Source: Moorella glycerini
GTDB taxonomy: Bacteria; Bacillota; DSM-521; Neomoorellales; Neomoorellaceae
Direction of reading: 5' to 3'
DNA: 64,000 nt
NCBI RefSeq assembly: GCF_009735625.1
Contig: NZ_CP046244.1
Location: 2,604,001-2,668,000 of the forward strand
Position numbers and translations under genes: made by a program. Shown here piece by piece: positions 1 to 64,000 of the stretch. How positions within the stretch are numbered: the first letter of the stretch is position 1; every line of letters begins with the position of its first letter. The notes under the pieces are model-generated. The model had not been told where the DNA came from and did no database searches. It worked only from the letters and a program-made list of their open reading frames with translations.

Positions 1-2
1 GG

Positions 3-683
3 CGCCTGGACTTCCTGCAAAAGATTAAACAGCTTTACGAAGCTACCAACTTGCCGGTGCATTACGCGCGGGTGGCCGAACTGCTGGGAGTCAGCAAGTG
101 GAGCGCTTACGAGATGCTGAAAACATTGGAAAAGGAAGGTTTTTTGGCCAGCCAGTACGAAGTGAACCAGGGAGAAAAGTTTCCCGGCCGGGCGATGGTG
201 CTGTTCGCGCCTACCCGCCTGGCTGAGGCGGTGCTGTCAGGGAAAACCCTGGAGGAGAAGGTTCCTGTTAAGGAATGGCGGCAAGTTAAAGAACGGTTGT
301 TGTCCCTGTGCGAAGAACTGAAAAAGAACAATCCCAGGGAATTGATCGAACAACTGATGGCGGAACTGCCCGGCCTGGAACGCCCTTTGATTTTCAGTGC
401 GTATATGATTACTCTCTTGATCGTACTATTGCAAACCCTGAGTGAAAAAAGCATCTCGCTTATCAAAAACGTGGTGATGAATGCGGTCAAGGAGGAAATA
501 GGACTGGCCATATTTGCCGGCGCCGTCTTGGGCAGTATGATGAAAACAGCCACCCAATTTCCACTGCTATCCCAGATTGTCAGCTATATGGGCAGATTTC
601 AGATCAACCTGGCTGAACTCAATAAATCTGAACAAGCACTCCTGATGGACTTCCTGGAGAAGGGGTTGGAAAAAGCAACATAA
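3..683 (+). CDS. HTH-domain transcriptional regulator (5' end outside window)
   Basis: The reading frame is open from the first bases, so the N-terminus lies upstream of the window. The visible start is a winged-helix-like segment with the motifs VAELLGVSKWSAYEMLKTL and LEKEGF, suggesting a DNA-binding regulator of the MarR/DtxR-like size class. A charged helical region follows, then two hydrophobic stretches around visible residues 130-145 and 165-180 that may be dimerisation helices or membrane segments. No effector-binding signature is recognised. It is followed by a phasin-like gene on the same strand. The HTH call is from visible motif character; family and target are unknown. Confidence 0.6.
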   Translation, partial: RLDFLQKIKQLYEATNLPVHYARVAELLGVSKWSAYEMLKTLEKEGFLASQYEVNQGEKFPGRAMVLFAPTRLAEAVLSGKTLEEKVPVKEWRQVKERLLSLCEELKKNNPRELIEQLMAELPGLERPLIFSAYMITLLIVLLQTLSEKSISLIKNVVMNAVKEEIGLAIFAGAVLGSMMKTATQFPLLSQIVSYMGRFQINLAELNKSEQALLMDFLEKGLEKAT

Positions 684-792
684 TTCTCTTGGCAAGATAT
701 TTGGGGATATAGGGGATATTGGCGATACTGGGGTTAACTAATGAGAGATTTGACAGATATTAGCATTACAAAAAATTGAGGAGGAGTAATAC

Positions 793-1092
793 ATGAAAGA
801 ATTGGTACGCAAGGCCTTTGCCCTGGGTTGGGGAGCCATAGCCTTAACCAGGGAAGCGGCGGAAAAATTGGTGGACGAACTGGTGAAAAAAGGGGAAATG
901 GGCCGGGAAGAGGCCAGGGAACTGGTAAATGACCTGCTGGAACGGGGTAAAAAAGAGCGGGAAGAGGTACAAAAAGTCATCCGCCAGGAAATGGAGCGAG
1001 TGCTGGGTGAATTAAACCTGCCCTCCCGGGACGACCTGTTGCGGCTGGAAGAAAAGGTAGACCGGCTGCTACAGCGGGGTGAGGAGAAGTAG
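793..1092 (+). CDS. Phasin-like coiled-coil protein
   Basis: A 99-residue, highly charged and predicted all-helical protein. It starts with a short hydrophobic segment (FALGWGAIALT) and continues with Glu/Lys/Arg-rich heptad-like repeats such as EEARELVNDLLERGKKEREE. This is the pattern of the small phasin / polyhydroxyalkanoate-granule-associated family found across Firmicutes, where the role is often unclear because many members lack PHA synthesis. The ATG is preceded by a strong GAGGAGGAG ribosome-binding site. In related genomes such genes often precede an AarF/UbiB-type kinase gene; here decayed sequence follows instead. Confidence 0.55.
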   Translation: MKELVRKAFALGWGAIALTREAAEKLVDELVKKGEMGREEARELVNDLLERGKKEREEVQKVIRQEMERVLGELNLPSRDDLLRLEEKVDRLLQRGEEK

Positions 1093-1590
1093 GTGAGCCG
1101 CCATAGTGAGGAGGGATTAGCAAAATTTGCACCCCTGCCTCCTCGTCTACTGCCAGCGCCTGGCAATATACGTTGCCTCTTACAGCGCAGAGGGGCGTTA
1201 CCTCTTGCGTTACGGTAAAACGCCCGGTAAAGAATATACCCTCTTCTACGCGCAACTTTAGCCAATTAAAGCGAAGGCCAGCCGGGGTTATAATCGTCGT
1301 CAGGGCGGCCAGGGTCCGTTTCCCTCGTCCGGGAGGAGATGATTTCCCTTTGATCTCCACAACAAGGATACGATCGCCTTTTGCGAAGAAGTGTCAAGGT
1401 CAATTGCAGCCAGCCGGTAATAAATAGCCTCGGCAACTTCATCCAGGGTGTGTTTACATTTTATTATAACGGATGTGGTATAAATTGAAGGGCAGGTGTC
1501 CTCATCCAGGAAATTTCCCCGGATAACATTGGCACCGGCGGCAGACCGCTTTCCGAATTACACACTTATCGGTAGACTTGAGGTGGGAAT
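1093..1590. other. Gene-free stretch with decayed coding fragments
   Basis: About 500 bases without an intact gene. On the plus strand, 1127-1261 reads as about 44 in-frame codons (ending RYGKTPGKEYTLFYAQL) that look like a protein tail. On the minus strand, 1560 down to about 1360 reads as SIYTTSVIIKCKHTLDEV and AEAIYYRLAAIDLD, then appears to shift frame into DRILVVEIKGK. I do not recognise the families. An extended -10-like TGGTATAAA near 1470 could serve the next gene. The picture is of gene remnants rather than a regulatory region. Confidence 0.3.
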
Positions 1591-2589
1591 ATGGCTGCCG
1601 GTAAAATAGTTGAATTTAAAGAGGGATATTCTAAATATTTGCTGGGCCTTTTGCTGGTATTATTATTGAGCTGGCTGGGCCTCAACCTGGCGGGCGATTT
1701 TAACCTGACACGCCTCATCCAGGGCTGGCAACTCATGGATCTCCCCCTAGTCATTGGGGCCTGCCTGTTGACCGCCAGCCTGTGGCTGATAGAAACCTTA
1801 AGGATGCAGGTTCTATTAAGGTTGGCCGGCACCAGGCTGTCGTTCTTTAAAGTCCTACAGGTTAACCTGGCCTTTGCTTTTGCCGGGGCGGTAACCCCGG
1901 CAGGGATGGGGGCTACACCGGCCCTGGTTTATTTTTTCTTCCGCCAGGGGGTAAAATTGGAAGCTGCCATGGCTGTGGCTACGGCCAGGATGCTGTTAAG
2001 CATGCTTTTTTTCGCCATCGTCAATCCCCTGGTGCTTTTCCTCTTGCGTAAAGAATTGGGTTTATCACCCCTGGTGGTCAAATTAACTCTAACCGGGGTG
2101 ATAAGTGTATCTTTACTGGGGCTGGGTTTTATCTTTATGTCCCTGCAAATCCAGAGAATTGCTTTTCTGCTTAAACCCCTCCTACCGGAGCGTTGGGGCC
2201 AGCCTTTTTATGACACAGCCGTTTCTTTCCGTAACGCCTGGAGCCGGTTACTTGTTGCCAGGGAGCCCCTGGCCCTGATTGCTTTGAGTCTACTAACCAT
2301 GCTCTACTGGGCCGGATTTTTTACCATTGGCTGGCTCCTGGCCCTGGACCTGGGGGCCACCATCTCCTGGACGGTAATGGTAGGGCGGCAAATGATTTTA
2401 TATTTCCTGCTTTCCTGTTTGCCCTTGCCCGGTGGCAGCGGTATAGCCGAGATGGGCTACAGGGCTTTGTTTGCCCATGCCGTAGTACCTGGGTACGCCG
2501 GCATCCTGGTGGCCTGGTGGCGCTTTTTAACGTTTTACATAAATTTAATTATCGGCGGCCTGGTTTTCTGGCGGTTGGTGAAGACGTAA
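1591..2589 (+). CDS. YbhN/UPF0104-type integral membrane protein (LPG synthase TM-region family)
   Basis: A 332-residue polytopic membrane protein with about eight hydrophobic segments. It resembles the lysylphosphatidylglycerol synthase transmembrane-region family (PF03706): charged residues between early helices (LWLIETLRMQVLLRLAG), a GAVTPAGMGATPALVYFFFRQGV loop and a late LPGGSGIAEMGY motif. Members are flippase-like membrane proteins, and many free-standing ones have no assigned substrate. The soluble C-terminal aminoacyl-transferase domain of MprF is absent. The ATG follows GAGGTGGG at normal spacing. No operon partner remains, because the downstream sequence is a decayed permease. Confidence 0.75.
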   Translation: MAAGKIVEFKEGYSKYLLGLLLVLLLSWLGLNLAGDFNLTRLIQGWQLMDLPLVIGACLLTASLWLIETLRMQVLLRLAGTRLSFFKVLQVNLAFAFAGAVTPAGMGATPALVYFFFRQGVKLEAAMAVATARMLLSMLFFAIVNPLVLFLLRKELGLSPLVVKLTLTGVISVSLLGLGFIFMSLQIQRIAFLLKPLLPERWGQPFYDTAVSFRNAWSRLLVAREPLALIALSLLTMLYWAGFFTIGWLLALDLGATISWTVMVGRQMILYFLLSCLPLPGGSGIAEMGYRALFAHAVVPGYAGILVAWWRFLTFYINLIIGGLVFWRLVKT

Positions 2590-2630
2590 ATCAAGGGCTC
2601 TTCGGGATATATGCTTGTGGCTTAACCTAT

Positions 2631-2877
2631 AACCTGGTCCTGAACCTGGCCGGCGGCGTGATCGGGATGCTCGCCGGCCTTACCAGCAACCGCCTGGTTT
2701 CCCGCCTGGCCGGCAGTCATCGCCCCGGCCTCTATCCTGCTGGCCATGGGCTTTGCGGTCCTGGTGGGGATATTCTTTGGCTACTACCTGGCCCGCAAGG
2801 CCGCCACTGCCAACCCCATCGAAGCCCTGCGCTATGAGTGGGCTAAAAAAAGTAGCCCCCTGCAGCCTTACAGTTAA
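2631..2877 (+). pseudogene. Remnant of FtsX/MacB-type ABC permease C-terminus
   Basis: Two frames together encode the last transmembrane portion of an FtsX/MacB-like permease. The first (from 2631) reads LNLAGGVIGMLAGLTSNRLV. The second (about 2717 to the TAA at 2875-2877) reads VIAPASILLAMGFAVLVGIF followed by FGYYLARKAATANPIEALRYE, the family-typical ending. A frameshift near 2715 separates them and everything upstream is missing. It is therefore a 5'-deleted, frameshifted pseudogene. Confidence 0.75.
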
Positions 2878-3042
2878 CTTATTTTATCATGATGGTATGA
2901 TATTAACTTCTATAACTAATTTTGCCGGTTCGTTTGCTAACAACAAGACTTCTCTGCAGAGCGATCTCAGGCTGACCAACAAGCCCAAGAGTAAATAATT
3001 TAGGCCTCTAAATGGGGTCTTTTCTTTTTTCACCGCCTTAGC

Positions 3043-3069
3043 AGGAACTCCCGTGTCTTTCGGCGAATA
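3043..3069 (+). promoter_or_regulatory. Sigma-H-like promoter, comM copy A
   Basis: AGGAACT (3043-3049) and GAATA (3065-3069) are separated by 15 bases. This matches the sigma-H layout known from Bacillus subtilis (AGGAWWT, then GAAT). The same arrangement precedes the intact comM at 20020-20045. It is a sequence match only. Confidence 0.45.
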
Positions 3070-3106
3070 GCAAAAGTTGGGTAGAAAACCACCGGGGGGG
3101 TCAGTC

Positions 3107-3271
3107 ATGCTAGCCATTGTCAATTCCGTCGTCCTGGTAGGCCTGGAGGGCCAAAGTGTACGGGTGGAGGTCGATATTAGCAGCGGATTGCCCGTTTGTG
3201 AGAGTGTTGGTCAAATTTTATATACGAAATGTTTACCTGAAAACCAGAAGCTTCAAGGTAAACAAAGATGA
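3107..3271 (+). pseudogene. comM': Truncated comM/yifB 5' fragment, copy A
   Basis: The first 38 or so codons (MLAIVNSVVLVGLEGQSVRV and onward to LPVC) match the start of the intact comM at 20083. After VCESVG the sequence leaves the comM frame and continues as QILYTKCLPENQK to a TGA at 3269-3271. Upstream homology to the intact gene includes the sigma-H-like promoter. Copy B at 18711 diverges at exactly the same codon and shares the next bases (GGTCAAATT), so A and B derive from one rearranged ancestor rather than independent truncations. Confidence 0.8.
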
Positions 3272-3354
3272 TGACTACAGGGGGTTATCCCGTTCGTCGT
3301 AGATTTTCGGGACGGCCATTTTCGCGATTTTTAAGCGCTTTGCATGGTGATGGA

Positions 3355-3489
3355 TTATTCTGGGAACAACTTCTTGCACATCGCATCCTTCAGTATGGAC
3401 AGTTCACGATAGCCGTTAATCCGGTGGAAACCTTTTTCAGCCTCGAGATAAGAAGCTGCCATCCAGCGAAGTATCTGCTCGCCGTTTTG
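3355..3489 (-). pseudogene. C-terminal fragment of an IS transposase
   Basis: On the minus strand this reads GEQILRWMAASYLEAEKGF, then HRINGYRELSILKDAMC and a stop (TAA, complement of 3355-3357). It has the character of the C-terminal tail of a DDE transposase. The frame is closed by TAG at 3490-3492, exactly where the neighbouring DsrE fragment begins, so the insertion or a deletion next to it probably removed the DsrE N-terminus. The IS family was not determined. Confidence 0.5.
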
Positions 3490-3490
3490 C

Positions 3491-3747
3491 TACCTCTTAA
3501 CTTTGTTTGGGCAAGGAAATGCTGACATCAAAGTAGTGGCCAACGGTGAGGCGGTTTCTATTTTCGGGAACAGGTGTCTCTTTGCCGGAGGTGACGGTCG
3601 GGGGGCAAGCTGCGGGACAGCTAATGGGTCGCTGGTGGAGCAGATGAAGAAGTTATCGCAGATGGGAGTAAACTTTGTAGCGTGTCGGAACGCTCTTAAA
3701 GGTCAGTCTATCGACGAGGACAGCCTCCCCAACTTTCTGATAGTTGT
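3491..3747 (+). pseudogene. DsrE-family protein, 5'-deleted first part (interrupted by transposon)
   Basis: It reads LFGQGNADIKVVANGEAV, then MKKLSQMGVNFVACRNALKG and IDEDSLPNFLIV, typical of small cytoplasmic DsrE/DsrF-like sulfur-relay proteins, whose members carry a conserved Cys in the FVACRNAL segment. About 20-25 N-terminal residues are missing because of the adjoining transposase fragment. At codon GT|A the gene is cut by a transposon at 3748. The remaining codons resume in frame after the element at 7082, so it was one gene before insertion. Confidence 0.85.
3742..3747. repeat. Target-site duplication, left (AGTTGT)
   Basis: AGTTGT directly abuts the left terminal TGTCATTTAGCA. The identical hexamer AGTTGT follows the right end at 7076-7081. 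Removing the element with one hexamer copy restores the DsrE reading frame, which makes this a true insertion scar. Confidence 0.85.
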
Positions 3748-3765
3748 TGTCATTTAGCATATTAA
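3748..3765 (+). repeat. Left terminal inverted repeat and outer repeat L1
   Basis: TGTCATTTAGCA pairs with 7064-7075. It overlaps outer subterminal repeat L1, TTTAGCATATTAA (3753-3765). Confidence 0.8.
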
Positions 3766-3860
3766 ATTAACCACCGTTTTTCAAATTAAAGTAACTCACG
3801 CCGCCGGCACAAACTGCAAGATTATCAAATTACAGCACCCCAAATTCTCAGGAATTGCAC

Positions 3861-3873
3861 ATTAGCACAATAA
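3861..3873 (+). repeat. Inner subterminal repeat L2
   Basis: ATTAGCACAATAA, in the same orientation relative to the end as L1 and about 108 bases further in. It is a likely second transposase binding site. Confidence 0.55.
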
Positions 3874-3882
3874 AAGCCACAA

Positions 3883-3904
3883 AGAAAAAAGCCGCTCAAC
3901 GCGG
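3883..3904 (-). terminator. Rho-independent terminator of the transposon operon
   Basis: On the minus strand a GCCGC/GCGGC stem with a 5-base loop is followed by a run of T. It lies directly after the stop codon of the last transposon gene. Confidence 0.75.
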
Positions 3905-3905
3905 C

Positions 3906-4217
3906 CTAAAAAGAAGGGGCCTTGAACCGTTCCGCCAATTTTTTATCAAGGGCAGCCAGGCGTTTTCTCTGGAAATCAAATCCTTGTTCCAGTTGCAACT
4001 GGCAAATAAAGCTGTAATAATGGGGTTCCTCGCGGGCGGTATAGAAAGACTCCAGGTATTTTAGCAATTCAGCGTAAAGGTCGCGGGCGAAATCCAATAC
4101 CGGGCGTTCCAATTCCTCACCGTAGGACCCAAAAGTATTCGCCCAGAGGACGAAAGCCAGGATCTCCAGGAGACTTTCCACGTCTCTGGGGGAAGCAAGC
4201 TTAAGCATAGCCACCAC
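3906..4217 (-). CDS. Small helical protein, last gene of transposon operon
   Basis: A 103-residue, mostly helical acidic protein (SPRDVESLLEILAFVLWANTF and EPHYYSFICQLQLEQGFDFQ are the clearest stretches). I do not recognise a family. It starts 2 bases after the ATPase stop; GTG at 4217 and ATG at 4208 are both possible. The tight coupling and the terminator just downstream make it a constant part of the element rather than cargo. By position it could be an accessory or target-immunity factor, but nothing in the sequence proves this. Confidence 0.6.
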   Translation of the reverse strand: MVAMLKLASPRDVESLLEILAFVLWANTFGSYGEELERPVLDFARDLYAELLKYLESFYTAREEPHYYSFICQLQLEQGFDFQRKRLAALDKKLAERFKAPSF

Positions 4218-4219
4218 CC

Positions 4220-5020
4220 TTAGAGGCCAATTTCGGCAGCTGCCTGGCGGACCACATCAGCACTAATCAGCTGGGCTTTAAGCTGGGCGCCCCAGAGGAG
4301 GGAAGTCAGGGCCAGGTTGTTCACCAGGCGCGGCCAGCCGCGGGAGCGAGAAGCGATGGCCTCGACGGCAGGCGGCTCAAATAAAGGCCTGGTAGCCCCC
4401 ACCAGGGATAAATGGTGCTCCAGGTAGGCGCCCACCTCCTCACGGTTTAAAGGTTCCACCTGGAAGCGAACCACCAGGCGTTGGGCCAGAGACTGGGTCT
4501 GGTTCAACTCCAAGCGGCTCAACAAAAAAGGCAAGCCGGCCAGGACCAGGATAAAAGGATTAAAGGCGTCCATGGCGAAATTAAAGAGCAGGGCCAGGTC
4601 CAGCAGGAATTTGGGGTTAGCCAGGTGCATCTCATCCAGGATGAAGACGGGCGTAATCTTTTTATCCCGGAAGAACACCTGGACCGCCTGCTGGATCTGG
4701 TGAAAAAGGTCAATCTTGCGGAAAGACGGTTCTTCCCCCAGGCCCCGGGCCAAACCGCGGTAAAAATCCATGACCGTCCCTGTGGCCAGGGGCAAATAAA
4801 TAACCTTAAAGAGGGCCGGGTTTAAATTAGCACAAAAGACCCGCAAGGCAAAGGTCTTACCGGCTCCCGGTTCCCCCACCAGGACCCCCATGCCCCGGAC
4901 GCGGGATAAATACTCCAGCCGGGCCCTCGTTTCTTTTAAACTGCAGGAAAGGAAGGCATCCTGGGGTTTTAGCTCCTTGCCAAAAGGAGCCCCTTTTAAG
5001 CCATAAAAAGCCTGGTACAT
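4220..5020 (-). CDS. AAA ATPase transposition regulator (TniB/TnsC/ExeA-like)
   Basis: A 266-residue P-loop ATPase with Walker A GEPGAGKT near residue 50 and Walker B VFILDEMH near residue 135, followed by a lid-type domain (LNREEVGAYLEHHL). The N-terminal MYQAFYGLKGAPFG is typical of the ExeA/TniB-like group that assists DDE transposases in target capture. The ATG at 5020 was chosen because GGAGGGGG lies just upstream and the transposase stop (5022-5024) is one base away. A longer frame exists but overlaps the transposase. Expected role: ATP-dependent activation of the transposase and choice of target DNA. Confidence 0.85.
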   Translation of the reverse strand: MYQAFYGLKGAPFGKELKPQDAFLSCSLKETRARLEYLSRVRGMGVLVGEPGAGKTFALRVFCANLNPALFKVIYLPLATGTVMDFYRGLARGLGEEPSFRKIDLFHQIQQAVQVFFRDKKITPVFILDEMHLANPKFLLDLALLFNFAMDAFNPFILVLAGLPFLLSRLELNQTQSLAQRLVVRFQVEPLNREEVGAYLEHHLSLVGATRPLFEPPAVEAIASRSRGWPRLVNNLALTSLLWGAQLKAQLISADVVRQAAAEIGL

Positions 5021-5021
5021 T

Positions 5022-6278
5022 CTAGTTTTGGCCCCCTCCCTGTAAGCTGGCAAAAGAAAGTTTGCTCTCCCGCTTTGCCCGGGCGTTAACACTGAGCGCC
5101 ACCGGCTGTGCCACCGCCACCTCTTTACCGGCCACAAAAATCAAGACCCGCTCCAGTTTTTCCGGGTCAAAGCGCACCTCCACCCGGTTGCCGATAAATT
5201 GAGGCGGCACCTCAAAAAGGCGCTTGTTAATGGAGATAGTAGCATCATGATGTACCCGCCGTTCCTCCCGCTTGAAAAAAAGCGGCTCCAGAACAGCCGG
5301 GTCGCTCACCATCTTAACCTGGCTGAACTGGGACATAAACTTATCCAGGGGGCTCATACCCAAAGCACTGTGGACCTGGCGGTGATAATCTTCCTCCAGC
5401 CACTGCCAGAAAGAGCGGTTCAAGTTATCCAGAGATTTAAGGTGTTCATCTTTAACCAGGGGCAAGAAACGCTGCCTGACGGTCAAGAAGAACCTTTCGA
5501 TCTTACCCTTGCTCTGCGGGTCATAGGGTTTAGTATTGATCAAGGCTATCCCCAGGGCCGCGCAGGCCAGCTGCAGCTGCTCCGAACGATAGATTTTACC
5601 ATTATCCACGTAGACCATCTGCGGAATGCCCCGGCGTAAGATAGCCTCCTTGAAGACCACCTTCAAAGACTCAAACTTCTCGGAAGTAAAAAACTGGGCA
5701 AAAGTCACCAGGCGGGAACAATCATCGATAAAAGCAAAGAGGAAAGTAGCCACCTTTTTGTTGCCAACGCGAAGGTAAGGCCCGGCCGCCACATCCCCCT
5801 GCCAGAGGGTATTCACCGTATCATAGGCAAAGCGTTTCCGTTCCGGCTCCCGCCGCATCTCCCGGCCTAAAAGCCCCCTGGATTTCAGGAAACGGTAAAT
5901 GGTAGCGTAAGAAACGGCGTCCGGTAAAATAACACCTTTAGCCACCAGTTGTTCATAAAAGACAGAAGCCGGACAGGAACGCTCCTCCTGGCGCAGGGCC
6001 AGGAGTTGCTCCTGTAACTCCGGGGATAAGGCCCGCGGCCTTCCCCGGTCAGAACGCCTTTTCGGTTTTAACCCCTCAAACCCCTCGCGGCGGTAATCCC
6101 TGAGCCAGCTGGCAATGGTCTGGGGGCTATAGTCGCAGAGGCCATAATACGGTACTTCATGGGGTCTGGCCGTAATACTCTCCAGGTAGGCCTTCCTGCT
6201 GGCTACCTGACCCTGCAACAACGGCGCAATCAAGCTAAAGCGAAAAAGAGCGATATTTTCCCGGTCCTTCTCGTCCAT
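5022..6278 (-). CDS. DDE transposase/integrase (rve fold, TniA/TnsB-like)
   Basis: A 418-residue transposase. It has an N-terminal helix-turn-helix region (YSPQTIASWLRDYRREGFEGL) and a basic linker (KPKRRSDRGRPRAL). The rve catalytic core has D near 163 (WQGDVAAG), D near 225 (MVYVDNGK) and E near 261 (PQSKGKIERFF); the last two are separated by 35 residues as in D-D-35-E enzymes. A C-terminal beta domain follows. It is shorter than classical TniA. The start ATG at 6278 has GGGGAGGGG upstream; the frame is open to 6320 but that extension lacks a good site. It should bind the terminal repeats and carry out strand transfer. Confidence 0.9.
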   Translation of the reverse strand: MDEKDRENIALFRFSLIAPLLQGQVASRKAYLESITARPHEVPYYGLCDYSPQTIASWLRDYRREGFEGLKPKRRSDRGRPRALSPELQEQLLALRQEERSCPASVFYEQLVAKGVILPDAVSYATIYRFLKSRGLLGREMRREPERKRFAYDTVNTLWQGDVAAGPYLRVGNKKVATFLFAFIDDCSRLVTFAQFFTSEKFESLKVVFKEAILRRGIPQMVYVDNGKIYRSEQLQLACAALGIALINTKPYDPQSKGKIERFFLTVRQRFLPLVKDEHLKSLDNLNRSFWQWLEEDYHRQVHSALGMSPLDKFMSQFSQVKMVSDPAVLEPLFFKREERRVHHDATISINKRLFEVPPQFIGNRVEVRFDPEKLERVLIFVAGKEVAVAQPVALSVNARAKRESKLSFASLQGGGQN

Positions 6279-6420
6279 CACAACCCCTCCCCAGGATTTA
6301 AGGTTAACCGGTCCGGTCATTTACCAGTTTAACCTTAACCTGTCCCCCAGGACAGGCAAAAGGTGTGTGGTGGCTAATGTAGCAGGGAGGCTTTACGGAA
6401 CCGGGGAAAGCATGGTAAAA

Positions 6421-6951
6421 TTAATTAGCCATAAAATTGCGCCGGAAATGATTATGGAACCTTTGGGAAAAGGTTTCGGCGTTGGGGAACGCGGCAATCA
6501 TTTCCAGCAATTTTATGGCCCTTTGTTTAAATTCCGGCGGGATTATTTCCTGGTAACCCTGCTCCCGGAAGAAGGCCTGGATGCAATTCATGTTCTTCGC
6601 CCAACGGCGGCGGTAGAACTGGAGCAGCTGGTAGTAAATAAGGAGGCGGGCCTTGGAGAAGAAATATATGAGACAGTCCAGAATGAACTTAAGGGAATAC
6701 TGGTAATACGGCAGGAGAAAGGAAGGCAAAAGAGAGAAGGTGTGCCGGCAGGAGCGGCACCAAAAGCGGCAGATGGGCAGCTGTAGCCACTTTTCCGAGT
6801 CACTACCGGCATTACGCCAGTAAAAACCATGCCGCTTTAGAGCCTGCCGGGCCATACAGATAGGGCAAGACTCTATGACGGGAAACTCATTTTTCTTACC
6901 CCGGGCAGCATAATCCTCCAGGGAAATACCGAAATTGTATACCAGTTGCAT
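6421..6951 (-). CDS. Zinc-ribbon protein of transposon (DUF6431-like)
   Basis: A 176-residue protein with a Cys4 zinc-ribbon pattern: CPIC near residue 30 and WCRSC near residue 65, followed by RHTFSLLPSFLLPY and a helical C-terminal half. It resembles proteins annotated DUF6431 that often neighbour such transposases (recalled, not searched). It is the first gene of the transposon operon, about 140 bases before the transposase. A target-selecting DNA-binding role analogous to TniQ is a guess from position and zinc ribbon. GGGGGG precedes the ATG at 6951. Confidence 0.6.
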   Translation of the reverse strand: MQLVYNFGISLEDYAARGKKNEFPVIESCPICMARQALKRHGFYWRNAGSDSEKWLQLPICRFWCRSCRHTFSLLPSFLLPYYQYSLKFILDCLIYFFSKARLLIYYQLLQFYRRRWAKNMNCIQAFFREQGYQEIIPPEFKQRAIKLLEMIAAFPNAETFSQRFHNHFRRNFMAN

Positions 6952-6966
6952 AAACAGCCCCCCAGA

Positions 6967-6979
6967 ATAATTTGCTAAA
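6967..6979 (-). repeat. Inner subterminal repeat R2
   Basis: Complement of TTTAGCAAATTAT, about 90 bases inside the right end and in the same orientation relative to the tip as R1 (7058-7070). Confidence 0.55.
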
Positions 6980-6988
6980 ATTATATCA
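6980..6988 (-). promoter_or_regulatory. Extended -10 promoter of transposon operon
   Basis: TGATATAAT on the minus strand, about 30 bases before the zinc-ribbon gene. It matches an extended -10 (TGnTATAAT), with a weak -35. It lies within the right-end repeats, so transposase binding there could autoregulate the operon (inference). Confidence 0.4.
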
Positions 6989-7057
6989 CTTTGGGGGAAC
7001 TGTTACATGTTATCTCGATATTTTAAATTGATAAAGTTAGGACTAGTTTTAAGGATG

Positions 7058-7075
7058 ATAGTGTGCTAAATGACA
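7058..7075 (-). repeat. Right terminal inverted repeat and outer repeat R1
   Basis: Read on the minus strand: TGTCATTTAGCA followed by CACTAT. It pairs with the left end at 3748. Confidence 0.8.
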
Positions 7076-7145
7076 AGTTGTACCGGCCGGCATAACAGAA
7101 ATTGCTAAGAAACAGGCTGCAGGGTATGCCTACATCAAGCCCTGA
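7076..7145 (+). pseudogene. DsrE-family protein, C-terminal part after transposon
   Basis: The first six bases are the second copy of the AGTTGT duplication. From 7082 the sequence completes the interrupted valine codon and reads PAGITEIAKKQAAGYAYIKP to TGA at 7143-7145. The ending ...VVPAG...GYAYIKP is the usual C-terminus of small DsrE proteins. It is in perfect register with 3491-3747. Confidence 0.85.
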
Positions 7146-7162
7146 TTATGTGTCCGCATGGA

Positions 7163-7188
7163 GGGGAAGTGAGAAACTTCCCCTTTTT
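7163..7188 (+). terminator. Terminator of the former dsrE-like gene
   Basis: GGGGAAGT and ACTTCCCC form an 8-bp stem followed by TTTTT, 18 bases after the DsrE stop codon. Confidence 0.8.
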
Positions 7189-7385
7189 GTAACTCGATCG
7201 TACGGTAACAAAAAAGAGGGGCCCGACCCAGCATAATATAGGAGGCCAATAAAATCGATGGAAGGAATTGTAGATTCTAACCCCCTAATTTTGGACATCA
7301 GGCACAAAATACGGTTATATCGTTTTCGGCTCTGATTTCCGAATACCCTGGTTTATTCCTGGTTGTCGAGGCCGTTTCATCTTGA
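7189..7385. other. Spacer with a possible 25-codon ORF
   Basis: An ATG at 7258 follows TAGGAGG and opens 25 codons (MEGIVDSNPLILDIRHKI...) to TGA at 7333-7335. It is unrecognised and may be the head of a lost gene. Nothing else is evident. Confidence 0.2.
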
Positions 7386-7813
7386 CTAAGGCAAGGTGGT
7401 GACGACAGCCTCGTTTGAATATGCTGATGTTCCTGCTAGATTGAAGGCCAGTACCCGGTAGGTGTAGGTGGTGTTGGCCTCGACGTGGGTATCGGTATAG
7501 GCCGTTGCTCCCACCATCAGGGTGGTGACCCGCAAAAACGGCCCGCCTCCCGCCCGGCGCTCCAAAACGACCCCCTCTTTATCCGCAGCGTTGTTTATCC
7601 AGGTAAGTTCAACCTGCCCCGGCAAAGCCGCCGTGGCCGTCAAATTTGACGGGGGCTGCGGAGGAGCCCCCCATGGGGGCTGGCGCCCCCTCCACGACAC
7701 ATGAAATAGGTGATAGTATAAGTTAAAACACTGCCATGAAAAGGATCGATTTCGCTCTGGTGCCGGACAAGGAGCCCGAGGAGGAGTCTGATCCAGACAC
7801 CTTTAGGAACCAC
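7386..7813 (-). pseudogene. Fibronectin type III domain protein, 5'-truncated and frameshifted
   Basis: The last 90 or so residues form one FN3 domain (PPSNLTATAALPGQVELTW, TYTYRVLAFNLAGTSAYSNE, ending VVTTLP). Upstream on the same strand but in another frame is VVPKGVWIRLLLGLLVRH followed by FHGSVLTYTITYF, beta-rich and plausibly part of the same surface protein. The frame changes inside a run of C and G near 7680, typical of a slippage frameshift. The 5' side runs into the IS110 element. It is a broken secreted or coat protein gene. Confidence 0.5.
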
Positions 7814-7822
7814 GAACTGTAA

Positions 7823-9352
7823 AGCAGGCCTCAACAAGGTAAAGTACCCGCCTTGGAAGGCTGAGCACGTGGAGGAGATTCTTAGACCATGGAGGTGTCT
7901 CTTGGCAGTAGTTAAATAAAAAATAAAAAAGAAAGAGGGGAAAGCAAGAAACCACGAAATGGAAGTAGTGTATGAACGCTGCTGTGGGCTAGATGTCCAC
8001 AAGAAAAAGGTAGTGGCGTGTCTGATCACGCCAGGAGAAAAACAACTAAAACAAGAAATAAGAACCTTTGGCACCATGACCGAAGACTTAGAAGGGTTAC
8101 GGGGATGGCTTTTAGAAAACGGAGTTACTGCCGTAGCCATGGAAAGCACCGGAGTATATTGGAAACCGATATACAACATTTTAGAAGGCCAAATACCAGA
8201 ATTAATATTGATCAACCCCGAACACTTTAAAGCCTTAAAGGGGAAGAAAACCGACTGCAAAGACGCGGTGTGGCTAGCCGAACTTTTAAGGCATGGCCTG
8301 CTAGCAGGAAGCTTTATCCCGCCGAAAGAAATAAGGGAATTAAGGGAGTTAACCAGGTATAGGGCGGCTTTGGTAGCAGAACACAGCCGCGAGGTGCAAA
8401 GGGTCCAAAAGCAGCTAGAAAACAGCAATATCAAATTAAGTTCAGTAGCCACAGATATCATGGGCGTATCAGGGCGAGAGATACTAAAAGCGATGCTTAA
8501 CGGGAACGAAGATCCAAAAGAACTAGCGCAAATGGCCAGGGGGAAATTACGCAAGAAGATACCAGAACTAGAAAAAGCCCTGGAGGGGAAAATAGAAGAA
8601 CATACCCGGCTATTGTTGAAACAACAACTAGAGCACCTGGAGTTTTTAGAGCAACAAATCGAAGAACTAAATGCCGAAATCGAAAAAAGGATGGAGCCTT
8701 TTTTCGAAGAAGCGGGGAGACTAGCTGAAGTAAACGGCATAAAAAAAGAAGCAGCCCAGGATATAATTGCCGAAATAGGCGTCGACATGACCCCCTTTCC
8801 TGATGCTGACCATTTAGCCTCATGGGCAGGGGTCTGTCCCGGTAACAACGAAAGTGCCGGTAAACGAAAGAGTGGGAAAACCCGTAAAGGAAATCAACAC
8901 TTAAGAGCAATATTAGTCCAATGTTCCTGGGCCGCAATACGAACAAAAGACAGCTATCTCTCCGCGAAATATCGTCGATTAGCGCCACGACTAGGCAAGA
9001 AAAAAGCCCTGCTAGCCATCGCCCATAGTCTGATAAAAATTATCTACCATCTCCTAAAAGATAAAGCCCATTACCAGGATCCAGGACCAAACTACTATAC
9101 CAAAGAAGAACGAGAACGCCGAATAAGGCGGTTAGTAAAGCAAATAGAAGCCCAAGGTTACACAGTAACTCTAGAAGAAAAGCCTTCTGTTGCCTAGTTT
9201 TAAAAAAAGCCAAAGGAAAGATAAATGCTAGGTGCAAGCATGCAATGGTAAAAAGACACATTTTAGTATAGCTATACCGCCAGAGTAAAGTTTATACAGC
9301 AATAACGCACACTAATTATTTCCACTAAAGTGAAATATGGGCTGAACTGTAA
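7823..9352 (+). mobile_element. IS110-family insertion sequence (limits approximate)
   Basis: An element built around the transposase at 7959-9197. IS110 elements lack long inverted repeats, so the borders are inferred from a 9-bp direct repeat GAACTGTAA at 7814-7822 and 9344-9352. The resulting length of about 1.5 kb is normal for the family. The 136 bases before the transposase contain nested pairings (CTCA/TGAG, CAAGG/CCTTG, GGTA/TACC), the kind of structured leader from which IS110 bridge RNAs are made. The element interrupts a minus-strand gene group. Confidence 0.55.
7959..9197 (+). CDS. IS110-family transposase (DEDD)
   Basis: A 412-residue protein. The N-terminal RuvC-like DEDD domain has GLDVHKKKVVAC (D11), AMESTGVYWKP and DCKDAVWLAELLRHGLL. 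A long coiled-coil (residues about 190-250, EQQIEELNAEIEKR) follows, and then the C-terminal Tnp domain with ASWAGVCPGNNESAGKRKSG and KGNQHLRAILVQ, which carries the family's catalytic serine region. It is full length for the family. In this family recombination is guided by a bridge RNA encoded in the element's non-coding end. No frameshift is seen, so it may be active. Confidence 0.92.
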   Translation: MEVVYERCCGLDVHKKKVVACLITPGEKQLKQEIRTFGTMTEDLEGLRGWLLENGVTAVAMESTGVYWKPIYNILEGQIPELILINPEHFKALKGKKTDCKDAVWLAELLRHGLLAGSFIPPKEIRELRELTRYRAALVAEHSREVQRVQKQLENSNIKLSSVATDIMGVSGREILKAMLNGNEDPKELAQMARGKLRKKIPELEKALEGKIEEHTRLLLKQQLEHLEFLEQQIEELNAEIEKRMEPFFEEAGRLAEVNGIKKEAAQDIIAEIGVDMTPFPDADHLASWAGVCPGNNESAGKRKSGKTRKGNQHLRAILVQCSWAAIRTKDSYLSAKYRRLAPRLGKKKALLAIAHSLIKIIYHLLKDKAHYQDPGPNYYTKEERERRIRRLVKQIEAQGYTVTLEEKPSVA

Positions 9353-10331
9353 GCCTTAGTGATTTCGGAGGAGTTACAGGAAAGGCCGGGCGAACATCAA
9401 CAAGGGCCATCATCCCGCCGGGGTAATCGTCGTTATTGACCAGGTGCAAAAGATCCCGGTCGTATAGATAATGCTCCCCTTCCGGGGGCGTGAAGACCAG
9501 GTCGGCGCTCTGCCCGGCGCCTAAGGTTATGGCGTTCTTATCGTAAGTAGCGTCAAGCAAGGGACTGCGGCGGGGCCGGCCGTCCTCGGCCACAACGCGC
9601 GCCGGCCCTTCCTGGAAGGCCAGGGTGTGGGCAAGGAAGCCGGCATTAATTAAGCGGAGCAGTACCCGCTGGCCGGCAAGGACGGGGACGCGGGAGGTGA
9701 GGGGTTGCGTGGATGTATCGGGTGGGGCCACACAGTCCGGGAAGGAGCGCCCGTTTACCAGCCAATACTGCGGGGCGTAGTTCAACGGGTTGTATACGGC
9801 GCCGGTGGCGATAACTTCGTGCGCCGCGCGGTCGAATTCGCTGAGCAGAATAACAGCCTCAACGTCGTAACCGCTGCCGGTATCTGCCCCGTAGGCGGTA
9901 TAATAGTTGGGGCTGGCAGGGTCGTCCCAGCAGGCCGGCCTTACGATGAGCGCGCCGTACAGGCCCATCTGGACCTGACGCTCGGGACTGGTGCCGCTTT
10001 CATAGCGAAAGGTACCCGGGCGGTAGGCGGGAAAACTATAGACCACACTCCTTCCTGGCGCGGCGAAGCGAGTGAGCGAAACCAGCCGGCCGCCGGCGTC
10101 GAGGACCGGTTCCGGGGCAATCTCCTGCCCCGGAAAAGTAAGAGAGACAGGTTCATTTAGCATATTATGAAGCGTTATTTCTACCATATCGCCGACCGTG
10201 GCTTCAAGCACAGGTCCCGGCACTTGAGGCGCGGCGGTCGGACTGGCAGCCAGGCCCCAGATAACGGCGGGGAAACCACCGGGTAGCGAAACGATGCCCG
10301 GACGTGCCCAGAGTTCTATGCTTACCAGCAT
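9312..10331 (-). CDS. Multicopper-oxidase-like cupredoxin protein lacking copper ligands
   Basis: A 339-residue protein of two cupredoxin domains with multicopper oxidase architecture (GPVLEATVGDMVEITLHNML, QVQMGLYGALIVRP, GGMMALVDV). The His-X-His ligand motifs are replaced: HWHG becomes LTFPG, HSH becomes YESG, and the final HCHxxxH becomes DRDLLHLVNN. Oxidase activity is therefore doubtful. No signal peptide is seen. The start at 10331 follows AAAGGAG; an earlier start is possible. The last residues (after LRLTV) may come from the neighbouring IS110 element; without it the gene would end LTVRGS. A structural or spore-coat role, as CotA-like proteins have, is an inference. Confidence 0.7.
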   Translation of the reverse strand: MLVSIELWARPGIVSLPGGFPAVIWGLAASPTAAPQVPGPVLEATVGDMVEITLHNMLNEPVSLTFPGQEIAPEPVLDAGGRLVSLTRFAAPGRSVVYSFPAYRPGTFRYESGTSPERQVQMGLYGALIVRPACWDDPASPNYYTAYGADTGSGYDVEAVILLSEFDRAAHEVIATGAVYNPLNYAPQYWLVNGRSFPDCVAPPDTSTQPLTSRVPVLAGQRVLLRLINAGFLAHTLAFQEGPARVVAEDGRPRRSPLLDATYDKNAITLGAGQSADLVFTPPEGEHYLYDRDLLHLVNNDDYPGGMMALVDVRPAFPVTPPKSLRLTVQPIFHFSGNN

Positions 10332-10433
10332 ACCTTTATCTCCTTTCGCGAGTACTATTTGCACGGCTGTTTCTTTGCAGCCTGCCGACCTCCGGCCCGA
10401 GAGTACCGGCTGGAAAGATGCCGATCATGGTCA

Positions 10434-12170
10434 TCATCTCCCCGGGGAATTCGTGGTGCTGCCGTCGTCATTGAGCCGGTAGAGGTTGACGGTTACGTTG
10501 GGGATGCCCGGTTCGTAGTCCTCGGCCACCGCGTAGCGGGGGTTGAGTTCGTTGCACATCGTCGCGTAATAAACGATTCCCGAGATGCCCCCCTGGAGTT
10601 CGTCGTCGGGTGTTCCCCCAAGTCCGTCCGGTCCCGGTAGCGGGTATTCCCGCATCCCCCAATCGATGCGGTTCGTTTTCGCCGCCCACGTCAGGACCGC
10701 CAGGGTAAGGGCGCGGGGATGGGTCGTAGTGGGCCGCGGCGGGGTGATCCCGTAATCGGGAGTAGCGGTCGCAGCGGTGCGCCCGAACCGGTCGAAGCCC
10801 AGTTCCGCCACAGCGAACCGCTCGAGTTCGAAAACTTCGTTGAAAGAGTAGCGACCGTCGAGTTCGGTTACGGTGGCATACTGCCCACTGCCGTCTTTGA
10901 AGCGCGTGCCCACGGGGACATTGGGGATACCTTCCTCGATATAGTTCCCGACGGCATCCGTATCGCGTACGCCGTTGCCGTTCTCGTCCCGGAAGACCAT
11001 GCCGCTGATCCAGCCGAACCAGCGCGGGATCCCGATATCGCCCATATCAATCGTTTCACCATCGGCAATCTGTACAGTACGGAAGGAGATGATGTGGTCG
11101 AGGGGTTCATCCCAGATGGCCATTTGATAGAGGCCCGCAGGAACGTTGGTGATGGTAAAGGTTCCGTCAGGGTTGCCCCGGCCGGTATAGACCTGCTCGT
11201 CGGTGCGGCCGATATCGGTAAGAGCGATCCAGGGCCGGTCGACGGGTCCGCCGAGGGTCAGGGGCCTGACTGGCGGTGTGAACTCGATGATCGTACGGAC
11301 GCGGCCGGTGATCGTGCCCGTTCCCGCTCCGGGGGCGAACTCCTTCGGCCTGACAAAACCGAACCAGACGAGGGGTGCCTTGAAACCCTCGCGCGGGCTA
11401 TACCCGTCGTTGCCTTCTTCAATCCAGGCGTCAATGACGTGGGTACCCTCGATGGTTGTGGTCTGGATCCAGTCGCTGCCGTCGGGCGGGATCGCCTGCA
11501 CCCCGTACTTGCCCGGCGGCAGGTTTTCAATGACGGCGTCGCCGTTTTCATCCGTCCGGATTATGCCGCCGGTGTTCGGCACCGGGATCGGTTTCCCGTC
11601 CGGACCGATAATCAGGTTGCCGCCGGCGTCCCGCTTGTAAACCGTTCCGAGGGGGTTGCCGAAATAGTCGACCGTAACCTCGCCGGTGGCATCTGCAAGC
11701 ACGATGCGGAACCCCGGCAGGCCGTGTTCGAGGGGGAAGTCATCCTCGCCGTTGACCGGGTGGATATCTTCGAAAACGTGGACGCGGATTTTGGCAAGCG
11801 GCAGAGGGTGGGGCTGCAACTCAACGGTCAGCGTGCTGTCACGCTTCAGGTTGATCCAGTTACCCCCGAGCTTGTAGCCGGGAGCCAGGACGGAGACAAG
11901 GTATTTGCCGGCCGGCAGGAAGACGGTGGGGTGCCTGGAGTCCCCTGTGGCCACGACCGCACTGTGGCTGGCGCCGGGCTTCAACGAAGGCCAGTTGGCC
12001 GGAACGGGGTCGAAAGGATCCCCCACGTTGTCCTGGTTGACGATAAATTTGAAATTCGTTATGCGTATACCTGTACCTACTTGCGAGACAGTTACTGTGA
12101 GTTGAAAAATGCCTATTTGCTTAGTGGGACTTCTACTGGATATTACTGGCTGCTTTGAAATAATATCCAT
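10434..12170 (-). CDS. Multi-domain SdrD_B/Cna-B-like protein
   Basis: A 578-residue protein made of repeated beta-sandwich domains of the carboxypeptidase-regulatory / SdrD_B / Cna-B type. Recurrent motifs are GITGRV-like starts, DENGDAVIENLPPGKYGV, DGTFTITNVPAGLYQM and SGMVFRDENGNGVRD. There is no signal peptide or sortase/SLH anchor, unusual for such domains but consistent with a spore-coat or internal role. It stops abruptly within a domain (YRLNDDGSTTNSPGR) and another frame continues plausibly (EFPGEMMTMIG), so the C-terminus may be truncated by frameshift. It lies 100 bases upstream of the multicopper-oxidase-like gene, presumably in one operon. GGAGG precedes the ATG. Confidence 0.65.
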   Translation of the reverse strand: MDIISKQPVISSRSPTKQIGIFQLTVTVSQVGTGIRITNFKFIVNQDNVGDPFDPVPANWPSLKPGASHSAVVATGDSRHPTVFLPAGKYLVSVLAPGYKLGGNWINLKRDSTLTVELQPHPLPLAKIRVHVFEDIHPVNGEDDFPLEHGLPGFRIVLADATGEVTVDYFGNPLGTVYKRDAGGNLIIGPDGKPIPVPNTGGIIRTDENGDAVIENLPPGKYGVQAIPPDGSDWIQTTTIEGTHVIDAWIEEGNDGYSPREGFKAPLVWFGFVRPKEFAPGAGTGTITGRVRTIIEFTPPVRPLTLGGPVDRPWIALTDIGRTDEQVYTGRGNPDGTFTITNVPAGLYQMAIWDEPLDHIISFRTVQIADGETIDMGDIGIPRWFGWISGMVFRDENGNGVRDTDAVGNYIEEGIPNVPVGTRFKDGSGQYATVTELDGRYSFNEVFELERFAVAELGFDRFGRTAATATPDYGITPPRPTTTHPRALTLAVLTWAAKTNRIDWGMREYPLPGPDGLGGTPDDELQGGISGIVYYATMCNELNPRYAVAEDYEPGIPNVTVNLYRLNDDGSTTNSPGR

Positions 12171-12438
12171 ATTGTCCCAACCTCCGGTTAAAACTCTGGA
12201 TTATCTTATTCTTATTCTTATTGTTATAAATAGGTTACTGAGGTTCGAAACCAATGCGCTAATCACCTGTATCTGTGGGGAAGTTTGTTCCCGTCTGGCG
12301 GAGGAGTGGGTACGGGCCGCCTTTCCTCAACCTACCCATAACTTCGACCCCCAACGCCTGGTGGCCTGGTGGGGTGCTCTACTGGGAAGTCGAGTATTAG
12401 AAGAACATTTGACTGAGCACAAACTTGAGGTGGCGTAA
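12109..12438 (+). CDS. Unrecognised ORF, probably a gene fragment
   Basis: Up to 109 codons. Only the second half (about 12225 on) looks like protein: ETNALITCICGEVCSRLAEE, QRLVAWWGALLGSRVLEEHL. The first part overlaps the start of the convergent minus-strand gene and is AT-rich. There is no clear ribosome-binding site. It is probably the tail of a decayed gene; no family is recognised. The rest up to 12685 holds only a hairpin at 12609. Confidence 0.25.
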   Translation: MPICLVGLLLDITGCFEIISILSQPPVKTLDYLILILIVINRLLRFETNALITCICGEVCSRLAEEWVRAAFPQPTHNFDPQRLVAWWGALLGSRVLEEHLTEHKLEVA

Positions 12439-12608
12439 GATGATAAAGGTAAGCCATTAATATTGGCGAAGTCTTTTATTGTCTTGTCAAGAACGATCAA
12501 AGTAAACTGCTGCATCCTTTTTGTCAGACATTAAAAGGAGAGTATTTCCGGCTGGTGCAAGAGTCCGGTGGCGGATGGCGGACAGGCAGTCCTATAGATA
12601 TAAAATAG

Positions 12609-12637
12609 AACAGGGAGGCGATGCCGCTTCCCTGTTT
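12609..12637. terminator. Hairpin, likely terminator for the Mn-catalase gene
   Basis: AACAGGGA and TCCCTGTT, with an inner GCG/CGC pair, form a strong stem just downstream of the minus-strand catalase stop. Weak T-runs on either side make direction uncertain. Confidence 0.5.
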
Positions 12638-12685
12638 ACGATCTTGCCTTATAGTACTTTTTGGCAAAAGCCGCCCCCAACTATT

Positions 12686-13372
12686 TTACTGGGGCGGGAT
12701 TTGCGGCTCGGAAAAGGACGGTGGTTGCGGGTTGTGTAGGGAGGACCCCACATAGCTGCCGGGTGTGGACAGGTTGAAAAAGAGCCGGGCGTCCTTGTCC
12801 ACACCCCAGTCCTGGGTGGAGCCGGTACCCTGGACCTTCTGGAAGCATTCCCGGAACATGGTGTTGTGCGCCTCTTCCCTGTTCAACAGGAAATCGATCA
12901 TCTGCCGCACATACCGATCCGCGATTTGCCGGTGCAGATATTCATAAACAACCTTGGCACGTTGTTCGGCGGCGATGTTGGAAAGCAGGTCTGCGGGCAG
13001 GTCACCGGTGGCTTCAATGTAAGACGCGGTCCACACCTGGCCGGAGGCGTTGCTGTAAAAGGGATTGAGTCCGGTCGTTACATGCGCCTGAACATTGCCG
13101 ATGGTGGCGTTCATGGCCTGAGGTTCATGGCCGTTCAAGAGGTTGACTGCTGTACATACCATTTCCAGGTGACTGAGTTCCTCTGCGGCGATGTCAAGGA
13201 AAATATCCTTGATGGCCGGGTCTTGAATGCGAAAACTTTGGGCCAGGTATTGTAACCCGGCTTTCAACTCACCGTGGGGACCCCCGATTTGCTCCTGCAA
13301 AAGCGCCGCGTAGTTTGGGTTCGGCCGTTCCACACGCACCATTTCTAGCAGCTTCTTATCGTGCTTGAACAT
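12686..13372 (-). CDS. Manganese catalase / CotJC-like protein
   Basis: A 228-residue ferritin-fold protein of the manganese catalase family. The dimanganese ligand helices are visible: QEQIGGPHGELKAGLQYL (Glu and His), DIAAEELSHLEMV, AAEQRAKVVYEYLH and NREEAHNTMF. It would convert hydrogen peroxide to water and oxygen. The spore-coat protein CotJC belongs to the same family, and with leaderless cupredoxin-like and SdrD_B-like neighbours a coat function is plausible. The C-terminal tail is Pro/Ser-rich (PQPPSFSEPQIPPQ). A GGGGG site precedes the ATG. Confidence 0.88.
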   Translation of the reverse strand: MFKHDKKLLEMVRVERPNPNYAALLQEQIGGPHGELKAGLQYLAQSFRIQDPAIKDIFLDIAAEELSHLEMVCTAVNLLNGHEPQAMNATIGNVQAHVTTGLNPFYSNASGQVWTASYIEATGDLPADLLSNIAAEQRAKVVYEYLHRQIADRYVRQMIDFLLNREEAHNTMFRECFQKVQGTGSTQDWGVDKDARLFFNLSTPGSYVGSSLHNPQPPSFSEPQIPPQ

Positions 13373-13731
13373 GTTATTCCCCCTTTCTTTCTTAGTCTAT
13401 TATCCCTTGCTGGGCTTCATGATATGTACTCTGGTGAAGCATGTTTAATTTAATGAAGATTAAATCAGGAACTGTGTACATCCCCGGAAATTCTCTGGCC
13501 GCATGTATCTCCTGGCCGTTACTCCGGCGGCGCCCGGTGGAGGAGCCTGGTCCGGCAGCTATCGGGATGCCTGGGGTTGCCGTTATGATAGATAACTGGG
13601 GGAACCTAAGGGTGCCCCTGGTATAGGCTATCTCGGGCATCGGGGCTGCTACAAATTATAACCGCCCGTGACCGGGAACCTTTTAGCATATAAAAGCGTC
13701 ATATTTAATAAAGACCTCTAAAACCAATTAG
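13373..13731. other. Gene-free stretch
   Basis: Several short overlapping frames on both strands but none recognised. One plus-strand frame reads MYLLAVTPAAPGGGAW and could be debris. No terminator is evident. Confidence 0.3.
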
Positions 13732-13980
13732 ACCGCATTATTAACCGCCGTTCACCTGGAAAAGATCTGGTACAATAGCATTACCAATGAAAGAGGTGAA
13801 GTTGGAACTATAGGCGGGGGTAGCACAGGACAAGGTAACCGCGAAGGTGTCACTATTAATCCTGCCTTTATTGAACAGTCGCAACGTCTGAAGGTAAAAA
13901 TAGCTAAATTGCCCTATGCCTTAAACGGCTCATGGTTGCTTGAAATAGAGCTTAATAATTCGGGAGGGAAACAACGGTAA
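13732..13980 (+). pseudogene. C-terminal remnant of a secreted-type protein
   Basis: An 82-codon open frame without a start codon, preceded by an in-frame TAG. It reads LLTAVHLEKIWYNSITNERG, then IEQSQRLKVKIAKLPYALNG and SWLLEIEL before the stop. The ending resembles C-terminal beta domains of DUF4179-like membrane-anchored proteins, but the family is uncertain. The N-terminal part is missing. Confidence 0.45.
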
Positions 13981-14019
13981 CCTACGTACATTTTTAGAAG
14001 CAGGAAAGGTGGGTCGGCT

Positions 14020-14940
14020 TTGAAAATATTAATCACCGGCGGTACAGGCCTTTTAGGACGTTCCCTTTGTACAAAACTCCTACAGGCAGGTCATGATCTA
14101 ATAGTTCTTTCACGTAACGCAGCGGCAGCGAGGGGCAGGCTAACCCCCGGGGTTCAGCTTATCCGGTGGCAGCCGGGCGTGGAAAGGGTACCACTGGAGG
14201 CCCTGGAAGGTGTAGAAGCGGTTATCAACCTGGCCGGGGAAAATATCGGCGCCGGGCGCTGGACTGCTTCGCGAAAACAGCTTATTATGCAAAGCCGTTT
14301 GGGTGTCACCAGGGCATTGACAGAGTCCTTTCAAAAGTTAAACCAGCATCCCAGGGTATTCATTAGCGGGTCGGCAGTCGGCTATTATGGCCCCCATGGT
14401 GACGAAGAACTAACCGAGGCATCGCCGCCGGGGCATGACTTCCTGGCTGAAGTCTGCCGGGCCTGGGAGCAAGAAGCCAACCGGGCCAGGGAATTGGGAG
14501 TGAGGGTAGTAACCATACGTACCGGCATCGTCCTGGCCAGGGAAGGAGGAACCCTGCCGCGTATGGTTACCCCTTTTCGTTTGTTTCTTGGCGGGCCGTT
14601 AGGTAGCGGCCGGCAGTGGGTTTCCTGGATTCACATTGCTGATGCTGTAGGTATCATCCAGCTGGCCCTTGAACATACAACCGTGGCTGGACCGGTAAAT
14701 CTCACCGCACCCCAGCCGGTACGGATGGAGGAATTTGCCTCGGTCCTGGGAAGAGTGCTGAAGCGGCCTTCCAGTTTGCGAGTACCGGCATGGATGCTGA
14801 AAATGGCCTTAGGGGAAATGGCCAATCTTCTCCTTACCGGCCAGCGGGTGCTACCTGCCCGGGCTTTGCAGGAGGGTTACCAGTTTCGCTATCCCGAGTT
14901 AGCAGGGGCCCTGGAAGATTTGCTTATCTTATCTGGATAG
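14020..14940 (+). CDS. TIGR01777-family NAD(P)-dependent epimerase-like protein
   Basis: A 306-residue short-chain dehydrogenase of the YfcH/SDR39U1 (TIGR01777) group. The N-terminal Rossmann motif is MKILITGGTGLLGRSL, with family motifs VINLAGENIGAGRW, ISGSAVGYYGPHGDEELTE, HDFLAEVCRAWEQEA, VVTIRTGIVLAREGGTLPRM and WVSWIHIADAV. The C-terminal DUF1731 part is RVPAWMLKMALGEMANLLLTGQRV. The substrate is unknown for the family. It starts with TTG after AGGAAAGG. It stands alone, between remnants. Confidence 0.9.
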   Translation: MKILITGGTGLLGRSLCTKLLQAGHDLIVLSRNAAAARGRLTPGVQLIRWQPGVERVPLEALEGVEAVINLAGENIGAGRWTASRKQLIMQSRLGVTRALTESFQKLNQHPRVFISGSAVGYYGPHGDEELTEASPPGHDFLAEVCRAWEQEANRARELGVRVVTIRTGIVLAREGGTLPRMVTPFRLFLGGPLGSGRQWVSWIHIADAVGIIQLALEHTTVAGPVNLTAPQPVRMEEFASVLGRVLKRPSSLRVPAWMLKMALGEMANLLLTGQRVLPARALQEGYQFRYPELAGALEDLLILSG

Positions 14941-15069
14941 ATTCTAGACCGACAGGTTGCGCTAAACCCCACGGGCTCCCAGGTGGAACATTACCTGCGT
15001 GACCGGCGTGGCTACCTGCAGCAGCTGGCCGGAAGGGCGGGAAGGCTTGCCAGGGAGTTTGGCAGGTGA
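14941..15069 (+). pseudogene. In-frame remnant after the epimerase stop codon
   Basis: Directly after the TAG at 14938-14940 the same frame stays open for 42 codons (DRQVALNPTGSQVEHYLRD, RRGYLQQLAGRAGRL, AREFGR). The composition is protein-like, but there is no start codon and no known family. Confidence 0.3.
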
Positions 15070-15085
15070 ATAAAGCCGGGGTCAG

Positions 15086-15880
15086 TTATTGTCCCGGGCC
15101 AGGTCCACCAGCCAGAATGACGGGGGCAGGTCGCGCCGGAACTGGTGGCCATCGCCCTGCCTGTAAGAACTGATACTCCATATTCCTGCCGGCAACACAA
15201 TAAGCGTCGCTGGGAAAATAAAAGAGCCTGTCCGGAAGGCTGCCGGATGAGGGCCCGGGTGCCAGCCGATCGAAGTATTTAACGGCTTCTTCGTTTTCAT
15301 TTCTCAACCTGCAGGCCACGCCGGTATAAAATAAGACCCTTTCGTTGGCGGCGTCATATTGCAGGGCGGCTTGCAGCAAGGGCAGGTAATCCTTGAGGTC
15401 ATAAAAGTTTTTCCCCGCGTTCTTTTTATTTACCTGGTCCATGATGATCCCGGCTATTCTCCGGCCCGTGCTTTTATCCCCGGAGGCTTCCGAGGCATTC
15501 TTAAAAAGCTCCAGGCTTTGTTGATAATCTTGATCAAATAGTTTTATTCCTAGCTGTATGTAGATATCGGCAAGCATGTCCCCACCTTTGCCGGCGTAAG
15601 CAGGAGCGAGTTCGGTGGCTTTTTTGAGGTTGTCGATGGCCTGTTGCCACTCCTTCTGGTGGTAATAGTAGACGCCCTGGAAGTAATAGCCTTCCGGTCG
15701 TTCAGGGTGTTCCTGCACCATTTTTTTGCTTAAACCGGAAACAGTATCCCAGTCCTGGCTGGCAACAGCTTTTTCGAGGACTTTTACATCACTTGCTAAC
15801 CCGCCCCCACACCCACTAAGGGCAATGAGCAGGAGCATCACCATGGGCGCCAGGATACGCTTCAGGCGAGCAGGAAGCAT
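15086..15880 (-). CDS. TPR-repeat lipoprotein (C-terminus probably frameshifted)
   Basis: A lipoprotein with signal peptide and lipobox LIALSGC near residue 23. At least three tetratricopeptide-type helical repeats follow (RPEGYYFQGVYYYHQKEWQQ, AIDNLKKATELAPAYAG, QSLELFKNASEA). The last 25 residues as read (LQAGRWPPVPARPAPVILAG) are low-complexity. Deleting one G in GGG near 15155 gives GDGHQFRRDLPPSFWLVDLA to a TGA at 15082, a more natural ending. It is likely a scaffold on the outer face of the membrane. AAAGGGGG precedes the ATG. Confidence 0.7.
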   Translation of the reverse strand: MLPARLKRILAPMVMLLLIALSGCGGGLASDVKVLEKAVASQDWDTVSGLSKKMVQEHPERPEGYYFQGVYYYHQKEWQQAIDNLKKATELAPAYAGKGGDMLADIYIQLGIKLFDQDYQQSLELFKNASEASGDKSTGRRIAGIIMDQVNKKNAGKNFYDLKDYLPLLQAALQYDAANERVLFYTGVACRLRNENEEAVKYFDRLAPGPSSGSLPDRLFYFPSDAYCVAGRNMEYQFLQAGRWPPVPARPAPVILAGGPGPGQ

Positions 15881-15944
15881 CTTGTTTCCCCCTTTAAAAC
15901 CAAGCGGGCTTAACTATAGCTCACTTTGTCCCTGAAGGCCAGGA

Positions 15945-17369
15945 CTACCCGGCGCCTGCGGCCAGCTGCCGCATCTCCTCATACCCCTGCTGGATCAACT
16001 CCGCTTCTGACTTAAAGTAAGGCAGGTTCATATCCAGGGGGATATACTGCCCAACGGCGTCTTCAATAAAAAATTGCACGGCATCCTTTTGCAGCCGGCC
16101 CCGGCTGTCGAACCGGGCCGTCACCTTTAAGAATTCATTGGCTTCCTGGGGCTCAGTAATATACTCCTGCAATTCTTGCTGCCAGAAAGCAATTTGCCTT
16201 TCTATCTTTCGCAGCGCTTCCGGGGTGAGGCGGGCGCGGTTTTCTTCCAGGTAGTGGAGACGGCCCTTCTGCGGCGGCCATTCCGCCGGGGTGTCTACGC
16301 CCAGCAGGTGGCTGACCCGGACCAGGTATACGGCTTCCGCCTGGAAGCCGGACTGGTAAAAGGATTGCAGGTCAATCTTTGTGTCCAGCAGGCGGTAATG
16401 CTGGTACTGCCTGGCTACCAGGTCCTCCACCTGTTTCTGGAGCTGGACTTTGAGCTGCCACTGGTCCCAGGTGCTGTCAATGCCGGTAATATACCAGCTT
16501 CCATCCTGGTGCTGCACCGTAACATGGTTTATATAAGATCCAGCCGGCCCGGTGGAGGTCATCAGGTCGAACTGGACGGTAAAGCGCCAGCTTCCTTCCG
16601 GTTCTTCTTTTTGCTCAAGAATGGTATATTTTTCTACCCAGGGGCTGGATACACCCGTCACCCACCCCATCCTTTCATAATTGGGACGGCACTTTTCTTT
16701 CAAGGCCGGTGCTAAAAGGGCGTATTGCCAGGCGCCGTTGCGGTTCTTGACCCCTGCGGCCCAACTCTGCACAGTTTCCCCCGGGCTCTTTGGAGTTAAA
16801 GCTTTTTCCAGGAGGGTTAGCTGGCGGCGCAGGGAGTCACTCTCCGGGTCGTCGATTTTAATGGTGCGGGTAGCTCCATCCCACTCCACCCTGGCTCCCA
16901 GGGCTTCGGCCAGCCAGCGGGCCGGCACCATGACCCGGCCGTCGATGATCCGGGGTGTTACGCCGGGATCAAGCAGCGAGTTGTTGATGACGAATTTTAG
17001 CGGGCCGGTAGAGGGTTCGCCAGCAGCGGACCGGGGAGAAGGCGGCGGGAAGGGCGCCGGGCCTTCCTTTAGAGGTTCTGCTTCGGCCGGGCGGTGGGCC
17101 AGGAGTCCCTCGACCAAGGTGCTGGCCTGGTCTTTATTGATCTGGCCTGTCTTCAGGAGCATCTCCACGACAGGCGCGTAGTAGTCCAGGTCTTTTATCT
17201 GGGCCATGGTCAAGCCGTGATCCAGGAGAAACTGGATGTCAATGGCAGTGCCGTTGACAGCCTTGAAGGCGGGGTCTGGTATGGCCGCCGTGGCCACCAC
17301 CGGGATCAGGATTAAGAATAGTGCCAGCAGCATTGGCAAAAACCATAGTTTTCGCCGGAAAGAAGTCAT
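15945..17369 (-). CDS. Copper-amine-oxidase N-terminal (stalk) domain protein, secreted
   Basis: A 474-residue exported protein with a signal peptide (KLWFLPMLLALFLILIPVVA). A copper amine oxidase N-domain (PF07833 type) lies at about residues 125-175, with LLDPGVTPRIIDGRVMVPAR and WLAEALGARVEWDGATRTIK. A long region of unknown fold follows that includes a possible NTF2-like part (GSWRFTVQFDLMTSTG). The domain usually serves in cell-surface proteins, not as an oxidase. The ATG at 17369 was chosen because GGGAGG lies 8 bases upstream; a GTG at 17378 would overlap that site. Confidence 0.75.
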   Translation of the reverse strand: MTSFRRKLWFLPMLLALFLILIPVVATAAIPDPAFKAVNGTAIDIQFLLDHGLTMAQIKDLDYYAPVVEMLLKTGQINKDQASTLVEGLLAHRPAEAEPLKEGPAPFPPPSPRSAAGEPSTGPLKFVINNSLLDPGVTPRIIDGRVMVPARWLAEALGARVEWDGATRTIKIDDPESDSLRRQLTLLEKALTPKSPGETVQSWAAGVKNRNGAWQYALLAPALKEKCRPNYERMGWVTGVSSPWVEKYTILEQKEEPEGSWRFTVQFDLMTSTGPAGSYINHVTVQHQDGSWYITGIDSTWDQWQLKVQLQKQVEDLVARQYQHYRLLDTKIDLQSFYQSGFQAEAVYLVRVSHLLGVDTPAEWPPQKGRLHYLEENRARLTPEALRKIERQIAFWQQELQEYITEPQEANEFLKVTARFDSRGRLQKDAVQFFIEDAVGQYIPLDMNLPYFKSEAELIQQGYEEMRQLAAGAG

Positions 17370-17526
17370 TGGCCGCACCTCCCTGTTAACCCGTTTGCTC
17401 TAACTTTACGGGCTTTATTTATTTAGACGGCGGTAATTACTAAAAGGTTCCCATTGCTTTCCAGATTTATGTTATAATATCCCCCGGGGTTACTTGGTTA
17501 TATTTGTTTTAACGAGGAACCAAAAC

Positions 17527-17736
17527 TTATTGAAGTTGATAGCGAACATTTTGTTGCCTGATTGGTATGCACCCTCCAGCGAGTCAGAGAAGGAGATCCA
17601 CCAGGTTCATGGCCTTATAAGTACCGCCCAGTTCGGTGGGCTTGTCAACGGCTATCTGGAAGCTGCGGGCCTGGCCCTGGCAATAGAAACCTATCCTGGT
17701 CCAGCGTATATTTGCGGTAAAGGTTATTTTGGCCAT
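17527..17736 (-). pseudogene. osmC-like gene, inactivated by in-frame stop
   Basis: Read on the minus strand from ATG 17736: MAKITFTANIRWTRIGFYCQ, then DKPTELGGTYKAMNLVDLLL. This matches the N-terminus of OsmC-type peroxidases. The next codon is TGA (17584-17586), exactly where the family has ASLGGC; the frame continues LAGGCIP, retaining the motif cysteine, to TAA at 17527. The C-terminal half is missing. The 487-base stretch from 17370 to 17856 contains nothing else certain. An extended -10 (TGTTATAAT) on the plus strand near 17470 has no gene to serve. Confidence 0.7.
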
Positions 17737-17856
17737 ACCAATAACCATCCCCTTGTTAATGTGACATGATATAAATCCATGATATCACTAAAAGGACTGT
17801 TTGCCTTTCATTTAGCTTTGTTATCAGTCACTACCACCATGGAAGAAGGGGATAGT

Positions 17857-18639
17857 GTGCTCGCCGGCAACAATCGGACCCTGTTGAAAGCATTAATCGT
17901 TATGACCTTACTACCAATCCTCGCCTTTACAGCCTGCGCCCGATCATCTCAATCGCCAAAAGAAATCGAGGAGGCAGTAGCCCTTGTAAATGGTCAACCA
18001 ATAACTAAGGAAGCTCTGGAAAAAGAAATGCTTAGAATGCAATTCATGGCTGAAATGAGGTTTCAATCAGGAACTGTTTCTATAGACGAGTTTCTTAAGC
18101 AATCCGGACGGGACTGGTCCAAGATGACACCAGAGGAAAAGCGTTACTACCTGCGGGCAAAACGTCAAAGCGAAATGACAGGGGAGAAGAATGAGGCTTT
18201 TAACCGGCTGGTGCGGGAGGAGGTTCTGTACCAGGAAGCGGTTAAAGAGGGATATAAAGTTTCTATAGACGAGGCCCGGCAGCGTTACCAGGAAATAGAG
18301 ACCTTTTCCCAGGAATCCCTAAAAGAGGCGCTTAAAGAAGAAAAGGCAAAAGAAGAGATAGAAAGACTACAAGAGGTCGACAATAAGTTCCAGGAGTGGA
18401 TGGGCTTTACCAGTCCGGAAGCGCTAACAGAATACCGGGTGCAAAGGCTCATGCGAACCATGCCCATTAGCCGTTTACGGGAAAAGTTTAAAGCGGATTG
18501 GGGCAATAAACACCCTGAAATCCGCGGGGATGAGTTCCGGTACATGGTTGAAAATCGCTGGGAAGATTATACTAACGAACTTTTGCGCCAGGCCGATATT
18601 CGTATAAAAGACAAAGACCTTGAGATTATTTATGATTAG
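17857..18639 (+). CDS. SurA/PrsA-like N-domain lipoprotein
   Basis: A 260-residue lipoprotein. The GTG at 17857 is preferred because GAAGAAGGGGA precedes it and places a signal peptide and lipobox (LAFTAC) properly; a longer frame from 17779 lacks a site. After the lipobox, EIEEAVALVNGQPITKEALE is the typical start of SurA/PpiC-type chaperones. A long charged helical region follows. No parvulin isomerase domain is present, so it is a holdase-like or N-domain-only member. The comM fragment B begins right after its stop codon. Confidence 0.7.
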   Translation: MLAGNNRTLLKALIVMTLLPILAFTACARSSQSPKEIEEAVALVNGQPITKEALEKEMLRMQFMAEMRFQSGTVSIDEFLKQSGRDWSKMTPEEKRYYLRAKRQSEMTGEKNEAFNRLVREEVLYQEAVKEGYKVSIDEARQRYQEIETFSQESLKEALKEEKAKEEIERLQEVDNKFQEWMGFTSPEALTEYRVQRLMRTMPISRLREKFKADWGNKHPEIRGDEFRYMVENRWEDYTNELLRQADIRIKDKDLEIIYD

Positions 18640-18658
18640 TCTTTTTCACCACCTTAGC

Positions 18659-18680
18659 AGGAATTCCCGTTCTGGTGAAT
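18659..18680 (+). promoter_or_regulatory. Sigma-H-like promoter, comM copy B (short spacer)
   Basis: AGGAATT (18659) and GAAT (18677) are the counterparts of the elements before copies A and C. The spacer is only 11 bases instead of 14-15, so this copy may be inactive. Confidence 0.3.
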
Positions 18681-18710
18681 GTGGGTCAAAAAACCACCTG
18701 GGGGTTGAAC

Positions 18711-18845
18711 ATGCTAGCCATTGTCAATTCCGTCGTCCTGGTAAGCCTGGAGGGGCAGAGTGTACGGGTAGAGGTCGATATTAGTAACGGCTTGCCTGTT
18801 TGTGAGATTGTTGGTCAAATTATATACATGAAAAATCAAATATAG
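18711..18845 (+). pseudogene. comM': Truncated comM/yifB 5' fragment, copy B
   Basis: MLAIVNSVVLVSLEGQSVRV and onward to GLPVCEIVG match the comM start, then the frame runs QIIYMKNQI to a TAG at 18843-18845. The departure point and the following bases (GGTCAAATT) are shared with copy A at 3107. Homology extends upstream to the promoter. It may be translated as a 44-residue peptide but has no ATPase domain. Confidence 0.8.
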
Positions 18846-18971
18846 AAGCGGAAAAGAACTGCAGGGCTTTTAAAGAAAGTAATAACGGGAATCTCATTGA
18901 TGATCACCATTTCAAATAGAAATTTAGGTTATAATAAGATGATGAAAGTATGAAAAATAGGGTGGTAAGTT

Positions 18972-19187
18972 ATGGCTATAGAAAAAATTTATAACGCGAT
19001 TAAAAGACTCCCTCCCGCGGAAAGGGAAAAATTACGCCATCTACTAGATAACGAGGATTCTAACAATGAAAACACGAAAGCATTTGAAAGAGCAGCAGGT
19101 TCCTGGACCGACTTCGATGCTGACGGATTCATAGAAGAAATTTACCATCGCCGTAATAGCGTTGGCAGGAAAGGTTCAGAATGGTGA
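18972..19187 (+). CDS. Antitoxin of a VapBC-like pair
   Basis: A 71-residue acidic protein whose N-terminal helices (IEKIYNAIKRLPPAEREKLR) resemble small Phd/VapB-type antitoxins of the 'A-I-x-x-L-P-x-x-E-R' class. The Asp/Glu-rich C-terminal part (DFDADGFIEEIYHRR) could occlude the toxin active site. Its stop codon overlaps the toxin start by several bases (ATGGTGATGG), the usual coupling. GGGTGG precedes the ATG. Confidence 0.7.
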   Translation: MAIEKIYNAIKRLPPAEREKLRHLLDNEDSNNENTKAFERAAGSWTDFDADGFIEEIYHRRNSVGRKGSEW

Positions 19188-19588
19188 TGGCAAAATACCT
19201 GGTCGATACAGATTGGGCGGTTTTTTATCTCCGGGGCAAGGAACCATTCGTAACGACTTTAAAAGAGTACAGGCAAAAAGGACTGGCCATAAGTGTAGTT
19301 ACCATCGCTGAATTGTATGAAGGGGTTTTTAGAAGTGCGAAGCCAGAGGAAAAAGAAAGTTCATTGCGCGATTTTCTGAAGGGCATTTCCATAATAAATG
19401 TTTCCCCGCCTATAGCACGCCTCTTCGGTCAACGAAGAGCGGAATTGCATAAACAGGGGTTAACAATCAGCGATTTTGACTTATTAATAGGTTGTACAGC
19501 GATATTTTTCAACCTAACGTTATTGACTAATAACAAAAAGCATTATGAAAAGATACCTGGGCTAACTGAAATAATTACTCTAGAATAA
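19181..19588 (+). CDS. PIN-domain toxin (VapC-like ribonuclease)
   Basis: A 135-residue PIN-domain protein. Acidic active-site residues are visible: YLVDTDWAVFYL (first Asp), VVTIAELYEGVF (Glu), ISDFDLLIGCTA (two Asp), plus LLTNNKKHYEKI, which gives the family's C-terminal motif. It would cleave RNA when not bound by the upstream antitoxin. The pair lies between comM fragment B and intact comM, inside the repeat-bounded island. Confidence 0.88.
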   Translation: MVMAKYLVDTDWAVFYLRGKEPFVTTLKEYRQKGLAISVVTIAELYEGVFRSAKPEEKESSLRDFLKGISIINVSPPIARLFGQRRAELHKQGLTISDFDLLIGCTAIFFNLTLLTNNKKHYEKIPGLTEIITLE

Positions 19589-19662
19589 AAATAACTGTAC
19601 CATGGCTCCATATAAGCAGATTGACTTGGATGCTAGTAGACATAAAATTGGGTTAATAATAG

Positions 19663-19941
19663 TTATTTTGGCGAAAGCATTAAAAGATTATTTATAGTAT
19701 CAACCCACATTTGTCCAGGTTCAAACTGGAAATAATTCTTCCAGTTAGACTGGATGGACTTCGGCAGTATATCATATCGCCAACGGCACGTGACCGAAAG
19801 GATTAGCCCGCCGGTGGGACTGAAGGGGATGTTCAACTCCGAGACCAGCATAAGCCAGCCTCTTCCGATGGGTAGCCGGATTTGAAGGATATTATAGTAG
19901 GAGATAGTTGTATCCCGATAAACTGGAAAATATATTTCAGA
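19663..19941 (-). pseudogene. Unrecognised minus-strand coding fragment
   Basis: About 92 codons open from an upstream stop, with protein-like content: IYFPVYRDTTISYYNILQIR, LPIGRGWLMLVSELNIPFSP, TGGLILSVTCRWRYDILPKS. The only ATG is at 19851. There is no ribosome-binding site at the left end. It looks like the C-terminus of a larger beta-rich protein. Confidence 0.3.
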
Positions 19942-19978
19942 ACATTAAAGTCATCCCCTGAGCTGCCTGCAGAGAGAT

Positions 19979-20007
19979 AGACCTCCAAACGGGGTCTTTT
20001 CTTTTTT
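19979..20007 (+). terminator. Terminator upstream of comM
   Basis: AGACC(T)CC pairs with GGGGTCT, followed by TTTTCTTTTTT. A partly conserved version precedes copy A at 3003-3029, so the terminator is part of the duplicated unit. Confidence 0.6.
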
Positions 20008-20019
20008 CACCAACTTAGC

Positions 20020-20045
20020 AGGAACTTTGTTTCTTGCAGCGAATA
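20020..20045 (+). promoter_or_regulatory. Sigma-H-like promoter of comM
   Basis: AGGAACT and GAATA are separated by 14 bases, the same spacing as in the B. subtilis spoVG promoter, a known sigma-H target. It lies 38 bases before the comM ATG. This suggests transition-phase expression. Confidence 0.55.
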
Positions 20046-20082
20046 GCAAAAGTTGGGTAGAAAACCAGCTGGGGTGTTTACT

Positions 20083-21627
20083 ATGCTAGCCATTGTTAAT
20101 TCCGTCGTCCTCGTGGGCCTGGAGGGCCAGAGTGTACGGGTAGAGGTGGATATTAGCAATGGTTTGCCTGTTTGTGATATAGTGGGTCTCCCGGACCTCT
20201 CCGTGAAAGAGGCCCGGGAACGGGTACGGGCGGCAATTAAAAACTCCGGCTTTGACTTTCCTTTACGCCGGATAATCGTTAACCTGGCCCCTGGTGATAT
20301 CAAAAAAGAAGGTCCCATCTATGACCTACCTATTGCCCTGGGTATCCTGATGGCTGCGGAAGAACTTGGTAGCGGGCCGGAGGCGGTCATCTATGCTGTG
20401 GGCGAGCTTTCCCTGGAGGGTAGCCTGCGGCCCATACCTGGGGTTTTGCCCATGGCCCTGGCCCTGCAGGAGTTCCAGCCCGGAGCAACTTTTATTGTCC
20501 CGGCGGCCAATGCCAATGAAGCCGCCCTGGCCTCCAGGTTAAAGGTGCTGGCGGCAGAAAGCCTGGCCCAGGTGGTGGCTTACTGGCGCGGTGATGAGGA
20601 GCTGCCGGAAGTTAAACCGGCAACAGGGGATAGTCCACCCCCGGTTTTTAACGGGGTGGACCTGGCTGATATCAAGGGCCAGGCGGCCGCCAAGAGGGGA
20701 CTGGAAATAGCAGCTGCTGGCGGCCATAATATCCTGCTCATTGGCAGTCCCGGGGCGGGGAAAACCATGCTGGCACGGAGCCTGCCATCAATCTTGCCAC
20801 CCCTGACCTATGAAGAAGCCCTTACCGTAACCAAGATTTACAGCGCCGCCGGGTTGCTGGCTCCCGGCCAGGGACTGGTAACGGAACGCCCCTTCCGGAC
20901 ACCCCACCATACGGCCTCGACGGCCAGTATTATCGGGGGCGGCCGCATCCCCAAACCCGGGGAGGTAAGCCTAGCCACCCACGGTGTTCTTTTCCTGGAT
21001 GAGATGGCCGAATACCGCCGTGACGTCCTGGAGGCCCTGCGCCAGCCTTTGGAAGACCGGGTGGTAACCGTATCCCGGTTGGCGGCAGCCATTACCTATC
21101 CCGCCGATTTCCTTTTAATCGGCAGCGTGAATCCCTGTCCCTGCGGCTATTATGGCGATGCGGTCAAGGAATGCCTGTGCACCCCCCACCAGGTGGCCCA
21201 GTACCGGAAAAGGTTATCCGGGCCTTTGCTGGACAGGATAGACCTGCACTTGGAAGTTCCCCGGCTGACCTACCATGAAGTCGAAACCGGGACCACGCCG
21301 GAAAACTCGGCCGCCGTCAGGGAGCGGGTCAGGGCAGCCCGCCAGAGGCAACTGGAGAGGTTAAAGGGGACAGGGGCTACCTGCAATGCGGCTATGACGG
21401 CCCGCCAGGTGCACCAGTACTGCCGCCTGGCCCCTCAGGCGCGCACCCTTTTACGCGATGCCTTCAACAAGCTGGGCCTCTCTATGCGGGCCCATGACCG
21501 CTTGCTCAAGGTGGCCCGGACCATTGCCGACCTGGAAGGGTCGGAGTTAATAACTGCCGCCCACCTGGCCGAGGCCATCCAGTACCGCAGCCTGGACTGG
21601 GGGGAGGAGAAACTGGCAATGCAGTAG
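20083..21627 (+). CDS. comM: ComM/YifB-family AAA+ ATPase
   Basis: A 514-residue Mg-chelatase-like ATPase. The N-terminal Lon-protease-like domain starts MLAIVNSVVLVGLEG and includes GLPDLSVKEARERVRAAIKN. The AAA+ core has Walker A GSPGAGKT near residue 222 and Walker B LFLDEMAEY near residue 305, followed by FRTPHHTAS and a C-terminal Mg-chelatase domain. In proteobacteria ComM is a hexameric helicase aiding branch migration during natural transformation. The ATG at 20083 aligns with the two truncated copies; a TTG upstream is unlikely. Downstream dprA is another transformation gene. Confidence 0.93.
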   Translation: MLAIVNSVVLVGLEGQSVRVEVDISNGLPVCDIVGLPDLSVKEARERVRAAIKNSGFDFPLRRIIVNLAPGDIKKEGPIYDLPIALGILMAAEELGSGPEAVIYAVGELSLEGSLRPIPGVLPMALALQEFQPGATFIVPAANANEAALASRLKVLAAESLAQVVAYWRGDEELPEVKPATGDSPPPVFNGVDLADIKGQAAAKRGLEIAAAGGHNILLIGSPGAGKTMLARSLPSILPPLTYEEALTVTKIYSAAGLLAPGQGLVTERPFRTPHHTASTASIIGGGRIPKPGEVSLATHGVLFLDEMAEYRRDVLEALRQPLEDRVVTVSRLAAAITYPADFLLIGSVNPCPCGYYGDAVKECLCTPHQVAQYRKRLSGPLLDRIDLHLEVPRLTYHEVETGTTPENSAAVRERVRAARQRQLERLKGTGATCNAAMTARQVHQYCRLAPQARTLLRDAFNKLGLSMRAHDRLLKVARTIADLEGSELITAAHLAEAIQYRSLDWGEEKLAMQ

Positions 21628-21772
21628 TAAAGCGGTAGGCCGTTATTAAGCAGTAGCCGGCACAGGGTGAGTTATTTATAAAGTTATTTAAGGCAGGGCA
21701 TGTTATCTGGTGTGAAGCTGTGAAGCCGGAATTTACCTGCCCGCCCGAACATAAAAAAGGAGGCGAACCACC

Positions 21773-22297
21773 ATGCCTGAATTTCAAGCCATGGGTTTAA
21801 TTGCCGAACTAATGGCCATTGCTGCCCGGACGGCGCCCAAGGCCGGGGGGAAAGACTTTATGGAGTTAAAGATTCTCCAGGGAGAAACCCTGGAGCAGCT
21901 GGCCGCGGCTATGGCCCGCTATGGCCAGGAGAGCGGGAAGAAAAACTTTGATCGCGATGGTGAGAATGTCCGCCGCTCTGATGCCGTTCTCCTGGTAGGG
22001 CTGAAAAACGCTGCTAAAACCGGCCTGGACTGTGGTGCCTGCGGTGTTCCCCGCTGTGCCGACCTGGAACAGTTGCATGCTGGGCCCGAGTTTGCCGGGC
22101 CAATCTGCGCCTGGCGGTTAATGGACCTGGGGATAGCCCTGGGTTCGGCCGCCAAAATGGCGGGGATGCTCAATGCCGATAACCGCATTATGTACCGGAT
22201 TGGTGTCGTGGCCCGGAAAATGGGTCTCATGGATGCCGACGTTATTGCCGGTATCCCCATTGCCGCGACCGGGAAAAACATTTATTTTGATCGCTAG
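21773..22297 (+). CDS. DUF2148 iron-sulfur protein
   Basis: A 174-residue protein of the DUF2148 (ferredoxin-domain) family. A Cys cluster LDCGACGVPRCADL lies near residue 85 and GPICAWRLMDLGIALGSA follows, suggesting a bound Fe-S cluster. The C-terminal half has MADVIAGIPIAA-type segments. The function is unknown; relatives are common in anaerobes. AGGAGG precedes the ATG. Confidence 0.85.
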   Translation: MPEFQAMGLIAELMAIAARTAPKAGGKDFMELKILQGETLEQLAAAMARYGQESGKKNFDRDGENVRRSDAVLLVGLKNAAKTGLDCGACGVPRCADLEQLHAGPEFAGPICAWRLMDLGIALGSAAKMAGMLNADNRIMYRIGVVARKMGLMDADVIAGIPIAATGKNIYFDR

Positions 22298-22356
22298 GTT
22301 ATTTTAAAGACGCATTATGCAGGGCTCGAACTATAATCACCAGTTCTCATCCACGA

Positions 22357-22381
22357 CGCCCAGGGCTTCTTCCCCTGGGCG
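22357..22381 (+). terminator. Hairpin after the DUF2148 gene
   Basis: CGCCCAGGG and CCCTGGGCG form a perfect 9-bp stem with a 7-base loop. There is no strong T-run, so termination may be partial. Confidence 0.5.
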
Positions 22382-22447
22382 CCCATTCATTAAAAGGGTT
22401 AAACCCGAGAAAAATTTAGGGTGAAGGGATTTGTGGAGGCGATTAAA

Positions 22448-23551
22448 ATGACCTTCCGTTTTTACCTGCCTACCCGGGTATTTTTTGGCGAAGGGGTTTT
22501 AAACGAGTATGGCGATTTCCTCAGCCGGCTGGGCCGGCGGGCCCTGGTAGTTACCGGGCGCCGGAGCGCCCTTACCAGCGGTGCCCTGGCTGATTTTGAA
22601 GCCCTGGCTCAAAGGCTGGGCTTAAACTGGGTTGTTTTCAACGAGGTACCGGCCAACCCAACCCTGGAGACTGTCGCGAAAGCCGTTGACCTGGCCCGCC
22701 AGGAGGGTGTTGATCTGGTCATTGGCATTGGTGGCGGGTCACCCCTGGATACGGCCAAGGCCGTTGCCCTCCTCGTTCCCAACAGGGCAGCGGCAACCCG
22801 GCTGTACGAGGCCGACCTGCCGGAGCCGCCCCTACCCCTGGTAGCTGTACCGACTACCGCCGGGACCGGGAGCGAGGTTACCCAGCATGCCGTTTTTACT
22901 TTACCGGCTAAGGAAATAAAAAAGGGTTTCAGCGACGACCGCTGCTTCCCCGTCGCAGCTTTGGTAGACCCCCGTTATACCTATTCCCTACCCCGTGATA
23001 TTACCATAGATACGGCCCTGGATACCCTGACCCATGCCATGGAAGGTTACCTGTCCAGGCGCGCCACCCCTTTAAGCGATACCCTGGCCCTGGAAGCCGT
23101 GCGCCTCTTTGCCGGGCAAAAGGAGGCCCTGCTGGCCGGAAACCTGCTCCCGGCGACCAGGCGGGACCTCATGTATGCCACCACCCTGGGAGGCATGGTC
23201 ATCGCCCAGACCCGGACGACCATCCTTCATACCCTGGGTTATCCTTTAACCTACAGCTATGATATACCCCACGGCCGCGCCAATGGCTACCTGCTGCCTG
23301 CCTACCTGGAATTTATCCAGCCGGCACAACCGGCCAAGGTAAACAGTCTCCTGGCGGCCCTGGAAATGGCCTCCATAGAGGAAGTGTGGGAATTGATCCG
23401 GCAGTTATTGCCGCCACCGGAAAGAATTCCGGCAAAAGAACTGGAACGGATGGCTTCCCTGGCAGCAACAAACACCAGCAGCCTGGCCTGGACGGCCCGC
23501 CAGGCGACCCCAGAGGATTTACTAAACATGTTACGCCGGAGCATGGGCTAG
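22448..23551 (+). CDS. Iron-containing alcohol dehydrogenase
   Basis: A 367-residue group III (Fe-ADH) enzyme. The nucleotide-binding motif GIGGGSPLDTAKAVA is near residue 95. Metal-ligand regions include DTLTHAMEGYLS (His), the Asp in LVDPRYTYSLP and HTLGYPLTYSYDIPHGRANG (two His). It would interconvert an aldehyde and an alcohol with NAD(P)H in the cytoplasm; the substrate cannot be told. The ATG at 22448 has GGAGG upstream; a GTG at 22421 has no site. The gene is monocistronic, ending at the terminator at 23607. Confidence 0.9.
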   Translation: MTFRFYLPTRVFFGEGVLNEYGDFLSRLGRRALVVTGRRSALTSGALADFEALAQRLGLNWVVFNEVPANPTLETVAKAVDLARQEGVDLVIGIGGGSPLDTAKAVALLVPNRAAATRLYEADLPEPPLPLVAVPTTAGTGSEVTQHAVFTLPAKEIKKGFSDDRCFPVAALVDPRYTYSLPRDITIDTALDTLTHAMEGYLSRRATPLSDTLALEAVRLFAGQKEALLAGNLLPATRRDLMYATTLGGMVIAQTRTTILHTLGYPLTYSYDIPHGRANGYLLPAYLEFIQPAQPAKVNSLLAALEMASIEEVWELIRQLLPPPERIPAKELERMASLAATNTSSLAWTARQATPEDLLNMLRRSMG

Positions 23552-23606
23552 TATGAAGGACCTGGCTCCGGGCTACAATACCTTAAGACCTGTAGCAACA
23601 CCTATT

Positions 23607-23629
23607 TGTCCCTCCAGGGGGACTTTTTT
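23607..23629 (+). terminator. Terminator of the Fe-ADH gene
   Basis: GTCCC/GGGAC stem followed by TTTTTT. Confidence 0.75.
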
Positions 23630-23638
23630 AATCCAGGC

Positions 23639-23667
23639 TTGACTAGCCGCCAAAGAATAGATATGCT
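23639..23667 (+). promoter_or_regulatory. Sigma-A promoter of the dprA-topA operon
   Basis: TTGACT and TATGCT are separated by exactly 17 bases, about 95 bases upstream of dprA. A sigma-H-like AGGAAAT is found at 23703, but its GAAA partner is a poor match. Confidence 0.6.
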
Positions 23668-23762
23668 TTTAGGAAACCCGGTAACTTTTGTCCCTTACCG
23701 GCAGGAAATTTCGCCCAGACCGCGAAAGGTTACTTTTACAACTATACAGCAGGGGAGAAACC

Positions 23763-24848
23763 ATGGAAGAAAAACCATTCTGGGTAGCCCTCCAGCAGGC
23801 GCCGGGTCTGGGAGCCCGCCGGGTCCTCCAGCTGGTTAAATTTTTCGGGAGTCCCCGGGCCGCCTGGCAGGCACCGGAAAAAGAGCTTCTGGCCCTGGAA
23901 GGTCTGGGCAAGGCGGCAACCTCCTTGATTAACTGGCGCCGCCAGGTAACACCGGAAAAAATTATGGCTAAACTAGAGAAAACCGGTATCGGAGTATTGA
24001 TCCTGGAGGAAGATACCTACCCCCTGGAGCTCAAACGTATTTATGATCCGCCGCCCGTCCTCTACTGGCGGGGCAGCCAGCTGCCGGGGGAAGGCCTGAA
24101 AATAGCCATCGTCGGTACCCGCCGGGCGACGGTCTATGGTCTTAAGGTGGCCACGGAGCTCGCTGCCGGTCTTGCCGCCGCCGGCGCCGGTGTGGTCAGC
24201 GGCCTGGCCCGGGGCATAGATGCGGCTGCCCACCGGGGAGCCATCCAGGGAAAAGGCCTCACCTGGGGCATCCTGGGCTGTGGGGTAGACGTTATTTATC
24301 CTCCGGAACACCGGCAGCTTTACCACCAGGTAATGGACCACGGGGCCATCCTTTCTGAGTTTCCCCCGGGCACGCCGCCGGATGCCGGCCATTTCCCGGC
24401 CCGCAACCGGATAATCAGCGGCCTGGCGAGTGGTACAGTGGTCGTCGAGGCCGCAGCCAGAAGCGGGGCCTTGATTACAGCCGACCTGGCCCTGGAGCAG
24501 AATCGCGACGTTTTTGCCGTCCCGGGGCCAGTTACCAGCCGCTACAGCGAGGGCACTAATGAGTTAATTAAACAGGGGGCCAGGGTAGTGACCGGGGTAG
24601 CCGATATTTTGGCCGAATATGAGCCCCAATCCCTGTGGCCCTTGTCCCGGCAAGAAAGCCAGGTGGAGGTGGCCCTGACAGCCGCCGAGGAAAAGGTAAT
24701 GGCCGCCCTCAGTGTCATGCCTACCCACCTGGATACCATTATGGCCACAACCGGCCTGCCGCCGGGGGAACTGAATACCGCCTTGCTCCAGCTGGAGATA
24801 AGAAAATTAATCCGGCGGTTACCGGGAGGTTTTTACCTGCGCTGTTAG
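23763..24848 (+). CDS. dprA: DNA-processing protein DprA
   Basis: A 361-residue DprA/Smf protein. It has an N-terminal SAM-like helical domain, then the Rossmann-fold ssDNA-binding core with IVGTRRATVYGLKVATEL, VVSGLARGIDAAAHRGAI, GCGVDVIYPPEHRQLY, FPPGTPPDAGHFPARNRII and VVEAAARSGALITADLALEQ, and a C-terminal winged helix (LDTIMATTGLPPGELNTALL). It loads RecA on incoming single-stranded DNA during transformation. The ATG at 23763 follows AGGGGAG. It is cotranscribed with topA, the usual order in Firmicutes. Confidence 0.95.
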   Translation: MEEKPFWVALQQAPGLGARRVLQLVKFFGSPRAAWQAPEKELLALEGLGKAATSLINWRRQVTPEKIMAKLEKTGIGVLILEEDTYPLELKRIYDPPPVLYWRGSQLPGEGLKIAIVGTRRATVYGLKVATELAAGLAAAGAGVVSGLARGIDAAAHRGAIQGKGLTWGILGCGVDVIYPPEHRQLYHQVMDHGAILSEFPPGTPPDAGHFPARNRIISGLASGTVVVEAAARSGALITADLALEQNRDVFAVPGPVTSRYSEGTNELIKQGARVVTGVADILAEYEPQSLWPLSRQESQVEVALTAAEEKVMAALSVMPTHLDTIMATTGLPPGELNTALLQLEIRKLIRRLPGGFYLRC

Positions 24849-24859
24849 GGGGGAAAATT

Positions 24860-26950
24860 TTGGCCCATACACTAGTGATCGTGGAATCGCCGGCCAAGGC
24901 CAAGACCATTGGCAAATTCCTGGGGCGGAACTATACCATAAAATCGTCCATGGGGCATATCCGCGATTTACCCAAGAGCCAGTTTGGCGTCGACGTCGAG
25001 CACGGTTTTGAGCCCCACTATATCACCATCCGGGGTAAAGGGACCATAGTCAAGGAACTGCGGGCCGTCGCCCAGAAGTCCCAGCGTGTTTTACTGGCTA
25101 CGGACCCGGACCGGGAAGGGGAGGCTATTGCCTGGCACTTGCAGCATCTCCTTGAGCTACCTCCCGGGCCGATCCGGATCGAGTTTCACGAGATTACCCG
25201 CAACGCCGTCCAGGAGGCTATAAAAAAGCCCCGGGAGATTGATCAAAACCGGGTCGATGCCCAGCAGGCCCGGCGGGTGCTGGACCGTGTCGTGGGGTAC
25301 CGTTTGAGCCCCCTCCTGTGGCGCAAGGTACGTAAAGGTTTAAGTGCCGGCCGGGTGCAGTCGGTAGCCGTGCGCCTGATTGTCGACCGGGAACGGGAAA
25401 TCGAAGCCTTCCAGCCGGAAGAATACTGGAGCCTGACGGCCTGGTTGCTGGCTGGCGGTGAGGGGGAGGCTTTCCCGGCCAAACTCTTTAAATATCTTGG
25501 TGAGGACCCGGCTATTAAAAATGAAGGCGAAATGCAAGCCATCCTGGCAGCCCTGGAGGGGTCTACCTATGTCGTAACGGAGGTCAAGCAACGGGAACGG
25601 CGCAAAAACCCGGCAGCCCCCTTCACCACCAGCACCATGCAGCAGGAGGCTTATCGCAAACTAAATTTTACGGCCAGGCGGACCATGCAGGTGGCCCAGC
25701 AGCTCTATGAAGGTATTGACCTGGGCGGCAGCGAAGGTCCTGTCGGCCTGATAACCTACATCCGTACCGATTCCACCCGTATTGCCAGCGTGGCCCAGCT
25801 GGAAGCCCGGGACTTTCTCATGGAACGCTTTGGCCCCGATTATGTCCCGGAAGGCTTAAGGCAATTTAGAGGCCGTAAGGATATCCAGGATGCCCACGAA
25901 GCCATCCGGCCCACTTCCGTCTGGCGGGAACCGGCGGCTTTAAAAAATGTCCTTACCCGGGACCAGTTCCGCCTCTATAATCTAATCTGGGAGCGTTTTG
26001 TGGCCAGCCAGATGCAGGCTGCCATCATGGATACCATGACGGTGGATATTAGCGCCGGGCCCTGCCTTTTCCGGGCCACCGGTTCGGTAGTTAAGTTTCC
26101 GGGTTACCTGCGGGTTTACCAGGAAGGCAGCGACGGCGAAGGTAAGGAGCAGGAGCAAAGGCTGCCCGCCCTTACAATCGGCCAGACCCTGGAACTCCAA
26201 TCCCTGGAACCCAAACAGCACTTTACCCAGCCGCCGCCGCGTTATACCGAGGCCACCCTGGTAAAAACGATGGAAGAGCTGGGTATCGGCCGGCCCAGTA
26301 CCTATGCCCCGACCATTGAGACCATCCTGGAGCGCGGTTATGTGGTCAGGGAGCAAAAACAGTTTATCCCCACGGAACTGGGCCGGGTGGTGGTGGATCT
26401 CCTGAAGGAGCATTTTCCTGATATTATTGACGTGGAATTTACGGCCCAGATGGAGCAGCAACTGGACGAGATTGAAGCCGGGAAATTATCCTGGCGCCAG
26501 GTAGTGGCCGAATTTTATGAGCCCTTCAGCCGGGTGCTGGAACGGGCCGAAAGGGAGATCGGCACGGTCGAGCTACCGGAAGAAGTTAGCGAAGAAAAAT
26601 GTAAACTTTGCGGCCGTAACCTGGTTGTCAAGACGGGCCGCTTTGGCAAATTTCTGGCCTGTCCCGGCTTCCCGGAGTGCCGTTTTACCAAACCCTTGCT
26701 GGAAACCATTGGCGTTAATTGTCCCCGGTGCGGGGGAGAAATTGTGGCCCGGCGGACGAAGAAAGGCCGTAAATTTTACGGCTGCCAGAACTACCCGGAG
26801 TGCAATTATGTTTCCTGGGATAAACCTACCAACCAGAACTGCCCCCGCTGCGGGACCCGCCTAGTGGAAAAGGCTTCCCGCCAGGGGGCACGCCTGCTTT
26901 GCCCCAGCAAGGAATGCGGCTATGAAGAAAAGATCCAGCAGGCCAGATAG
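24860..26950 (+). CDS. topA: DNA topoisomerase I
   Basis: A 696-residue type IA topoisomerase that relaxes negative supercoils. The TOPRIM domain starts LVIVESPAKAKTIGKFLG and includes DPDREGEAIAWH. The active-site tyrosine is in GLITYIRTDSTR. The C-terminus carries three Cys4 zinc fingers (CKLCGRN...CPGFPEC, CPRCGGE...CQNYPEC, CPRCGTR...CPSKEC). The start is TTG at 24860, 11 bases after dprA and preceded by GGGGGG. A longer frame upstream overlaps dprA and is not coding. Confidence 0.96.
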   Translation: MAHTLVIVESPAKAKTIGKFLGRNYTIKSSMGHIRDLPKSQFGVDVEHGFEPHYITIRGKGTIVKELRAVAQKSQRVLLATDPDREGEAIAWHLQHLLELPPGPIRIEFHEITRNAVQEAIKKPREIDQNRVDAQQARRVLDRVVGYRLSPLLWRKVRKGLSAGRVQSVAVRLIVDREREIEAFQPEEYWSLTAWLLAGGEGEAFPAKLFKYLGEDPAIKNEGEMQAILAALEGSTYVVTEVKQRERRKNPAAPFTTSTMQQEAYRKLNFTARRTMQVAQQLYEGIDLGGSEGPVGLITYIRTDSTRIASVAQLEARDFLMERFGPDYVPEGLRQFRGRKDIQDAHEAIRPTSVWREPAALKNVLTRDQFRLYNLIWERFVASQMQAAIMDTMTVDISAGPCLFRATGSVVKFPGYLRVYQEGSDGEGKEQEQRLPALTIGQTLELQSLEPKQHFTQPPPRYTEATLVKTMEELGIGRPSTYAPTIETILERGYVVREQKQFIPTELGRVVVDLLKEHFPDIIDVEFTAQMEQQLDEIEAGKLSWRQVVAEFYEPFSRVLERAEREIGTVELPEEVSEEKCKLCGRNLVVKTGRFGKFLACPGFPECRFTKPLLETIGVNCPRCGGEIVARRTKKGRKFYGCQNYPECNYVSWDKPTNQNCPRCGTRLVEKASRQGARLLCPSKECGYEEKIQQAR

Positions 26951-26971
26951 TTTTTTCACGGAGGGGATAAG

Positions 26972-28285
26972 TTGCCGGAAAAGCTGATCATCATTGGCGG
27001 CGGCCTGGCCGGCAGCGAGGCCGCCTGGCAGGCGGCCCGGCGGGGTACCAAAGTTGAGCTGTGGGAGATGCGGCCGGACAAGATGACGCCGGCCCACCGT
27101 ACCGGTTACCTGGCCGAGCTGGTCTGCTCCAATTCTTTAAGAGCCGATACCCTGGAGAATGCCGCCGGCCTGTTAAAGGCAGAGATGCGCCTGGCCCATT
27201 CCCTCATTATGGCCGTAGCTGAGGAATGTCGCGTGCCGGCCGGCAAGGCCCTGGCGGTGGACCGGGAGGAGTTTGCCGTTCGGGTGACTACGGCCCTGGA
27301 GGCGGAAGAACGGATCACCATTATCCGGGAGGAAGCCCGGGCCATACCCGGGCAGGAGGCGGTGATCATTGCCACCGGGCCGTTAACTTCGCCGGCCCTG
27401 GCCGAAAGCCTGAAAGGTTTTACCGGCGCCGAGTATTTATACTTTTACGATGCGGCGGCGCCCATTGTTACGGCCGCATCTTTAAATTACAGCCGTATTT
27501 TCAGGGGTTCCCGTTACGGGCGGGGGGAGGAAGACTACCTCAACTGCCCTTTGAATGAAGAGGAGTACCGGCGCTTTTACCAGGCCTTAATTACGGCTGA
27601 ACGCTATCCCCGGCATGATTTTGAGCCCGAGGTAGTTTTTGAAGGATGCATGCCGGTGGAAGTCATGGCCAGGCGGGGACCGGATACCCTGCGCTTTGGC
27701 CCCATGCGCCCGGTGGGGCTCATCGACCCGGCTACCGGGAAGGAGCCCTATGCCGTGGTGCAGCTGCGCCGGGACAACCTGGCCGGCACCCTGTATAACC
27801 TGGTAGGTTTCCAGACGAGCCTCAAGTGGGGGGAACAGGAACGGGTCTTCCGCCTCATCCCCGGCCTGGAGGAGGCGGAGTTTGTCCGTTTTGGCGTCAT
27901 GCACCGCAATACCTATATTAATTCGCCCCGGGTGCTTCAACCTACCCTGCAGTTAAAGGAACACCCGCAGGTTTTCCTGGCCGGCCAGTTAACCGGCGTG
28001 GAAGGTTACATTGAATCGGCAGCCAGCGGCCTGGTGGCGGGGATCAACGCCGCCCGCTATATCAAGGGCGAGGAACCCCTGACCCTGCCGCCGGCTACGG
28101 CCCACGGCGCCCTCCTTCATTATATTACCGATCCCACCCACGATCCCCTGCAGCCCATGCATATTAATTTTGGCCTGCTGCCGCCCCTGGAGCGCCGGAT
28201 CAAGGGCCGGGAAGTGCGCAACCGGGCTTTAGCGGAGCGGGCTTTACAAATCTGGTCCAGCCTCGGTGAATTTTCCGGCAATTGA
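26972..28285 (+). CDS. trmFO: tRNA m5U54 methyltransferase, folate-dependent (TrmFO)
   Basis: A 437-residue flavoprotein. FAD-binding [17 protein letters not shown] lies at the N-terminus, with family motifs [38 protein letters not shown] and [15 protein letters not shown]. It methylates uridine 54 of tRNA using methylenetetrahydrofolate, a carbon donor central to acetogens. The start is TTG with GGAGGGG upstream. It lies between topA and xerC, a conserved order. Confidence 0.95.
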
Positions 28286-28338
28286 CTTGCACTTTATAAG
28301 TGAATATGTTAGCATATATAGGGTCCGGGGGTGAGGGT

Positions 28339-29268
28339 ATGATCGGAACCGCCTTTCAAGAAGGGCTGGCAGGGTTCATCTTATACCTGGAAAGCGAAAA
28401 ACAAGCCTCTCCCTGTACCGTTACCGCCTACCGGGCCGATATCGAGCAATTTGCTGCCTTCGTGTACGAGCGCCAGGGCCCGGGGGCCGGGCCGGCAGAC
28501 GTTGATACCTGGCTGGTGCGCCGTTTTTTAGGCCGGCTGAACCAATTAGGCCGGGAAAAGAGCAGCATGAACCGCAAGCTGGCTGCTTTGCGGTCCTTTT
28601 ACCGCTTCTTGCTGCGGGAAGGCAAAGTAGAAAGCAGCCCGGCGGCCCTGCTGGCAGGCCCGCGCCGGGAAAAGCGTTTACCCCGTTTTTTAAGCTATGC
28701 CGAGGTAGAAAAACTGCTGGCCATACCGGCTACTACCCCGTTAGGGTTAAGGGACCGGGCCATGCTGGAAACCCTGTATGCCTCCGGCATAAGGGTGAGC
28801 GAACTGGTCGGCCTGGATGTAGAAAATCTTGACCTGGAAGCCGGGTATGCCCGGGTTCTGGGCAAGGGCCGGCGGGAAAGGGTTGTTCCCCTTGGCAACC
28901 TGGCCGTCAAAGCCCTGCGGGATTACCTGGCCCGGGGCCGGCCGGAACTGGTGGCCCGCCGCAACCCGCCGGAAACAAAAGCCCTGTATCTCAACCACCT
29001 GGGGGGGCGGCTGACAGCCCGAGGCGTGCGGGAGAGGCTGAACCACTACGTGGAGAAGACAGCTTTAAGCAGCGGCATCTCCCCCCATACCCTACGCCAC
29101 TGTTTTGCCACCCACATGCTGGAGCGGGGGGCAGACCTCAGGGTAGTCCAGGAACTCCTGGGCCATGTTAACCTTTCCACCACCCAGATCTATACCCATC
29201 TCAGCCGGGCCAGATTACGAGAAGTATACCAGCAGGCCCACCCCAGGGCTAGAAGAAGTGAGGGGTAG
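28339..29268 (+). CDS. xerC: Tyrosine recombinase XerC
   Basis: A 309-residue tyrosine recombinase with an N-terminal SAM-like core-binding domain and a C-terminal catalytic domain. Catalytic residues are visible: Arg in [13 protein letters not shown], Lys in [25 protein letters not shown] (His, Arg), [17 protein letters not shown] (His and Tyr nucleophile). It would resolve chromosome dimers at dif. The ATG at 28339 was chosen for GGGGGTGAGGG upstream. Its place between trmFO and hslV is conserved, so it is not the integrase of the nearby island. Confidence 0.93.
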
Positions 29269-29273
29269 AACCC

Positions 29274-29798
29274 GTGCAAGGCACAACGGTGATAGCCGTA
29301 CGCCATAAAGGCAAGGTGGCCGTAGCCGGCGACGGCCAGGTGACCTTCGGCCATACCATTATGAAACATAAGGCCCGTAAAGTACGCCGGCTATACCAGA
29401 ATAAAGTCCTGGCCGGCTTTGCCGGCAGTGTGGCTGACGCCTTTGCCCTCTTTGAAAAGTTTGAGGCCAAACTGGAGGAATACCATGGCAACCTCCAGCG
29501 GGCCGTCGTAGAGCTGGGGAAAGAATGGCGTACTGATAGATTTTTACGACGCCTGGAAGCCCTGCTGGTGGTGGCCGACCGGGAGCATCTCCTGGTAATT
29601 TCCGGTAACGGCGAAATAGTTGAACCCGATGATGGGATTGCGGCCATCGGCTCCGGGGGCCCTTATGCCCTGGCGGCCGCCCGGGCCTTAAAAAAGCATA
29701 CCGAGCTCGAGGCCGGTGCCATCGCCCGGGAAGCTATGGAGATTGCCGCTTCTATCTGCATCTATACCAATAATAATATTGTGGTAGAAGAACTCTGA
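29274..29798 (+). CDS. hslV: HslV (ClpQ) protease subunit
   Basis: A 174-residue threonine protease of the HslUV complex. After removal of the first residues the active-site Thr is exposed ([20 protein letters not shown]). It forms a double hexamer and degrades unfolded proteins fed by HslU. The GTG start lies 5 bases after xerC; GAGGGG is the site. Confidence 0.95.
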
Positions 29799-29819
29799 TG
29801 CCAAGGGAGGGGGAGAAGA

Positions 29820-31202
29820 GTGGACCTTACACCCCGGCAGATAGTAGCCGAGTTAGACCGCTATATCGTCGGCCAGGAAGAAGCCAAAAAATGCGTGGCC
29901 ATCGCCCTGAGGAACCGTTACCGCCGGCAGAAACTGGGCCCGGATTTACGCGATGAGGTCCTGCCCAAAAATATCATTATGATTGGCCCTACCGGTGTTG
30001 GCAAAACCGAGATTGCCCGTCGCCTGGCGCGCCTGGTAGGGGCGCCTTTCTTAAAGGTAGAAGCTACCCGCTTCACCGAAGTGGGTTATGTCGGCCGCGA
30101 TGTGGAATCAATGATCCGGGAACTGGTAGAAAATGCCGTGAGAATGGTTAAAATAGAAAAGCGGGCGGAAGTGGAAACTAAGGCAGCCAAACTGGCGGAA
30201 AAGCGTTTGCTGGACCTGCTCGCCCCCCAGGCCGGGAAGGGCAGGGGGAGCCGTTCCCCCTGGGAAGTGCTCTTTGGCGGTGTGCCGGCCGGCGGGGAAG
30301 GGATGGCGGCCGAAGAAGAGAATACCGCCGAAAAGCGGGCTATTCTCAAGGAAAAATTAAAGCGCCAGGAACTAGAAGACATGATGGTGGAGGTGGAGGT
30401 AGAGGATAATACCGGCCCGGGGATCGTCCTGGGCGGGCTGGGGCTGGAAGAACTGGGGATGAACATCCAGGATATGCTGGGCAATATGCTTCCCCGGCGC
30501 AAGCGCAAGCGCCTGGTAACGGTGGCGGAAGCGCGGCGGATTCTCACCCAGCAAGAGGCCGATAAACTCATTGATATGGATGAAGTGGCCGCCATTGCCG
30601 TCCAGCGAGTGGAACAGGATGGTATTATTTTCCTGGATGAGATTGACAAGATAGCCGGCAGGGAAAGCGGGCACGGCCCTGATGTTTCCCGGGAAGGAGT
30701 CCAGCGCGACATCCTGCCCATTGTCGAAGGTACCACCGTCCAGACCAAATACGGCCCGGTGAAAACTGACCATATTCTCTTTATCGCCGCCGGGGCCTTC
30801 CATGTGGCCAAACCGGCGGATCTCATCCCGGAACTCCAGGGCCGGTTTCCTATCAGGGTAGAACTGAAAAGCTTAAACCGGGACGATTTTCAACGTATTT
30901 TAACCGAACCCAAGAATTCCCTCTTGCGCCAGTATACAGCTCTGTTGGCGGTAGAAGGTATAGAATTACAATTTTCAGCCGATGCTATTGCGGAAATTGC
31001 CGATATTGCTTATACTGTAAATAATCAGGGCGAAGATATCGGCGCACGTCGGCTGCATACTATCCTGGAAAAGGTTTTGCAGGATCTCCTTTTCCGGGCG
31101 CCAGAAGAGGAGGAACGCAAGGTTGTTATTGATGCAACTTATGTCCGGCAACAGCTGGGCGACATAATGCAACATGCCGATTTACAAAGTTATATACTCT
31201 AA
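29820..31202 (+). CDS. hslU: HslU (ClpY) ATPase subunit
   Basis: A 460-residue AAA+ unfoldase. Walker [16 protein letters not shown] is near residue 60, with [20 protein letters not shown] and Walker [14 protein letters not shown] family-specific I-domain is inserted between them. The C-terminal HADLQSYIL tail activates HslV. It starts with GTG 21 bases after hslV, with GGGAGGGGG upstream. Confidence 0.96.
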
Positions 31203-31219
31203 GGAAAGGAAGATGGTAT

Positions 31220-32002
31220 ATGGAAAGTTTACTCGAAAGATCCAGGAAAATTAACCGCCTGTTGCAGCGGGCGGCCGGTAACCCGGTGGACTTTCAAGAA
31301 ATGGCCAATGTGATGCGCGATGTCCTGGGAGCCAACACTTATATTGTGGGCCGCCATGCCCGCGTCCTGGGGTATGCCTTTGTTGAAGGTTTCACCTGTG
31401 ACATTATGGAAGACATTGTCTTCCAGTCGGAACGTTTCCCGGAACAGTACAATGAACAGCTCTTGCGCATTGACGAAACCCAGGCCAACTTTTGCCAGGT
31501 AGGCAATGCCTGCGTTTTTGACCTGGACAAAAAATGTGTCTTCAACAACAAGCTGACCACGGTAGTGCCCATTGTTGGCGGCGGCCAGCGCCTGGGTACC
31601 CTGGTCCTCTCCAAGTTTAACGTCCGCTTTGATGACGAAGACCTGGTCCTGGCCGAATATGGCGCCACCGTAGTCGGTATGGAGATCCTGCGTTCCAAAG
31701 CCGATAAAATTGAGGAAGAAGCCCGCAAACGCGCTGCCGTCCATGTTGCCTTAGCGACCCTGTCTTACTCCGAACTGGAGGCCGTGGAGCACATCTTTGC
31801 CGAGCTGGACGGCGACGAAGGTATCCTGGTCGCCAGTAAGATCGCCGACCGGGCGGGTATAACCCGTTCCGTTATCGTCAACGCCCTGCGGAAATTCGAA
31901 AGCGCCGGCGTCATCGAGTCCAAGTCCCTGGGCATGAAGGGGACCTATATCCGCATCCTCAACGATCACCTGCTGGAGGAGTTAGAAAAGCTCCGCCGTT
32001 AA
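31220..32002 (+). CDS. codY: GTP-sensing global regulator CodY
   Basis: A 260-residue protein. The N-terminal GAF domain ([38 protein letters not shown]) binds branched-chain amino acids in homologues. The C-terminal winged helix has [20 protein letters not shown] and [20 protein letters not shown]. It represses nutrient-scavenging genes when GTP and branched-chain amino acids are high. It is the last gene of the xerC-hslVU-codY cluster, as in B. subtilis. Confidence 0.96.
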
Positions 32003-32016
32003 GTTCAGACTTAGAC

Positions 32017-32057
32017 TTGCCGGGCACCAGGGGTTTATGCTATACTAACCTCTGGTG
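32017..32057 (+). promoter_or_regulatory. rpsB promoter overlapping an inverted repeat
   Basis: The -35 TTGCCG (32017) and -10 TATACT (32041) are 18 bases apart. The inverted repeat CACCAGGGGTT / AACCTCTGGTG (32025-32035 and 32047-32057) encloses the -10 in its loop and may terminate codY transcription or act as an operator. Confidence 0.55.
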
Positions 32058-32159
32058 TTTGATTCCACACGCGCCGGAGGGCAGGAGAAGTGCCGGGTAA
32101 AAGGTCCTCCTGGCCCGATGAAGGTAGCGGCGGGTTAAAACTACAGGAGGTGCAGTTGC
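32058..32159 (+). promoter_or_regulatory. rpsB 5' leader with potential hairpin
   Basis: A 100-base untranslated leader. GGGCAGGAG (about 32080) can pair with CTCCTGGCCC (about 32108-32118). Autoregulation of rpsB-tsf by S2 occurs in other bacteria; no known consensus is recognised here. Confidence 0.35.
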
Positions 32160-32870
32160 GTGATTATTTCCATGAAGCAGTTGCTGGAGGCCGGTGTTCA
32201 TTTCGGCCACCAGACCCGGCGCTGGAATCCTAAAATGGCCCCGTATATTTTTACGGAGCGCAACGGGATTTATATCATTGACCTCCAGCGCACCGTCAAA
32301 AAGATTGAAGAAGCCTATAATTTCGTCCGGGACCTGGCCCGCGAGGGGGGTAAAATCCTTTTTGTGGGCACCAAAAAGCAGGCCCAGGAAGCCGTGAAGG
32401 AAGAAGCCGAGCGCTGTGGCATGTTTTATGTCAACGTGCGCTGGCTGGGTGGGACGTTGACCAACTTCCAGACCATCCGCCGGCGGGTCGAACGCCTGAA
32501 AGAACTGGAACGGATGGAAGAAGAAGGTACTTTTGAGCTGTTACCCAAAAAGGAAGTCGCCCGTTTACGGGGCGAGAAGGAAAAACTGGAGCGCTACCTG
32601 GGCGGTATTAAGGAGATGAAGAACCTGCCTGATGCCCTCTTCATTATCGACCCGCGCAAAGAGCGGATTGCCGTAGCGGAAGGGCGGCGTCTGGGTATTC
32701 CCATTGTGGCCATTGTCGATACCAACTGTGATCCCGATGAGGTGGATTATGTTATTCCTGGTAACGACGATGCCATCCGGGCCGTCCGTTTGCTAACCAG
32801 TAAAATGGCTGATGCCGTTCTTGAGGGCCTGCAGGGCCAGGATCAACCGGAAGAAGTTGTGGGGGAATGA
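32160..32870 (+). CDS. rpsB: 30S ribosomal protein S2
   Basis: A 236-residue S2 protein with family motifs [66 protein letters not shown] and [20 protein letters not shown]. The start is GTG at 32160 with AGGAGG at good spacing; an ATG four codons on is possible but the IISMKQLL beginning is typical. Confidence 0.97.
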
Positions 32871-32882
32871 GGGAGTGAAGTT

Positions 32883-33491
32883 ATGATTTCGGCTGCTGAC
32901 GTCAAAGAGCTGCGCAACCGGACCGGAGCAGGAATGATGGATTGTAAAAAGGCCCTGGAAGAGTCTGGCGGCGACATGGAGCAAGCCATTGAATATTTAC
33001 GCAAGAAAGGGCTGGCCACCGCGGCCAAACGGGCCGGTAAAATAGCCAGCGAAGGCCTGGTCCATGCCTACATCCATGGTGGTGGCCGGATAGGCGTTTT
33101 AATTGAAGTCAACTGCGAGACCGACTTTGTCGCCAAGACGGAAGCCTTTCAGGACCTGGTGCACAACCTGGCCATGCAGGTAGCTGCTTCCCGGCCCGAG
33201 TATGTAGCCCGGGAAGATGTTCCGGAAGAAGTCCTGGCTAAAGAAAAGGAAATTTTAAAGGCCCAGGCTTTAAATGAAGGCAAGCCGGAAAAGGTAATTG
33301 ATAAGATTGTTGCCGGCCGCCTGGAAAAATTCTTCCAGGATAATTGCCTCCTGGAGCAACCCTTTATTAAAGATATGGACCGGACCGTCCAGGATCTTAT
33401 TAACGAGGCCGTAGCCAAGCTGGGTGAAAAGATAGTCGTCCGCCGCTTTGTCCGCTATGAAGTGGGCGAAGGTATCAAGGCGGAGGAATAA
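32883..33491 (+). CDS. tsf: Elongation factor Ts (short form)
   Basis: A 202-residue EF-Ts, the guanine-nucleotide exchange factor for EF-Tu. It has the N-terminal UBA-like module ([20 protein letters not shown]) and the [17 protein letters not shown] motif. It is shorter than the E. coli protein (one subdomain reduced), as is usual in Clostridia and cyanobacteria. It starts 12 bases after rpsB and a strong terminator follows. Confidence 0.96.
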
Positions 33492-33500
33492 ATGGCTGAA

Positions 33501-33529
33501 AAAAAGAGCACCGCGGTGCTCTTTTTTTC
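33501..33529 (+). terminator. Terminator of rpsB-tsf
   Basis: AAAAGAGCACCGCGGTGCTC: a perfect stem with almost no loop, followed by TTTTTTT. Confidence 0.9.
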
Positions 33530-33562
33530 CACGGGTAAAGAGGAATTTTGGCTAACGTGTAG

Positions 33563-34320
<758 letters not shown>

Positions 34321-34321
<1 letters not shown>

Positions 34322-34878
34322 TGCTGGACGCTATTTTAAAGGAAACCGAAGGCAGGATGCAAAAGGCAGTCGAGATCTTACGCCGGGAGCTGGCTTCTAT
34401 CCGGGCGGGACGGGCCAACCCGGCCCTGCTGGAGAAGGTTACCGTTAACTATTATGGGACACCCACCCCTATCAACCAGCTGGCCACGGTTTCCGCCCCG
34501 GAAGCCCGGCTCTTAGTCATCCAACCCTGGGACCGCAATATCCTGCCGGAAATGGAAAAGGCCATTTTAAAGTCGGACCTGGGGTTGACGCCGGCCAGCG
34601 ACGGTACCGTGATCCGCATAGCCATTCCCCAGCTAACGGAAGAGCGGCGTACCGAGCTGGTCAAAATGGTCCGCAAGAAGGCTGAGGAATTCCGGGTACT
34701 GGTCCGCAATGCCCGCCGGGAGGCCAACGATAAGTTAAAAGCCCAGGAGAAAAATAAAGCTGCTTCGGAAGATGAAGTCAAGCGGGCCCAGGAAAAGGTC
34801 CAGAAGCTGACCGATAATTACATCCAGACCATTGATAAGATCCTGGCCAGTAAAGAAGCTGAAATTATGGAGGTCTAG
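34321..34878 (+). CDS. frr: Ribosome recycling factor
   Basis: A 185-residue RRF with a long three-helix bundle and typical motifs [87 protein letters not shown]. It splits post-termination ribosomes with EF-G. The ATG overlaps the pyrH stop (TGATG). Confidence 0.96.
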
Positions 34879-34880
34879 CT

Positions 34881-35090
34881 TTGACCGTACCTGACTGCCT
34901 GGGCTTAACCCTGGCTGAAGCCAGAAGACTGCTGGCAGCTAGCGGCTGGCAGGTGCACAATTACTCCTTTACCGGTCCCCTTCGCCCTGTACCGGGTGAG
35001 GAGGAAGAGGGCCGCGTCGTGCGTTTACGCCTGGTGGGAGCCGGCCAGGTTGACCTGGTCCTGGCTTATGTAGATACGCACCACCAGTGA
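34881..35090 (+). CDS. Small PASTA-like domain protein
   Basis: A 69-residue protein with a single PASTA-like fold: VPDCLGLTLAEARRLLAASG followed by a beta segment ending VDLVLAYVD. PASTA domains normally sense peptidoglycan, but this one is cytoplasmic (no signal or membrane segment). It starts with TTG 2 bases after frr. The function is unknown. Confidence 0.6.
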   Translation: MTVPDCLGLTLAEARRLLAASGWQVHNYSFTGPLRPVPGEEEEGRVVRLRLVGAGQVDLVLAYVDTHHQ

Positions 35091-35279
<189 letters not shown>

Positions 35280-35291
35280 GATGGCGACAAT

Positions 35292-35316
35292 CCCCCTCCC
35301 CGAGGGGGTTTGTTTT
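35292..35316 (+). terminator. Terminator after the ferredoxin gene
   Basis: CCCCCT/AGGGGG stem, then TTTGTTTT. Confidence 0.75.
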
Positions 35317-35345
35317 ATAGGCTGATAGCATTAGGGGGGAAACTG

Positions 35346-36122
35346 GTGCCTGGTTTCCTGACCAGATGGCTCCGCCCCGGGCCGCTCAAAGCAACGGAAG
35401 ATATAGAATTCGAACCGGGCAAACTGCCGCGCCATGTGGCTATTATCATGGACGGCAATGGTCGCTGGGCCAGAAAGAGGGGCTTGCCCCGGGTGGCCGG
35501 CCACCGGGCGGGAGTTGAATCATTACGCGATATTGTCCGGGCCTGCGTTGACTGGGGCATTGCCATCCTCACCGTTTATGCTTTTTCTACGGAAAACTGG
35601 AAAAGACCCCAGGAAGAAGTGGATGCTTTAATGAACCTGCTGGTCGAATACCTGCGCCGGGAGCTACCCGAGTTAAAGCAAGAAGGAGTGCAGGTGCGGG
35701 CCATTGGCCGCCTGGAAGCCTTGCCGTTACCGGCCCGGCAAGAACTGGCCCGGGCCCGGCGGGAAACGGCGGGCAACAAGCGGCTCGTCCTCAACCTGGC
35801 CCTCAATTATGGCGGCCGGGCCGAGCTGGTGGATGCCTGCCGGCAAATTGCCCGCGCGGTATTGGCCGGTAAACTCCGGCCGGAGGATATAGATGAAACC
35901 GTGCTTAAAGGCGCCCTTTACACCGGCGACCTGCCGGACCCCGATCTCTTAATTCGCCCTTCCGGGGAAATGCGCCTCAGCAACTTTTTACTCTGGCAGC
36001 TGGCCTATACCGAATTATGGGTTACTGATGTCTACTGGCCGGATTTCCGGCGGGAAAATTTACGCCAGGCCCTGCTGGCCTACCAGCAGCGGGAAAGGCG
36101 TTTCGGCGGCCTGAAAATTTGA
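35346..36122 (+). CDS. uppS: Undecaprenyl diphosphate synthase
   Basis: A 258-residue cis-prenyltransferase with the catalytic motif VAIIMDGNGRWARKRGLPR, then GHRAGVESLRDIVRAC, YAFSTENWKRP and the C-terminal DLLIRPSGEMRLSNFLLWQL. It makes the C55 carrier lipid of peptidoglycan synthesis. The GTG at 35346 follows GGGGGG; a TTG at 35310 would lie inside the terminator. Confidence 0.95.
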   Translation: MPGFLTRWLRPGPLKATEDIEFEPGKLPRHVAIIMDGNGRWARKRGLPRVAGHRAGVESLRDIVRACVDWGIAILTVYAFSTENWKRPQEEVDALMNLLVEYLRRELPELKQEGVQVRAIGRLEALPLPARQELARARRETAGNKRLVLNLALNYGGRAELVDACRQIARAVLAGKLRPEDIDETVLKGALYTGDLPDPDLLIRPSGEMRLSNFLLWQLAYTELWVTDVYWPDFRRENLRQALLAYQQRERRFGGLKI

Positions 36123-36125
36123 GCC

Positions 36126-36938
36126 GTGGTGGTGTTGCCTGTGCTAGGCACCAGAATTTTAGTTGCCCTGGTGGGTATCCCGTTATTACTGGGAGCGGCC
36201 TACCTGGGTGGCTGGTGGTTCCTCCTGCTGGTAATCCTGCTGGCCTTGACCGGCCTGGTGGAGTTTTATCACCTGGCCGCCCGCCTGAAGCTAAAACCGC
36301 TGGTCCCGGCCGGTATTACAGGTGGCCTGATGTTCATCCTGCTGGCATATCTTCATAAGGGTATGGTAGCCTGGCTGGGTGCTGGACTAACAGTGGGGAT
36401 GCTCTTGCTTTTCCTGGCCCTGTTTCCCCGCTTGGCGGCGGCCGATGTCGCCATAACCCTCCTGGGGAGCTGGTATGTAGGTGGGCTGCTGGCTTACCTG
36501 CCTTTGCTCCGCCTTTTACCCGGTGGTAGCGGGGCCCTCATCCTGACCTTCATCTTGACCTGGGCCAATGATACCGGCGCTTATTTTTGCGGCCGTATCT
36601 TCGGCCGCCGCCACCCCTGGCCCAACCTCAGCCCCGGTAAAACCTGGGCCGGGGCTATCGGTGGCCTGTTGTTAACTGTCGTGGCGGCGAAAGCCCTGGG
36701 TCCTCTCCTTTTGCCCGCTTTAAACAGCCGCTTGCTGGTCGGGCTGGCAGTACTCACCGCCATTGCCGCCCAGGCCGGCGATTTAATCGAATCCGGTTTT
36801 AAGCGCCAGGCCGGGGTTAAGGACAGCGGCTGGCTTTTACCGGGTCACGGGGGGATTTTAGACCGTTTTGACAGTTTGCTCCTGGTGGCTCCGGTGGTAT
36901 ACTATTATCTGGCCTTCTTTTTAGCAAAAATGGAGTGA
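36126..36938 (+). CDS. cdsA: Phosphatidate cytidylyltransferase
   Basis: A 270-residue polytopic membrane enzyme that makes CDP-diacylglycerol. The C-terminal signature is present: AGDLIESGFKRQAGVKDSG, then LLPGHGGILDRFDSLL. WANDTGAYFCGRIFGRR, SPGKTWAGAIGG and about seven transmembrane segments are visible. It starts with GTG 3 bases after uppS. Confidence 0.94.
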   Translation: MVVLPVLGTRILVALVGIPLLLGAAYLGGWWFLLLVILLALTGLVEFYHLAARLKLKPLVPAGITGGLMFILLAYLHKGMVAWLGAGLTVGMLLLFLALFPRLAAADVAITLLGSWYVGGLLAYLPLLRLLPGGSGALILTFILTWANDTGAYFCGRIFGRRHPWPNLSPGKTWAGAIGGLLLTVVAAKALGPLLLPALNSRLLVGLAVLTAIAAQAGDLIESGFKRQAGVKDSGWLLPGHGGILDRFDSLLLVAPVVYYYLAFFLAKME

Positions 36939-38044
36939 AACCTTTGGCTAACTTTGACGATCGCTTTAAACAAACCTTTCAAACTTTACTGGTAGCCTTA
37001 ATGGCTGCCCTGCTTTTCCTGTTGCTTTTTTATTACCTATTCCCGGCCGCCGGGGCAATCATTAAAGCCCTGGTCCCGGTGGTCCTGCCCTTTGCCCTGG
37101 CAGCCCTGCTGGCCGCCATCATCGATCCGGTTGTTAACTTTATTGAAAGAAGGCTCAAAATAGGCCGGGGCTGGGCGGTAATTATCACCCTCTTCACTAT
37201 CCTGGCCGTCCTCAGCATAGCCATCTTTTACCTGGTGGCCAACCTGATTATCGAGCTGGAAAGCCTGGCCTTAACCCTGCCGGTCCAGGCCCGGGCCCTG
37301 GGGGCTATCTTCCAGGAGTATTTTTCCCGCCTGCAGAGTTTTTATTTTGCCGGCAACCTGCCGGTTGAAGTCTTGGGTACCCTGCAGTCCTTCCTGAATA
37401 ATGCGGTGGTCTGGCTGAAGAATCTCCTGGGCCTGACGGTCCAGTGGCTGATAGCTTTTATCAGTTCCCTGCCGGAACTCTTTATTTCGCTGATCATTAC
37501 CCTGGTGGCCACTTACTTTTTCAGCCGGGATAAAGAATTTATCCTCCGCACCCTGCTCCAGGTGGTTTCGCCGCCCTGGCGGGAACGGATGAGCCAGGTA
37601 TTTAGCTCCCTGGGCCAGGCCATCATCGGTTACCTGCGGGCGGAAATTTTACTGGTCAGCCTGCAGATGACCCAGAGTATTATCGGTCTTTTAATTTTAA
37701 AAGTTGATTATGCCCTCACCCTGGCCTTTTTAATTGGCCTGGCCGATTTGTTGCCCATTGTCGGTCCGGGAACGGTTTTCATTCCCTGGATCATTGTGGA
37801 ATTTATCCTGGGCCATTATGGCCTGGGACTGGCCCTGTTAATCCTGTATGCCTTTATCATTATCCTGCGCCAGGTACTGCAGCCCAAGCTGGTGGCCGTC
37901 AGCCTGGGGCTGTACCCGTTGACAACCTTGATTGCCCTTTACACTGGCTTAAAGCTGCTGGGTATTGCCGGCCTGGTCATTGGGCCCCTGACGCTGGTAG
38001 TCTTAAAGGCTTTTTATCGCTCCCGGCAGGGGGTAACTAAATAA
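36935..38044 (+). CDS. AI-2E-type membrane permease
   Basis: A 369-residue membrane protein of the AI-2E transporter family (PF01594). It has N-terminal paired hydrophobic segments, a central amphipathic region, then YLRAEILLVSLQMTQSIIG, LADLLPIVGPG and a C-terminal QPKLVAVSLGLYPL with further helices. Substrates in the family vary (autoinducer, lipid or Na+/H+). The GTG overlaps the cdsA stop, so it belongs to the lipid/isoprenoid operon. Confidence 0.85.
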   Translation: MKPLANFDDRFKQTFQTLLVALMAALLFLLLFYYLFPAAGAIIKALVPVVLPFALAALLAAIIDPVVNFIERRLKIGRGWAVIITLFTILAVLSIAIFYLVANLIIELESLALTLPVQARALGAIFQEYFSRLQSFYFAGNLPVEVLGTLQSFLNNAVVWLKNLLGLTVQWLIAFISSLPELFISLIITLVATYFFSRDKEFILRTLLQVVSPPWRERMSQVFSSLGQAIIGYLRAEILLVSLQMTQSIIGLLILKVDYALTLAFLIGLADLLPIVGPGTVFIPWIIVEFILGHYGLGLALLILYAFIIILRQVLQPKLVAVSLGLYPLTTLIALYTGLKLLGIAGLVIGPLTLVVLKAFYRSRQGVTK

Positions 38045-39214
38045 ATGGCCAAAGAAATAGCAATTTTAGGCTCAACTGGCTCCATCGGCCGCCAGACCCT
38101 GGAGGTTGTGGCGGCCCATCCCGGGCAATTCAGGGTTGCCGCCCTGGCCGCCGCCAGAAATGTTGAACTCCTGGCCGAACAGGTAAAGCGCTTTCAACCC
38201 CGCCTGGCCGTCCTCCTGGACCCGGCAGGGGCCCGGGAGCTGGCCGCCAGGGTTAGCGGTTTAAAAGTCCAGGTCCTGGCCGGAGAGGCAGGCTTCCTGG
38301 CAGCCGCCTGCCTGGCCGGGGTAGAACTGGTAGTGGCCGCTATGGTAGGGGTCCGCAGCCTGCCGGCGGTCCTTGCCGCCCTGGAGGCTGGCAAGGATAT
38401 TGCCCTGGCCAACAAAGAGCTCCTGGTAGCTGCCGGCCAGGTGATCATGGAGCGGGCCCGCGCCTTAAGCCGCCGGATTATCCCGGTGGATAGCGAGCAC
38501 TCCGCCATCTTCCAGTGCCTGCGCCAGGGCGGCCGGGTGGTGCAGGTGATTATTACGGCTTCCGGGGGACCCTTGCGCGATAAGACCCTGGCCGAAATGG
38601 CTGCTGTTACCCCGGAACAGGCTTTAAATCACCCCACCTGGGTGATGGGGCCGAAGATTACCGTCGATTCGGCCACCCTGATGAACAAAGGCCTGGAAGT
38701 AATTGAAGCCAAACACCTTTTCAACCTGGATTACGACCAGATTGAAGTTTTGATCCACCCCCAGAGCGTCGTCCATGCCCTGGTGCGCTACAGCGATGGT
38801 GCCCTTTTTGCCCACCTGGGGCCGGCCGATATGCGCCTACCCATCCAGTACGCCCTGACCTGGCCGCAACGCTGGGATTTAGATAGCCAGGTATTGGACC
38901 TGGCGGCCCTGGGACACCTTGATTTTAGCCGTCCGGACCTGGAACGCTTCCCCTGCCTGGAGCTGGCCTGCCGCGCCGGCCGGGCCGGGGGGACTTACCC
39001 GGCAGTTTTAAGTGCCGCCGACGAAGTGGCCGTCCAGTATTTCCTGGCGCGGCGCATACCGCTAACGGCCATCAGCCAGGTCATAGCCAGGGTCCTGGAG
39101 GAACACCGGCCAGTAGCGGCTCCCGACCTGGAACAGATTCTTGCCGCCGACGCCTGGGCCCGGCGGCGGGCAGGAGAAGTAGCTGAAGGATTTTACAAGA
39201 GGAGCCCATCATAG
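38045..39214 (+). CDS. dxr: 1-deoxy-D-xylulose-5-phosphate reductoisomerase
   Basis: A 389-residue enzyme of the non-mevalonate isoprenoid pathway. The NADPH-binding motif is AILGSTGSIGRQTLEVVAAH. Substrate and metal site motifs are ALANKELLVAAG, PVDSEHSAIFQCL, ASGGPLRD, HPTWVMGPKITVDSATLMNK and GLEVIEAKHLF. ispG lies three genes downstream. It begins directly after the permease stop. Confidence 0.96.
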   Translation: MAKEIAILGSTGSIGRQTLEVVAAHPGQFRVAALAAARNVELLAEQVKRFQPRLAVLLDPAGARELAARVSGLKVQVLAGEAGFLAAACLAGVELVVAAMVGVRSLPAVLAALEAGKDIALANKELLVAAGQVIMERARALSRRIIPVDSEHSAIFQCLRQGGRVVQVIITASGGPLRDKTLAEMAAVTPEQALNHPTWVMGPKITVDSATLMNKGLEVIEAKHLFNLDYDQIEVLIHPQSVVHALVRYSDGALFAHLGPADMRLPIQYALTWPQRWDLDSQVLDLAALGHLDFSRPDLERFPCLELACRAGRAGGTYPAVLSAADEVAVQYFLARRIPLTAISQVIARVLEEHRPVAAPDLEQILAADAWARRRAGEVAEGFYKRSPS

Positions 39215-39250
39215 GGACTGAAGCCCCCGCCTGCGAACGATAAAAAATTG

Positions 39251-39292
39251 CCCCTTCTGAGCGGCGCAGGGACATATCCCCACCAGAAGGCA
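39251..39292 (+). promoter_or_regulatory. Hairpin between dxr and rseP
   Basis: CCTTCTG/CAGAAGG with an inner GGG/CCC pair, in the 120-base gap. No T-run follows. It may modulate expression or stability. Confidence 0.3.
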
Positions 39293-39334
39293 CCATTTCT
39301 GGCAGAACCCTATTTTTGGAGGAGTTGAGGCCCG

Positions 39335-40345
39335 GTGACTATTATCCTGGCCCTGGTTATCTTCAGCATTTTAATTGTTGTCCACGAAGGCGGGCACTTC
39401 CTGGCGGCCAAAAAAGCAGGCATCAAGGTAGAAGAATTCGCCATCGGGATGGGGCCGGCCCTCTGGCAGATGAAGAAGGGGGAGACGGTGTACTCCTTAC
39501 GCGCCTTTCCCCTGGGCGGCTTTAACCGCATGGCCGGGATGGAGGGCCCGGATCTCAATGACCCGCGGGGCTTTAACCGGCAGTCGTTAGCCAAACGCAT
39601 GGGAGTCATTGCCGCCGGTTCGGGCATGAATTTTCTCCTGGCCATCCTTATTTTTATTTTCGTGTTCATGGTCCTGGGCATACCGGCGGATATTAATGTT
39701 ATCGGCCGCGTCGAACCGGGGATGCCGGCAGCCCAGGCGGGTTTGCAGCCGGGGGATAAAATCCTGATGGTCGACAATACCCCGGTCAATAACTGGCGCG
39801 ACCTGGTGCACCAGATCTACCAGCACCCGGATGAGAAAATTACCCTGGTAATCGAACGGGACGGCCGGCAGCAGCGGGTTACCCTGACCACCGCCAGGGA
39901 TCCCCAGTCAGGGGTCGGGATGATTGGCATCGGCCCTACCTGGGAGAGGCAGGGTTTTTGGACCTCGATCAGCCTGGGATTCAGGCAGGCCCTGGAAATC
40001 ACCAGGCTCATTATCTTAAGCCTGGTCCAGATGCTTACCGGCCAGGTAGCCCCGGAGGTCGTGGGGCCGGTGGGCATTATCCAGCTGGTGGGTCAGGCAG
40101 CCACCTATGGCCTGGCCAATGTCTTGAACTTCATGGCGGTTTTAAGCCTGGACCTGGGGCTCATCAACTTGCTGCCCATTCCCGCCCTGGACGGCAGCCG
40201 GCTGGTATTCTTAAGCCTGGAGGCGGTGCGGGGCCGGCCCATAAGTGCGGAAAAGGAAAATTTAATCCACCTGATTGGCTTCGCCCTCCTTATGGGCCTG
40301 CTTATTTTAATAACTTACCGCGATTTAATTCGCATTTTCAGCTGA
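39335..40345 (+). CDS. rseP: RIP metalloprotease RseP (site-2 protease)
   Basis: A 336-residue intramembrane zinc protease with HEGGHFLAAKKAGIKVEEFA (HExxH) in the first helix, a PDZ domain at about 120-195 (VEPGMPAAQAGLQPGDKIL) and the second metal motif NLLPIPALDGSRL. It processes membrane-bound regulators. The GTG start follows GGAGG. Confidence 0.94.
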   Translation: MTIILALVIFSILIVVHEGGHFLAAKKAGIKVEEFAIGMGPALWQMKKGETVYSLRAFPLGGFNRMAGMEGPDLNDPRGFNRQSLAKRMGVIAAGSGMNFLLAILIFIFVFMVLGIPADINVIGRVEPGMPAAQAGLQPGDKILMVDNTPVNNWRDLVHQIYQHPDEKITLVIERDGRQQRVTLTTARDPQSGVGMIGIGPTWERQGFWTSISLGFRQALEITRLIILSLVQMLTGQVAPEVVGPVGIIQLVGQAATYGLANVLNFMAVLSLDLGLINLLPIPALDGSRLVFLSLEAVRGRPISAEKENLIHLIGFALLMGLLILITYRDLIRIFS

Positions 40346-40356
40346 GGTGAACCTGC

Positions 40357-41448
40357 ATGAGTATATCGCGCCGGCCATCGCGGCAGATCCGGGTGGGCAA
40401 GGTGGCCGTGGGTGGGGGGGCTCCCATTTCCGTCCAGTCCATGACCAATACTGACACCCGGGATGTCGCCGCTACTGTCACCCAGATCCAGAGGCTGGCC
40501 CGGGCCGGCTGCGAAATAGTCCGCCTGGCCGTACCGGATCAAGAGGCAGCAGCAGCTCTGGCCAGGCTCAAAGCCCAGGTGGATATCCCCATCATCGCCG
40601 ATATTCATTTTGACTACCGCCTGGCCCTGGCCGCCCTGGCAGCCGGGGTGGACGGCCTGCGCCTGAATCCTGGCAATATTGGCGGGCCCGGTCGGGTGAA
40701 GGCTGTAGTCAAAGAGGCGGCTGCCCGGCGGGTACCCATCCGCATCGGCGTCAATGCCGGCTCCCTGGAGAAGGAGGCCATGGCCGCCCATGGCGGGGTA
40801 ACGGCTGCGGCCATGGTGGCCAGTGCCCTGAAACATATCCGGCTGCTGGAAGACCTGGATTTCTATGACATGAAAATTTCCTTGAAAGCTGCGGAAGTAC
40901 CCTTAATGCTGGAGGCCTACCGCCAGCTGGCCGGGCAGGTTGATTATCCCCTGCACCTGGGGGTGACGGAAGCCGGCCGGGGAGTGGAAGGGGCCGTCAA
41001 ATCAGCGGTGGGGATTGGCATTTTACTTAACGAAGGAATAGGCGACACCATCCGGGTATCATTGACCGGCGACCCGGTGCAGGAGGTAGTGGCCGGTTTT
41101 GCCATCTTACGTTCCCTGGGATTGCGCCGGCGGGGCATCGAGCTTATTTCCTGCCCCACCTGCGGCCGTTGCCAGGTAGACGTGGAAGGGGTGGCAGGCC
41201 GGGTGCAGCAAGACTTGCAGGATGTGGCCAGACCCCTGAAAGTAGCCATTATGGGTTGTGCCGTCAACGGCCCCGGCGAGGCCCGCCAGGCCGATGTCGG
41301 TGTTGCCGGCGGTCCCGGCTTTGGCCTTCTTTTTCGCCATGGCCGTCCCGTCCGCAAGGTCAAGGCAGAGGATATGGCCCGGGCCCTTATTGAAGAAGTC
41401 AGGCGCCTGGCCGCAGAGGAAGAGGAGGGAGAGAATGCGCACGAGTGA
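40357..41448 (+). CDS. ispG: HMB-diphosphate synthase (flavodoxin/ferredoxin-dependent)
   Basis: A 363-residue [4Fe-4S] enzyme of the MEP pathway. The TIM-barrel part begins [20 protein letters not shown] with MTNTDTRD; the cluster ligands are SCPTCGRC and [10 protein letters not shown]. It reduces MEcPP to HMBPP, drawing electrons from ferredoxin. The coding end overlaps the proS start by 14 bases. Confidence 0.95.
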
Positions 41449-43156
41449 ATTACTGGCACCGACTTTAAGGGAAACGCCGGCCGAGGCCGAGATCGCCAGC
41501 CACCAGTTGTTACTGCGGGCCGGCTTTATTCGCAAGGCAGCAGCCGGGATCTATACCTATTTACCCCTGGGACGGCGGGTGCTGGCCAAACTGGAGCGGA
41601 TCATCCGGGAGGAAATGGACCGGGCCGGCGGCCAGGAGGTGGTCCTGCCCATTATCCAGCCGGCCGAACTCTGGCAGGAAAGTGGCCGCTGGGAGGTTTA
41701 CGGGGAGGAAATGTTCCGCCTCCGGGACCGGCACCAGCGCCAGTTTTGCCTGGGGCCCACCCACGAGGAGATTATCACCACCCTGGTACGGAGCGAAGTC
41801 AACTCCTATAAACAATTACCCCTGCTCTTGTACCAGATTCAAAATAAATACCGCGACGAGCGGCGCCCCCGTTTCGGGCTCCTCAGGGGGCGGGAATTTA
41901 TCATGAAGGATCTCTATTCCTTTGACCGGGATCAGGAGGGGCTGAACCAGAGTTACGCCAAAATGTACCAGGCCTACAGCAATGTCTTTCGCCGCTGCGG
42001 CCTGGATTTCCGGCCGGTCCAGGCTGATACCGGCGCCATTGGCGGCAACTACAGCCATGAATTCATGGCCCTGGCGTCTACCGGGGAGGCGCTGCTGGTA
42101 TACTGCCAGGAGTGCGACTATGCCGCCAACGTAGAAATTGCCGTGGCCAGGGCGCTGCCCAAACCTGGAGCGGAAACACCGGAGCCGCTTAAAGAAGTGG
42201 CTACGCCCGCCCAGAGGACGGTAGCCGAAGTCAGTACCTTCCTGGGGATCACCCCGGACAGGCTGATTAAAACCATTTTTTATGAGGCCGACGGGCAGCT
42301 GGTTGCCGCCCTGGTCCGGGGAGACCGGGAACTCAATGAAGTAAAGCTCCAGAATTACCTGGGCTGCCGGCACCTCGTCCTGGCTGACCCGGAGAAGGTG
42401 ATGGCCGTTACCGGGGCGCCGGTAGGCTATGTTGGACCGGTAGGTTTAACAGGCGTGCCCCTTTACGCCGACCTGGAGATACCTTACCTGGTCAACGCTG
42501 TGGCTGGCGCCAACCGGGAAGGCTACCACCTGGTCAACGTCAATCCCGGCCGGGACTTTAAAGCGGAAGCCTTTGCCGACCTCCGCCAGGTGGAGGCCGG
42601 GGAGCCCTGTCCCCACTGCGGCGCCCCCTTAAGCCAGGCCCGGGGCATAGAAGTCGGGCAGGTTTTCCAGCTGGGAACCAAGTACAGCCAGCCCCTAGGT
42701 GCCACCTATACTGATGAGCAGGGCCAGGAGCACCCCATCGTTATGGGCTGCTACGGTATCGGGGTCAGCCGCACCATGGCCGCCGTCGTCGAACAGCACC
42801 ATGATGAACACGGCATTATCTGGCCCCTGAGTCTTGCCCCTTACGAGGTAGTCGTTATCCCGGCCTCTTTAAAGGACGGCGGCCAGCAGCAAGTGGCCGA
42901 AGGCCTCTACAAAGAACTGCTGGCTGCCGGGGTGGAAGTGGTATTTGACGATCGCGACGAACGGGCCGGCATGAAATTTGTCGAAGCCGATCTTATAGGG
43001 TATCCCTTGCGCTTAACCATAGGCAAGAAAACCCTGGCCCAGGGTACGGTGGATGTCAGATGGCGGCATGCAGGGCAGGAAACAGCCCTGCCCCGGGAGG
43101 GCCTGGTACCCCGGCTAAGGGAGATGCTGGCCCGGGAGATGGCAAAGTACCGGTAA
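41435..43156 (+). CDS. proS: Prolyl-tRNA synthetase (bacterial type, editing domain)
   Basis: A 573-residue class II synthetase. Motif 2 and 3 regions are [52 protein letters not shown] and [20 protein letters not shown]. The inserted YbaK-like editing domain lies at about 230-400 ([20 protein letters not shown]). The C-terminal anticodon domain is present. The ATG at 41435 follows GGAGGGAG; longer upstream reading lies within ispG. Confidence 0.96.
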
Positions 43157-43175
43157 GGAATTGGGGTAAGGGTTG

Positions 43176-46100
43176 ATGGCCATGACTGGCAGGGAAAATC
43201 TCTGGCAAGAATTGCTCCAGCAGGGGGCCGTGCGCAAGGTTGTAGTTGACCGCAAGAGCAGCAAGTGCTATCTTTCCCTCTGCCCTCCCTGCTCCCTGGA
43301 ATCAGAGGATATTGCAGCTTACCGGCAGTTCCTGGCCCGGCAATTTCCCGGCTTTGAATTTATATTTAAAGTGCTGCAACCTTCACCCCCTGCCGACCTG
43401 GCAACCTTCTGCCGGGAACAGAAGGCCGCCATCCTGGAGGAGGTGGCCCGGCGGCTGGGTAATGGTACCTCGGCCTGGCTGGCCGGGGCGCGGCTGGAAC
43501 CCGGTGCTGGGGTCCTGCAGCTGGTTGTACCGGTACCCCTGGCCATGGAGGCTTTAAGGTCCTGCCGGGGTGACAGGGTTTTGCAGGAAGTATTGCAGCA
43601 GCATGGCTACCAGGTGCAGGTGGAACTGGTCACCGACCGGGATTACCAGGAAGAACTGGCGGCCGTCTCCCGCCAGCTCCAGGAGCAGCGGCTGGTCCGG
43701 GTCAGGGAAGAAGCGGCCAACCGGGGAAAGGAAGACGGTCCGGCTAAAAAGGAAGGCGGGGAGAAAAAAGGGAACTGCCAGCAAACTACGGATAACTGCT
43801 TCCTCCTGGGCAAAAAGATTACGGCTCCCCTCCGGCCCCTGAAGGAGATCCAGGAAGAGGAAAAGCAGGTTGCCGTCCAGGGGGAAGTTTTGGAGTTTAC
43901 GGCCCGGCAGTTGAAATCCGGGCGCTGGCTGGTGAGTTTTGATCTCACCGATTATACCGACTCCATCAGCGTGAAAGCCTTTGCCGATGCCGGTCCCCTG
44001 GCGGAGAACGGCCTGGCCATCGGAGAATGGGTGCAGGTGCAGGGCCCGGTCCAGTACGACCGCTACAGCCAGGAGCTGGTAATAATTGCCGACACCATCG
44101 CCCGGGGTGAGCGTCCCGGGCGCCAGGATACGGCGCCGGACAAAAGGGTGGAACTGCACCTCCATACCAAGATGAGCGCCATGGACGGCGTAACCGAGGT
44201 GGCGGCGGTGGTAAAACAGGCGGCCAGGTGGGGCCATGGAGCGGTAGCCATCACCGACCATGGTGTCCTCCAGGCCTTCCCGGCCGCCGCCGAGGCCGGG
44301 AGTAAATACGGCGTTAAGATCATCTACGGCCTGGAAGGCTACCTCTTTGACCAGGACGACCAGCCTCCCGACCGCCAGCAGACCTATCATATCATCTTGC
44401 TGGTGAAAAATAAGCAGGGATTAGAAAATCTATACCGCCTGGTCTCCCGGGCGCATCTGGATTATTTTTACCGCAAACCCAGGTTGCCGCGCCACCTGGT
44501 GCAGCAGTACCGCGAGGGACTCCTTTTAGGGACGGCCTGTGAGGCTGGGGAATTAATCAGGCATTACCTGGCCGGGGTCGACGCCGACCGCCTGGAGGAG
44601 ATTGCCTCCTTTTATGATTTCCTGGAGATCCAGCCCCTGGCCAACAATGACTTTTTAATCCGGGAAGGTAAACTTGCCGATCGCCAGGCCCTGATGGACA
44701 TGAACCGGCAAATTATCGCCCTGGGCCGGAAACTGCACAAACCGGTGGTGGCTACCGGTGACGTCCATTTCTTAAACCCGGAGGATGCCATCTACCGCCA
44801 GGTCCTCCTGGCTGGCCAGGGTTATGCCGACGAGGTCCAGGCCCCCCTCTACTACCGGACGACAGAGGAAATGCTGGCGGAATTCAGTTATCTTGATGCC
44901 GCAACGGCCCGCCAGGTGGTAATCACCAATCCCCGGCTCATCGCGGACCAGGTAGAAGAGTTAAAGCCCATCCCCGACGAATTTTACCCGCCGGAGATCC
45001 CCGGCGCCGAAGAAGAGCTAACCCGGATCGTTACCACCCGGGCCCATGACTGGTACGGCAACCCCCTGCCGGAACTTGTCCAGGCCCGCCTGGACAAGGA
45101 AATGCAATCCATTATCGGCCATGGCTTTGCCGTGCTGTATCTCATCGCCCACAGGCTGGTATTAAAATCCAACGAAGACGGCTACCTGGTAGGCTCGCGG
45201 GGATCGGTGGGTTCTTCCCTGGTGGCCACCCTGGCCGGGATTACGGAAGTAAACCCCCTGCCGCCCCATTACCGCTGCCCGGCCTGTCGCTACAGTGAGT
45301 TTGTTACCGACGGCAGCGTCAACTGCGGTGCCGACCTGCCGGCGAAAGATTGTCCCCGCTGTGGTACCAGGTTGTTAAAAGACGGCCACGACATCCCCTT
45401 TGAAGTCTTCCTGGGCTTTAAAGGCGATAAGGTACCGGATATTGATCTTAATTTTTCCGGAGAATACCAGCCCCGGGCGCACCAGTACGCCGAAGAGATC
45501 TTCGGCAAAGACCATGTTTTCCGGGCCGGGACCATAGCCACCCTGGCGGAGCGGACGGCTTTCGGTTTTGTACATAAATACCTGGAGGAGCGGGGCCTCA
45601 AGGCCCGCCAGGCGGAAATCAACCGCCTGGTCAAGGGGATTACCGGCGTCAAGAGGACCACCGGCCAGCACCCGGGGGGGCTGATGGTCGTCCCCCGGCG
45701 GGTGGATATCCACCTCTTTACACCCTTGCAACGCCCGGCCGACGATACCGGCAGCAATACCATCACCACCCATTTTGACTATGAAGCCATCAGCCACCGC
45801 CTGGTGAAGCTGGACCTCCTGGGCCATGACGACCCGACGGTTATAAAAATGCTGGAGGACCTTACCGGCGTCAACGCCCGGGAGATCCCCCTGGATGAGC
45901 CCCGGACCATGTCCCTTTTTGCCGGCGTCGAAGCCCTGGGGGTCCGGCCGGAAGACATCGGTGCCCAGGTCGGTACCCTGGGGATTCCTGAATTCGGCAC
46001 CCGTTTTGTCCGCCAGATGCTGGAGGAAACCAGGCCCCGGACCTTTGCCGAGCTGGTGCGCATCAGCGGTTTCTCCCATGGTACTGATGTGTGGTTAAAT

Positions 46101-46859
46101 AACGCCCAGGAGTTAATTAAAAGCGGCACGGCGAAACTCAGCGAGGCCATTTCCACCCGGGATGATATTATGAACTACCTCATGCAGCACGGGGTGGTGG
46201 CCGATATCGCCTTCCGGACCATGGAGGATGTGCGTAAAGGCAAGGGCGTCAAAAAAGAGTATGAAGAGGCCATGCGGGCGGCAGGAGTTCCCGAATGGTT
46301 CATCCAGTCCTGCAAAAAAATCAGCTATCTCTTTCCCAAGGCCCATGCCGTGGCCTACGTAACCATGGCCTTCCGCATCGCCTACTTTAAAGTCTATTAC
46401 CCGGAGGCCTTCTACGCTTCCTTTTTCAGCATCCGCGCCGATGAATTCGATGCTGATATTGTAGCTGCCGGCCTGCCCCGTATCCAGGAGGAAATCGCCA
46501 CCCTGGAGAAAAAGGGCAACGAGGCTACAGCCCGGGAGAAAAACATCCTGACCATCCTGGAAGTAGCCCGGGAAATGTATTGCCGGGGCATTACCATGGA
46601 GCGCATTGATTTGCAAAGATCGGCTGCTTATCGTTTCCAGGTGGGGAAGGGCAGGCTGTTACCACCCCTGGCGGCCCTGCCCGGGGTAGGCCAGGCGGCA
46701 GCCGAGGCCATCGTCCGCGCCCGCCAGGAACGGCCCTTTACCTCCCTGGAGGACCTCCAGCGCCGCAGCCGGGTGAGTAAAACGGTCATCGAAGCCCTGG
46801 AGAAACACGGCTCCCTGGCTGATCTACCTGCCTCCGACCAGCTGGTGTTTTTCGGGTAA
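43176..46859 (+). CDS. polC: DNA polymerase III PolC-type alpha subunit, without exonuclease domain
   Basis: A 1227-residue C-family polymerase. An N-terminal region precedes an OB fold (VAVQGEVLEFTARQLKSGRW) and the PHP domain from about 325 (VELHLHTKMSAMDGVTEVAA, GHGAVAITDHGVLQAFPAAA). The zinc-binding CPACRYSEF...CPRCGTRL, palm motifs (YLVGSRGSVGSSLVATLAG, PDIDLNFSGEYQ), a fingers region and tandem HhH (LPGVGQAAAEAIVRA) follow. In B. subtilis PolC a DnaQ-like exonuclease is inserted into the PHP domain after the VIYG motif. Here IIYGLEGYLFDQDDQPPDRQ runs straight on to QTYHIILLVKNKQGLENLYR, and total length is about 200 residues shorter. Proofreading must be elsewhere or absent. Confidence 0.95.
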   Translation: MAMTGRENLWQELLQQGAVRKVVVDRKSSKCYLSLCPPCSLESEDIAAYRQFLARQFPGFEFIFKVLQPSPPADLATFCREQKAAILEEVARRLGNGTSAWLAGARLEPGAGVLQLVVPVPLAMEALRSCRGDRVLQEVLQQHGYQVQVELVTDRDYQEELAAVSRQLQEQRLVRVREEAANRGKEDGPAKKEGGEKKGNCQQTTDNCFLLGKKITAPLRPLKEIQEEEKQVAVQGEVLEFTARQLKSGRWLVSFDLTDYTDSISVKAFADAGPLAENGLAIGEWVQVQGPVQYDRYSQELVIIADTIARGERPGRQDTAPDKRVELHLHTKMSAMDGVTEVAAVVKQAARWGHGAVAITDHGVLQAFPAAAEAGSKYGVKIIYGLEGYLFDQDDQPPDRQQTYHIILLVKNKQGLENLYRLVSRAHLDYFYRKPRLPRHLVQQYREGLLLGTACEAGELIRHYLAGVDADRLEEIASFYDFLEIQPLANNDFLIREGKLADRQALMDMNRQIIALGRKLHKPVVATGDVHFLNPEDAIYRQVLLAGQGYADEVQAPLYYRTTEEMLAEFSYLDAATARQVVITNPRLIADQVEELKPIPDEFYPPEIPGAEEELTRIVTTRAHDWYGNPLPELVQARLDKEMQSIIGHGFAVLYLIAHRLVLKSNEDGYLVGSRGSVGSSLVATLAGITEVNPLPPHYRCPACRYSEFVTDGSVNCGADLPAKDCPRCGTRLLKDGHDIPFEVFLGFKGDKVPDIDLNFSGEYQPRAHQYAEEIFGKDHVFRAGTIATLAERTAFGFVHKYLEERGLKARQAEINRLVKGITGVKRTTGQHPGGLMVVPRRVDIHLFTPLQRPADDTGSNTITTHFDYEAISHRLVKLDLLGHDDPTVIKMLEDLTGVNAREIPLDEPRTMSLFAGVEALGVRPEDIGAQVGTLGIPEFGTRFVRQMLEETRPRTFAELVRISGFSHGTDVWLNNAQELIKSGTAKLSEAISTRDDIMNYLMQHGVVADIAFRTMEDVRKGKGVKKEYEEAMRAAGVPEWFIQSCKKISYLFPKAHAVAYVTMAFRIAYFKVYYPEAFYASFFSIRADEFDADIVAAGLPRIQEEIATLEKKGNEATAREKNILTILEVAREMYCRGITMERIDLQRSAAYRFQVGKGRLLPPLAALPGVGQAAAEAIVRARQERPFTSLEDLQRRSRVSKTVIEALEKHGSLADLPASDQLVFFG

Positions 46860-46862
46860 GGC

Positions 46863-46892
46863 AACACTCCCTTCTTGCTGGGAGTGTTTTTA
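46863..46892 (+). terminator. Terminator of polC
   Basis: AACACTCCC/GGGAGTGTT stem with an 8-base loop, then TTTTT. Confidence 0.85.
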
Positions 46893-46927
46893 TCTTATGT
46901 CGCATAAAGAGGACAACGGACGAAATA

Positions 46928-46941
46928 TGTAAACGATAACA
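46928..46941. promoter_or_regulatory. LacI-type operator-like site 1
   Basis: TGTAAACGATAACA matches the LacI/catabolite-operator pattern (TGNAANCGNTNNCA). It is the farther of two such sites before the lacI-type gene. Confidence 0.45.
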
Positions 46942-47014
46942 AAACTGTTAAGTGAGATAATTATAATAAGGCTAGATAAATCATAAAGAAAAGCCCGGTG
47001 ACAATTCGAAACAA

Positions 47015-47054
47015 GATATATGAGAGGCAATAAACATATATGAGAAGCAATAAA
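47015..47054 (+). repeat. Tandem pair of 20-bp repeats
   Basis: GATATATGAGAGGCAATAAA is followed immediately by CATATATGAGAAGCAATAAA (18 of 20 identical). It lies in the AT-rich 390-base regulatory gap before the lacI-type gene. It is a candidate binding site with 20-bp (about two helical turns) phasing. Confidence 0.6.
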
Positions 47055-47183
47055 TGATGATTTATTTGGGAAAATGGTATACCGCATTATCCATATAGCA
47101 ACGTCAAGAGAAAAAATTTCATACAAAAATTTTTCTCCGGCAGGAGGAATCTGAAAACAAATGGCGAATATAATCCATATAAT

Positions 47184-47197
47184 AGTAAACGATTACA
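47184..47197. promoter_or_regulatory. LacI-type operator-like site 2
   Basis: AGTAAACGATTACA, near-palindromic, 53 bases before the regulator ATG and 256 bases from site 1. The two sites could form a repression loop (inference). A TATAAT lies at 47212. Confidence 0.5.
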
Positions 47198-47249
47198 TAA
47201 TATATAGCAATTATAATGGCAACGTTTAAAAAAGGAAGGAAATATAGCA

Positions 47250-48272
47250 ATGCCGACCATTAAAGATGTAGCCGCCAGGGCCGGTGTTTCCACCGCCACT
47301 GTATCCCGGGTCCTCAACGGCGAGAAGGTCAAAGAAGAGACGGAGAAAAAAGTACTGGCCGCCATTGAAGCTTTAGGCTACCGTCCCAATCAGATCGCCA
47401 GGAGCCTCAAAACCCAGAAAACCCAGACCATCGGCTTTGTCGTTCCCGACTTTGGCCCTTTCTTCATGCAGGTTGCCGAGGTGGTTGAAGATATTCTAAA
47501 TGGCTATGGTTATAGCCTGGTGGTCTGTAACAGTGATGAAAATCCTGACAGGGAAAAGGATCGGGTGCGAATGCTGGCGGAAAAAAAAGTTGATGGACTG
47601 CTGGTGGTTCCCACCAGCGATACTGCCCAACACTTAATTGAAATTCAAGAAGAAGGTACGCCCATAGTTTTAGTTGACCGGATGGTTAAGGATATGCAGA
47701 TTGATTGTGTGCTGGTGGATAATGTCAACGGAGCTTACCAGGCAGTAGAACATCTTGTAACCCTTGGTTACCGGCGTATAGGGCTTATTAATGGCCGCCT
47801 GGAAGTTACTACAGGCGAAGAAAGATACCGCGGGTTTTTGCGAGTTTTTGAAGACTACAACCTCCCGGTAGATGAGAGCTTAATCTACACCGGTGATTTT
47901 TCAACTGAAAGCGGCTATGAACTTATGAAGGAATTAATGTCTCTTCCCGAGCCGCCACCGGCAGTTTTTGTCGCCAATTATTATATGACCATCGGCGCTA
48001 TGATGGCCATCAATGAACTAGGGATTAAAGTACCCCGTGATTTAGCTCTGGTAGGGTTTGACGATATGGAATTAACAAAATTAGCCAACCCACCTTTAAC
48101 AGCAGTTGTGCAACCAATGCAGGAGATGGGTGAGAAGGCGGCCGCGCTTATTTACAAACGAGTTAGCGGCGATAACTCTGGTTTCCCGCAGATGTACCGT
48201 TTAAAGCCGGAATTGGTCATTCGCCACTCTACCAGTCCTGTATGGAAAATAAAAAATCTTGAAGTTGTTTGA
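47250..48272 (+). CDS. LacI-family transcriptional regulator
   Basis: A 340-residue LacI/GalR repressor. The N-terminal HTH and hinge read TIKDVAARAGVSTATVSRVL, then ALGYRPNQIARSLK. A periplasmic-binding-like sugar domain follows (TIGFVVPDFGPFFMQVAEVV, DLALVGFDDMELTKLANPPL). It heads the sugar and microcompartment locus and probably senses the substrate or a phosphorylated intermediate, controlling its own and downstream genes through the sites at 46928 and 47184. AAGGAAGG precedes the ATG. Confidence 0.93.
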   Translation: MPTIKDVAARAGVSTATVSRVLNGEKVKEETEKKVLAAIEALGYRPNQIARSLKTQKTQTIGFVVPDFGPFFMQVAEVVEDILNGYGYSLVVCNSDENPDREKDRVRMLAEKKVDGLLVVPTSDTAQHLIEIQEEGTPIVLVDRMVKDMQIDCVLVDNVNGAYQAVEHLVTLGYRRIGLINGRLEVTTGEERYRGFLRVFEDYNLPVDESLIYTGDFSTESGYELMKELMSLPEPPPAVFVANYYMTIGAMMAINELGIKVPRDLALVGFDDMELTKLANPPLTAVVQPMQEMGEKAAALIYKRVSGDNSGFPQMYRLKPELVIRHSTSPVWKIKNLEVV

Positions 48273-48344
48273 CTTAATGTTTCGAAAGGAGTTCTAATTT
48301 TTCTGGCTTTAAGATTATCTCTAGCTAAAGGAGGAAGACAATTT

Positions 48345-49394
48345 ATGACTTCCAAAGAACGGGCACTGGTTGCAATTAAAGGAAATAAAACAGACAGATT
48401 ACCCATGTGGTATGGGGGCGCACCCGAAACGACCCAAAATATAATGGATTTTCTTGGTGCAAAGACAGAGAAAGAAGCATTATATGATATTCTTGGCATG
48501 GACTTTAAAACCATTAGGCCTAAATATATCGGATTGCCCTTTAAAAAATATGAGGATGGAACTGTAGAGAATGAATGGGGAATTAGAAGAGGCGGTTTGC
48601 ACTACGGCCAGGCTCTTAACCACCCTCTGGCAGACGCGCAGACAATAAAGGATGTTGAAAAATACAAATTCCCCGATCCCGATGATTGGGATGTAGTCAT
48701 CACCAGGGAGGAACTGGAGGATGCCAGGGGGTATTGCCTTATCGGCGCAACATGGGCTCCGTTTTTTCACGATTCTACAGAACTTATGGGCATGGAACAA
48801 TTCTTTGTCAATATGTATGTAAATCCCGGGGTGGTCGAAGCCATTATCAGAAAATGCTTTGAGTTTTATTATGAACTCAACCGGAGAACTTACGAGGCCA
48901 ACCCGGATGTCATTGATTTCTACTTCTTTGGTAATGATTTTGGCTCCATGCGCGCTTTATTGATGTCCCCCGAAATGTGGCGCAAGTTTTACAAACCCTA
49001 CGTTGCCAAACTGATAGAACAGGCCCATGCAAACGGAGCGGTAGCGGGTCTACATTCCTGCGGGGATATCCATGAAATCTTCCCGGATTTGATAGAAATT
49101 GGCTTAGACGTCATTAATCCTATCCAGGTAAGTTGCCAGCATATGGACCCAGCGGTGCTGAAGAGAGAATATGGCAAACACATTGCCTTTTTCGGCGGTA
49201 TTGATGAAAATGAAATTTTATTAAACGGAACGGAAGCGGAGGTACGGGCCGAAACAAGAAGAATTATCGATGTCCTGGGCAGTGATGGCAGGTATATCGT
49301 GGCCGCCTCCCACGATTACCTGCTACCTGAAGTGCCAGCGCGCAATATTGTGGCCATGTATGATGAAGCCAGAAAATATAGCTCAGGAAGGTGA
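48345..49394 (+). CDS. URO-D/MtaA-superfamily protein 1
   Basis: A 349-residue TIM-barrel protein of the uroporphyrinogen decarboxylase superfamily. It starts MTSKERALVAIKGNKTDRLP, the family-typical opening. The HemE catalytic Arg-rich N-terminal motif is absent, so it is not a haem enzyme. A metal-site motif HSCGDI (HxCG), as in MtaA/CmuA methyltransferases, lies near residue 237. Near the C-terminus a His (AASHDYLL) occupies the place where MtaA-type enzymes have a third Cys ligand. It lies between the LacI gene and an ABC importer, pointing to sugar metabolism. The substrate is unknown. AAAGGAGG precedes the ATG. Confidence 0.8.
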   Translation: MTSKERALVAIKGNKTDRLPMWYGGAPETTQNIMDFLGAKTEKEALYDILGMDFKTIRPKYIGLPFKKYEDGTVENEWGIRRGGLHYGQALNHPLADAQTIKDVEKYKFPDPDDWDVVITREELEDARGYCLIGATWAPFFHDSTELMGMEQFFVNMYVNPGVVEAIIRKCFEFYYELNRRTYEANPDVIDFYFFGNDFGSMRALLMSPEMWRKFYKPYVAKLIEQAHANGAVAGLHSCGDIHEIFPDLIEIGLDVINPIQVSCQHMDPAVLKREYGKHIAFFGGIDENEILLNGTEAEVRAETRRIIDVLGSDGRYIVAASHDYLLPEVPARNIVAMYDEARKYSSGR

Positions 49395-49401
49395 AGTAGG
49401 G

Positions 49402-50916
49402 GTGGATTTAATTCCGGCATTGCAAATGAAAAAGGTTAGCAAGAAATTCCCGGGTACCCTGGCTGTGGACAACGTTGATTTTGAAGTTTATCCCGGCGAA
49501 GTCCATGCCCTGGTGGGTGAAAATGGCGCTGGTAAATCAACCTTAATGAAAATGCTGGCCGGCTCCTTCAATGACTACACAGGGCAAATCTACATTGATG
49601 GAAAGGAGGTTAAACTACATTCCCCGGCTATTGCCAAAGCTAATGGTATAGCTATGATCTACCAGGAATTAAGCCTGGCCAGGCCGCTCACTATTGCCGA
49701 AAATTTGCTGGTGGGGAGGCTGCCGGTAAGAAACAGGTGGTTTATTGATAAAAGAGCCTTAATTCAGGAAGCAAGGGCCTGCCTGCAAAGTGTGGAACTA
49801 GATTATCTAGACCCCTTTTCCCCGGTGGAAGAAATCAGCCAGCATGAAGCCCAGCTAGTGGAGATTGCCAAGGCCCTGGGCAACAACCCCCGTATTTTAG
49901 TTATGGATGAGCCGACCTCCGCCCTATCGCGGGAAGAGGTGGAACGCCTGTTTAAAATAATAGGCAAACTGAAGCAGCAGGGGCTGGCCATCGTTTACAT
50001 CAGCCATCATTTAAATGAAATTTTCCAGGTGGCAGATCGAGTTACCGTTATGCGTGATGGCCGGAAAGTAGCAACCCAGAATATAACCAACGTTACCCCG
50101 GAAAAATTGATCGAAATGATGGTCGGGCGCTCTATCAATCAAGTGTACTGTGCAGCGAAAAGAACTCCCGGCGAGGTAGTCCTGGAGGTTAAAAACTTAA
50201 GCCGGTATGGGTTTTTCCACCACATATCCTTCTGTGTCAGAGCGGGGGAGATTCTGGGAATTGCCGGGCTGGCGGGGGCGGGGCGCAGCGAACTGGGCCG
50301 GGCCATCAGCGGCGTGGACCCTGTGGATGCAGGAGAAATTATCCTTGCAGGCAGGAGGATTAAAGTCAAAAATATGGCCCGGGCACTCCAGTACGGTATC
50401 GCTTATCTGACGGAAGACCGTAAAACCCAGGGGCTTGCCCTGCGCCTCACCTTAGAGGAAAATCTGTTAGCGCCTTTGATTCCCCGACACTGTAAAGGTT
50501 TTATCTACCAGAAGCAATTAGGAACGGGTATAGTTAAAAGGTTAATAGACGACCTGCACATTTCCCCCCCGGACCCGTCCAGGATCGTAGGTAACTTATC
50601 AGGGGGAAATCAACAAAAGGTTTTGCTGGGCAAGTGGCTGGCTACCGGCCCGCGGGTGTTGATCCTTGATGAACCCACCCGGGGTGTAGATGTAGGCGCC
50701 AAACTCACCATTCATACGGCCATCGAAAAACTGGCCGCCCAGGGTGTGGCCGTCATTCTCATCTCGTCTGACCTGCCGGAACTGGTGCGGCTTTCCGACC
50801 GGGTATTAATTATGCGTAAGGGACGTTTACTGGGGGAAATACCCGGTAAGTCCTGTACGGAAGAAGCGGTGCTGCTGGCTATAAACAGTGAAGGAGAAAT
50901 AGCCCATGCTGGTTAA
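49402..50916 (+). CDS. Sugar ABC transporter ATPase (RbsA/MglA type)
   Basis: A 504-residue protein with two fused ABC domains. The first Walker A is GENGAGKSTLMKML, signature EEISQHEAQLVEIAKAL, Walker B ILVMDEPTSAL. The second has the degenerate GLAGAGRSELGRAI typical of RbsA, signature LSGGNQQKVLLGKWL, Walker B ILDEPTRGVDVGAK. It powers uptake through the two permeases that follow. The GTG at 49402 was chosen; the frame is open upstream but overlaps the URO-D gene. Confidence 0.94.
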   Translation: MDLIPALQMKKVSKKFPGTLAVDNVDFEVYPGEVHALVGENGAGKSTLMKMLAGSFNDYTGQIYIDGKEVKLHSPAIAKANGIAMIYQELSLARPLTIAENLLVGRLPVRNRWFIDKRALIQEARACLQSVELDYLDPFSPVEEISQHEAQLVEIAKALGNNPRILVMDEPTSALSREEVERLFKIIGKLKQQGLAIVYISHHLNEIFQVADRVTVMRDGRKVATQNITNVTPEKLIEMMVGRSINQVYCAAKRTPGEVVLEVKNLSRYGFFHHISFCVRAGEILGIAGLAGAGRSELGRAISGVDPVDAGEIILAGRRIKVKNMARALQYGIAYLTEDRKTQGLALRLTLEENLLAPLIPRHCKGFIYQKQLGTGIVKRLIDDLHISPPDPSRIVGNLSGGNQQKVLLGKWLATGPRVLILDEPTRGVDVGAKLTIHTAIEKLAAQGVAVILISSDLPELVRLSDRVLIMRKGRLLGEIPGKSCTEEAVLLAINSEGEIAHAG

Positions 50917-51916
50917 ATGCGAAAGAATAGAGCTGAATAAACGGCGCACAGAAACGGCCGGCTGGATCGAGAAGTTCGGTGTCTATATCATGATCCTTGT
51001 GCTTCTCATCCTGGGAACTTTAATTTCCAACAAGTTTTTAACCCTTGACAATCTAGCGAATGTTGTCCATGCTGTAGCTTTGCTGGGCATCGTTGCCGTC
51101 GGTGTCACTTTTGTAACCTACAGCGGGCATTTTGCTGACATGTCGGTACCAGGGATTATTGCCCTTTCGGGAATGGTCGCCGTTGACATGCTGCGTTACG
51201 GCCTTGTTGTTAGTTTAGTCTCGGGCCTGGTGACGGGTCTTATGGTAGGCCTGATAAACGCCTTTGTTGTTGGTAAACTGAGAGCCAACCCGATTATCTG
51301 GACCCTGGCGGTTGCCTTTGTGATCAATGGCGTAGTGAGGTGGCTTTACCGGGGTGAACAGATTTATCCGGACTTAAAGGCGGGCGAAAAGCTGGCGTCT
51401 GCTTTTGTGAACCTGGCCAGGATTAATATAGGAGGGGCGGTACCCATTACAGTTGTCGTATTCCTGGTAATGGTAATCATCGGACAACTATTGCTCACCA
51501 AAACAAAGTTTGGCGTGCAGCTAAAACTCATTGGTTCTTCCTACGAAGTGGCGAGAATGACGGGAGTAAACGTAACGGGGATGGTCGGGCTGGCCTTTAT
51601 ATTATCCGCCCTGGCCGCTTCCATCGGGGGGGTTCTCTTAACCTCGCTGGTAAAAATAGGAGCGTATTATAACGGGGTCGGCTATGACTTCCGGGCCGTC
51701 ACGGCCATTGTCCTCGGCGGGGTGAGCCTGGCAGGTGGCAAGGGTAACATGATCGGTGTCCTAGGAGGGGTAGTTGTTATCGGCCTCTTGAATAATATCC
51801 TGACCCTCCTGGGTGTGGGGACTTTCTCCCAGACAATTGTCCAGGGTCTGGTGTTTATCCTGGTTGTCTGGTTCAATACCTATTCATTGCGAAAATTAGG
51901 GAAGGCTGATGGATAA
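50906..51916 (+). CDS. Sugar ABC transporter permease 1 (RbsC type)
   Basis: A 336-residue inner-membrane protein with about eight to ten transmembrane helices of the BPD_transp_2 family. The cytoplasmic loop that contacts the ATPase reads SSYEVARMTGVNV, and TAIVLGGVSLAGGKGNMIGV is a family motif. It overlaps the ATPase gene by 11 bases. Confidence 0.92.
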   Translation: MLVKCERIELNKRRTETAGWIEKFGVYIMILVLLILGTLISNKFLTLDNLANVVHAVALLGIVAVGVTFVTYSGHFADMSVPGIIALSGMVAVDMLRYGLVVSLVSGLVTGLMVGLINAFVVGKLRANPIIWTLAVAFVINGVVRWLYRGEQIYPDLKAGEKLASAFVNLARINIGGAVPITVVVFLVMVIIGQLLLTKTKFGVQLKLIGSSYEVARMTGVNVTGMVGLAFILSALAASIGGVLLTSLVKIGAYYNGVGYDFRAVTAIVLGGVSLAGGKGNMIGVLGGVVVIGLLNNILTLLGVGTFSQTIVQGLVFILVVWFNTYSLRKLGKADG

Positions 51917-52916
51917 CATGAACAAAAAACTTTACCAGGTAATCAACAACTATAGAATCTATTTCCTCTGCGGTCTGGTATTCATAGCGATGGCCATATT
52001 CGTACCCAATTTCCTGACCCTCTATAATCTTACCAACATCCTGAAGGGCATGAGCTTAAATGCCGTGGTGGCCATCGGGTTTACCATCGTCATGATCTGC
52101 AAGGAGCTCGACCTATCAATCGGTACCACCCTCACCTTAGGGGCTATGTTTGTAATCGGGTTTCAACCAGCCCTGGGCTGGGGTTGGAGTCTCCTGATTG
52201 CGGTGCTGGCCGGAGCGCTGGTGGGCCTGGCCAACGGGTTGCTGGTGGCGCGGGCGAAGATCGACTCTTTCATAGTTACGCTGGGGACCATGACCACGGT
52301 CCAGGGGATTATCTTTTTATATGGTAAAGGTTATGCCTTAAACGCCACTGATTTCACCGTAGCCGACTGGCTGGAAACACCCATCATTCCACTTTTACCA
52401 CCTCGGGTAGTGATTACTATTGTTTTTGTCCTCCTGTTCCAGGTTCTTCTCGCCCGTACCAGATACGGAAGGGGCTTTTACATGGTGGGAGCCAACCGGG
52501 AAACAGCCTGGCTGGCGGGGCTTAACACGGAAGGGTACGTTATTGTTTCGTTTATAATATCAGGTATAACCGCCGCCCTGGGGGGAGCCCTGTTTGCCAT
52601 GAGCCTTAGTTCGGCCACGCCCACCATCGGCACCAGTTCCCTGATGATCGTTGTAGCGGCAACTATTATCGGTGGTACCTCCATGGCCGGCGGCAAAGGT
52701 AGTATCCTGGGCAGCGCGATGGCGGTTTTAACCCTGACCATCCTTTACAACGGCCTTACCAACCTGGGCGCGGGCTTTGAAATCCAGATTTTAGCCAGCG
52801 GCCTGGTGCTGGCCGTGGTGGTACTGTATGAAGCCTATGCCTTGTACCAGGCGGATAAGGTGAAAGGACAAAAGCCGGAGCTGTTAAAGGAGGTGAGCCT
52901 TAGGGAGAGCAAGTAG
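51909..52916 (+). CDS. Sugar ABC transporter permease 2 (RbsC type)
   Basis: A 335-residue homologue of the preceding permease (GANRETAWLAGLNTEGYVIV loop, AATIIGGTSMAGGKGSILGS). The two probably form a heterodimeric channel. The gene overlaps the first permease by 8 bases. Confidence 0.92.
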   Translation: MDNMNKKLYQVINNYRIYFLCGLVFIAMAIFVPNFLTLYNLTNILKGMSLNAVVAIGFTIVMICKELDLSIGTTLTLGAMFVIGFQPALGWGWSLLIAVLAGALVGLANGLLVARAKIDSFIVTLGTMTTVQGIIFLYGKGYALNATDFTVADWLETPIIPLLPPRVVITIVFVLLFQVLLARTRYGRGFYMVGANRETAWLAGLNTEGYVIVSFIISGITAALGGALFAMSLSSATPTIGTSSLMIVVAATIIGGTSMAGGKGSILGSAMAVLTLTILYNGLTNLGAGFEIQILASGLVLAVVVLYEAYALYQADKVKGQKPELLKEVSLRESK

Positions 52917-53122
52917 ATGGCGGCGAAGCTCGAAAATTGAAACTGTGAAAAATAAATTAAAAGGAGGTATCTTTATAAGAGAGTGATCTTATGAAATTAA
53001 ATTGAAAAGGCGAATGGAAAAGTGCAAAAATTAGTTAGAACGGGTGAGTTGTTGCCTGACGTCCAGGTAGTCTCATAATAACAAAATTATACGTGCAAAT
53101 TATTGAGATAGGGGGTCTAGAG
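52917..53122. other. Gap before the binding-protein gene with an unused ribosome site
   Basis: A strong AAAGGAGG at about 52960 has no start codon at the proper distance; the next ATG (52991) opens only five codons. The stretch is AT-rich, with no clear terminator. It may be a leader or a small deletion scar. Confidence 0.3.
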
Positions 53123-54340
53123 ATGATTAAAAAGATGACCGGGATAGTACTGGTAGTTTTAATGGCCGCGTTATTAATGACCGGCTGTGGCGGCAAGCAA
53201 GCCCAGGAAGCGCCCAAAGGTGGGCAGACCGGCCAGGCTGACAAGAAAAGCTCCAACCTGGAGGAATCCATCAAAGCTGAGGGCGTGGTTGCCGGGCTGA
53301 AGGCTGATGACGGGCAGCTCCTTCTCCCTCCTCTGGAGAAAAAGGAAATTCCGCCGCGGCCTGCCGATCCCGCTAAACTTCCCGAAGAGGATGCCATGCA
53401 CTGGTACGACATGGAGTATTCTGGCTGGGGCGTAACGAAAGTTAATATTCCTAAATCACCTAAAGATGGCGCTAAAGGGAAAAAGGTTACCCTGATCGTC
53501 CACGGCGACCATCCCTGGACCACGGCTTACATCCGGGGTGCCAAAAAAGTGGCCGATGCCTACGGAATGGAACTAAAGGTTATGTCCCCCAACTGGAACC
53601 CCGATGTCCAGGCCCAGATGGTGGACCAGGCCATCGGCGCCCGGCCGGATATGATCCTGATGATCCCGGTGGACGCCAAGATGGCGGTACAGCTTTTCCG
53701 AAAGATCAACCAGGCGGGTATCCCGGTTATTGCCACCAATACCCATCCCGAGAGCGAAGCCATGAAATATGTCATCGCCTGGACCGGCCCGGATGACTGG
53801 GGGCAGTTCAGGATGCTGGCCCGCAAATTTGCCGAGTTGATGCACAATGAAGGCGGTTATGCAATTATTCAGCATAATCCTGGCGGCTCTCCCTTCTTTG
53901 CCAGGACGTATGCCCCGATAACTGAACTGAAGAAGATTGCGCCAAAGATGGAGCTTCTGGATAAACAGGCGCCCGGGTTTGAAGCCGAAAAAACCATGCA
54001 GGTGGTGTCCGACTGGATTACCAGATTCGGCTCCAAACTTAAAGGTATAGTGCTGGCCGATGATTCCGCTCAGGCCATCGGCACTGTTGAAGCCCTCAAA
54101 AAGGCCAACCGGCAGGATATTATTGTCGTTGCCGCCGGCAACAGCAAAGTGGGCATGGACCTGGTGAAGGAAGGCAAAATCCAGGCCATCACCTACCAGA
54201 CGGCTGAAGGTGACGGCGCCGCGGCGGTAAAGGCGGCAGCCGACTGGTTCAATGGCCATGACGTAGAACCGGTCCGCTACCTGCCCAAGCATATCATTAC
54301 CAAAGACGATGTCGACAAGTTTATGCCGGCCCAGTGGTAG
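53123..54340 (+). CDS. Sugar ABC transporter substrate-binding lipoprotein
   Basis: A 405-residue lipoprotein (signal peptide, lipobox LLMTGCGG). A Lys/Pro-rich linker is followed by a Peripla_BP_4-type domain (KVTLIVHGDHPWTTAYIRGA, GIPVIATNTHPESEAMKYVI, GIVLADDSAQAIGTVEALKK). It captures the sugar for the importer. It has about 90 more residues before the domain than RbsB. The ATG at 53123 follows GGGGG. Confidence 0.92.
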   Translation: MIKKMTGIVLVVLMAALLMTGCGGKQAQEAPKGGQTGQADKKSSNLEESIKAEGVVAGLKADDGQLLLPPLEKKEIPPRPADPAKLPEEDAMHWYDMEYSGWGVTKVNIPKSPKDGAKGKKVTLIVHGDHPWTTAYIRGAKKVADAYGMELKVMSPNWNPDVQAQMVDQAIGARPDMILMIPVDAKMAVQLFRKINQAGIPVIATNTHPESEAMKYVIAWTGPDDWGQFRMLARKFAELMHNEGGYAIIQHNPGGSPFFARTYAPITELKKIAPKMELLDKQAPGFEAEKTMQVVSDWITRFGSKLKGIVLADDSAQAIGTVEALKKANRQDIIVVAAGNSKVGMDLVKEGKIQAITYQTAEGDGAAAVKAAADWFNGHDVEPVRYLPKHIITKDDVDKFMPAQW

Positions 54341-54358
54341 TCCAAAGAAATAGCCCGG

Positions 54359-54391
54359 GGGGAGTTATAGCCCTTAATGCTATAACTCCCC
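54359..54391 (+). promoter_or_regulatory. Strong 12-bp hairpin after the binding-protein gene
   Basis: GGGGAGTTATAG and CTATAACTCCCC pair perfectly around a 9-base loop. No T-run follows, so it more likely stabilises the binding-protein mRNA or attenuates readthrough. Confidence 0.6.
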
Positions 54392-54445
54392 TGCCATAAA
54401 AGACGATTATCATTCAATCCTGGAGCAATAAGGGTGATATAAGAA

Positions 54446-55570
54446 ATGGCGCAAATGACTTCCCGGGAAAGATTGCTTACCGCCCTGGCCAAAGGAGTGC
54501 CCGACCGCTTACCGGCGACGGTACACCAGTGGCAGCCCTATCATCTGGAAAGGTATATGGGTGGTATTGATACCCTGGATGCCTTCCAGGAGTGTGGCCT
54601 GGATGCCGTCATTCAGTATTTTGAAGCCATGGGGCAATTCTGGGTGCCGGGTAAAGTGGAGTCCAAAAGGTATTCAGATGAGTGGTATGACGAAGTAGAG
54701 ATCGTCAATGACGACCCTGAGTGGATGATTGTCCACCATACCATCCACACTCCTAAAGGGACACTGACGTATAAAACCGAAGGCAATCGCTATACGGTGT
54801 GGATTACGGAATTTATGATCAAAAAGCCTGAGGATATTTACCTCCTGAAGTATATGCCTGTCCCAAAGCTTGATAAAAATGCCATCCGGAAAGAATACGA
54901 TCGCATTGGCGATAGGGGAATTTTGAAGGGCTTTGTCTGGGGTGACCAGGCCGGTTGCTGGCAGCATGCCTGCGTGCTCTATGACACGGCGCCTATGATC
55001 TATGCGGCCATGGATGATCCAGCCTGGGTACACGAATTTTTGCATATCCTCCTGGAAAAGAAACTGCAGTTTATATATGAATCCCTGCGAGGAGCCAAAT
55101 TCGATCTTATAGAAACCGGCGGTGGCGCTTCTTCTTCTACGGTCATTTCGCCCAAAATGTTCGAGGAATTCTGCCTGCCCTATGACAAGAAGATCCACGA
55201 TGCCCTCCACGATGTGGGGCATATAGCTTCATACCACACCTGTGGCGGTATGCTCGGCCTCTTCGATCTCATCATCGCCACCAATACCGACTGTTCGGAA
55301 ACCCTGGCACCGAAGGGCGTGGGAGGCAATATTGAGGGCTCCGAGCTGTATGAAGCCATGCACGGGAAAGTAGCCCTTATAGGTGGCCTGGACCAGTATA
55401 ATATCCTGACCAACGGGACGCCGGAGCAGGTCAAGCAAGAAGTTCACAGGCTTTTTGAGATTTACGGCAAAGGCGGTGGATACATTATGATGCCTGCCGA
55501 CCACTTCTTCGACGCGCCTAAAGAAAACCTGCTTGCCTATGGCGAAGCAGTAAGGGAATGCATCTATTAA
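54446..55570 (+). CDS. URO-D/MtaA-superfamily protein 2
   Basis: A 374-residue TIM-barrel protein opening MTSRERLLTALAKGVPDRLP. The metal motif YHTCGGM (HxCG) lies near residue 265, and C-terminal MPADHFFDAPKENLLAYGEA has the same His-for-Cys arrangement as URO-D protein 1. It is divergent in sequence from the other two URO-D proteins, so these are specialised paralogues, not recent copies. It precedes a mutarotase and fucose isomerase. Confidence 0.8.
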   Translation: MAQMTSRERLLTALAKGVPDRLPATVHQWQPYHLERYMGGIDTLDAFQECGLDAVIQYFEAMGQFWVPGKVESKRYSDEWYDEVEIVNDDPEWMIVHHTIHTPKGTLTYKTEGNRYTVWITEFMIKKPEDIYLLKYMPVPKLDKNAIRKEYDRIGDRGILKGFVWGDQAGCWQHACVLYDTAPMIYAAMDDPAWVHEFLHILLEKKLQFIYESLRGAKFDLIETGGGASSSTVISPKMFEEFCLPYDKKIHDALHDVGHIASYHTCGGMLGLFDLIIATNTDCSETLAPKGVGGNIEGSELYEAMHGKVALIGGLDQYNILTNGTPEQVKQEVHRLFEIYGKGGGYIMMPADHFFDAPKENLLAYGEAVRECIY

Positions 55571-55605
55571 GAAATAAGACAGCCAATATGGAGGGAACGA
55601 TCGGT

Positions 55606-55929
55606 ATGAAACGCTATGGTATGGTCATCAAGGTGAAACCCGAAAAACTGGAGGAATATAAAAAGCTGCACGCAGCCGTATGGCCCGGGGTGGCCAGGAT
55701 GATTACCGAGTGCAACATAAGGAATTATAGCATTTTCTATAAAGACGGGTATTTATTTAGCTACTACGAATATATTGGCGATGACTATGAAGCCGATATG
55801 GCTAAGATGGCGGCCGATCCTACCACCCAGAAATGGTGGGAGGTATGTAAACCCTGTCAAGAACCCCTTGAGACGCGGGCGGAAGGGGAATGGTGGGCGG
55901 TTATGGAGGAAGTATTCCATCAGGATTAA
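55606..55929 (+). CDS. L-rhamnose mutarotase family protein
   Basis: A 107-residue ferredoxin-like alpha+beta protein with RYGMVIKVKPEKLEEYKKLH, AAVWPGVARMITECNIRNYS and AADPTTQKWWEVCKPCQEPL, matching RhaM (PF05336). It interconverts alpha and beta anomers of deoxysugars (rhamnose, possibly fucose). The ATG at 55606 follows GGAGGG. Confidence 0.88.
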   Translation: MKRYGMVIKVKPEKLEEYKKLHAAVWPGVARMITECNIRNYSIFYKDGYLFSYYEYIGDDYEADMAKMAADPTTQKWWEVCKPCQEPLETRAEGEWWAVMEEVFHQD

Positions 55930-56007
55930 TTGAGATCTTTCCTGTCACGTCGGAGATGGGTACACAGCATATTTAAGCTGAATAAATTTTCGATGAAGGT
56001 GAAGCAA

Positions 56008-57801
56008 ATGAAAGATGCACTTTTTTTAAACACCAGCTTGCCCAAAATCGGTATCCGGCCTATCATTGACGGGCGCCGTAACGGGGTGCGGGAATCTTTG
56101 GAAGAAACCACCATGGGGATGGCTAGAAGGGTGAAAAAGTTATTAGAATCCAATATAAAATATCCGAATGGTTTACCCGTGGAGTGCGTGATAGCCGATA
56201 CCACCATCGGTGGGGTGGCCGAGGCGACTCGCTGCGCGGAAAAATTTGCCCGCGAAGGCGTCGGCCTGACGATTAGCGTGACTCCTTGCTGGTGTTACGG
56301 CTCCGAAACTATCGATATGGATCCTTTTATGCCCAAAGCCATCTGGGGTTTTAACGGCACGGAGCGTCCGGGGGCTGTCTATCTCGCGGCTGCCCTGGCG
56401 GGACACAGCCAGAAGGGGCTGCCGGCTTTTGGCATTTACGGGCGCGATGTCCAGGACGCCGGCGATGAGAATATTCCCGATGACGTCGCGCAAAAAATAC
56501 TGCAGTTTGCCAGGGCGGGCCTGGCGGTCGCTCTGATGCGGCGTAAATCCTACCTGTCAATCGGCAACGTATCCATGGGCATTGCCGGATCTATAGTCGA
56601 TCCCCATTTCTTTGAAAGCTACCTGGGCATGAGATGTGAATATGTGGATATGTCGGAAATAACCAGGAGAATTGAAGAAGAGATATACGACAGAGAAGAA
56701 TATGCAAGAGCGATGCAATGGGTAAAGGAGAACTGCCGAGAAGGAACGGATCGTAACCCACCTGACAGACAGGCTGGCCGGGAGCAAAAGGATAATGAAT
56801 GGAGTACTTCTGTTAAGATGGCCTTAATATGCCGGGATCTGATGGTTGGCAATCCCCGGCTGGCCGAGATGGGCTATAAAGAAGAAGCCGAAGGCCATAA
56901 TGCCCTGGCTGCTGGCTTCCAGGGGCAGCGGCAGTGGACCGACCATTTCCCCAACGGCGATTTCATGGAAGCCATTTTAAATTCCTCCTTTGACTGGAAC
57001 GGCATCAGGCGGCCTTATATCATGGCTACGGAAAACGATAGCCTCAATGGTGTGGCCATGCTGTTCGGTTATTTACTGACCAACACCGCCCAGGTTTTTG
57101 CCGATGTTAGAACCTTCTGGAGCCCGGCGGCAGTCAAGAGAGTAACCGGTAAAGAACTGGAAGGGGTTGCATCAGGGGGTATTATCCACCTGATCAACTC
57201 CGGCGCGGCGGCCCTGGATGGTTCGGGGAGGATGAACAAAGACGGCCGATCGGCCATGAAACCCTTCTGGGAGATAACACCCGAAGACGTAAAAGCCTGC
57301 CTGGAGGCAACCACCTGGTGGCCCGCTGTCCGGGAGTATTTTCGCGGCGGTGGCTTCTCTTCAAAATTCGTTACCAGGGGCGGCATGCCCATAACCCTTG
57401 CGCGGGTGAATATTATTAAAGGACTGGGACCCGTATTGCAGATAGCGGAGGGTTACACAGTAGAATTACCGGATGATGTACACCGGATCCTGGACGACAG
57501 GACCGACCCCAGCTGGCCCACGACATGGTTTGCACCAAGGTTGACGGGTAAAGGCGCCTTTACCGATGTCTACGCGGTGATGAATAACTGGGGAGCCAAT
57601 CACGGTGCCTTCAGTTACGGGCATATCGGAGCAGATTTAATCACGTTGGCCTCGATTTTAAGGATACCTGTATGCATGCACAATGTTCCTCCGGAAAGGA
57701 TCTTCCGGCCCAGCGCCTGGAATGCTTTTGGCACGGAAGACCTGGAGGGAGCAGATTACAGGGCCTGCCGCAACTTTGGGCCCTTGTACGGGAAGTACTG
57801 A
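56008..57801 (+). CDS. fucI: L-fucose isomerase
   Basis: A 597-residue enzyme, close in length to E. coli FucI (591). Motifs are [72 protein letters not shown] (Glu and Asp metal ligands) and [16 protein letters not shown] (third ligand His). It converts L-fucose to L-fuculose and often also accepts D-arabinose, using Mn2+. The ATG at 56008 follows GAAGGTGAAG. No fuculokinase lies in the window. Confidence 0.92.
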
Positions 57802-57841
57802 TTTACAAGACTATATTTAGAGATGACAGGAGGTTTTTTCC

Positions 57842-58984
57842 ATGAGCAAAACCAAAGGTGGCATTAAAACCGAACGGGTACTTAAAGCCTTAAACCATGA
57901 AGAACCGGACCGTGTGCCTATAACTGACTTTTTTTGGAGCCTTTTCTTGCAAGAATGGCAAAAAGAAAAAGGGAAAGATGCCTTTATCTATGATTATTAT
58001 GATCTTGATATCCTTGTGGTCAGTCCCAATATGGACCCTCGTGTGATGCGCAGCCGTTTCATCGAGAAAAATGATGAATACATGATTTACGAAACCGGCT
58101 GGGGGTCTGTTATTAAAAGACAGATTGAAGCTCCCATGCCTATGTTCCTGGAGTTCGGCATCAAGTCGGCGGCCGATTACGCAAAATTTGAGTTCGATGA
58201 TCCCTTGGACCCCCGCCGTTATTATGACGAGCGGGACGATATCATCAATACCGGTGACACCTACCTCGTATTGCCCAGTTTTGCCGAGACAGTAGAGCGC
58301 TATAAAAACGACTATTTCATTTTTGGTAGTGTCTGTGAACCCTTTGAAGCCCTCTGGCGCTGCCGTGGTACGGAAGGGGCTTTAATGGACCTGGTCCTCT
58401 ATCCCGATGAAACCCAGGCCTTTATCGACCGCCTGACGGAGCATATGCTGGCCATCGGCAAGAAGCAGATTGAAATGTTCAATTTAAAGGGCATGTACAT
58501 CTGGGGCGACGTGGCTTACGACAAGGGCATGTTCTTTTCCCCGGATCTGTGGCGGAAGATGTTTTACCCGGCAGTGAAAAAGCTGTGCACTGAATTCCAC
58601 GCCATGGGGGCGAAGATCATTTACCACGGCTGCGGCAATGCTCGTGCTATTTACGAGGACCTGATCGACGCGGGTGTGGACTGCTATAACCCCCTGGAAG
58701 CTAAAGCTGGCCTGGATGTGGTGGAATTAAAGCGCCAGTACAAGGGCCGGCTGGCATTTAACGGTAATATTGACGTCCGGGTTTTAGCCGAAGGGGATAA
58801 AGATGCGATCCGGAGGGAGGTCCTGCGTAAACTAAACGCTGCCAAAGGCGGGGGCTATATCATTTCTTCTGACCATTCCGTAGCTGCTAATGTACCGCCG
58901 GAGAATTATGATTACCTGGTGCAACTGGTACGGGAGTATGGCAGGTATCCGCTAGATCTGGGGGAGTTTGACGAGGAAATATAG
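57842..58984 (+). CDS. URO-D/MtaA-superfamily protein 3
   Basis: A 380-residue TIM-barrel protein (TERVLKALNHEEPDRVPITD). HGCGNA provides the HxCG motif near residue 261; ISSDHSVAANVPPENYDYLV supplies the C-terminal His. It sits between fucI and the aldolase, inside the core catabolic operon, so its role is likely tied to the same sugar. AGGAGG precedes the ATG. Confidence 0.8.
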   Translation: MSKTKGGIKTERVLKALNHEEPDRVPITDFFWSLFLQEWQKEKGKDAFIYDYYDLDILVVSPNMDPRVMRSRFIEKNDEYMIYETGWGSVIKRQIEAPMPMFLEFGIKSAADYAKFEFDDPLDPRRYYDERDDIINTGDTYLVLPSFAETVERYKNDYFIFGSVCEPFEALWRCRGTEGALMDLVLYPDETQAFIDRLTEHMLAIGKKQIEMFNLKGMYIWGDVAYDKGMFFSPDLWRKMFYPAVKKLCTEFHAMGAKIIYHGCGNARAIYEDLIDAGVDCYNPLEAKAGLDVVELKRQYKGRLAFNGNIDVRVLAEGDKDAIRREVLRKLNAAKGGGYIISSDHSVAANVPPENYDYLVQLVREYGRYPLDLGEFDEEI

Positions 58985-59018
58985 CTATATATTTGGAACA
59001 ACAGGTTGGGGGGCAAAC

Positions 59019-59816
59019 ATGGTGCCTTCGGAATTTCAATTACGCCAGGATATCTGCGAAGTAGGGCGGCGGATTTACCAGCACGGTTTCGTGGCTTCCA
59101 ATGACGGTAATATCAGCATCCGCCTGAATGAAAAAGAAGTATTGGCGACACCTACCGGCGTCAGTAAGGGTTTTATGACCCCGGAGATGCTGGTTAAAGT
59201 CAATATGCAGGGAGAACAATTGAGCGGGCAGTTAAAACCTTCATCGGAATTGAAAATGCACCTGGAAATATACCGCCAGCGGCCGGATGTACGGGCGGTG
59301 GTTCATGCTCATCCGCCGACGGCTACCGGATTCGCCGTGGCCGGTATTCCCCTGGATCGTTGTGTGCTGCCGGAAATTATTATCAACCTGGGGAGTATAC
59401 CCCTGGTTGCCTACGGGACGCCCTCGACTGATGAAGTGCCGGCTGCGGTGAAGGAATATATCGGTAGCCATGATGCCCTGCTGCTTGCCAACCACGGAGC
59501 CCTGACTGTCGGTACGGACGTATATAATGCTTATTATAAAATGGAGTCGCTGGAGTTATTCGCCAAAATCAGCCTTACCGCCAGGTTGCTAGGAAATGAA
59601 AATGTTCTCTCGGCGGAACAGGTCTATAAGCTTATGGAAATCCGGGCCAGGGCAGGAGTTACTTCACCCAACCCCGGCTGTGTTGATTGTGGCGCCTGCA
59701 GCGTCTCTACCCGCGAAGCCCCGGCCGCAACCGGCATAACGGAAGAAGAGCTGCGGGAGATTATTACCAATGTAACCCGGCGCGTCCTGACATCACTTGG
59801 GGATAGGAAACAGTAA
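59019..59816 (+). CDS. Class II aldolase (fuculose-1-phosphate type) with BMC-targeting-like tail
   Basis: A 265-residue zinc aldolase. The N-terminal half has GNISIRLNEKEVLATPTG (phosphate site), SSELKMHLEIYRQRPDVRAV with catalytic Glu, VVHAHPPTATGFAVAG (Zn His pair) and LLLANHGALTVGTDVYNAYY (third His). It would split L-fuculose-1-phosphate into DHAP and L-lactaldehyde. Unlike E. coli FucA it carries an extra 45-residue tail: a Cys-rich linker (CVDCGACS) and a terminal amphipathic helix (EEELREIITNVTRRVLTSL) of the encapsulation-peptide type. The ATG at 59019 follows GGTTGGGGGG. Confidence 0.88.
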   Translation: MVPSEFQLRQDICEVGRRIYQHGFVASNDGNISIRLNEKEVLATPTGVSKGFMTPEMLVKVNMQGEQLSGQLKPSSELKMHLEIYRQRPDVRAVVHAHPPTATGFAVAGIPLDRCVLPEIIINLGSIPLVAYGTPSTDEVPAAVKEYIGSHDALLLANHGALTVGTDVYNAYYKMESLELFAKISLTARLLGNENVLSAEQVYKLMEIRARAGVTSPNPGCVDCGACSVSTREAPAATGITEEELREIITNVTRRVLTSLGDRKQ

Positions 59817-59898
59817 AGGAGGGGCATGGTAGCTCCGTCTTCCTTTAAGTTAAGTTAAGTTAATTACAACCCGTGCAAGTCAATTTTGGAGGCACACC

Positions 59899-60171
59899 AT
59901 GAACAATCAAGCCCTGGGTATAATTGAAGTTCGCGGCCTGGCCGCCGCCGTTGCCGCCGCGGACACGGCCGCCAAGACGGCTGCAGTCACCATCCTCGGC
60001 TACGAACCGACCAAAGGCAGCGGCCTGGTAGTATTAAAAATCAGCGGTGAAGTCAGCGCTGTCACGGCAGCCATCGAAGCCGCAAAGGAACAAGTTGCTA
60101 ACGTCAGCACCGTTTTTGCCAGCCGGGTCATCGCCCGGCCCCATGAAGAACTGGCACGGTATTTAAGCTAA
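59899..60171 (+). CDS. BMC-domain shell protein (hexamer-forming), first
   Basis: A 90-residue single-BMC-domain protein (ALGIIEVRGLAAAVAAADTA, GYEPTKGSGLVVLKISGEVS, RVIARPHEELARYL). Such proteins tile the facets of a microcompartment shell with a central pore. It is distinct from the two shell proteins that follow (KGSG in place of KIGSG at the pore loop). GGAGG precedes the ATG. Confidence 0.94.
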   Translation: MNNQALGIIEVRGLAAAVAAADTAAKTAAVTILGYEPTKGSGLVVLKISGEVSAVTAAIEAAKEQVANVSTVFASRVIARPHEELARYLS

Positions 60172-60232
60172 GAAACCCTCCAGGTAAAAAACACGAAGAA
60201 CCCTAAAAATTTAAAGGAGGAAGAGTCAACTC

Positions 60233-60529
60233 ATGAGCGCCTTAGGACTCATCGAAACCAAAGGTTTAGTCGCCGCCATCGAAGCCGCCGACGCCATGCT
60301 CAAAGCCGCCAGCGTCGAACTGGTGGGCATGGAAAAGATCGGCTCCGGCCTGGTCACCGTCATGGTCACTGGCGAAGTCGGCGCCGTCAAGGCGGCCACC
60401 GAAGCCGGCGGGGCAGCCGCCGCCAGGCTCGGGGAAGTCATCGCCGTCCACGTCATCCCGCGGCCCCACAGCGACGTAGCCCGCATCCTGCCCGGTAAAA
60501 AAGACGCCTCTACCAGGGGGGTAGATTAA
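60233..60529 (+). CDS. BMC-domain shell protein (PduA/EutM-like), second
   Basis: A 98-residue single-BMC-domain protein: [55 protein letters not shown]. It has the canonical small-metabolite pore loop KIGSG. A 10-residue tail ([10 protein letters not shown]) distinguishes it from the next protein, with which it is a tandem duplicate. AAAGGAGG precedes the ATG. Confidence 0.95.
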
Positions 60530-60530
60530 C

Positions 60531-60803
60531 ATGAAAGACGGCGCCCTGGGACTTATCGAAACCAAAGGCTTAGTCGCCGCCATTGAAGCCGCCGACGCCA
60601 TGCTCAAAGCCGCCGGCGTCGAACTGGCCGGCATGGAGAAAGTCGGCTCCGGTCTCGTCACCGTCATGGTCAGCGGCGATGTCGGCGCCGTCAAGGCGGC
60701 CACCGAAGCCGGGGCCGCTGCCGCTGGTCGCTTAGGTGAGATTATTGCCGTCCACGTTATCCCGCGGCCCCACACGGACCTCAGCAGAATATTACCCTCC
60801 TAA
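60531..60803 (+). CDS. BMC-domain shell protein (PduA/EutM-like), third
   Basis: A 90-residue near-copy of the preceding shell protein: 11 differences in 85 aligned residues, all conservative. The two genes are one base apart. Duplicated hexamer genes allow mixed shells with different pores or edge contacts. Confidence 0.95.
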
Positions 60804-60816
60804 GCGGTGAGCAGAA

Positions 60817-62289
60817 ATGATCGACGAAACCACTATCGCCAGCATTGTCGCCGAAGTATTAAAAAACATCCAACAGCAGTCCTGTAATGGGACAACAGCT
60901 ACCACGGCAACAGCGTGTAGCGGTGCCTGCCAGGCGCGGGCCGGCCAGGCCGTGGCCACTGCCTCGCGCGGTGACAAAGGCGTATACAGCGACTTGAATG
61001 CAGCCATTAGCGCTGCCAAAAAAGCGCAGCAAGAACTGGTAAAGCTAAGCCTCAAAACGAGGGGCGAGATCGTCGCCGCCATCCGCCGGGCGGCCATAGA
61101 AAACGTAGAAATAATCGCCAGGCTGGCCCACGAAGAAACCGGCTACGGCCGGGTCGAAGACAAGATCCAGAAGAAGCTCTACGCCGCCCGCTTAACCCCG
61201 GGGTTAGAAGACATAAAGACCGAGGCCATCAGCGGCGACAACGGCCTCATCCTGATTGAGCGGGCGCCCTTCGGCCTCATCGCCGCCATCGAGCCGGCCA
61301 CCCATCCCGGCTCCTGCGTCATCAACCATGCCATCAGCATGGTCGCCGCCGGCAACAGCATTATCTTCCTGCCCCATCCCAAAGGGCTCAAGACCACCCA
61401 GTACCTGGTGCGCCTTTTCAACGCCGCCATTCAGGAAGCCGGCGGGCCGGAGGATTTATTAGTCGTTGGCGATAAAGTCAGCCTGGAAAACCTGGACCTG
61501 GTCTTAAGCCATCCCGATGTAGATCTGGTCGTCGCCACCGGCGGTCCCGAAGTGGTTAACCGGGCCCTGAGAAGCGGCAAAAAAGCCATTGCCGCTGGCC
61601 CCGGCAATCCCCCGGTGGTCGTCGACGAAACAGTGAAAGACCTGGACTACGCCGCCAGGTGTATTGTCGACGGTGCCGCCTTTGACAACACCGTCCTCTG
61701 CATTGCCGAAAAGGTCATCATTGCCGTGGAAGCGATAGCCGGCGAGCTCCTCTTCCACCTGCAGAACCACGGCGCCTATCTGGTGCAGGACGAAAGGGAC
61801 AAAGAGAACCTGGTGCGGGCCATCCTGCCCGACGGCCGGACCTTTAACCCCGAACTAACAGGCAAAGACGCCGTACTTATCCTGAAGCAAGCCGGCATCA
61901 ACGCCCCGGCGCACACCAGGATCGCCCTCATAGAATGTCCCCCGGAGCACCCCCTGGTGCAGGAAGAACAGCTGCTGCCGGTCCTGCCCCTGGTGCGGGT
62001 AAAAGACTTTGACGCCGCCCTGGAACTGGCCGCCCGGGTCGAGCACGGCTACAAACATACGGCCATCATCCACAGCCAGGACGTAGGCCGCATCACGGCT
62101 TACGCCCGCAAGCTCCGTACCGACATCCTGGTAGCCAACGCCTCCTCGGCCGCCGGGTTAAAGATCGGCGGGGAAGGGCACTTCAGCCACACCATCGCCA
62201 GCCCCACGGGCGAGGGTATCTGTACCCCCCGCACCTACACCCGGGAACAGCGGACGGTCATCGCCGGGGCGCTGCGGACGGTAGACTAG
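60817..62289 (+). CDS. CoA-acylating aldehyde dehydrogenase (PduP/EutE-like)
   Basis: A 490-residue enzyme. The N-terminal amphipathic helix MIDETTIASIVAEVLKNIQQ and Thr/Ala/Cys linker are the encapsulation peptide seen in PduP. The catalytic domain has LIERAPFGLIAAIEPATHPG, VATGGPEVVNRALRSGKKAI, AAGPGNPPVVVDE and the active Cys in AFDNTVLCIAEKVI. With L-lactaldehyde from the aldolase it would make lactoyl-CoA and NADH inside the compartment. It follows the shell genes after 13 bases. Confidence 0.93.
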   Translation: MIDETTIASIVAEVLKNIQQQSCNGTTATTATACSGACQARAGQAVATASRGDKGVYSDLNAAISAAKKAQQELVKLSLKTRGEIVAAIRRAAIENVEIIARLAHEETGYGRVEDKIQKKLYAARLTPGLEDIKTEAISGDNGLILIERAPFGLIAAIEPATHPGSCVINHAISMVAAGNSIIFLPHPKGLKTTQYLVRLFNAAIQEAGGPEDLLVVGDKVSLENLDLVLSHPDVDLVVATGGPEVVNRALRSGKKAIAAGPGNPPVVVDETVKDLDYAARCIVDGAAFDNTVLCIAEKVIIAVEAIAGELLFHLQNHGAYLVQDERDKENLVRAILPDGRTFNPELTGKDAVLILKQAGINAPAHTRIALIECPPEHPLVQEEQLLPVLPLVRVKDFDAALELAARVEHGYKHTAIIHSQDVGRITAYARKLRTDILVANASSAAGLKIGGEGHFSHTIASPTGEGICTPRTYTREQRTVIAGALRTVD

Positions 62290-62492
62290 TAATTAAACGC
62301 AGCTTAATTGTGAAATCAGGAACAAGAGCGGAGTGGAAGCGGCGAGGAAGTGGAGCAGGTGGGGGGTTATCAGGGTTAAATATAATTTAACGCCTTGAGG
62401 AAGGCCCCGGGCTGCCTCTCTCTAGCTGGAGAAGAAACGCATCAGGCGCCAGGGAAGAAAAGATATAAAAACCCGCACCTGGAGTGAAGGAA
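62290..62492. other. Gap between aldehyde dehydrogenase and PduS-like gene
   Basis: About 200 bases of low coding potential, GC-rich with no clear terminator; I see nothing in it beyond the ribosome-binding site GGAGTGAAGG for the next gene. Confidence 0.4.
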
Positions 62493-63832
62493 ATGCCTGG
62501 CAGCGAACTAAACGCCATCATAAATAAAATAGCATCTGCCGGCGTGGTCGGCGCCGGCGGGGGCGGTTTCCCCACCGCCTTTAAACTGAAGACCGGAACA
62601 CCTATCCAGACCGTTATCATTAACGGGGCCGAGTGCGAACCCTTACTTAAAGTCGACCAGGAACTGATGGCCCGCTACCCGGCGGAACTCCTGGCCACTT
62701 TAGCCACCCTTGTTCAGGCCACCGGCGCCCAAACAGGGGTCATAGCCCTCAAAGAAAAATACCGGGAGGCCCATACTGCCCTGGCTGGGGAAATACGCAA
62801 TTACCCGGGCCTGAAGCTCCACCTCCTGCCGGACGTCTACCCCGTGGGCGATGAGCACTTATTAACCTATAGCGTTACCGGCCGAACAATCCCGCCGGGA
62901 GGATTACCCCTACAGGCGGGAGCGGTAGTTTTAAACGTCGAGACTTTATACAATATCCACCAGGCCCTGGAAGGCCACCCTGTAACCCATAAGTACGTCA
63001 CCGTCACCGGCGCCGTCCGGCAGCCCATCACTGCCAGGGTACCGGTCGCACCCCGATGCGGGAACTCCTGGCCCTGGCCGGCGGCCCGGCTGTAGACGAA
63101 TACCTTCTTATCGCCGGCGGCCCCTGCATGGGTAAGGTTACAGGCATTAATGCGCCGGTTACCAAAACTACCAAGGGCATTATTGTCCTGCCCCTGGACC
63201 ACCCCCTGGCTGCCAGTTACCAGCGGGACCTGAACCGGGAGCTGAAGATCGCCCTCAAGGTCTGCTGCCAGTGCCAGCAGTGCACGGACTTCTGCCCGCG
63301 ACACCTTTTAGGACATCCCCTGGAACCCCACCGGGTCATGCGCGCGGTTACCTATGGCCTTGTTGATATAACCTTGCCCCAGGCCCTGCTTTGCAGCGAG
63401 TGCGGCCTCTGCGACCTTTACGCCTGCCCCTTCAACCTCTCCCCGCGCCAGGTCAACAGGAAAATAAAGGCCGAACTGCAGCAAAAGGGTTTCCGGCCCG
63501 GCCCCTGGCAAGCTACTATCCCTTCCCTTTTCCGGGAAGGACGGCAGGTACCCACTAAAAGCCTTATCAACCGCCTGGGCTTAAAAGAATATTACGCACG
63601 CCCGGTAACTTTCCGGGAAGGAAACATCAGGGTTAACCTGGTCCACCTCCCCCTCAGGCAAAGTGCTGGTGTCGCTCCCCGGCCGGTAGTCAAGGTGGGC
63701 GACCGGGTAGAAAGAGGCGATCTCCTGGCGCGCATAGAGAATGATACCCTGGGAGCCAGCCTTCACGCCAGCATAAAGGGCACGATCACTGCCCTCAATC
63801 CCGTAATCATCATTGAGGGAGGTGGTGACTGA
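62493..63832 (+). pseudogene. PduS/RnfC-like flavo-FeS protein split by 1-base frameshift
   Basis: The N-terminal part (62493-63047) has GAGGGGFPTAFKLKTG and INGAECEPLLKVDQELM, the NADH and FMN sites of RnfC/PduS. The rest (about 63049-63832) has two [4Fe-4S] motifs, CCQCQQCTDFCPRHLLGH and CSECGLCDLYACPFN, and ends in a Rnf-type barrel-sandwich domain (GDRVERGDLLARIENDTLG). At 63044-63052 the sequence GGTCGCACC needs one more G (GGTCGGCACC) to keep VPVGTPMRELLALAG in frame. It is either a real mutation or an assembly error. Intact, it would recycle NADH or reduce cobalamin across the shell. Confidence 0.85.
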
Positions 63833-64000
63833 TGGGAATCGCCATCGGCCTTATCGAGCTGAAGAGCCTGGCGCGGGGGGTTATGGTGGCCGACGGCTGC
63901 CTGAAAGCCGCTCCGGTATCCGTAAAAATACGCACCACCTGTCCCGGCAAAAGCCTGATTATCTTAAGCGGCGAGATCAGCGCCGTTAACAGCGCCGTTG
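63832..64000 (+). CDS. BMC-domain shell protein (PduT-like), cut by window edge
   Basis: The first 56 codons (MGIAIGLIELKSLARGVMVA, DGCLKAAPVSVKIRTTCPGK, SLIILSGEISAVNSAV) form the start of a BMC domain of the PduT tandem type, which in Pdu systems bears an Fe-S cluster at the pore and pairs with PduS. The ATG overlaps the preceding stop (TGATG), indicating coupling to the PduS-like gene. Confidence 0.85.
   Translation, partial: MGIAIGLIELKSLARGVMVADGCLKAAPVSVKIRTTCPGKSLIILSGEISAVNSAV

Follow-up and report, generated by a model that had tools for sequence, protein, structure and literature searches.

The microcompartment (BMC) loci most similar to the one described here are of the PVM-like and PVM types, where a class II aldolase is the signature enzyme and is found together with a PduP-like aldehyde dehydrogenase, PduL, a vertex protein and, nearby, an isomerase and a kinase of the fucose/rhamnose type. 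The 2021 BMC catalog (PMC8217296) uses neither "uroporphyrinogen" nor "methyltransferase" in its main text. The GRM5 fucose-rhamnose BMC of Clostridium phytofermentans contains a fuculose/rhamnulose phosphate aldolase, CUT2-type importers and a propanediol dehydratase, and the main text of the paper describing it does not contain "uroporphyrinogen" either (PMC3557285). UroD-superfamily proteins act as methyltransferase I in MtvABC, Odm, Vdm and CdmBCA, where they are described as working with a corrinoid protein and a methyltransferase II (PMC13222342). Methylcobamide:CoM methyltransferases of the MtaA/MtbA type and the Mlp proteins of MGCs (PMC10418091) are a further known group close to the URO-Ds, and MtaA has HxC metal-site residues.

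The Moorella glycerini operon resembles the PVM-like and PVM loci when compared by gene content, and its aldolase is encoded beside three BMC-H proteins. It differs from them by having three interleaved URO-D genes, and from GRM5 in that no propanediol dehydratase was found in the operon, while it shares with GRM5 the aldolase and the importer type. The URO-Ds share superfamily with the methyltransferases I and HxC residues with MtaA, but belong to a separate clade found in sugar operons, and the operon has no corrinoid gene. The original prediction for this DNA assigned no chemistry to the URO-D step; the present evidence points to corrinoid methyl transfer. We consider it probable (roughly 0.6) that these proteins remove O-methyl groups from methylated deoxysugars in a corrinoid-dependent manner, ahead of the fucose/BMC pathway, with both activity and substrate predicted from sequence.

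An aldolase-based deoxysugar BMC operon

The window, meaning the whole stretch of 64,000 nucleotides that was analysed, contains from 47250 to 64000 a single plus-strand operon with a LacI regulator, and the operon continues for another 7 kb (Table 1; beyond the edge, the window coordinate is the L015 coordinate plus 60000). All genes named in the original prediction are present on this strand and in the order given. The names LacI, PduP, PduS, RbsK, RbsD, response regulator and TRAP were assigned by eye.

Table 1. Features of the operon within the window.
Feature	Position	Strand	Basis
LacI-type operator copy 1 (GTAAACGATWAC)	46929..46940	.	exact copy
LacI-type operator copy 2	47185..47196	.	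exact-copy scan
LacI-family regulator	47250..48272	+	ORF; family assigned by eye; M. mulderi homolog 89% identical
URO-D A, proposed methyltransferase I of sugar clade	48345..49394	+	PF01208 1.9e-27; HSCG...SHD motif; trees
Sugar ABC importer ATPase (RbsA type)	49270..50916	+	ORF; 93% identical homolog L063:4589-6220
Sugar ABC permease 1	50906..51916	+	ORF; 98% in M. mulderi
Sugar ABC permease 2	51909..52916	+	ORF; 93% in M. mulderi
Sugar-binding lipoprotein	53093..54340	+	ORF; 91% in M. mulderi
URO-D B, proposed methyltransferase I	54446..55570	+	PF01208 5.8e-20; HTCG and ADH motifs
RhaM-type sugar mutarotase	55558..55929	+	PF05336 1e-33; TIGR02625 45.8 bits, cut-off 99.6
L-fucose isomerase FucI	55930..57801	+	NCBIfam equivalog NF008220 1113 bits, cut-off 775
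URO-D C, proposed methyltransferase I	57842..58984	+	PF01208 4e-29; HGCG...SDH motif; 97% in M. mulderi
Class II (L-fuculose-1-P type) aldolase	58968..59816	+	PF00596 3.2e-51; likely start 59019
BMC-H shell protein	59899..60171	+	PF00936
BMC-H shell protein	60233..60529	+	PF00936
BMC-H shell protein	60531..60803	+	PF00936
PduP-like CoA-acylating aldehyde dehydrogenase	60817..62289	+	ORF; 92% in M. mulderi; named by eye
PduS-like protein	62484..63832	+	two ORFs; named by eye
PduT-like tandem-BMC shell protein	63832..64000, on to L015:4377	+	PF00936, two stretches

The match of FucI to its equivalog model bears out an isomerase of the L-fucose type, as in the pathway that had been suggested. The true start of this gene is probably near 55993-56008, while that of the RbsA-type ATPase is unsure and probably near 49394. 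The C-terminal helix of the aldolase resembles an encapsulation peptide and may serve for encapsulation. PF00936 matches three times between 59911 and 60770 and twice in tandem shortly after 64000; the tandem pair belongs to the PduT-like protein, whose gene crosses the window edge and which scores 112 bits with TIGR02526 (cut-off 250). The PduS gene is split by a single-base frameshift, as seen from two tblastn pieces in different frames and from the DNA alignment.

The original prediction proposed looking past 64000 for, among others, a kinase, PduL and vertex proteins. Both PduL (252 bits, cut-off 209) and a rhamnulokinase-like FGGY kinase (487 bits, just under the cut-off of 528) are encoded there. 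A vertex protein gene, EutN, is present too, but it is frameshifted; intact EutN copies are found in a second BMC locus of the same genome and in M. mulderi. AckA, which in M. mulderi is encoded between EutN and the kinase, has no match in the M. glycerini locus. Beyond the kinase follow an AraB-kinase fragment, a transposase and then rimP/nusA. No B12-dependent or glycyl-radical diol dehydratase is encoded among the scanned operon and flanking genes, including those past 64000, and the operon is an aldolase-based deoxysugar BMC, as had been proposed. The genome also encodes CdhC of the acetyl-CoA synthase family and is of the acetogen type, again in line with the prediction. It contains three BMC loci, each with URO-D genes.

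M. mulderi likewise has two copies of the operator upstream of lacI (2278 and 2534 in L063), and no further exact copies were found in 415 kb of scanned loci from the two genomes. Co-regulation of the operon with the corrinoid genes of L026 through this operator was rejected, as no exact copy is found there.

The three URO-D proteins

The three URO-D genes and the placement of one of them between fucI and the aldolase had been recognised in the original prediction, and both points hold: all three match PF01208, and URO-D C begins 40 bp after fucI and ends about 35 bp ahead of the likely aldolase start. The proteins are 95-97% identical to their M. mulderi counterparts with dN/dS of 0.05-0.13, and are thus real, selected genes. 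They are only 23-30% alike among themselves, and the final tree places URO-D C next to no group with good support, so one of them may have another role. URO-D B groups with a BMC-linked URO-D (L171) and with URO-Ds from hexuronate operons (support 98/95).

With the HemE model TIGR01464 (cut-off 303), URO-D A scores 23 bits, URO-D C 32 bits and URO-D B gives no match, and a HemE or porphyrin function was rejected on these scores. The scores with the MtaA/CmuA model TIGR01463 are 63, 69 and 54 bits for A, B and C, also far from the cut-off of 235. The closest solved relative by profile is nevertheless the corrinoid methyltransferase MtaA (4ay7, E 2e-21). In this alignment HxC falls over HxC, while the last metal-site cysteine of MtaA is replaced by histidine in URO-D A and C; in URO-D B the final histidine is one alignment column off the metal site. 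Some members of the sugar clade have HSDG for HSCG, or do not have the final histidine. The predicted structure of URO-D C, made from five sequences, has a mean pLDDT of 55.7, which is too low for comparing folds or judging the metal-site geometry.

Five other URO-Ds of the genome, which we take to be of the MtvB type, as they are adjacent to corrinoid proteins, form a separate clade (100/100) with URO-D A, B and C outside, in trees with relatives that left out six divergent own-genome URO-Ds. The HxC motif is absent from all five. Plain membership of the aryl-ether O-demethylase family was rejected for URO-D A-C by the trees.

Corrinoid genes and BMC genes around the relatives

The clearest link between a sugar BMC, a URO-D and a corrinoid protein is found in Acididesulfobacillus acetoxydans (L181 and L269). 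Its aldolase BMC operon is ordered aldolase, three BMC-H, PduL, EutN, PduP, PduS, PduT, AckA, DeoR, ASRT protein, URO-D, corrinoid protein (PF02607 2.2e-21, PF02310 1.4e-28), followed by L-rhamnose isomerase (TIGR02635 608 bits, cut-off 531), RbsA, two RbsC, a substrate-binding protein and a rhamnulokinase-like kinase (482 bits, cut-off 528); the whole run is on a single strand with tight spacing. In two genomes of another family, homologs of URO-D A form part of gene runs that are ordered FGGY kinase, URO-D, sugar ABC importer, corrinoid protein and pterin-binding methyltransferase II, as identified by Pfam in one (L139) and by phmmer in the other (L140). The clade is found in sugar operons of the rhamnose, galactose, hexuronate and tagatose types, as judged by family models, and of the ribose type as judged by eye; a URO-D gene directly adjoins a corrinoid-protein gene in operons of the BMC, galactose and FGGY-kinase kinds.

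For 8/44 sugar-type URO-Ds, or 13/50 when A. acetoxydans is included, a corrinoid protein is encoded on the same strand at most 3 kb away, in stretches hand-picked from listed matches rather than at random, and with URO-Ds labelled UroD_754, UroD_2294 and UroD_3c left out. Transporters and kinases are each found within 3 kb of at least 10 of the 50, a lower bound as the labels derive from M. glycerini proteins. The clade member U754 closes a run in M. glycerini that encodes a corrinoid protein, methyltransferase II, a corrinoid-binding histidine kinase, a response regulator and RACo. In all, the genome has 12 PF02607 matches, three RACo matches and a pterin-binding methyltransferase II (in L026). 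The corrinoid proteins that the original prediction proposed looking for downstream were not found: none of the three BMC loci has a PF02607 match.

Homologs of URO-D A are found in 34/249 genomes, and all 34 encode a RACo-type activase, compared to 99/215 of the others (p 7e-11). The same is true for all 37 genomes with URO-D C homologs (p 6e-12; 249 genomes), although these p-values are too small because the genomes are related. Among genomes without acetyl-CoA synthase, RACo is found in 12/12 with a URO-D A homolog versus 47/159; the 249 genomes were taken as common to the URO-D, RACo and acetyl-CoA synthase counts from equal search settings. FucI too shows a weak association with RACo (37/57 genomes, p 0.05; without acetyl-CoA synthase 28/48 versus 31/123, p 7e-5), so part of the association may reflect lifestyle. 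As 12 of the 34 genomes with a URO-D A homolog have no acetyl-CoA synthase, the fate of the methyl group cannot always be the Wood-Ljungdahl pathway.

The predicted extra URO-D step does set this locus apart from the usual BMC type, but URO-D as a general BMC component was rejected. Only two of 57 BMC loci have one, these 57 being among the best 80 of at least 575 confirmed aldolase loci and scanned with flanks of up to 10 kb on contigs that were often shorter. None of the 50 sugar-type URO-Ds examined outside M. glycerini has a same-strand BMC gene within 3 kb; two, L171 and L269, have one at distances of 4.3 and 8.6 kb. URO-D families mostly apart from BMC genes had been named in the original prediction as speaking against it, and this is partly what is seen.

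Proposed function and alternatives

The ABC importer would take up a 6-deoxyhexose in O-methylated form, with an O-methyl-L-fucose as the most likely substrate. One or more of the URO-Ds would act as methyltransferase I, binding the sugar, with a metal in the HxCG...H site, and passing its O-methyl group to Co(I) of a corrinoid protein whose gene is located elsewhere in the genome. From there a pterin-binding methyltransferase II would transfer the methyl group to tetrahydrofolate and thus into the Wood-Ljungdahl pathway, and a RACo-type activase would keep the corrinoid reduced. The freed sugar would pass through mutarotase, FucI, FGGY kinase and aldolase to DHAP and L-lactaldehyde, and the lactaldehyde would be confined in the BMC, where PduP and PduL would oxidise it to lactoyl-phosphate.

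That the whole clade forms one large family of O-demethylases that act on sugars with the help of corrinoids, in ordinary sugar operons of anaerobes (fucose, rhamnose, galactose, ribose, tagatose, hexuronate) is a tentative proposal, to which we give slightly less than even odds; methyl-capped sugars would then supply a C1 substrate in addition to the sugar itself. It could also be imagined that the three URO-Ds match the ring hydroxyls O2, O3 and O4 and demethylate every O-methyl fucose ahead of the BMC pathway, as methylation of each should block the isomerase or the aldolase, but this is distinctly improbable.

Glycans of plants, algae and bacteria commonly contain O-methyl sugars, whose O-methyl groups are known to be removed oxidatively (P450); a corrinoid route that works anaerobically would therefore close a gap. 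No report of corrinoid demethylation of sugars was found among the papers listed from the open-licence PMC literature, as judged by title and the start of the abstract, which shows such an absence only weakly. If O-demethylation is correct, it provides a testable function for a large group named only "uroporphyrinogen decarboxylase family", and one operon joins sugar breakdown, microcompartments and methyl-based acetogenesis.

The proteins could be corrinoid methyltransferases and yet take the methyl group from a methyl glycoside, from the aglycone of a deoxysugar glycoside (e.g. a methoxylated aromatic) or from sulfur instead of a ring O-methyl. All the corrinoid evidence fits this equally well, and the wider UroD superfamily has O-, S- and halogen-demethylases (PMC13222342, PMC10418091). 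We still find it rather unlikely, as the clade is set apart from the MtvB-type URO-Ds of the same genome and occurs in various monosaccharide operons, many of which have Rbs-type importers. Several observations count against O-demethylation as a whole, among them the 37/50 relatives with no same-strand corrinoid gene within 3 kb, the own BMC loci that have none and the rare pairing of URO-D and BMC. The first two of these, together with a third metal ligand unlike that of MtaA, would suit a corrinoid-free role such as a metal-dependent epimerisation, isomerisation or decarboxylation of sugars in many operons. The presence of RACo in every genome with homologs of URO-D A or C, and the URO-Ds that directly adjoin a corrinoid protein, make such a role improbable.

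Highly improbable is an ordinary aldolase-type fucose/rhamnose BMC locus with the URO-D genes as mere passengers. The 55 BMC loci without URO-D would agree with it, as would five BMC loci from the same family (G098, G304, G261, G187 and G303 C60), where none was found in the fetched stretches. The conservation and low dN/dS of all three genes disfavour it, however, as do the position of two of them within or beside pathway genes, the URO-Ds in the two further BMC loci of M. glycerini and the two non-Moorella BMC loci (L171 and L269) that also have one. The M. glycerini genome contains in addition a weak URO-D match at C1:4195-4359.

The operon and its downstream end

The source genome (genus Moorella, 3.56 Mb, two contigs) carries the operon on one strand, starting after the terminator of the upstream gene, an inverted repeat followed by a T run. 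The order is LacI, URO-D A, ABC ATPase, two permeases, binding protein, URO-D B, RhaM-type mutarotase, FucI, URO-D C, class II aldolase, three BMC-H, PduP, PduS and PduT. A LacI-type operator occurs in two exact copies ahead of lacI, an arrangement shared with M. mulderi. The original prediction of a deoxysugar microcompartment pathway looked to the DNA past position 64000 for, among other genes, a kinase, PduL and vertex proteins. PduL and EutN (frameshifted) are indeed followed there by a kinase of rhamnulokinase-like type, an AraB-kinase fragment and a transposase, and then by rimP, nusA and others.

Relative to M. mulderi, a strain in culture with an apparently intact operon, PduS and EutN each contain a single-base frameshift, no AckA is detectable between EutN and the kinase, and the AraB-like kinase beside the transposase is truncated. 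Either the shell end of the locus is decaying or these are assembly errors. PduS, EutN and AckA are all full-length in the second BMC locus of the same genome. URO-D A, B and C are 95-97% identical to their M. mulderi counterparts, with dN/dS of 0.05-0.13, and FucI has a dN/dS of 0.05.

Locations of the features discussed (L015, DNA past the window edge, window position = L015 + 60000; other L handles, further DNA stretches; kb values, source genome)
Feature	Location	Strand	Content
Terminator repeat	window 46863-46888
URO-D A	window 48345-49394	+
URO-D B	window 54446-55570	+
URO-D C	window 57842-58984	+
PduS	window 62484-63832
EutN	L015:5135-5409
AraB-like kinase fragment, transposase	L015:7050-9689
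Corrinoid-protein-rich region	464-490 kb		five URO-Ds
Ribose-type operon	L025:6637-10716 (contig C1, about 611-616 kb)		two sugar-clade URO-Ds
Run with U754	about 754-763 kb		corrinoid protein, pterin-binding methyltransferase, corrinoid-binding histidine kinase, response regulator, RACo, U754
BMC locus 2	about 972-988 kb		L-rhamnose isomerase (TIGR02635 535 bits, cut-off 531), rhamnulokinase-like kinase, one URO-D, class II aldolase
BMC locus 3	L029:8306-L018:18052 (contig C1, about 1303-1324 kb)		PfkB kinase, phosphomannose-isomerase-like protein, DUF4432 protein
Sensor-like protein	L026:10483-12303		corrinoid-binding domains, PocR sensory domain, histidine kinase
ASRT protein (A. acetoxydans)	L269:1491-1910		PF07100
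URO-D/corrinoid protein/URO-D run (A. acetoxydans)	L270:11210-18001
BMC locus of L171		one strand	URO-D B homolog (PF01208), sugar-binding SorC-type regulator (PF04198), FGGY kinase, class II aldolases, BMC-H, PduL, PduS, PduT

Sugar-type URO-D proteins and their proposed corrinoid partners

None of URO-D A, B and C reaches the cut-offs of the HemE and MtaA/CmuA models. The source genome yielded 27 URO-D proteins. In the tree a sugar clade holds these three, U754, the URO-Ds of BMC loci 2 and 3 except U1314, and those of the ribose-type operon, a tagatose-type operon and another sugar ABC operon. The five URO-Ds of the corrinoid-protein-rich region, taken as MtvB-type, form a separate clade. 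MtaA (4ay7) is the best solved relative of a 12-sequence sugar-clade profile (E 2e-21); its HxC falls on HxC, and its last-motif cysteine on a histidine. In URO-D C the putative metal ligands are His262, Cys264 and His345. Among 82 aligned URO-Ds (27 own and 55 from relatives, some outside the sugar clade) the first histidine is present in 74, the second-site cysteine in 53 and the last histidine in 36.

UroD-superfamily proteins that O-demethylate methoxylated aromatics are on record, as is a chloromethane system (PMC13222342). In the open-licence PMC literature, where absence is weakly shown, no account of sugars being demethylated by a corrinoid route was found. With a probability of about 0.6, the window URO-Ds are corrinoid-dependent O-demethylases of methylated deoxysugars that act ahead of the fucose/BMC pathway. 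Methylation at O2 would block FucI, and at O3 or O4 it would hinder aldol cleavage; demethylation would therefore have to precede these steps. The window operon contains no corrinoid gene, and our guess at a partner is the U754 run. The run was also seen in L163, L166 and L167, from three sampled relatives; the copy in L166 lacks the methyltransferase and corrinoid-protein labels.

Elsewhere corrinoid genes accompany some sugar-type URO-Ds. The BMC operon of Acididesulfobacillus acetoxydans continues on the same strand with DeoR, an ASRT protein, URO-D, corrinoid protein, L-rhamnose isomerase, sugar ABC genes and a rhamnulokinase-like kinase. The corrinoid-protein ORF opens 30 bp past the URO-D. 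The isomerase ORF opens where the corrinoid gene ends, although the true isomerase start may be some 70 bp on. In the same genome a URO-D/corrinoid protein/URO-D run is flanked on one side by a sugar ABC importer and on the other by an epimerase-like gene (PF01263 25.9 bits, cut-off 27), GalT and GalK. A further site there has a corrinoid protein and two URO-Ds close to an FGGY kinase and a tagatose-type aldolase. Another family supplies two genomes (L139, L140) in which a URO-D A homolog is grouped with an FGGY kinase (in L139, 352 bits to XylB, cut-off 380), sugar ABC genes, a pterin-binding methyltransferase and a corrinoid protein. A corrinoid protein is found within 3 kb on the same strand for 13 of the 50 sugar-type URO-Ds examined (8/44 without A. 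acetoxydans); the corrinoid proteins of L139 and L140, at a distance of 5.3 kb, do not enter this count. The chance expectation is roughly 2%, from 12 PF02607 matches in the 3.56 Mb source genome.

Several side observations concern substrates and sensing. The ribose-type operon URO-Ds have RbsK, RbsD, LacI, RbsA, RbsC and RbsB as neighbours (by eye), and perhaps act on O-methyl ribose. Homologs of URO-D B and URO-D 3b are found in L168, L169 and L160; altronate-dehydratase genes adjoin them in L169 and L160, and L169 also has a mannitol-dehydrogenase-family gene, with TRAP-like transporters nearby (by eye). Candidate substrates would be O-methyl hexuronates. The sensor-like protein is possibly a sensor of methyl or corrinoid state. 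The ASRT protein belongs to the Anabaena sensory rhodopsin transducer family.

Co-occurrence with RACo

In a sample of 249 genomes of the phylum, 133 encode a RACo-type activase and 34, from 20 families, a URO-D A homolog (E up to 1e-25). RACo is present in all 34, compared with 99 of the 215 others (p 7e-11; this and the p-values below are uncorrected for relatedness). For URO-D C (E up to 1e-20), whose matches include some of the U754 type adjoining RACo, the numbers are 37/37 and 96/212. In the control, RACo is found in 37/57 genomes with Fucose_iso_C (p 0.05) and in 18/38 of those without these URO-Ds.

RACo is also the activase of the Wood-Ljungdahl corrinoid protein and is present in 74 of the 78 genomes that encode acetyl-CoA synthase, an enzyme found in 22 of the 34 URO-D A genomes. 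The test was therefore rerun in the 171 genomes without this enzyme. RACo is then present in 12/12 URO-D A genomes and 47/159 others (p 1e-6), and in 16/16 and 43/155, respectively, for URO-D C. The FucI control is associated here too (28/48 and 31/123, p 7e-5).

URO-D genes in BMC loci

Aldolase-type BMCs, PVM and PVM-like, are described in the 2021 BMC catalog (PMC8217296), in whose main text a term search finds no 'uroporphyrinogen'. When a BMC-aldolase alignment was scanned against one genome per species, 57 of the best 80 of 575 loci had BMC genes, and 2 of these 57, from M. mulderi and A. acetoxydans, had a URO-D within the DNA kept. On this count, URO-D is not a general BMC feature. One more such locus, L171, was reached from the URO-D side of the search; it has TRAP-like transporter genes upstream (by eye), and no PduP was seen within the stretch.

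Five same-family BMC loci with importer, isomerase, aldolase and shell genes have no URO-D within the stretch fetched. The FucI-type BMC locus with URO-D is found in two further genomes, M. mulderi (A, B and C) and the family relative G303 (C, on a stretch that stops inside fucI, the count covering that part).

The 14 BMC-domain matches of the source genome are spread over three loci; more than two loci occur in about 2% of BMC genomes (PMC8217296). Locus 3 has an FBA/tagatose-type class II aldolase (PF01116) and three URO-Ds, two in the sugar clade and U1314, whose clade has MtaA-like HxC...C residues. As the catalog's main text contains neither 'pfam01116' nor 'fructose' (PMC8217296; term search), this arrangement may be an undescribed BMC type. 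It is seen again in two genomes of the family, G306 and G303.
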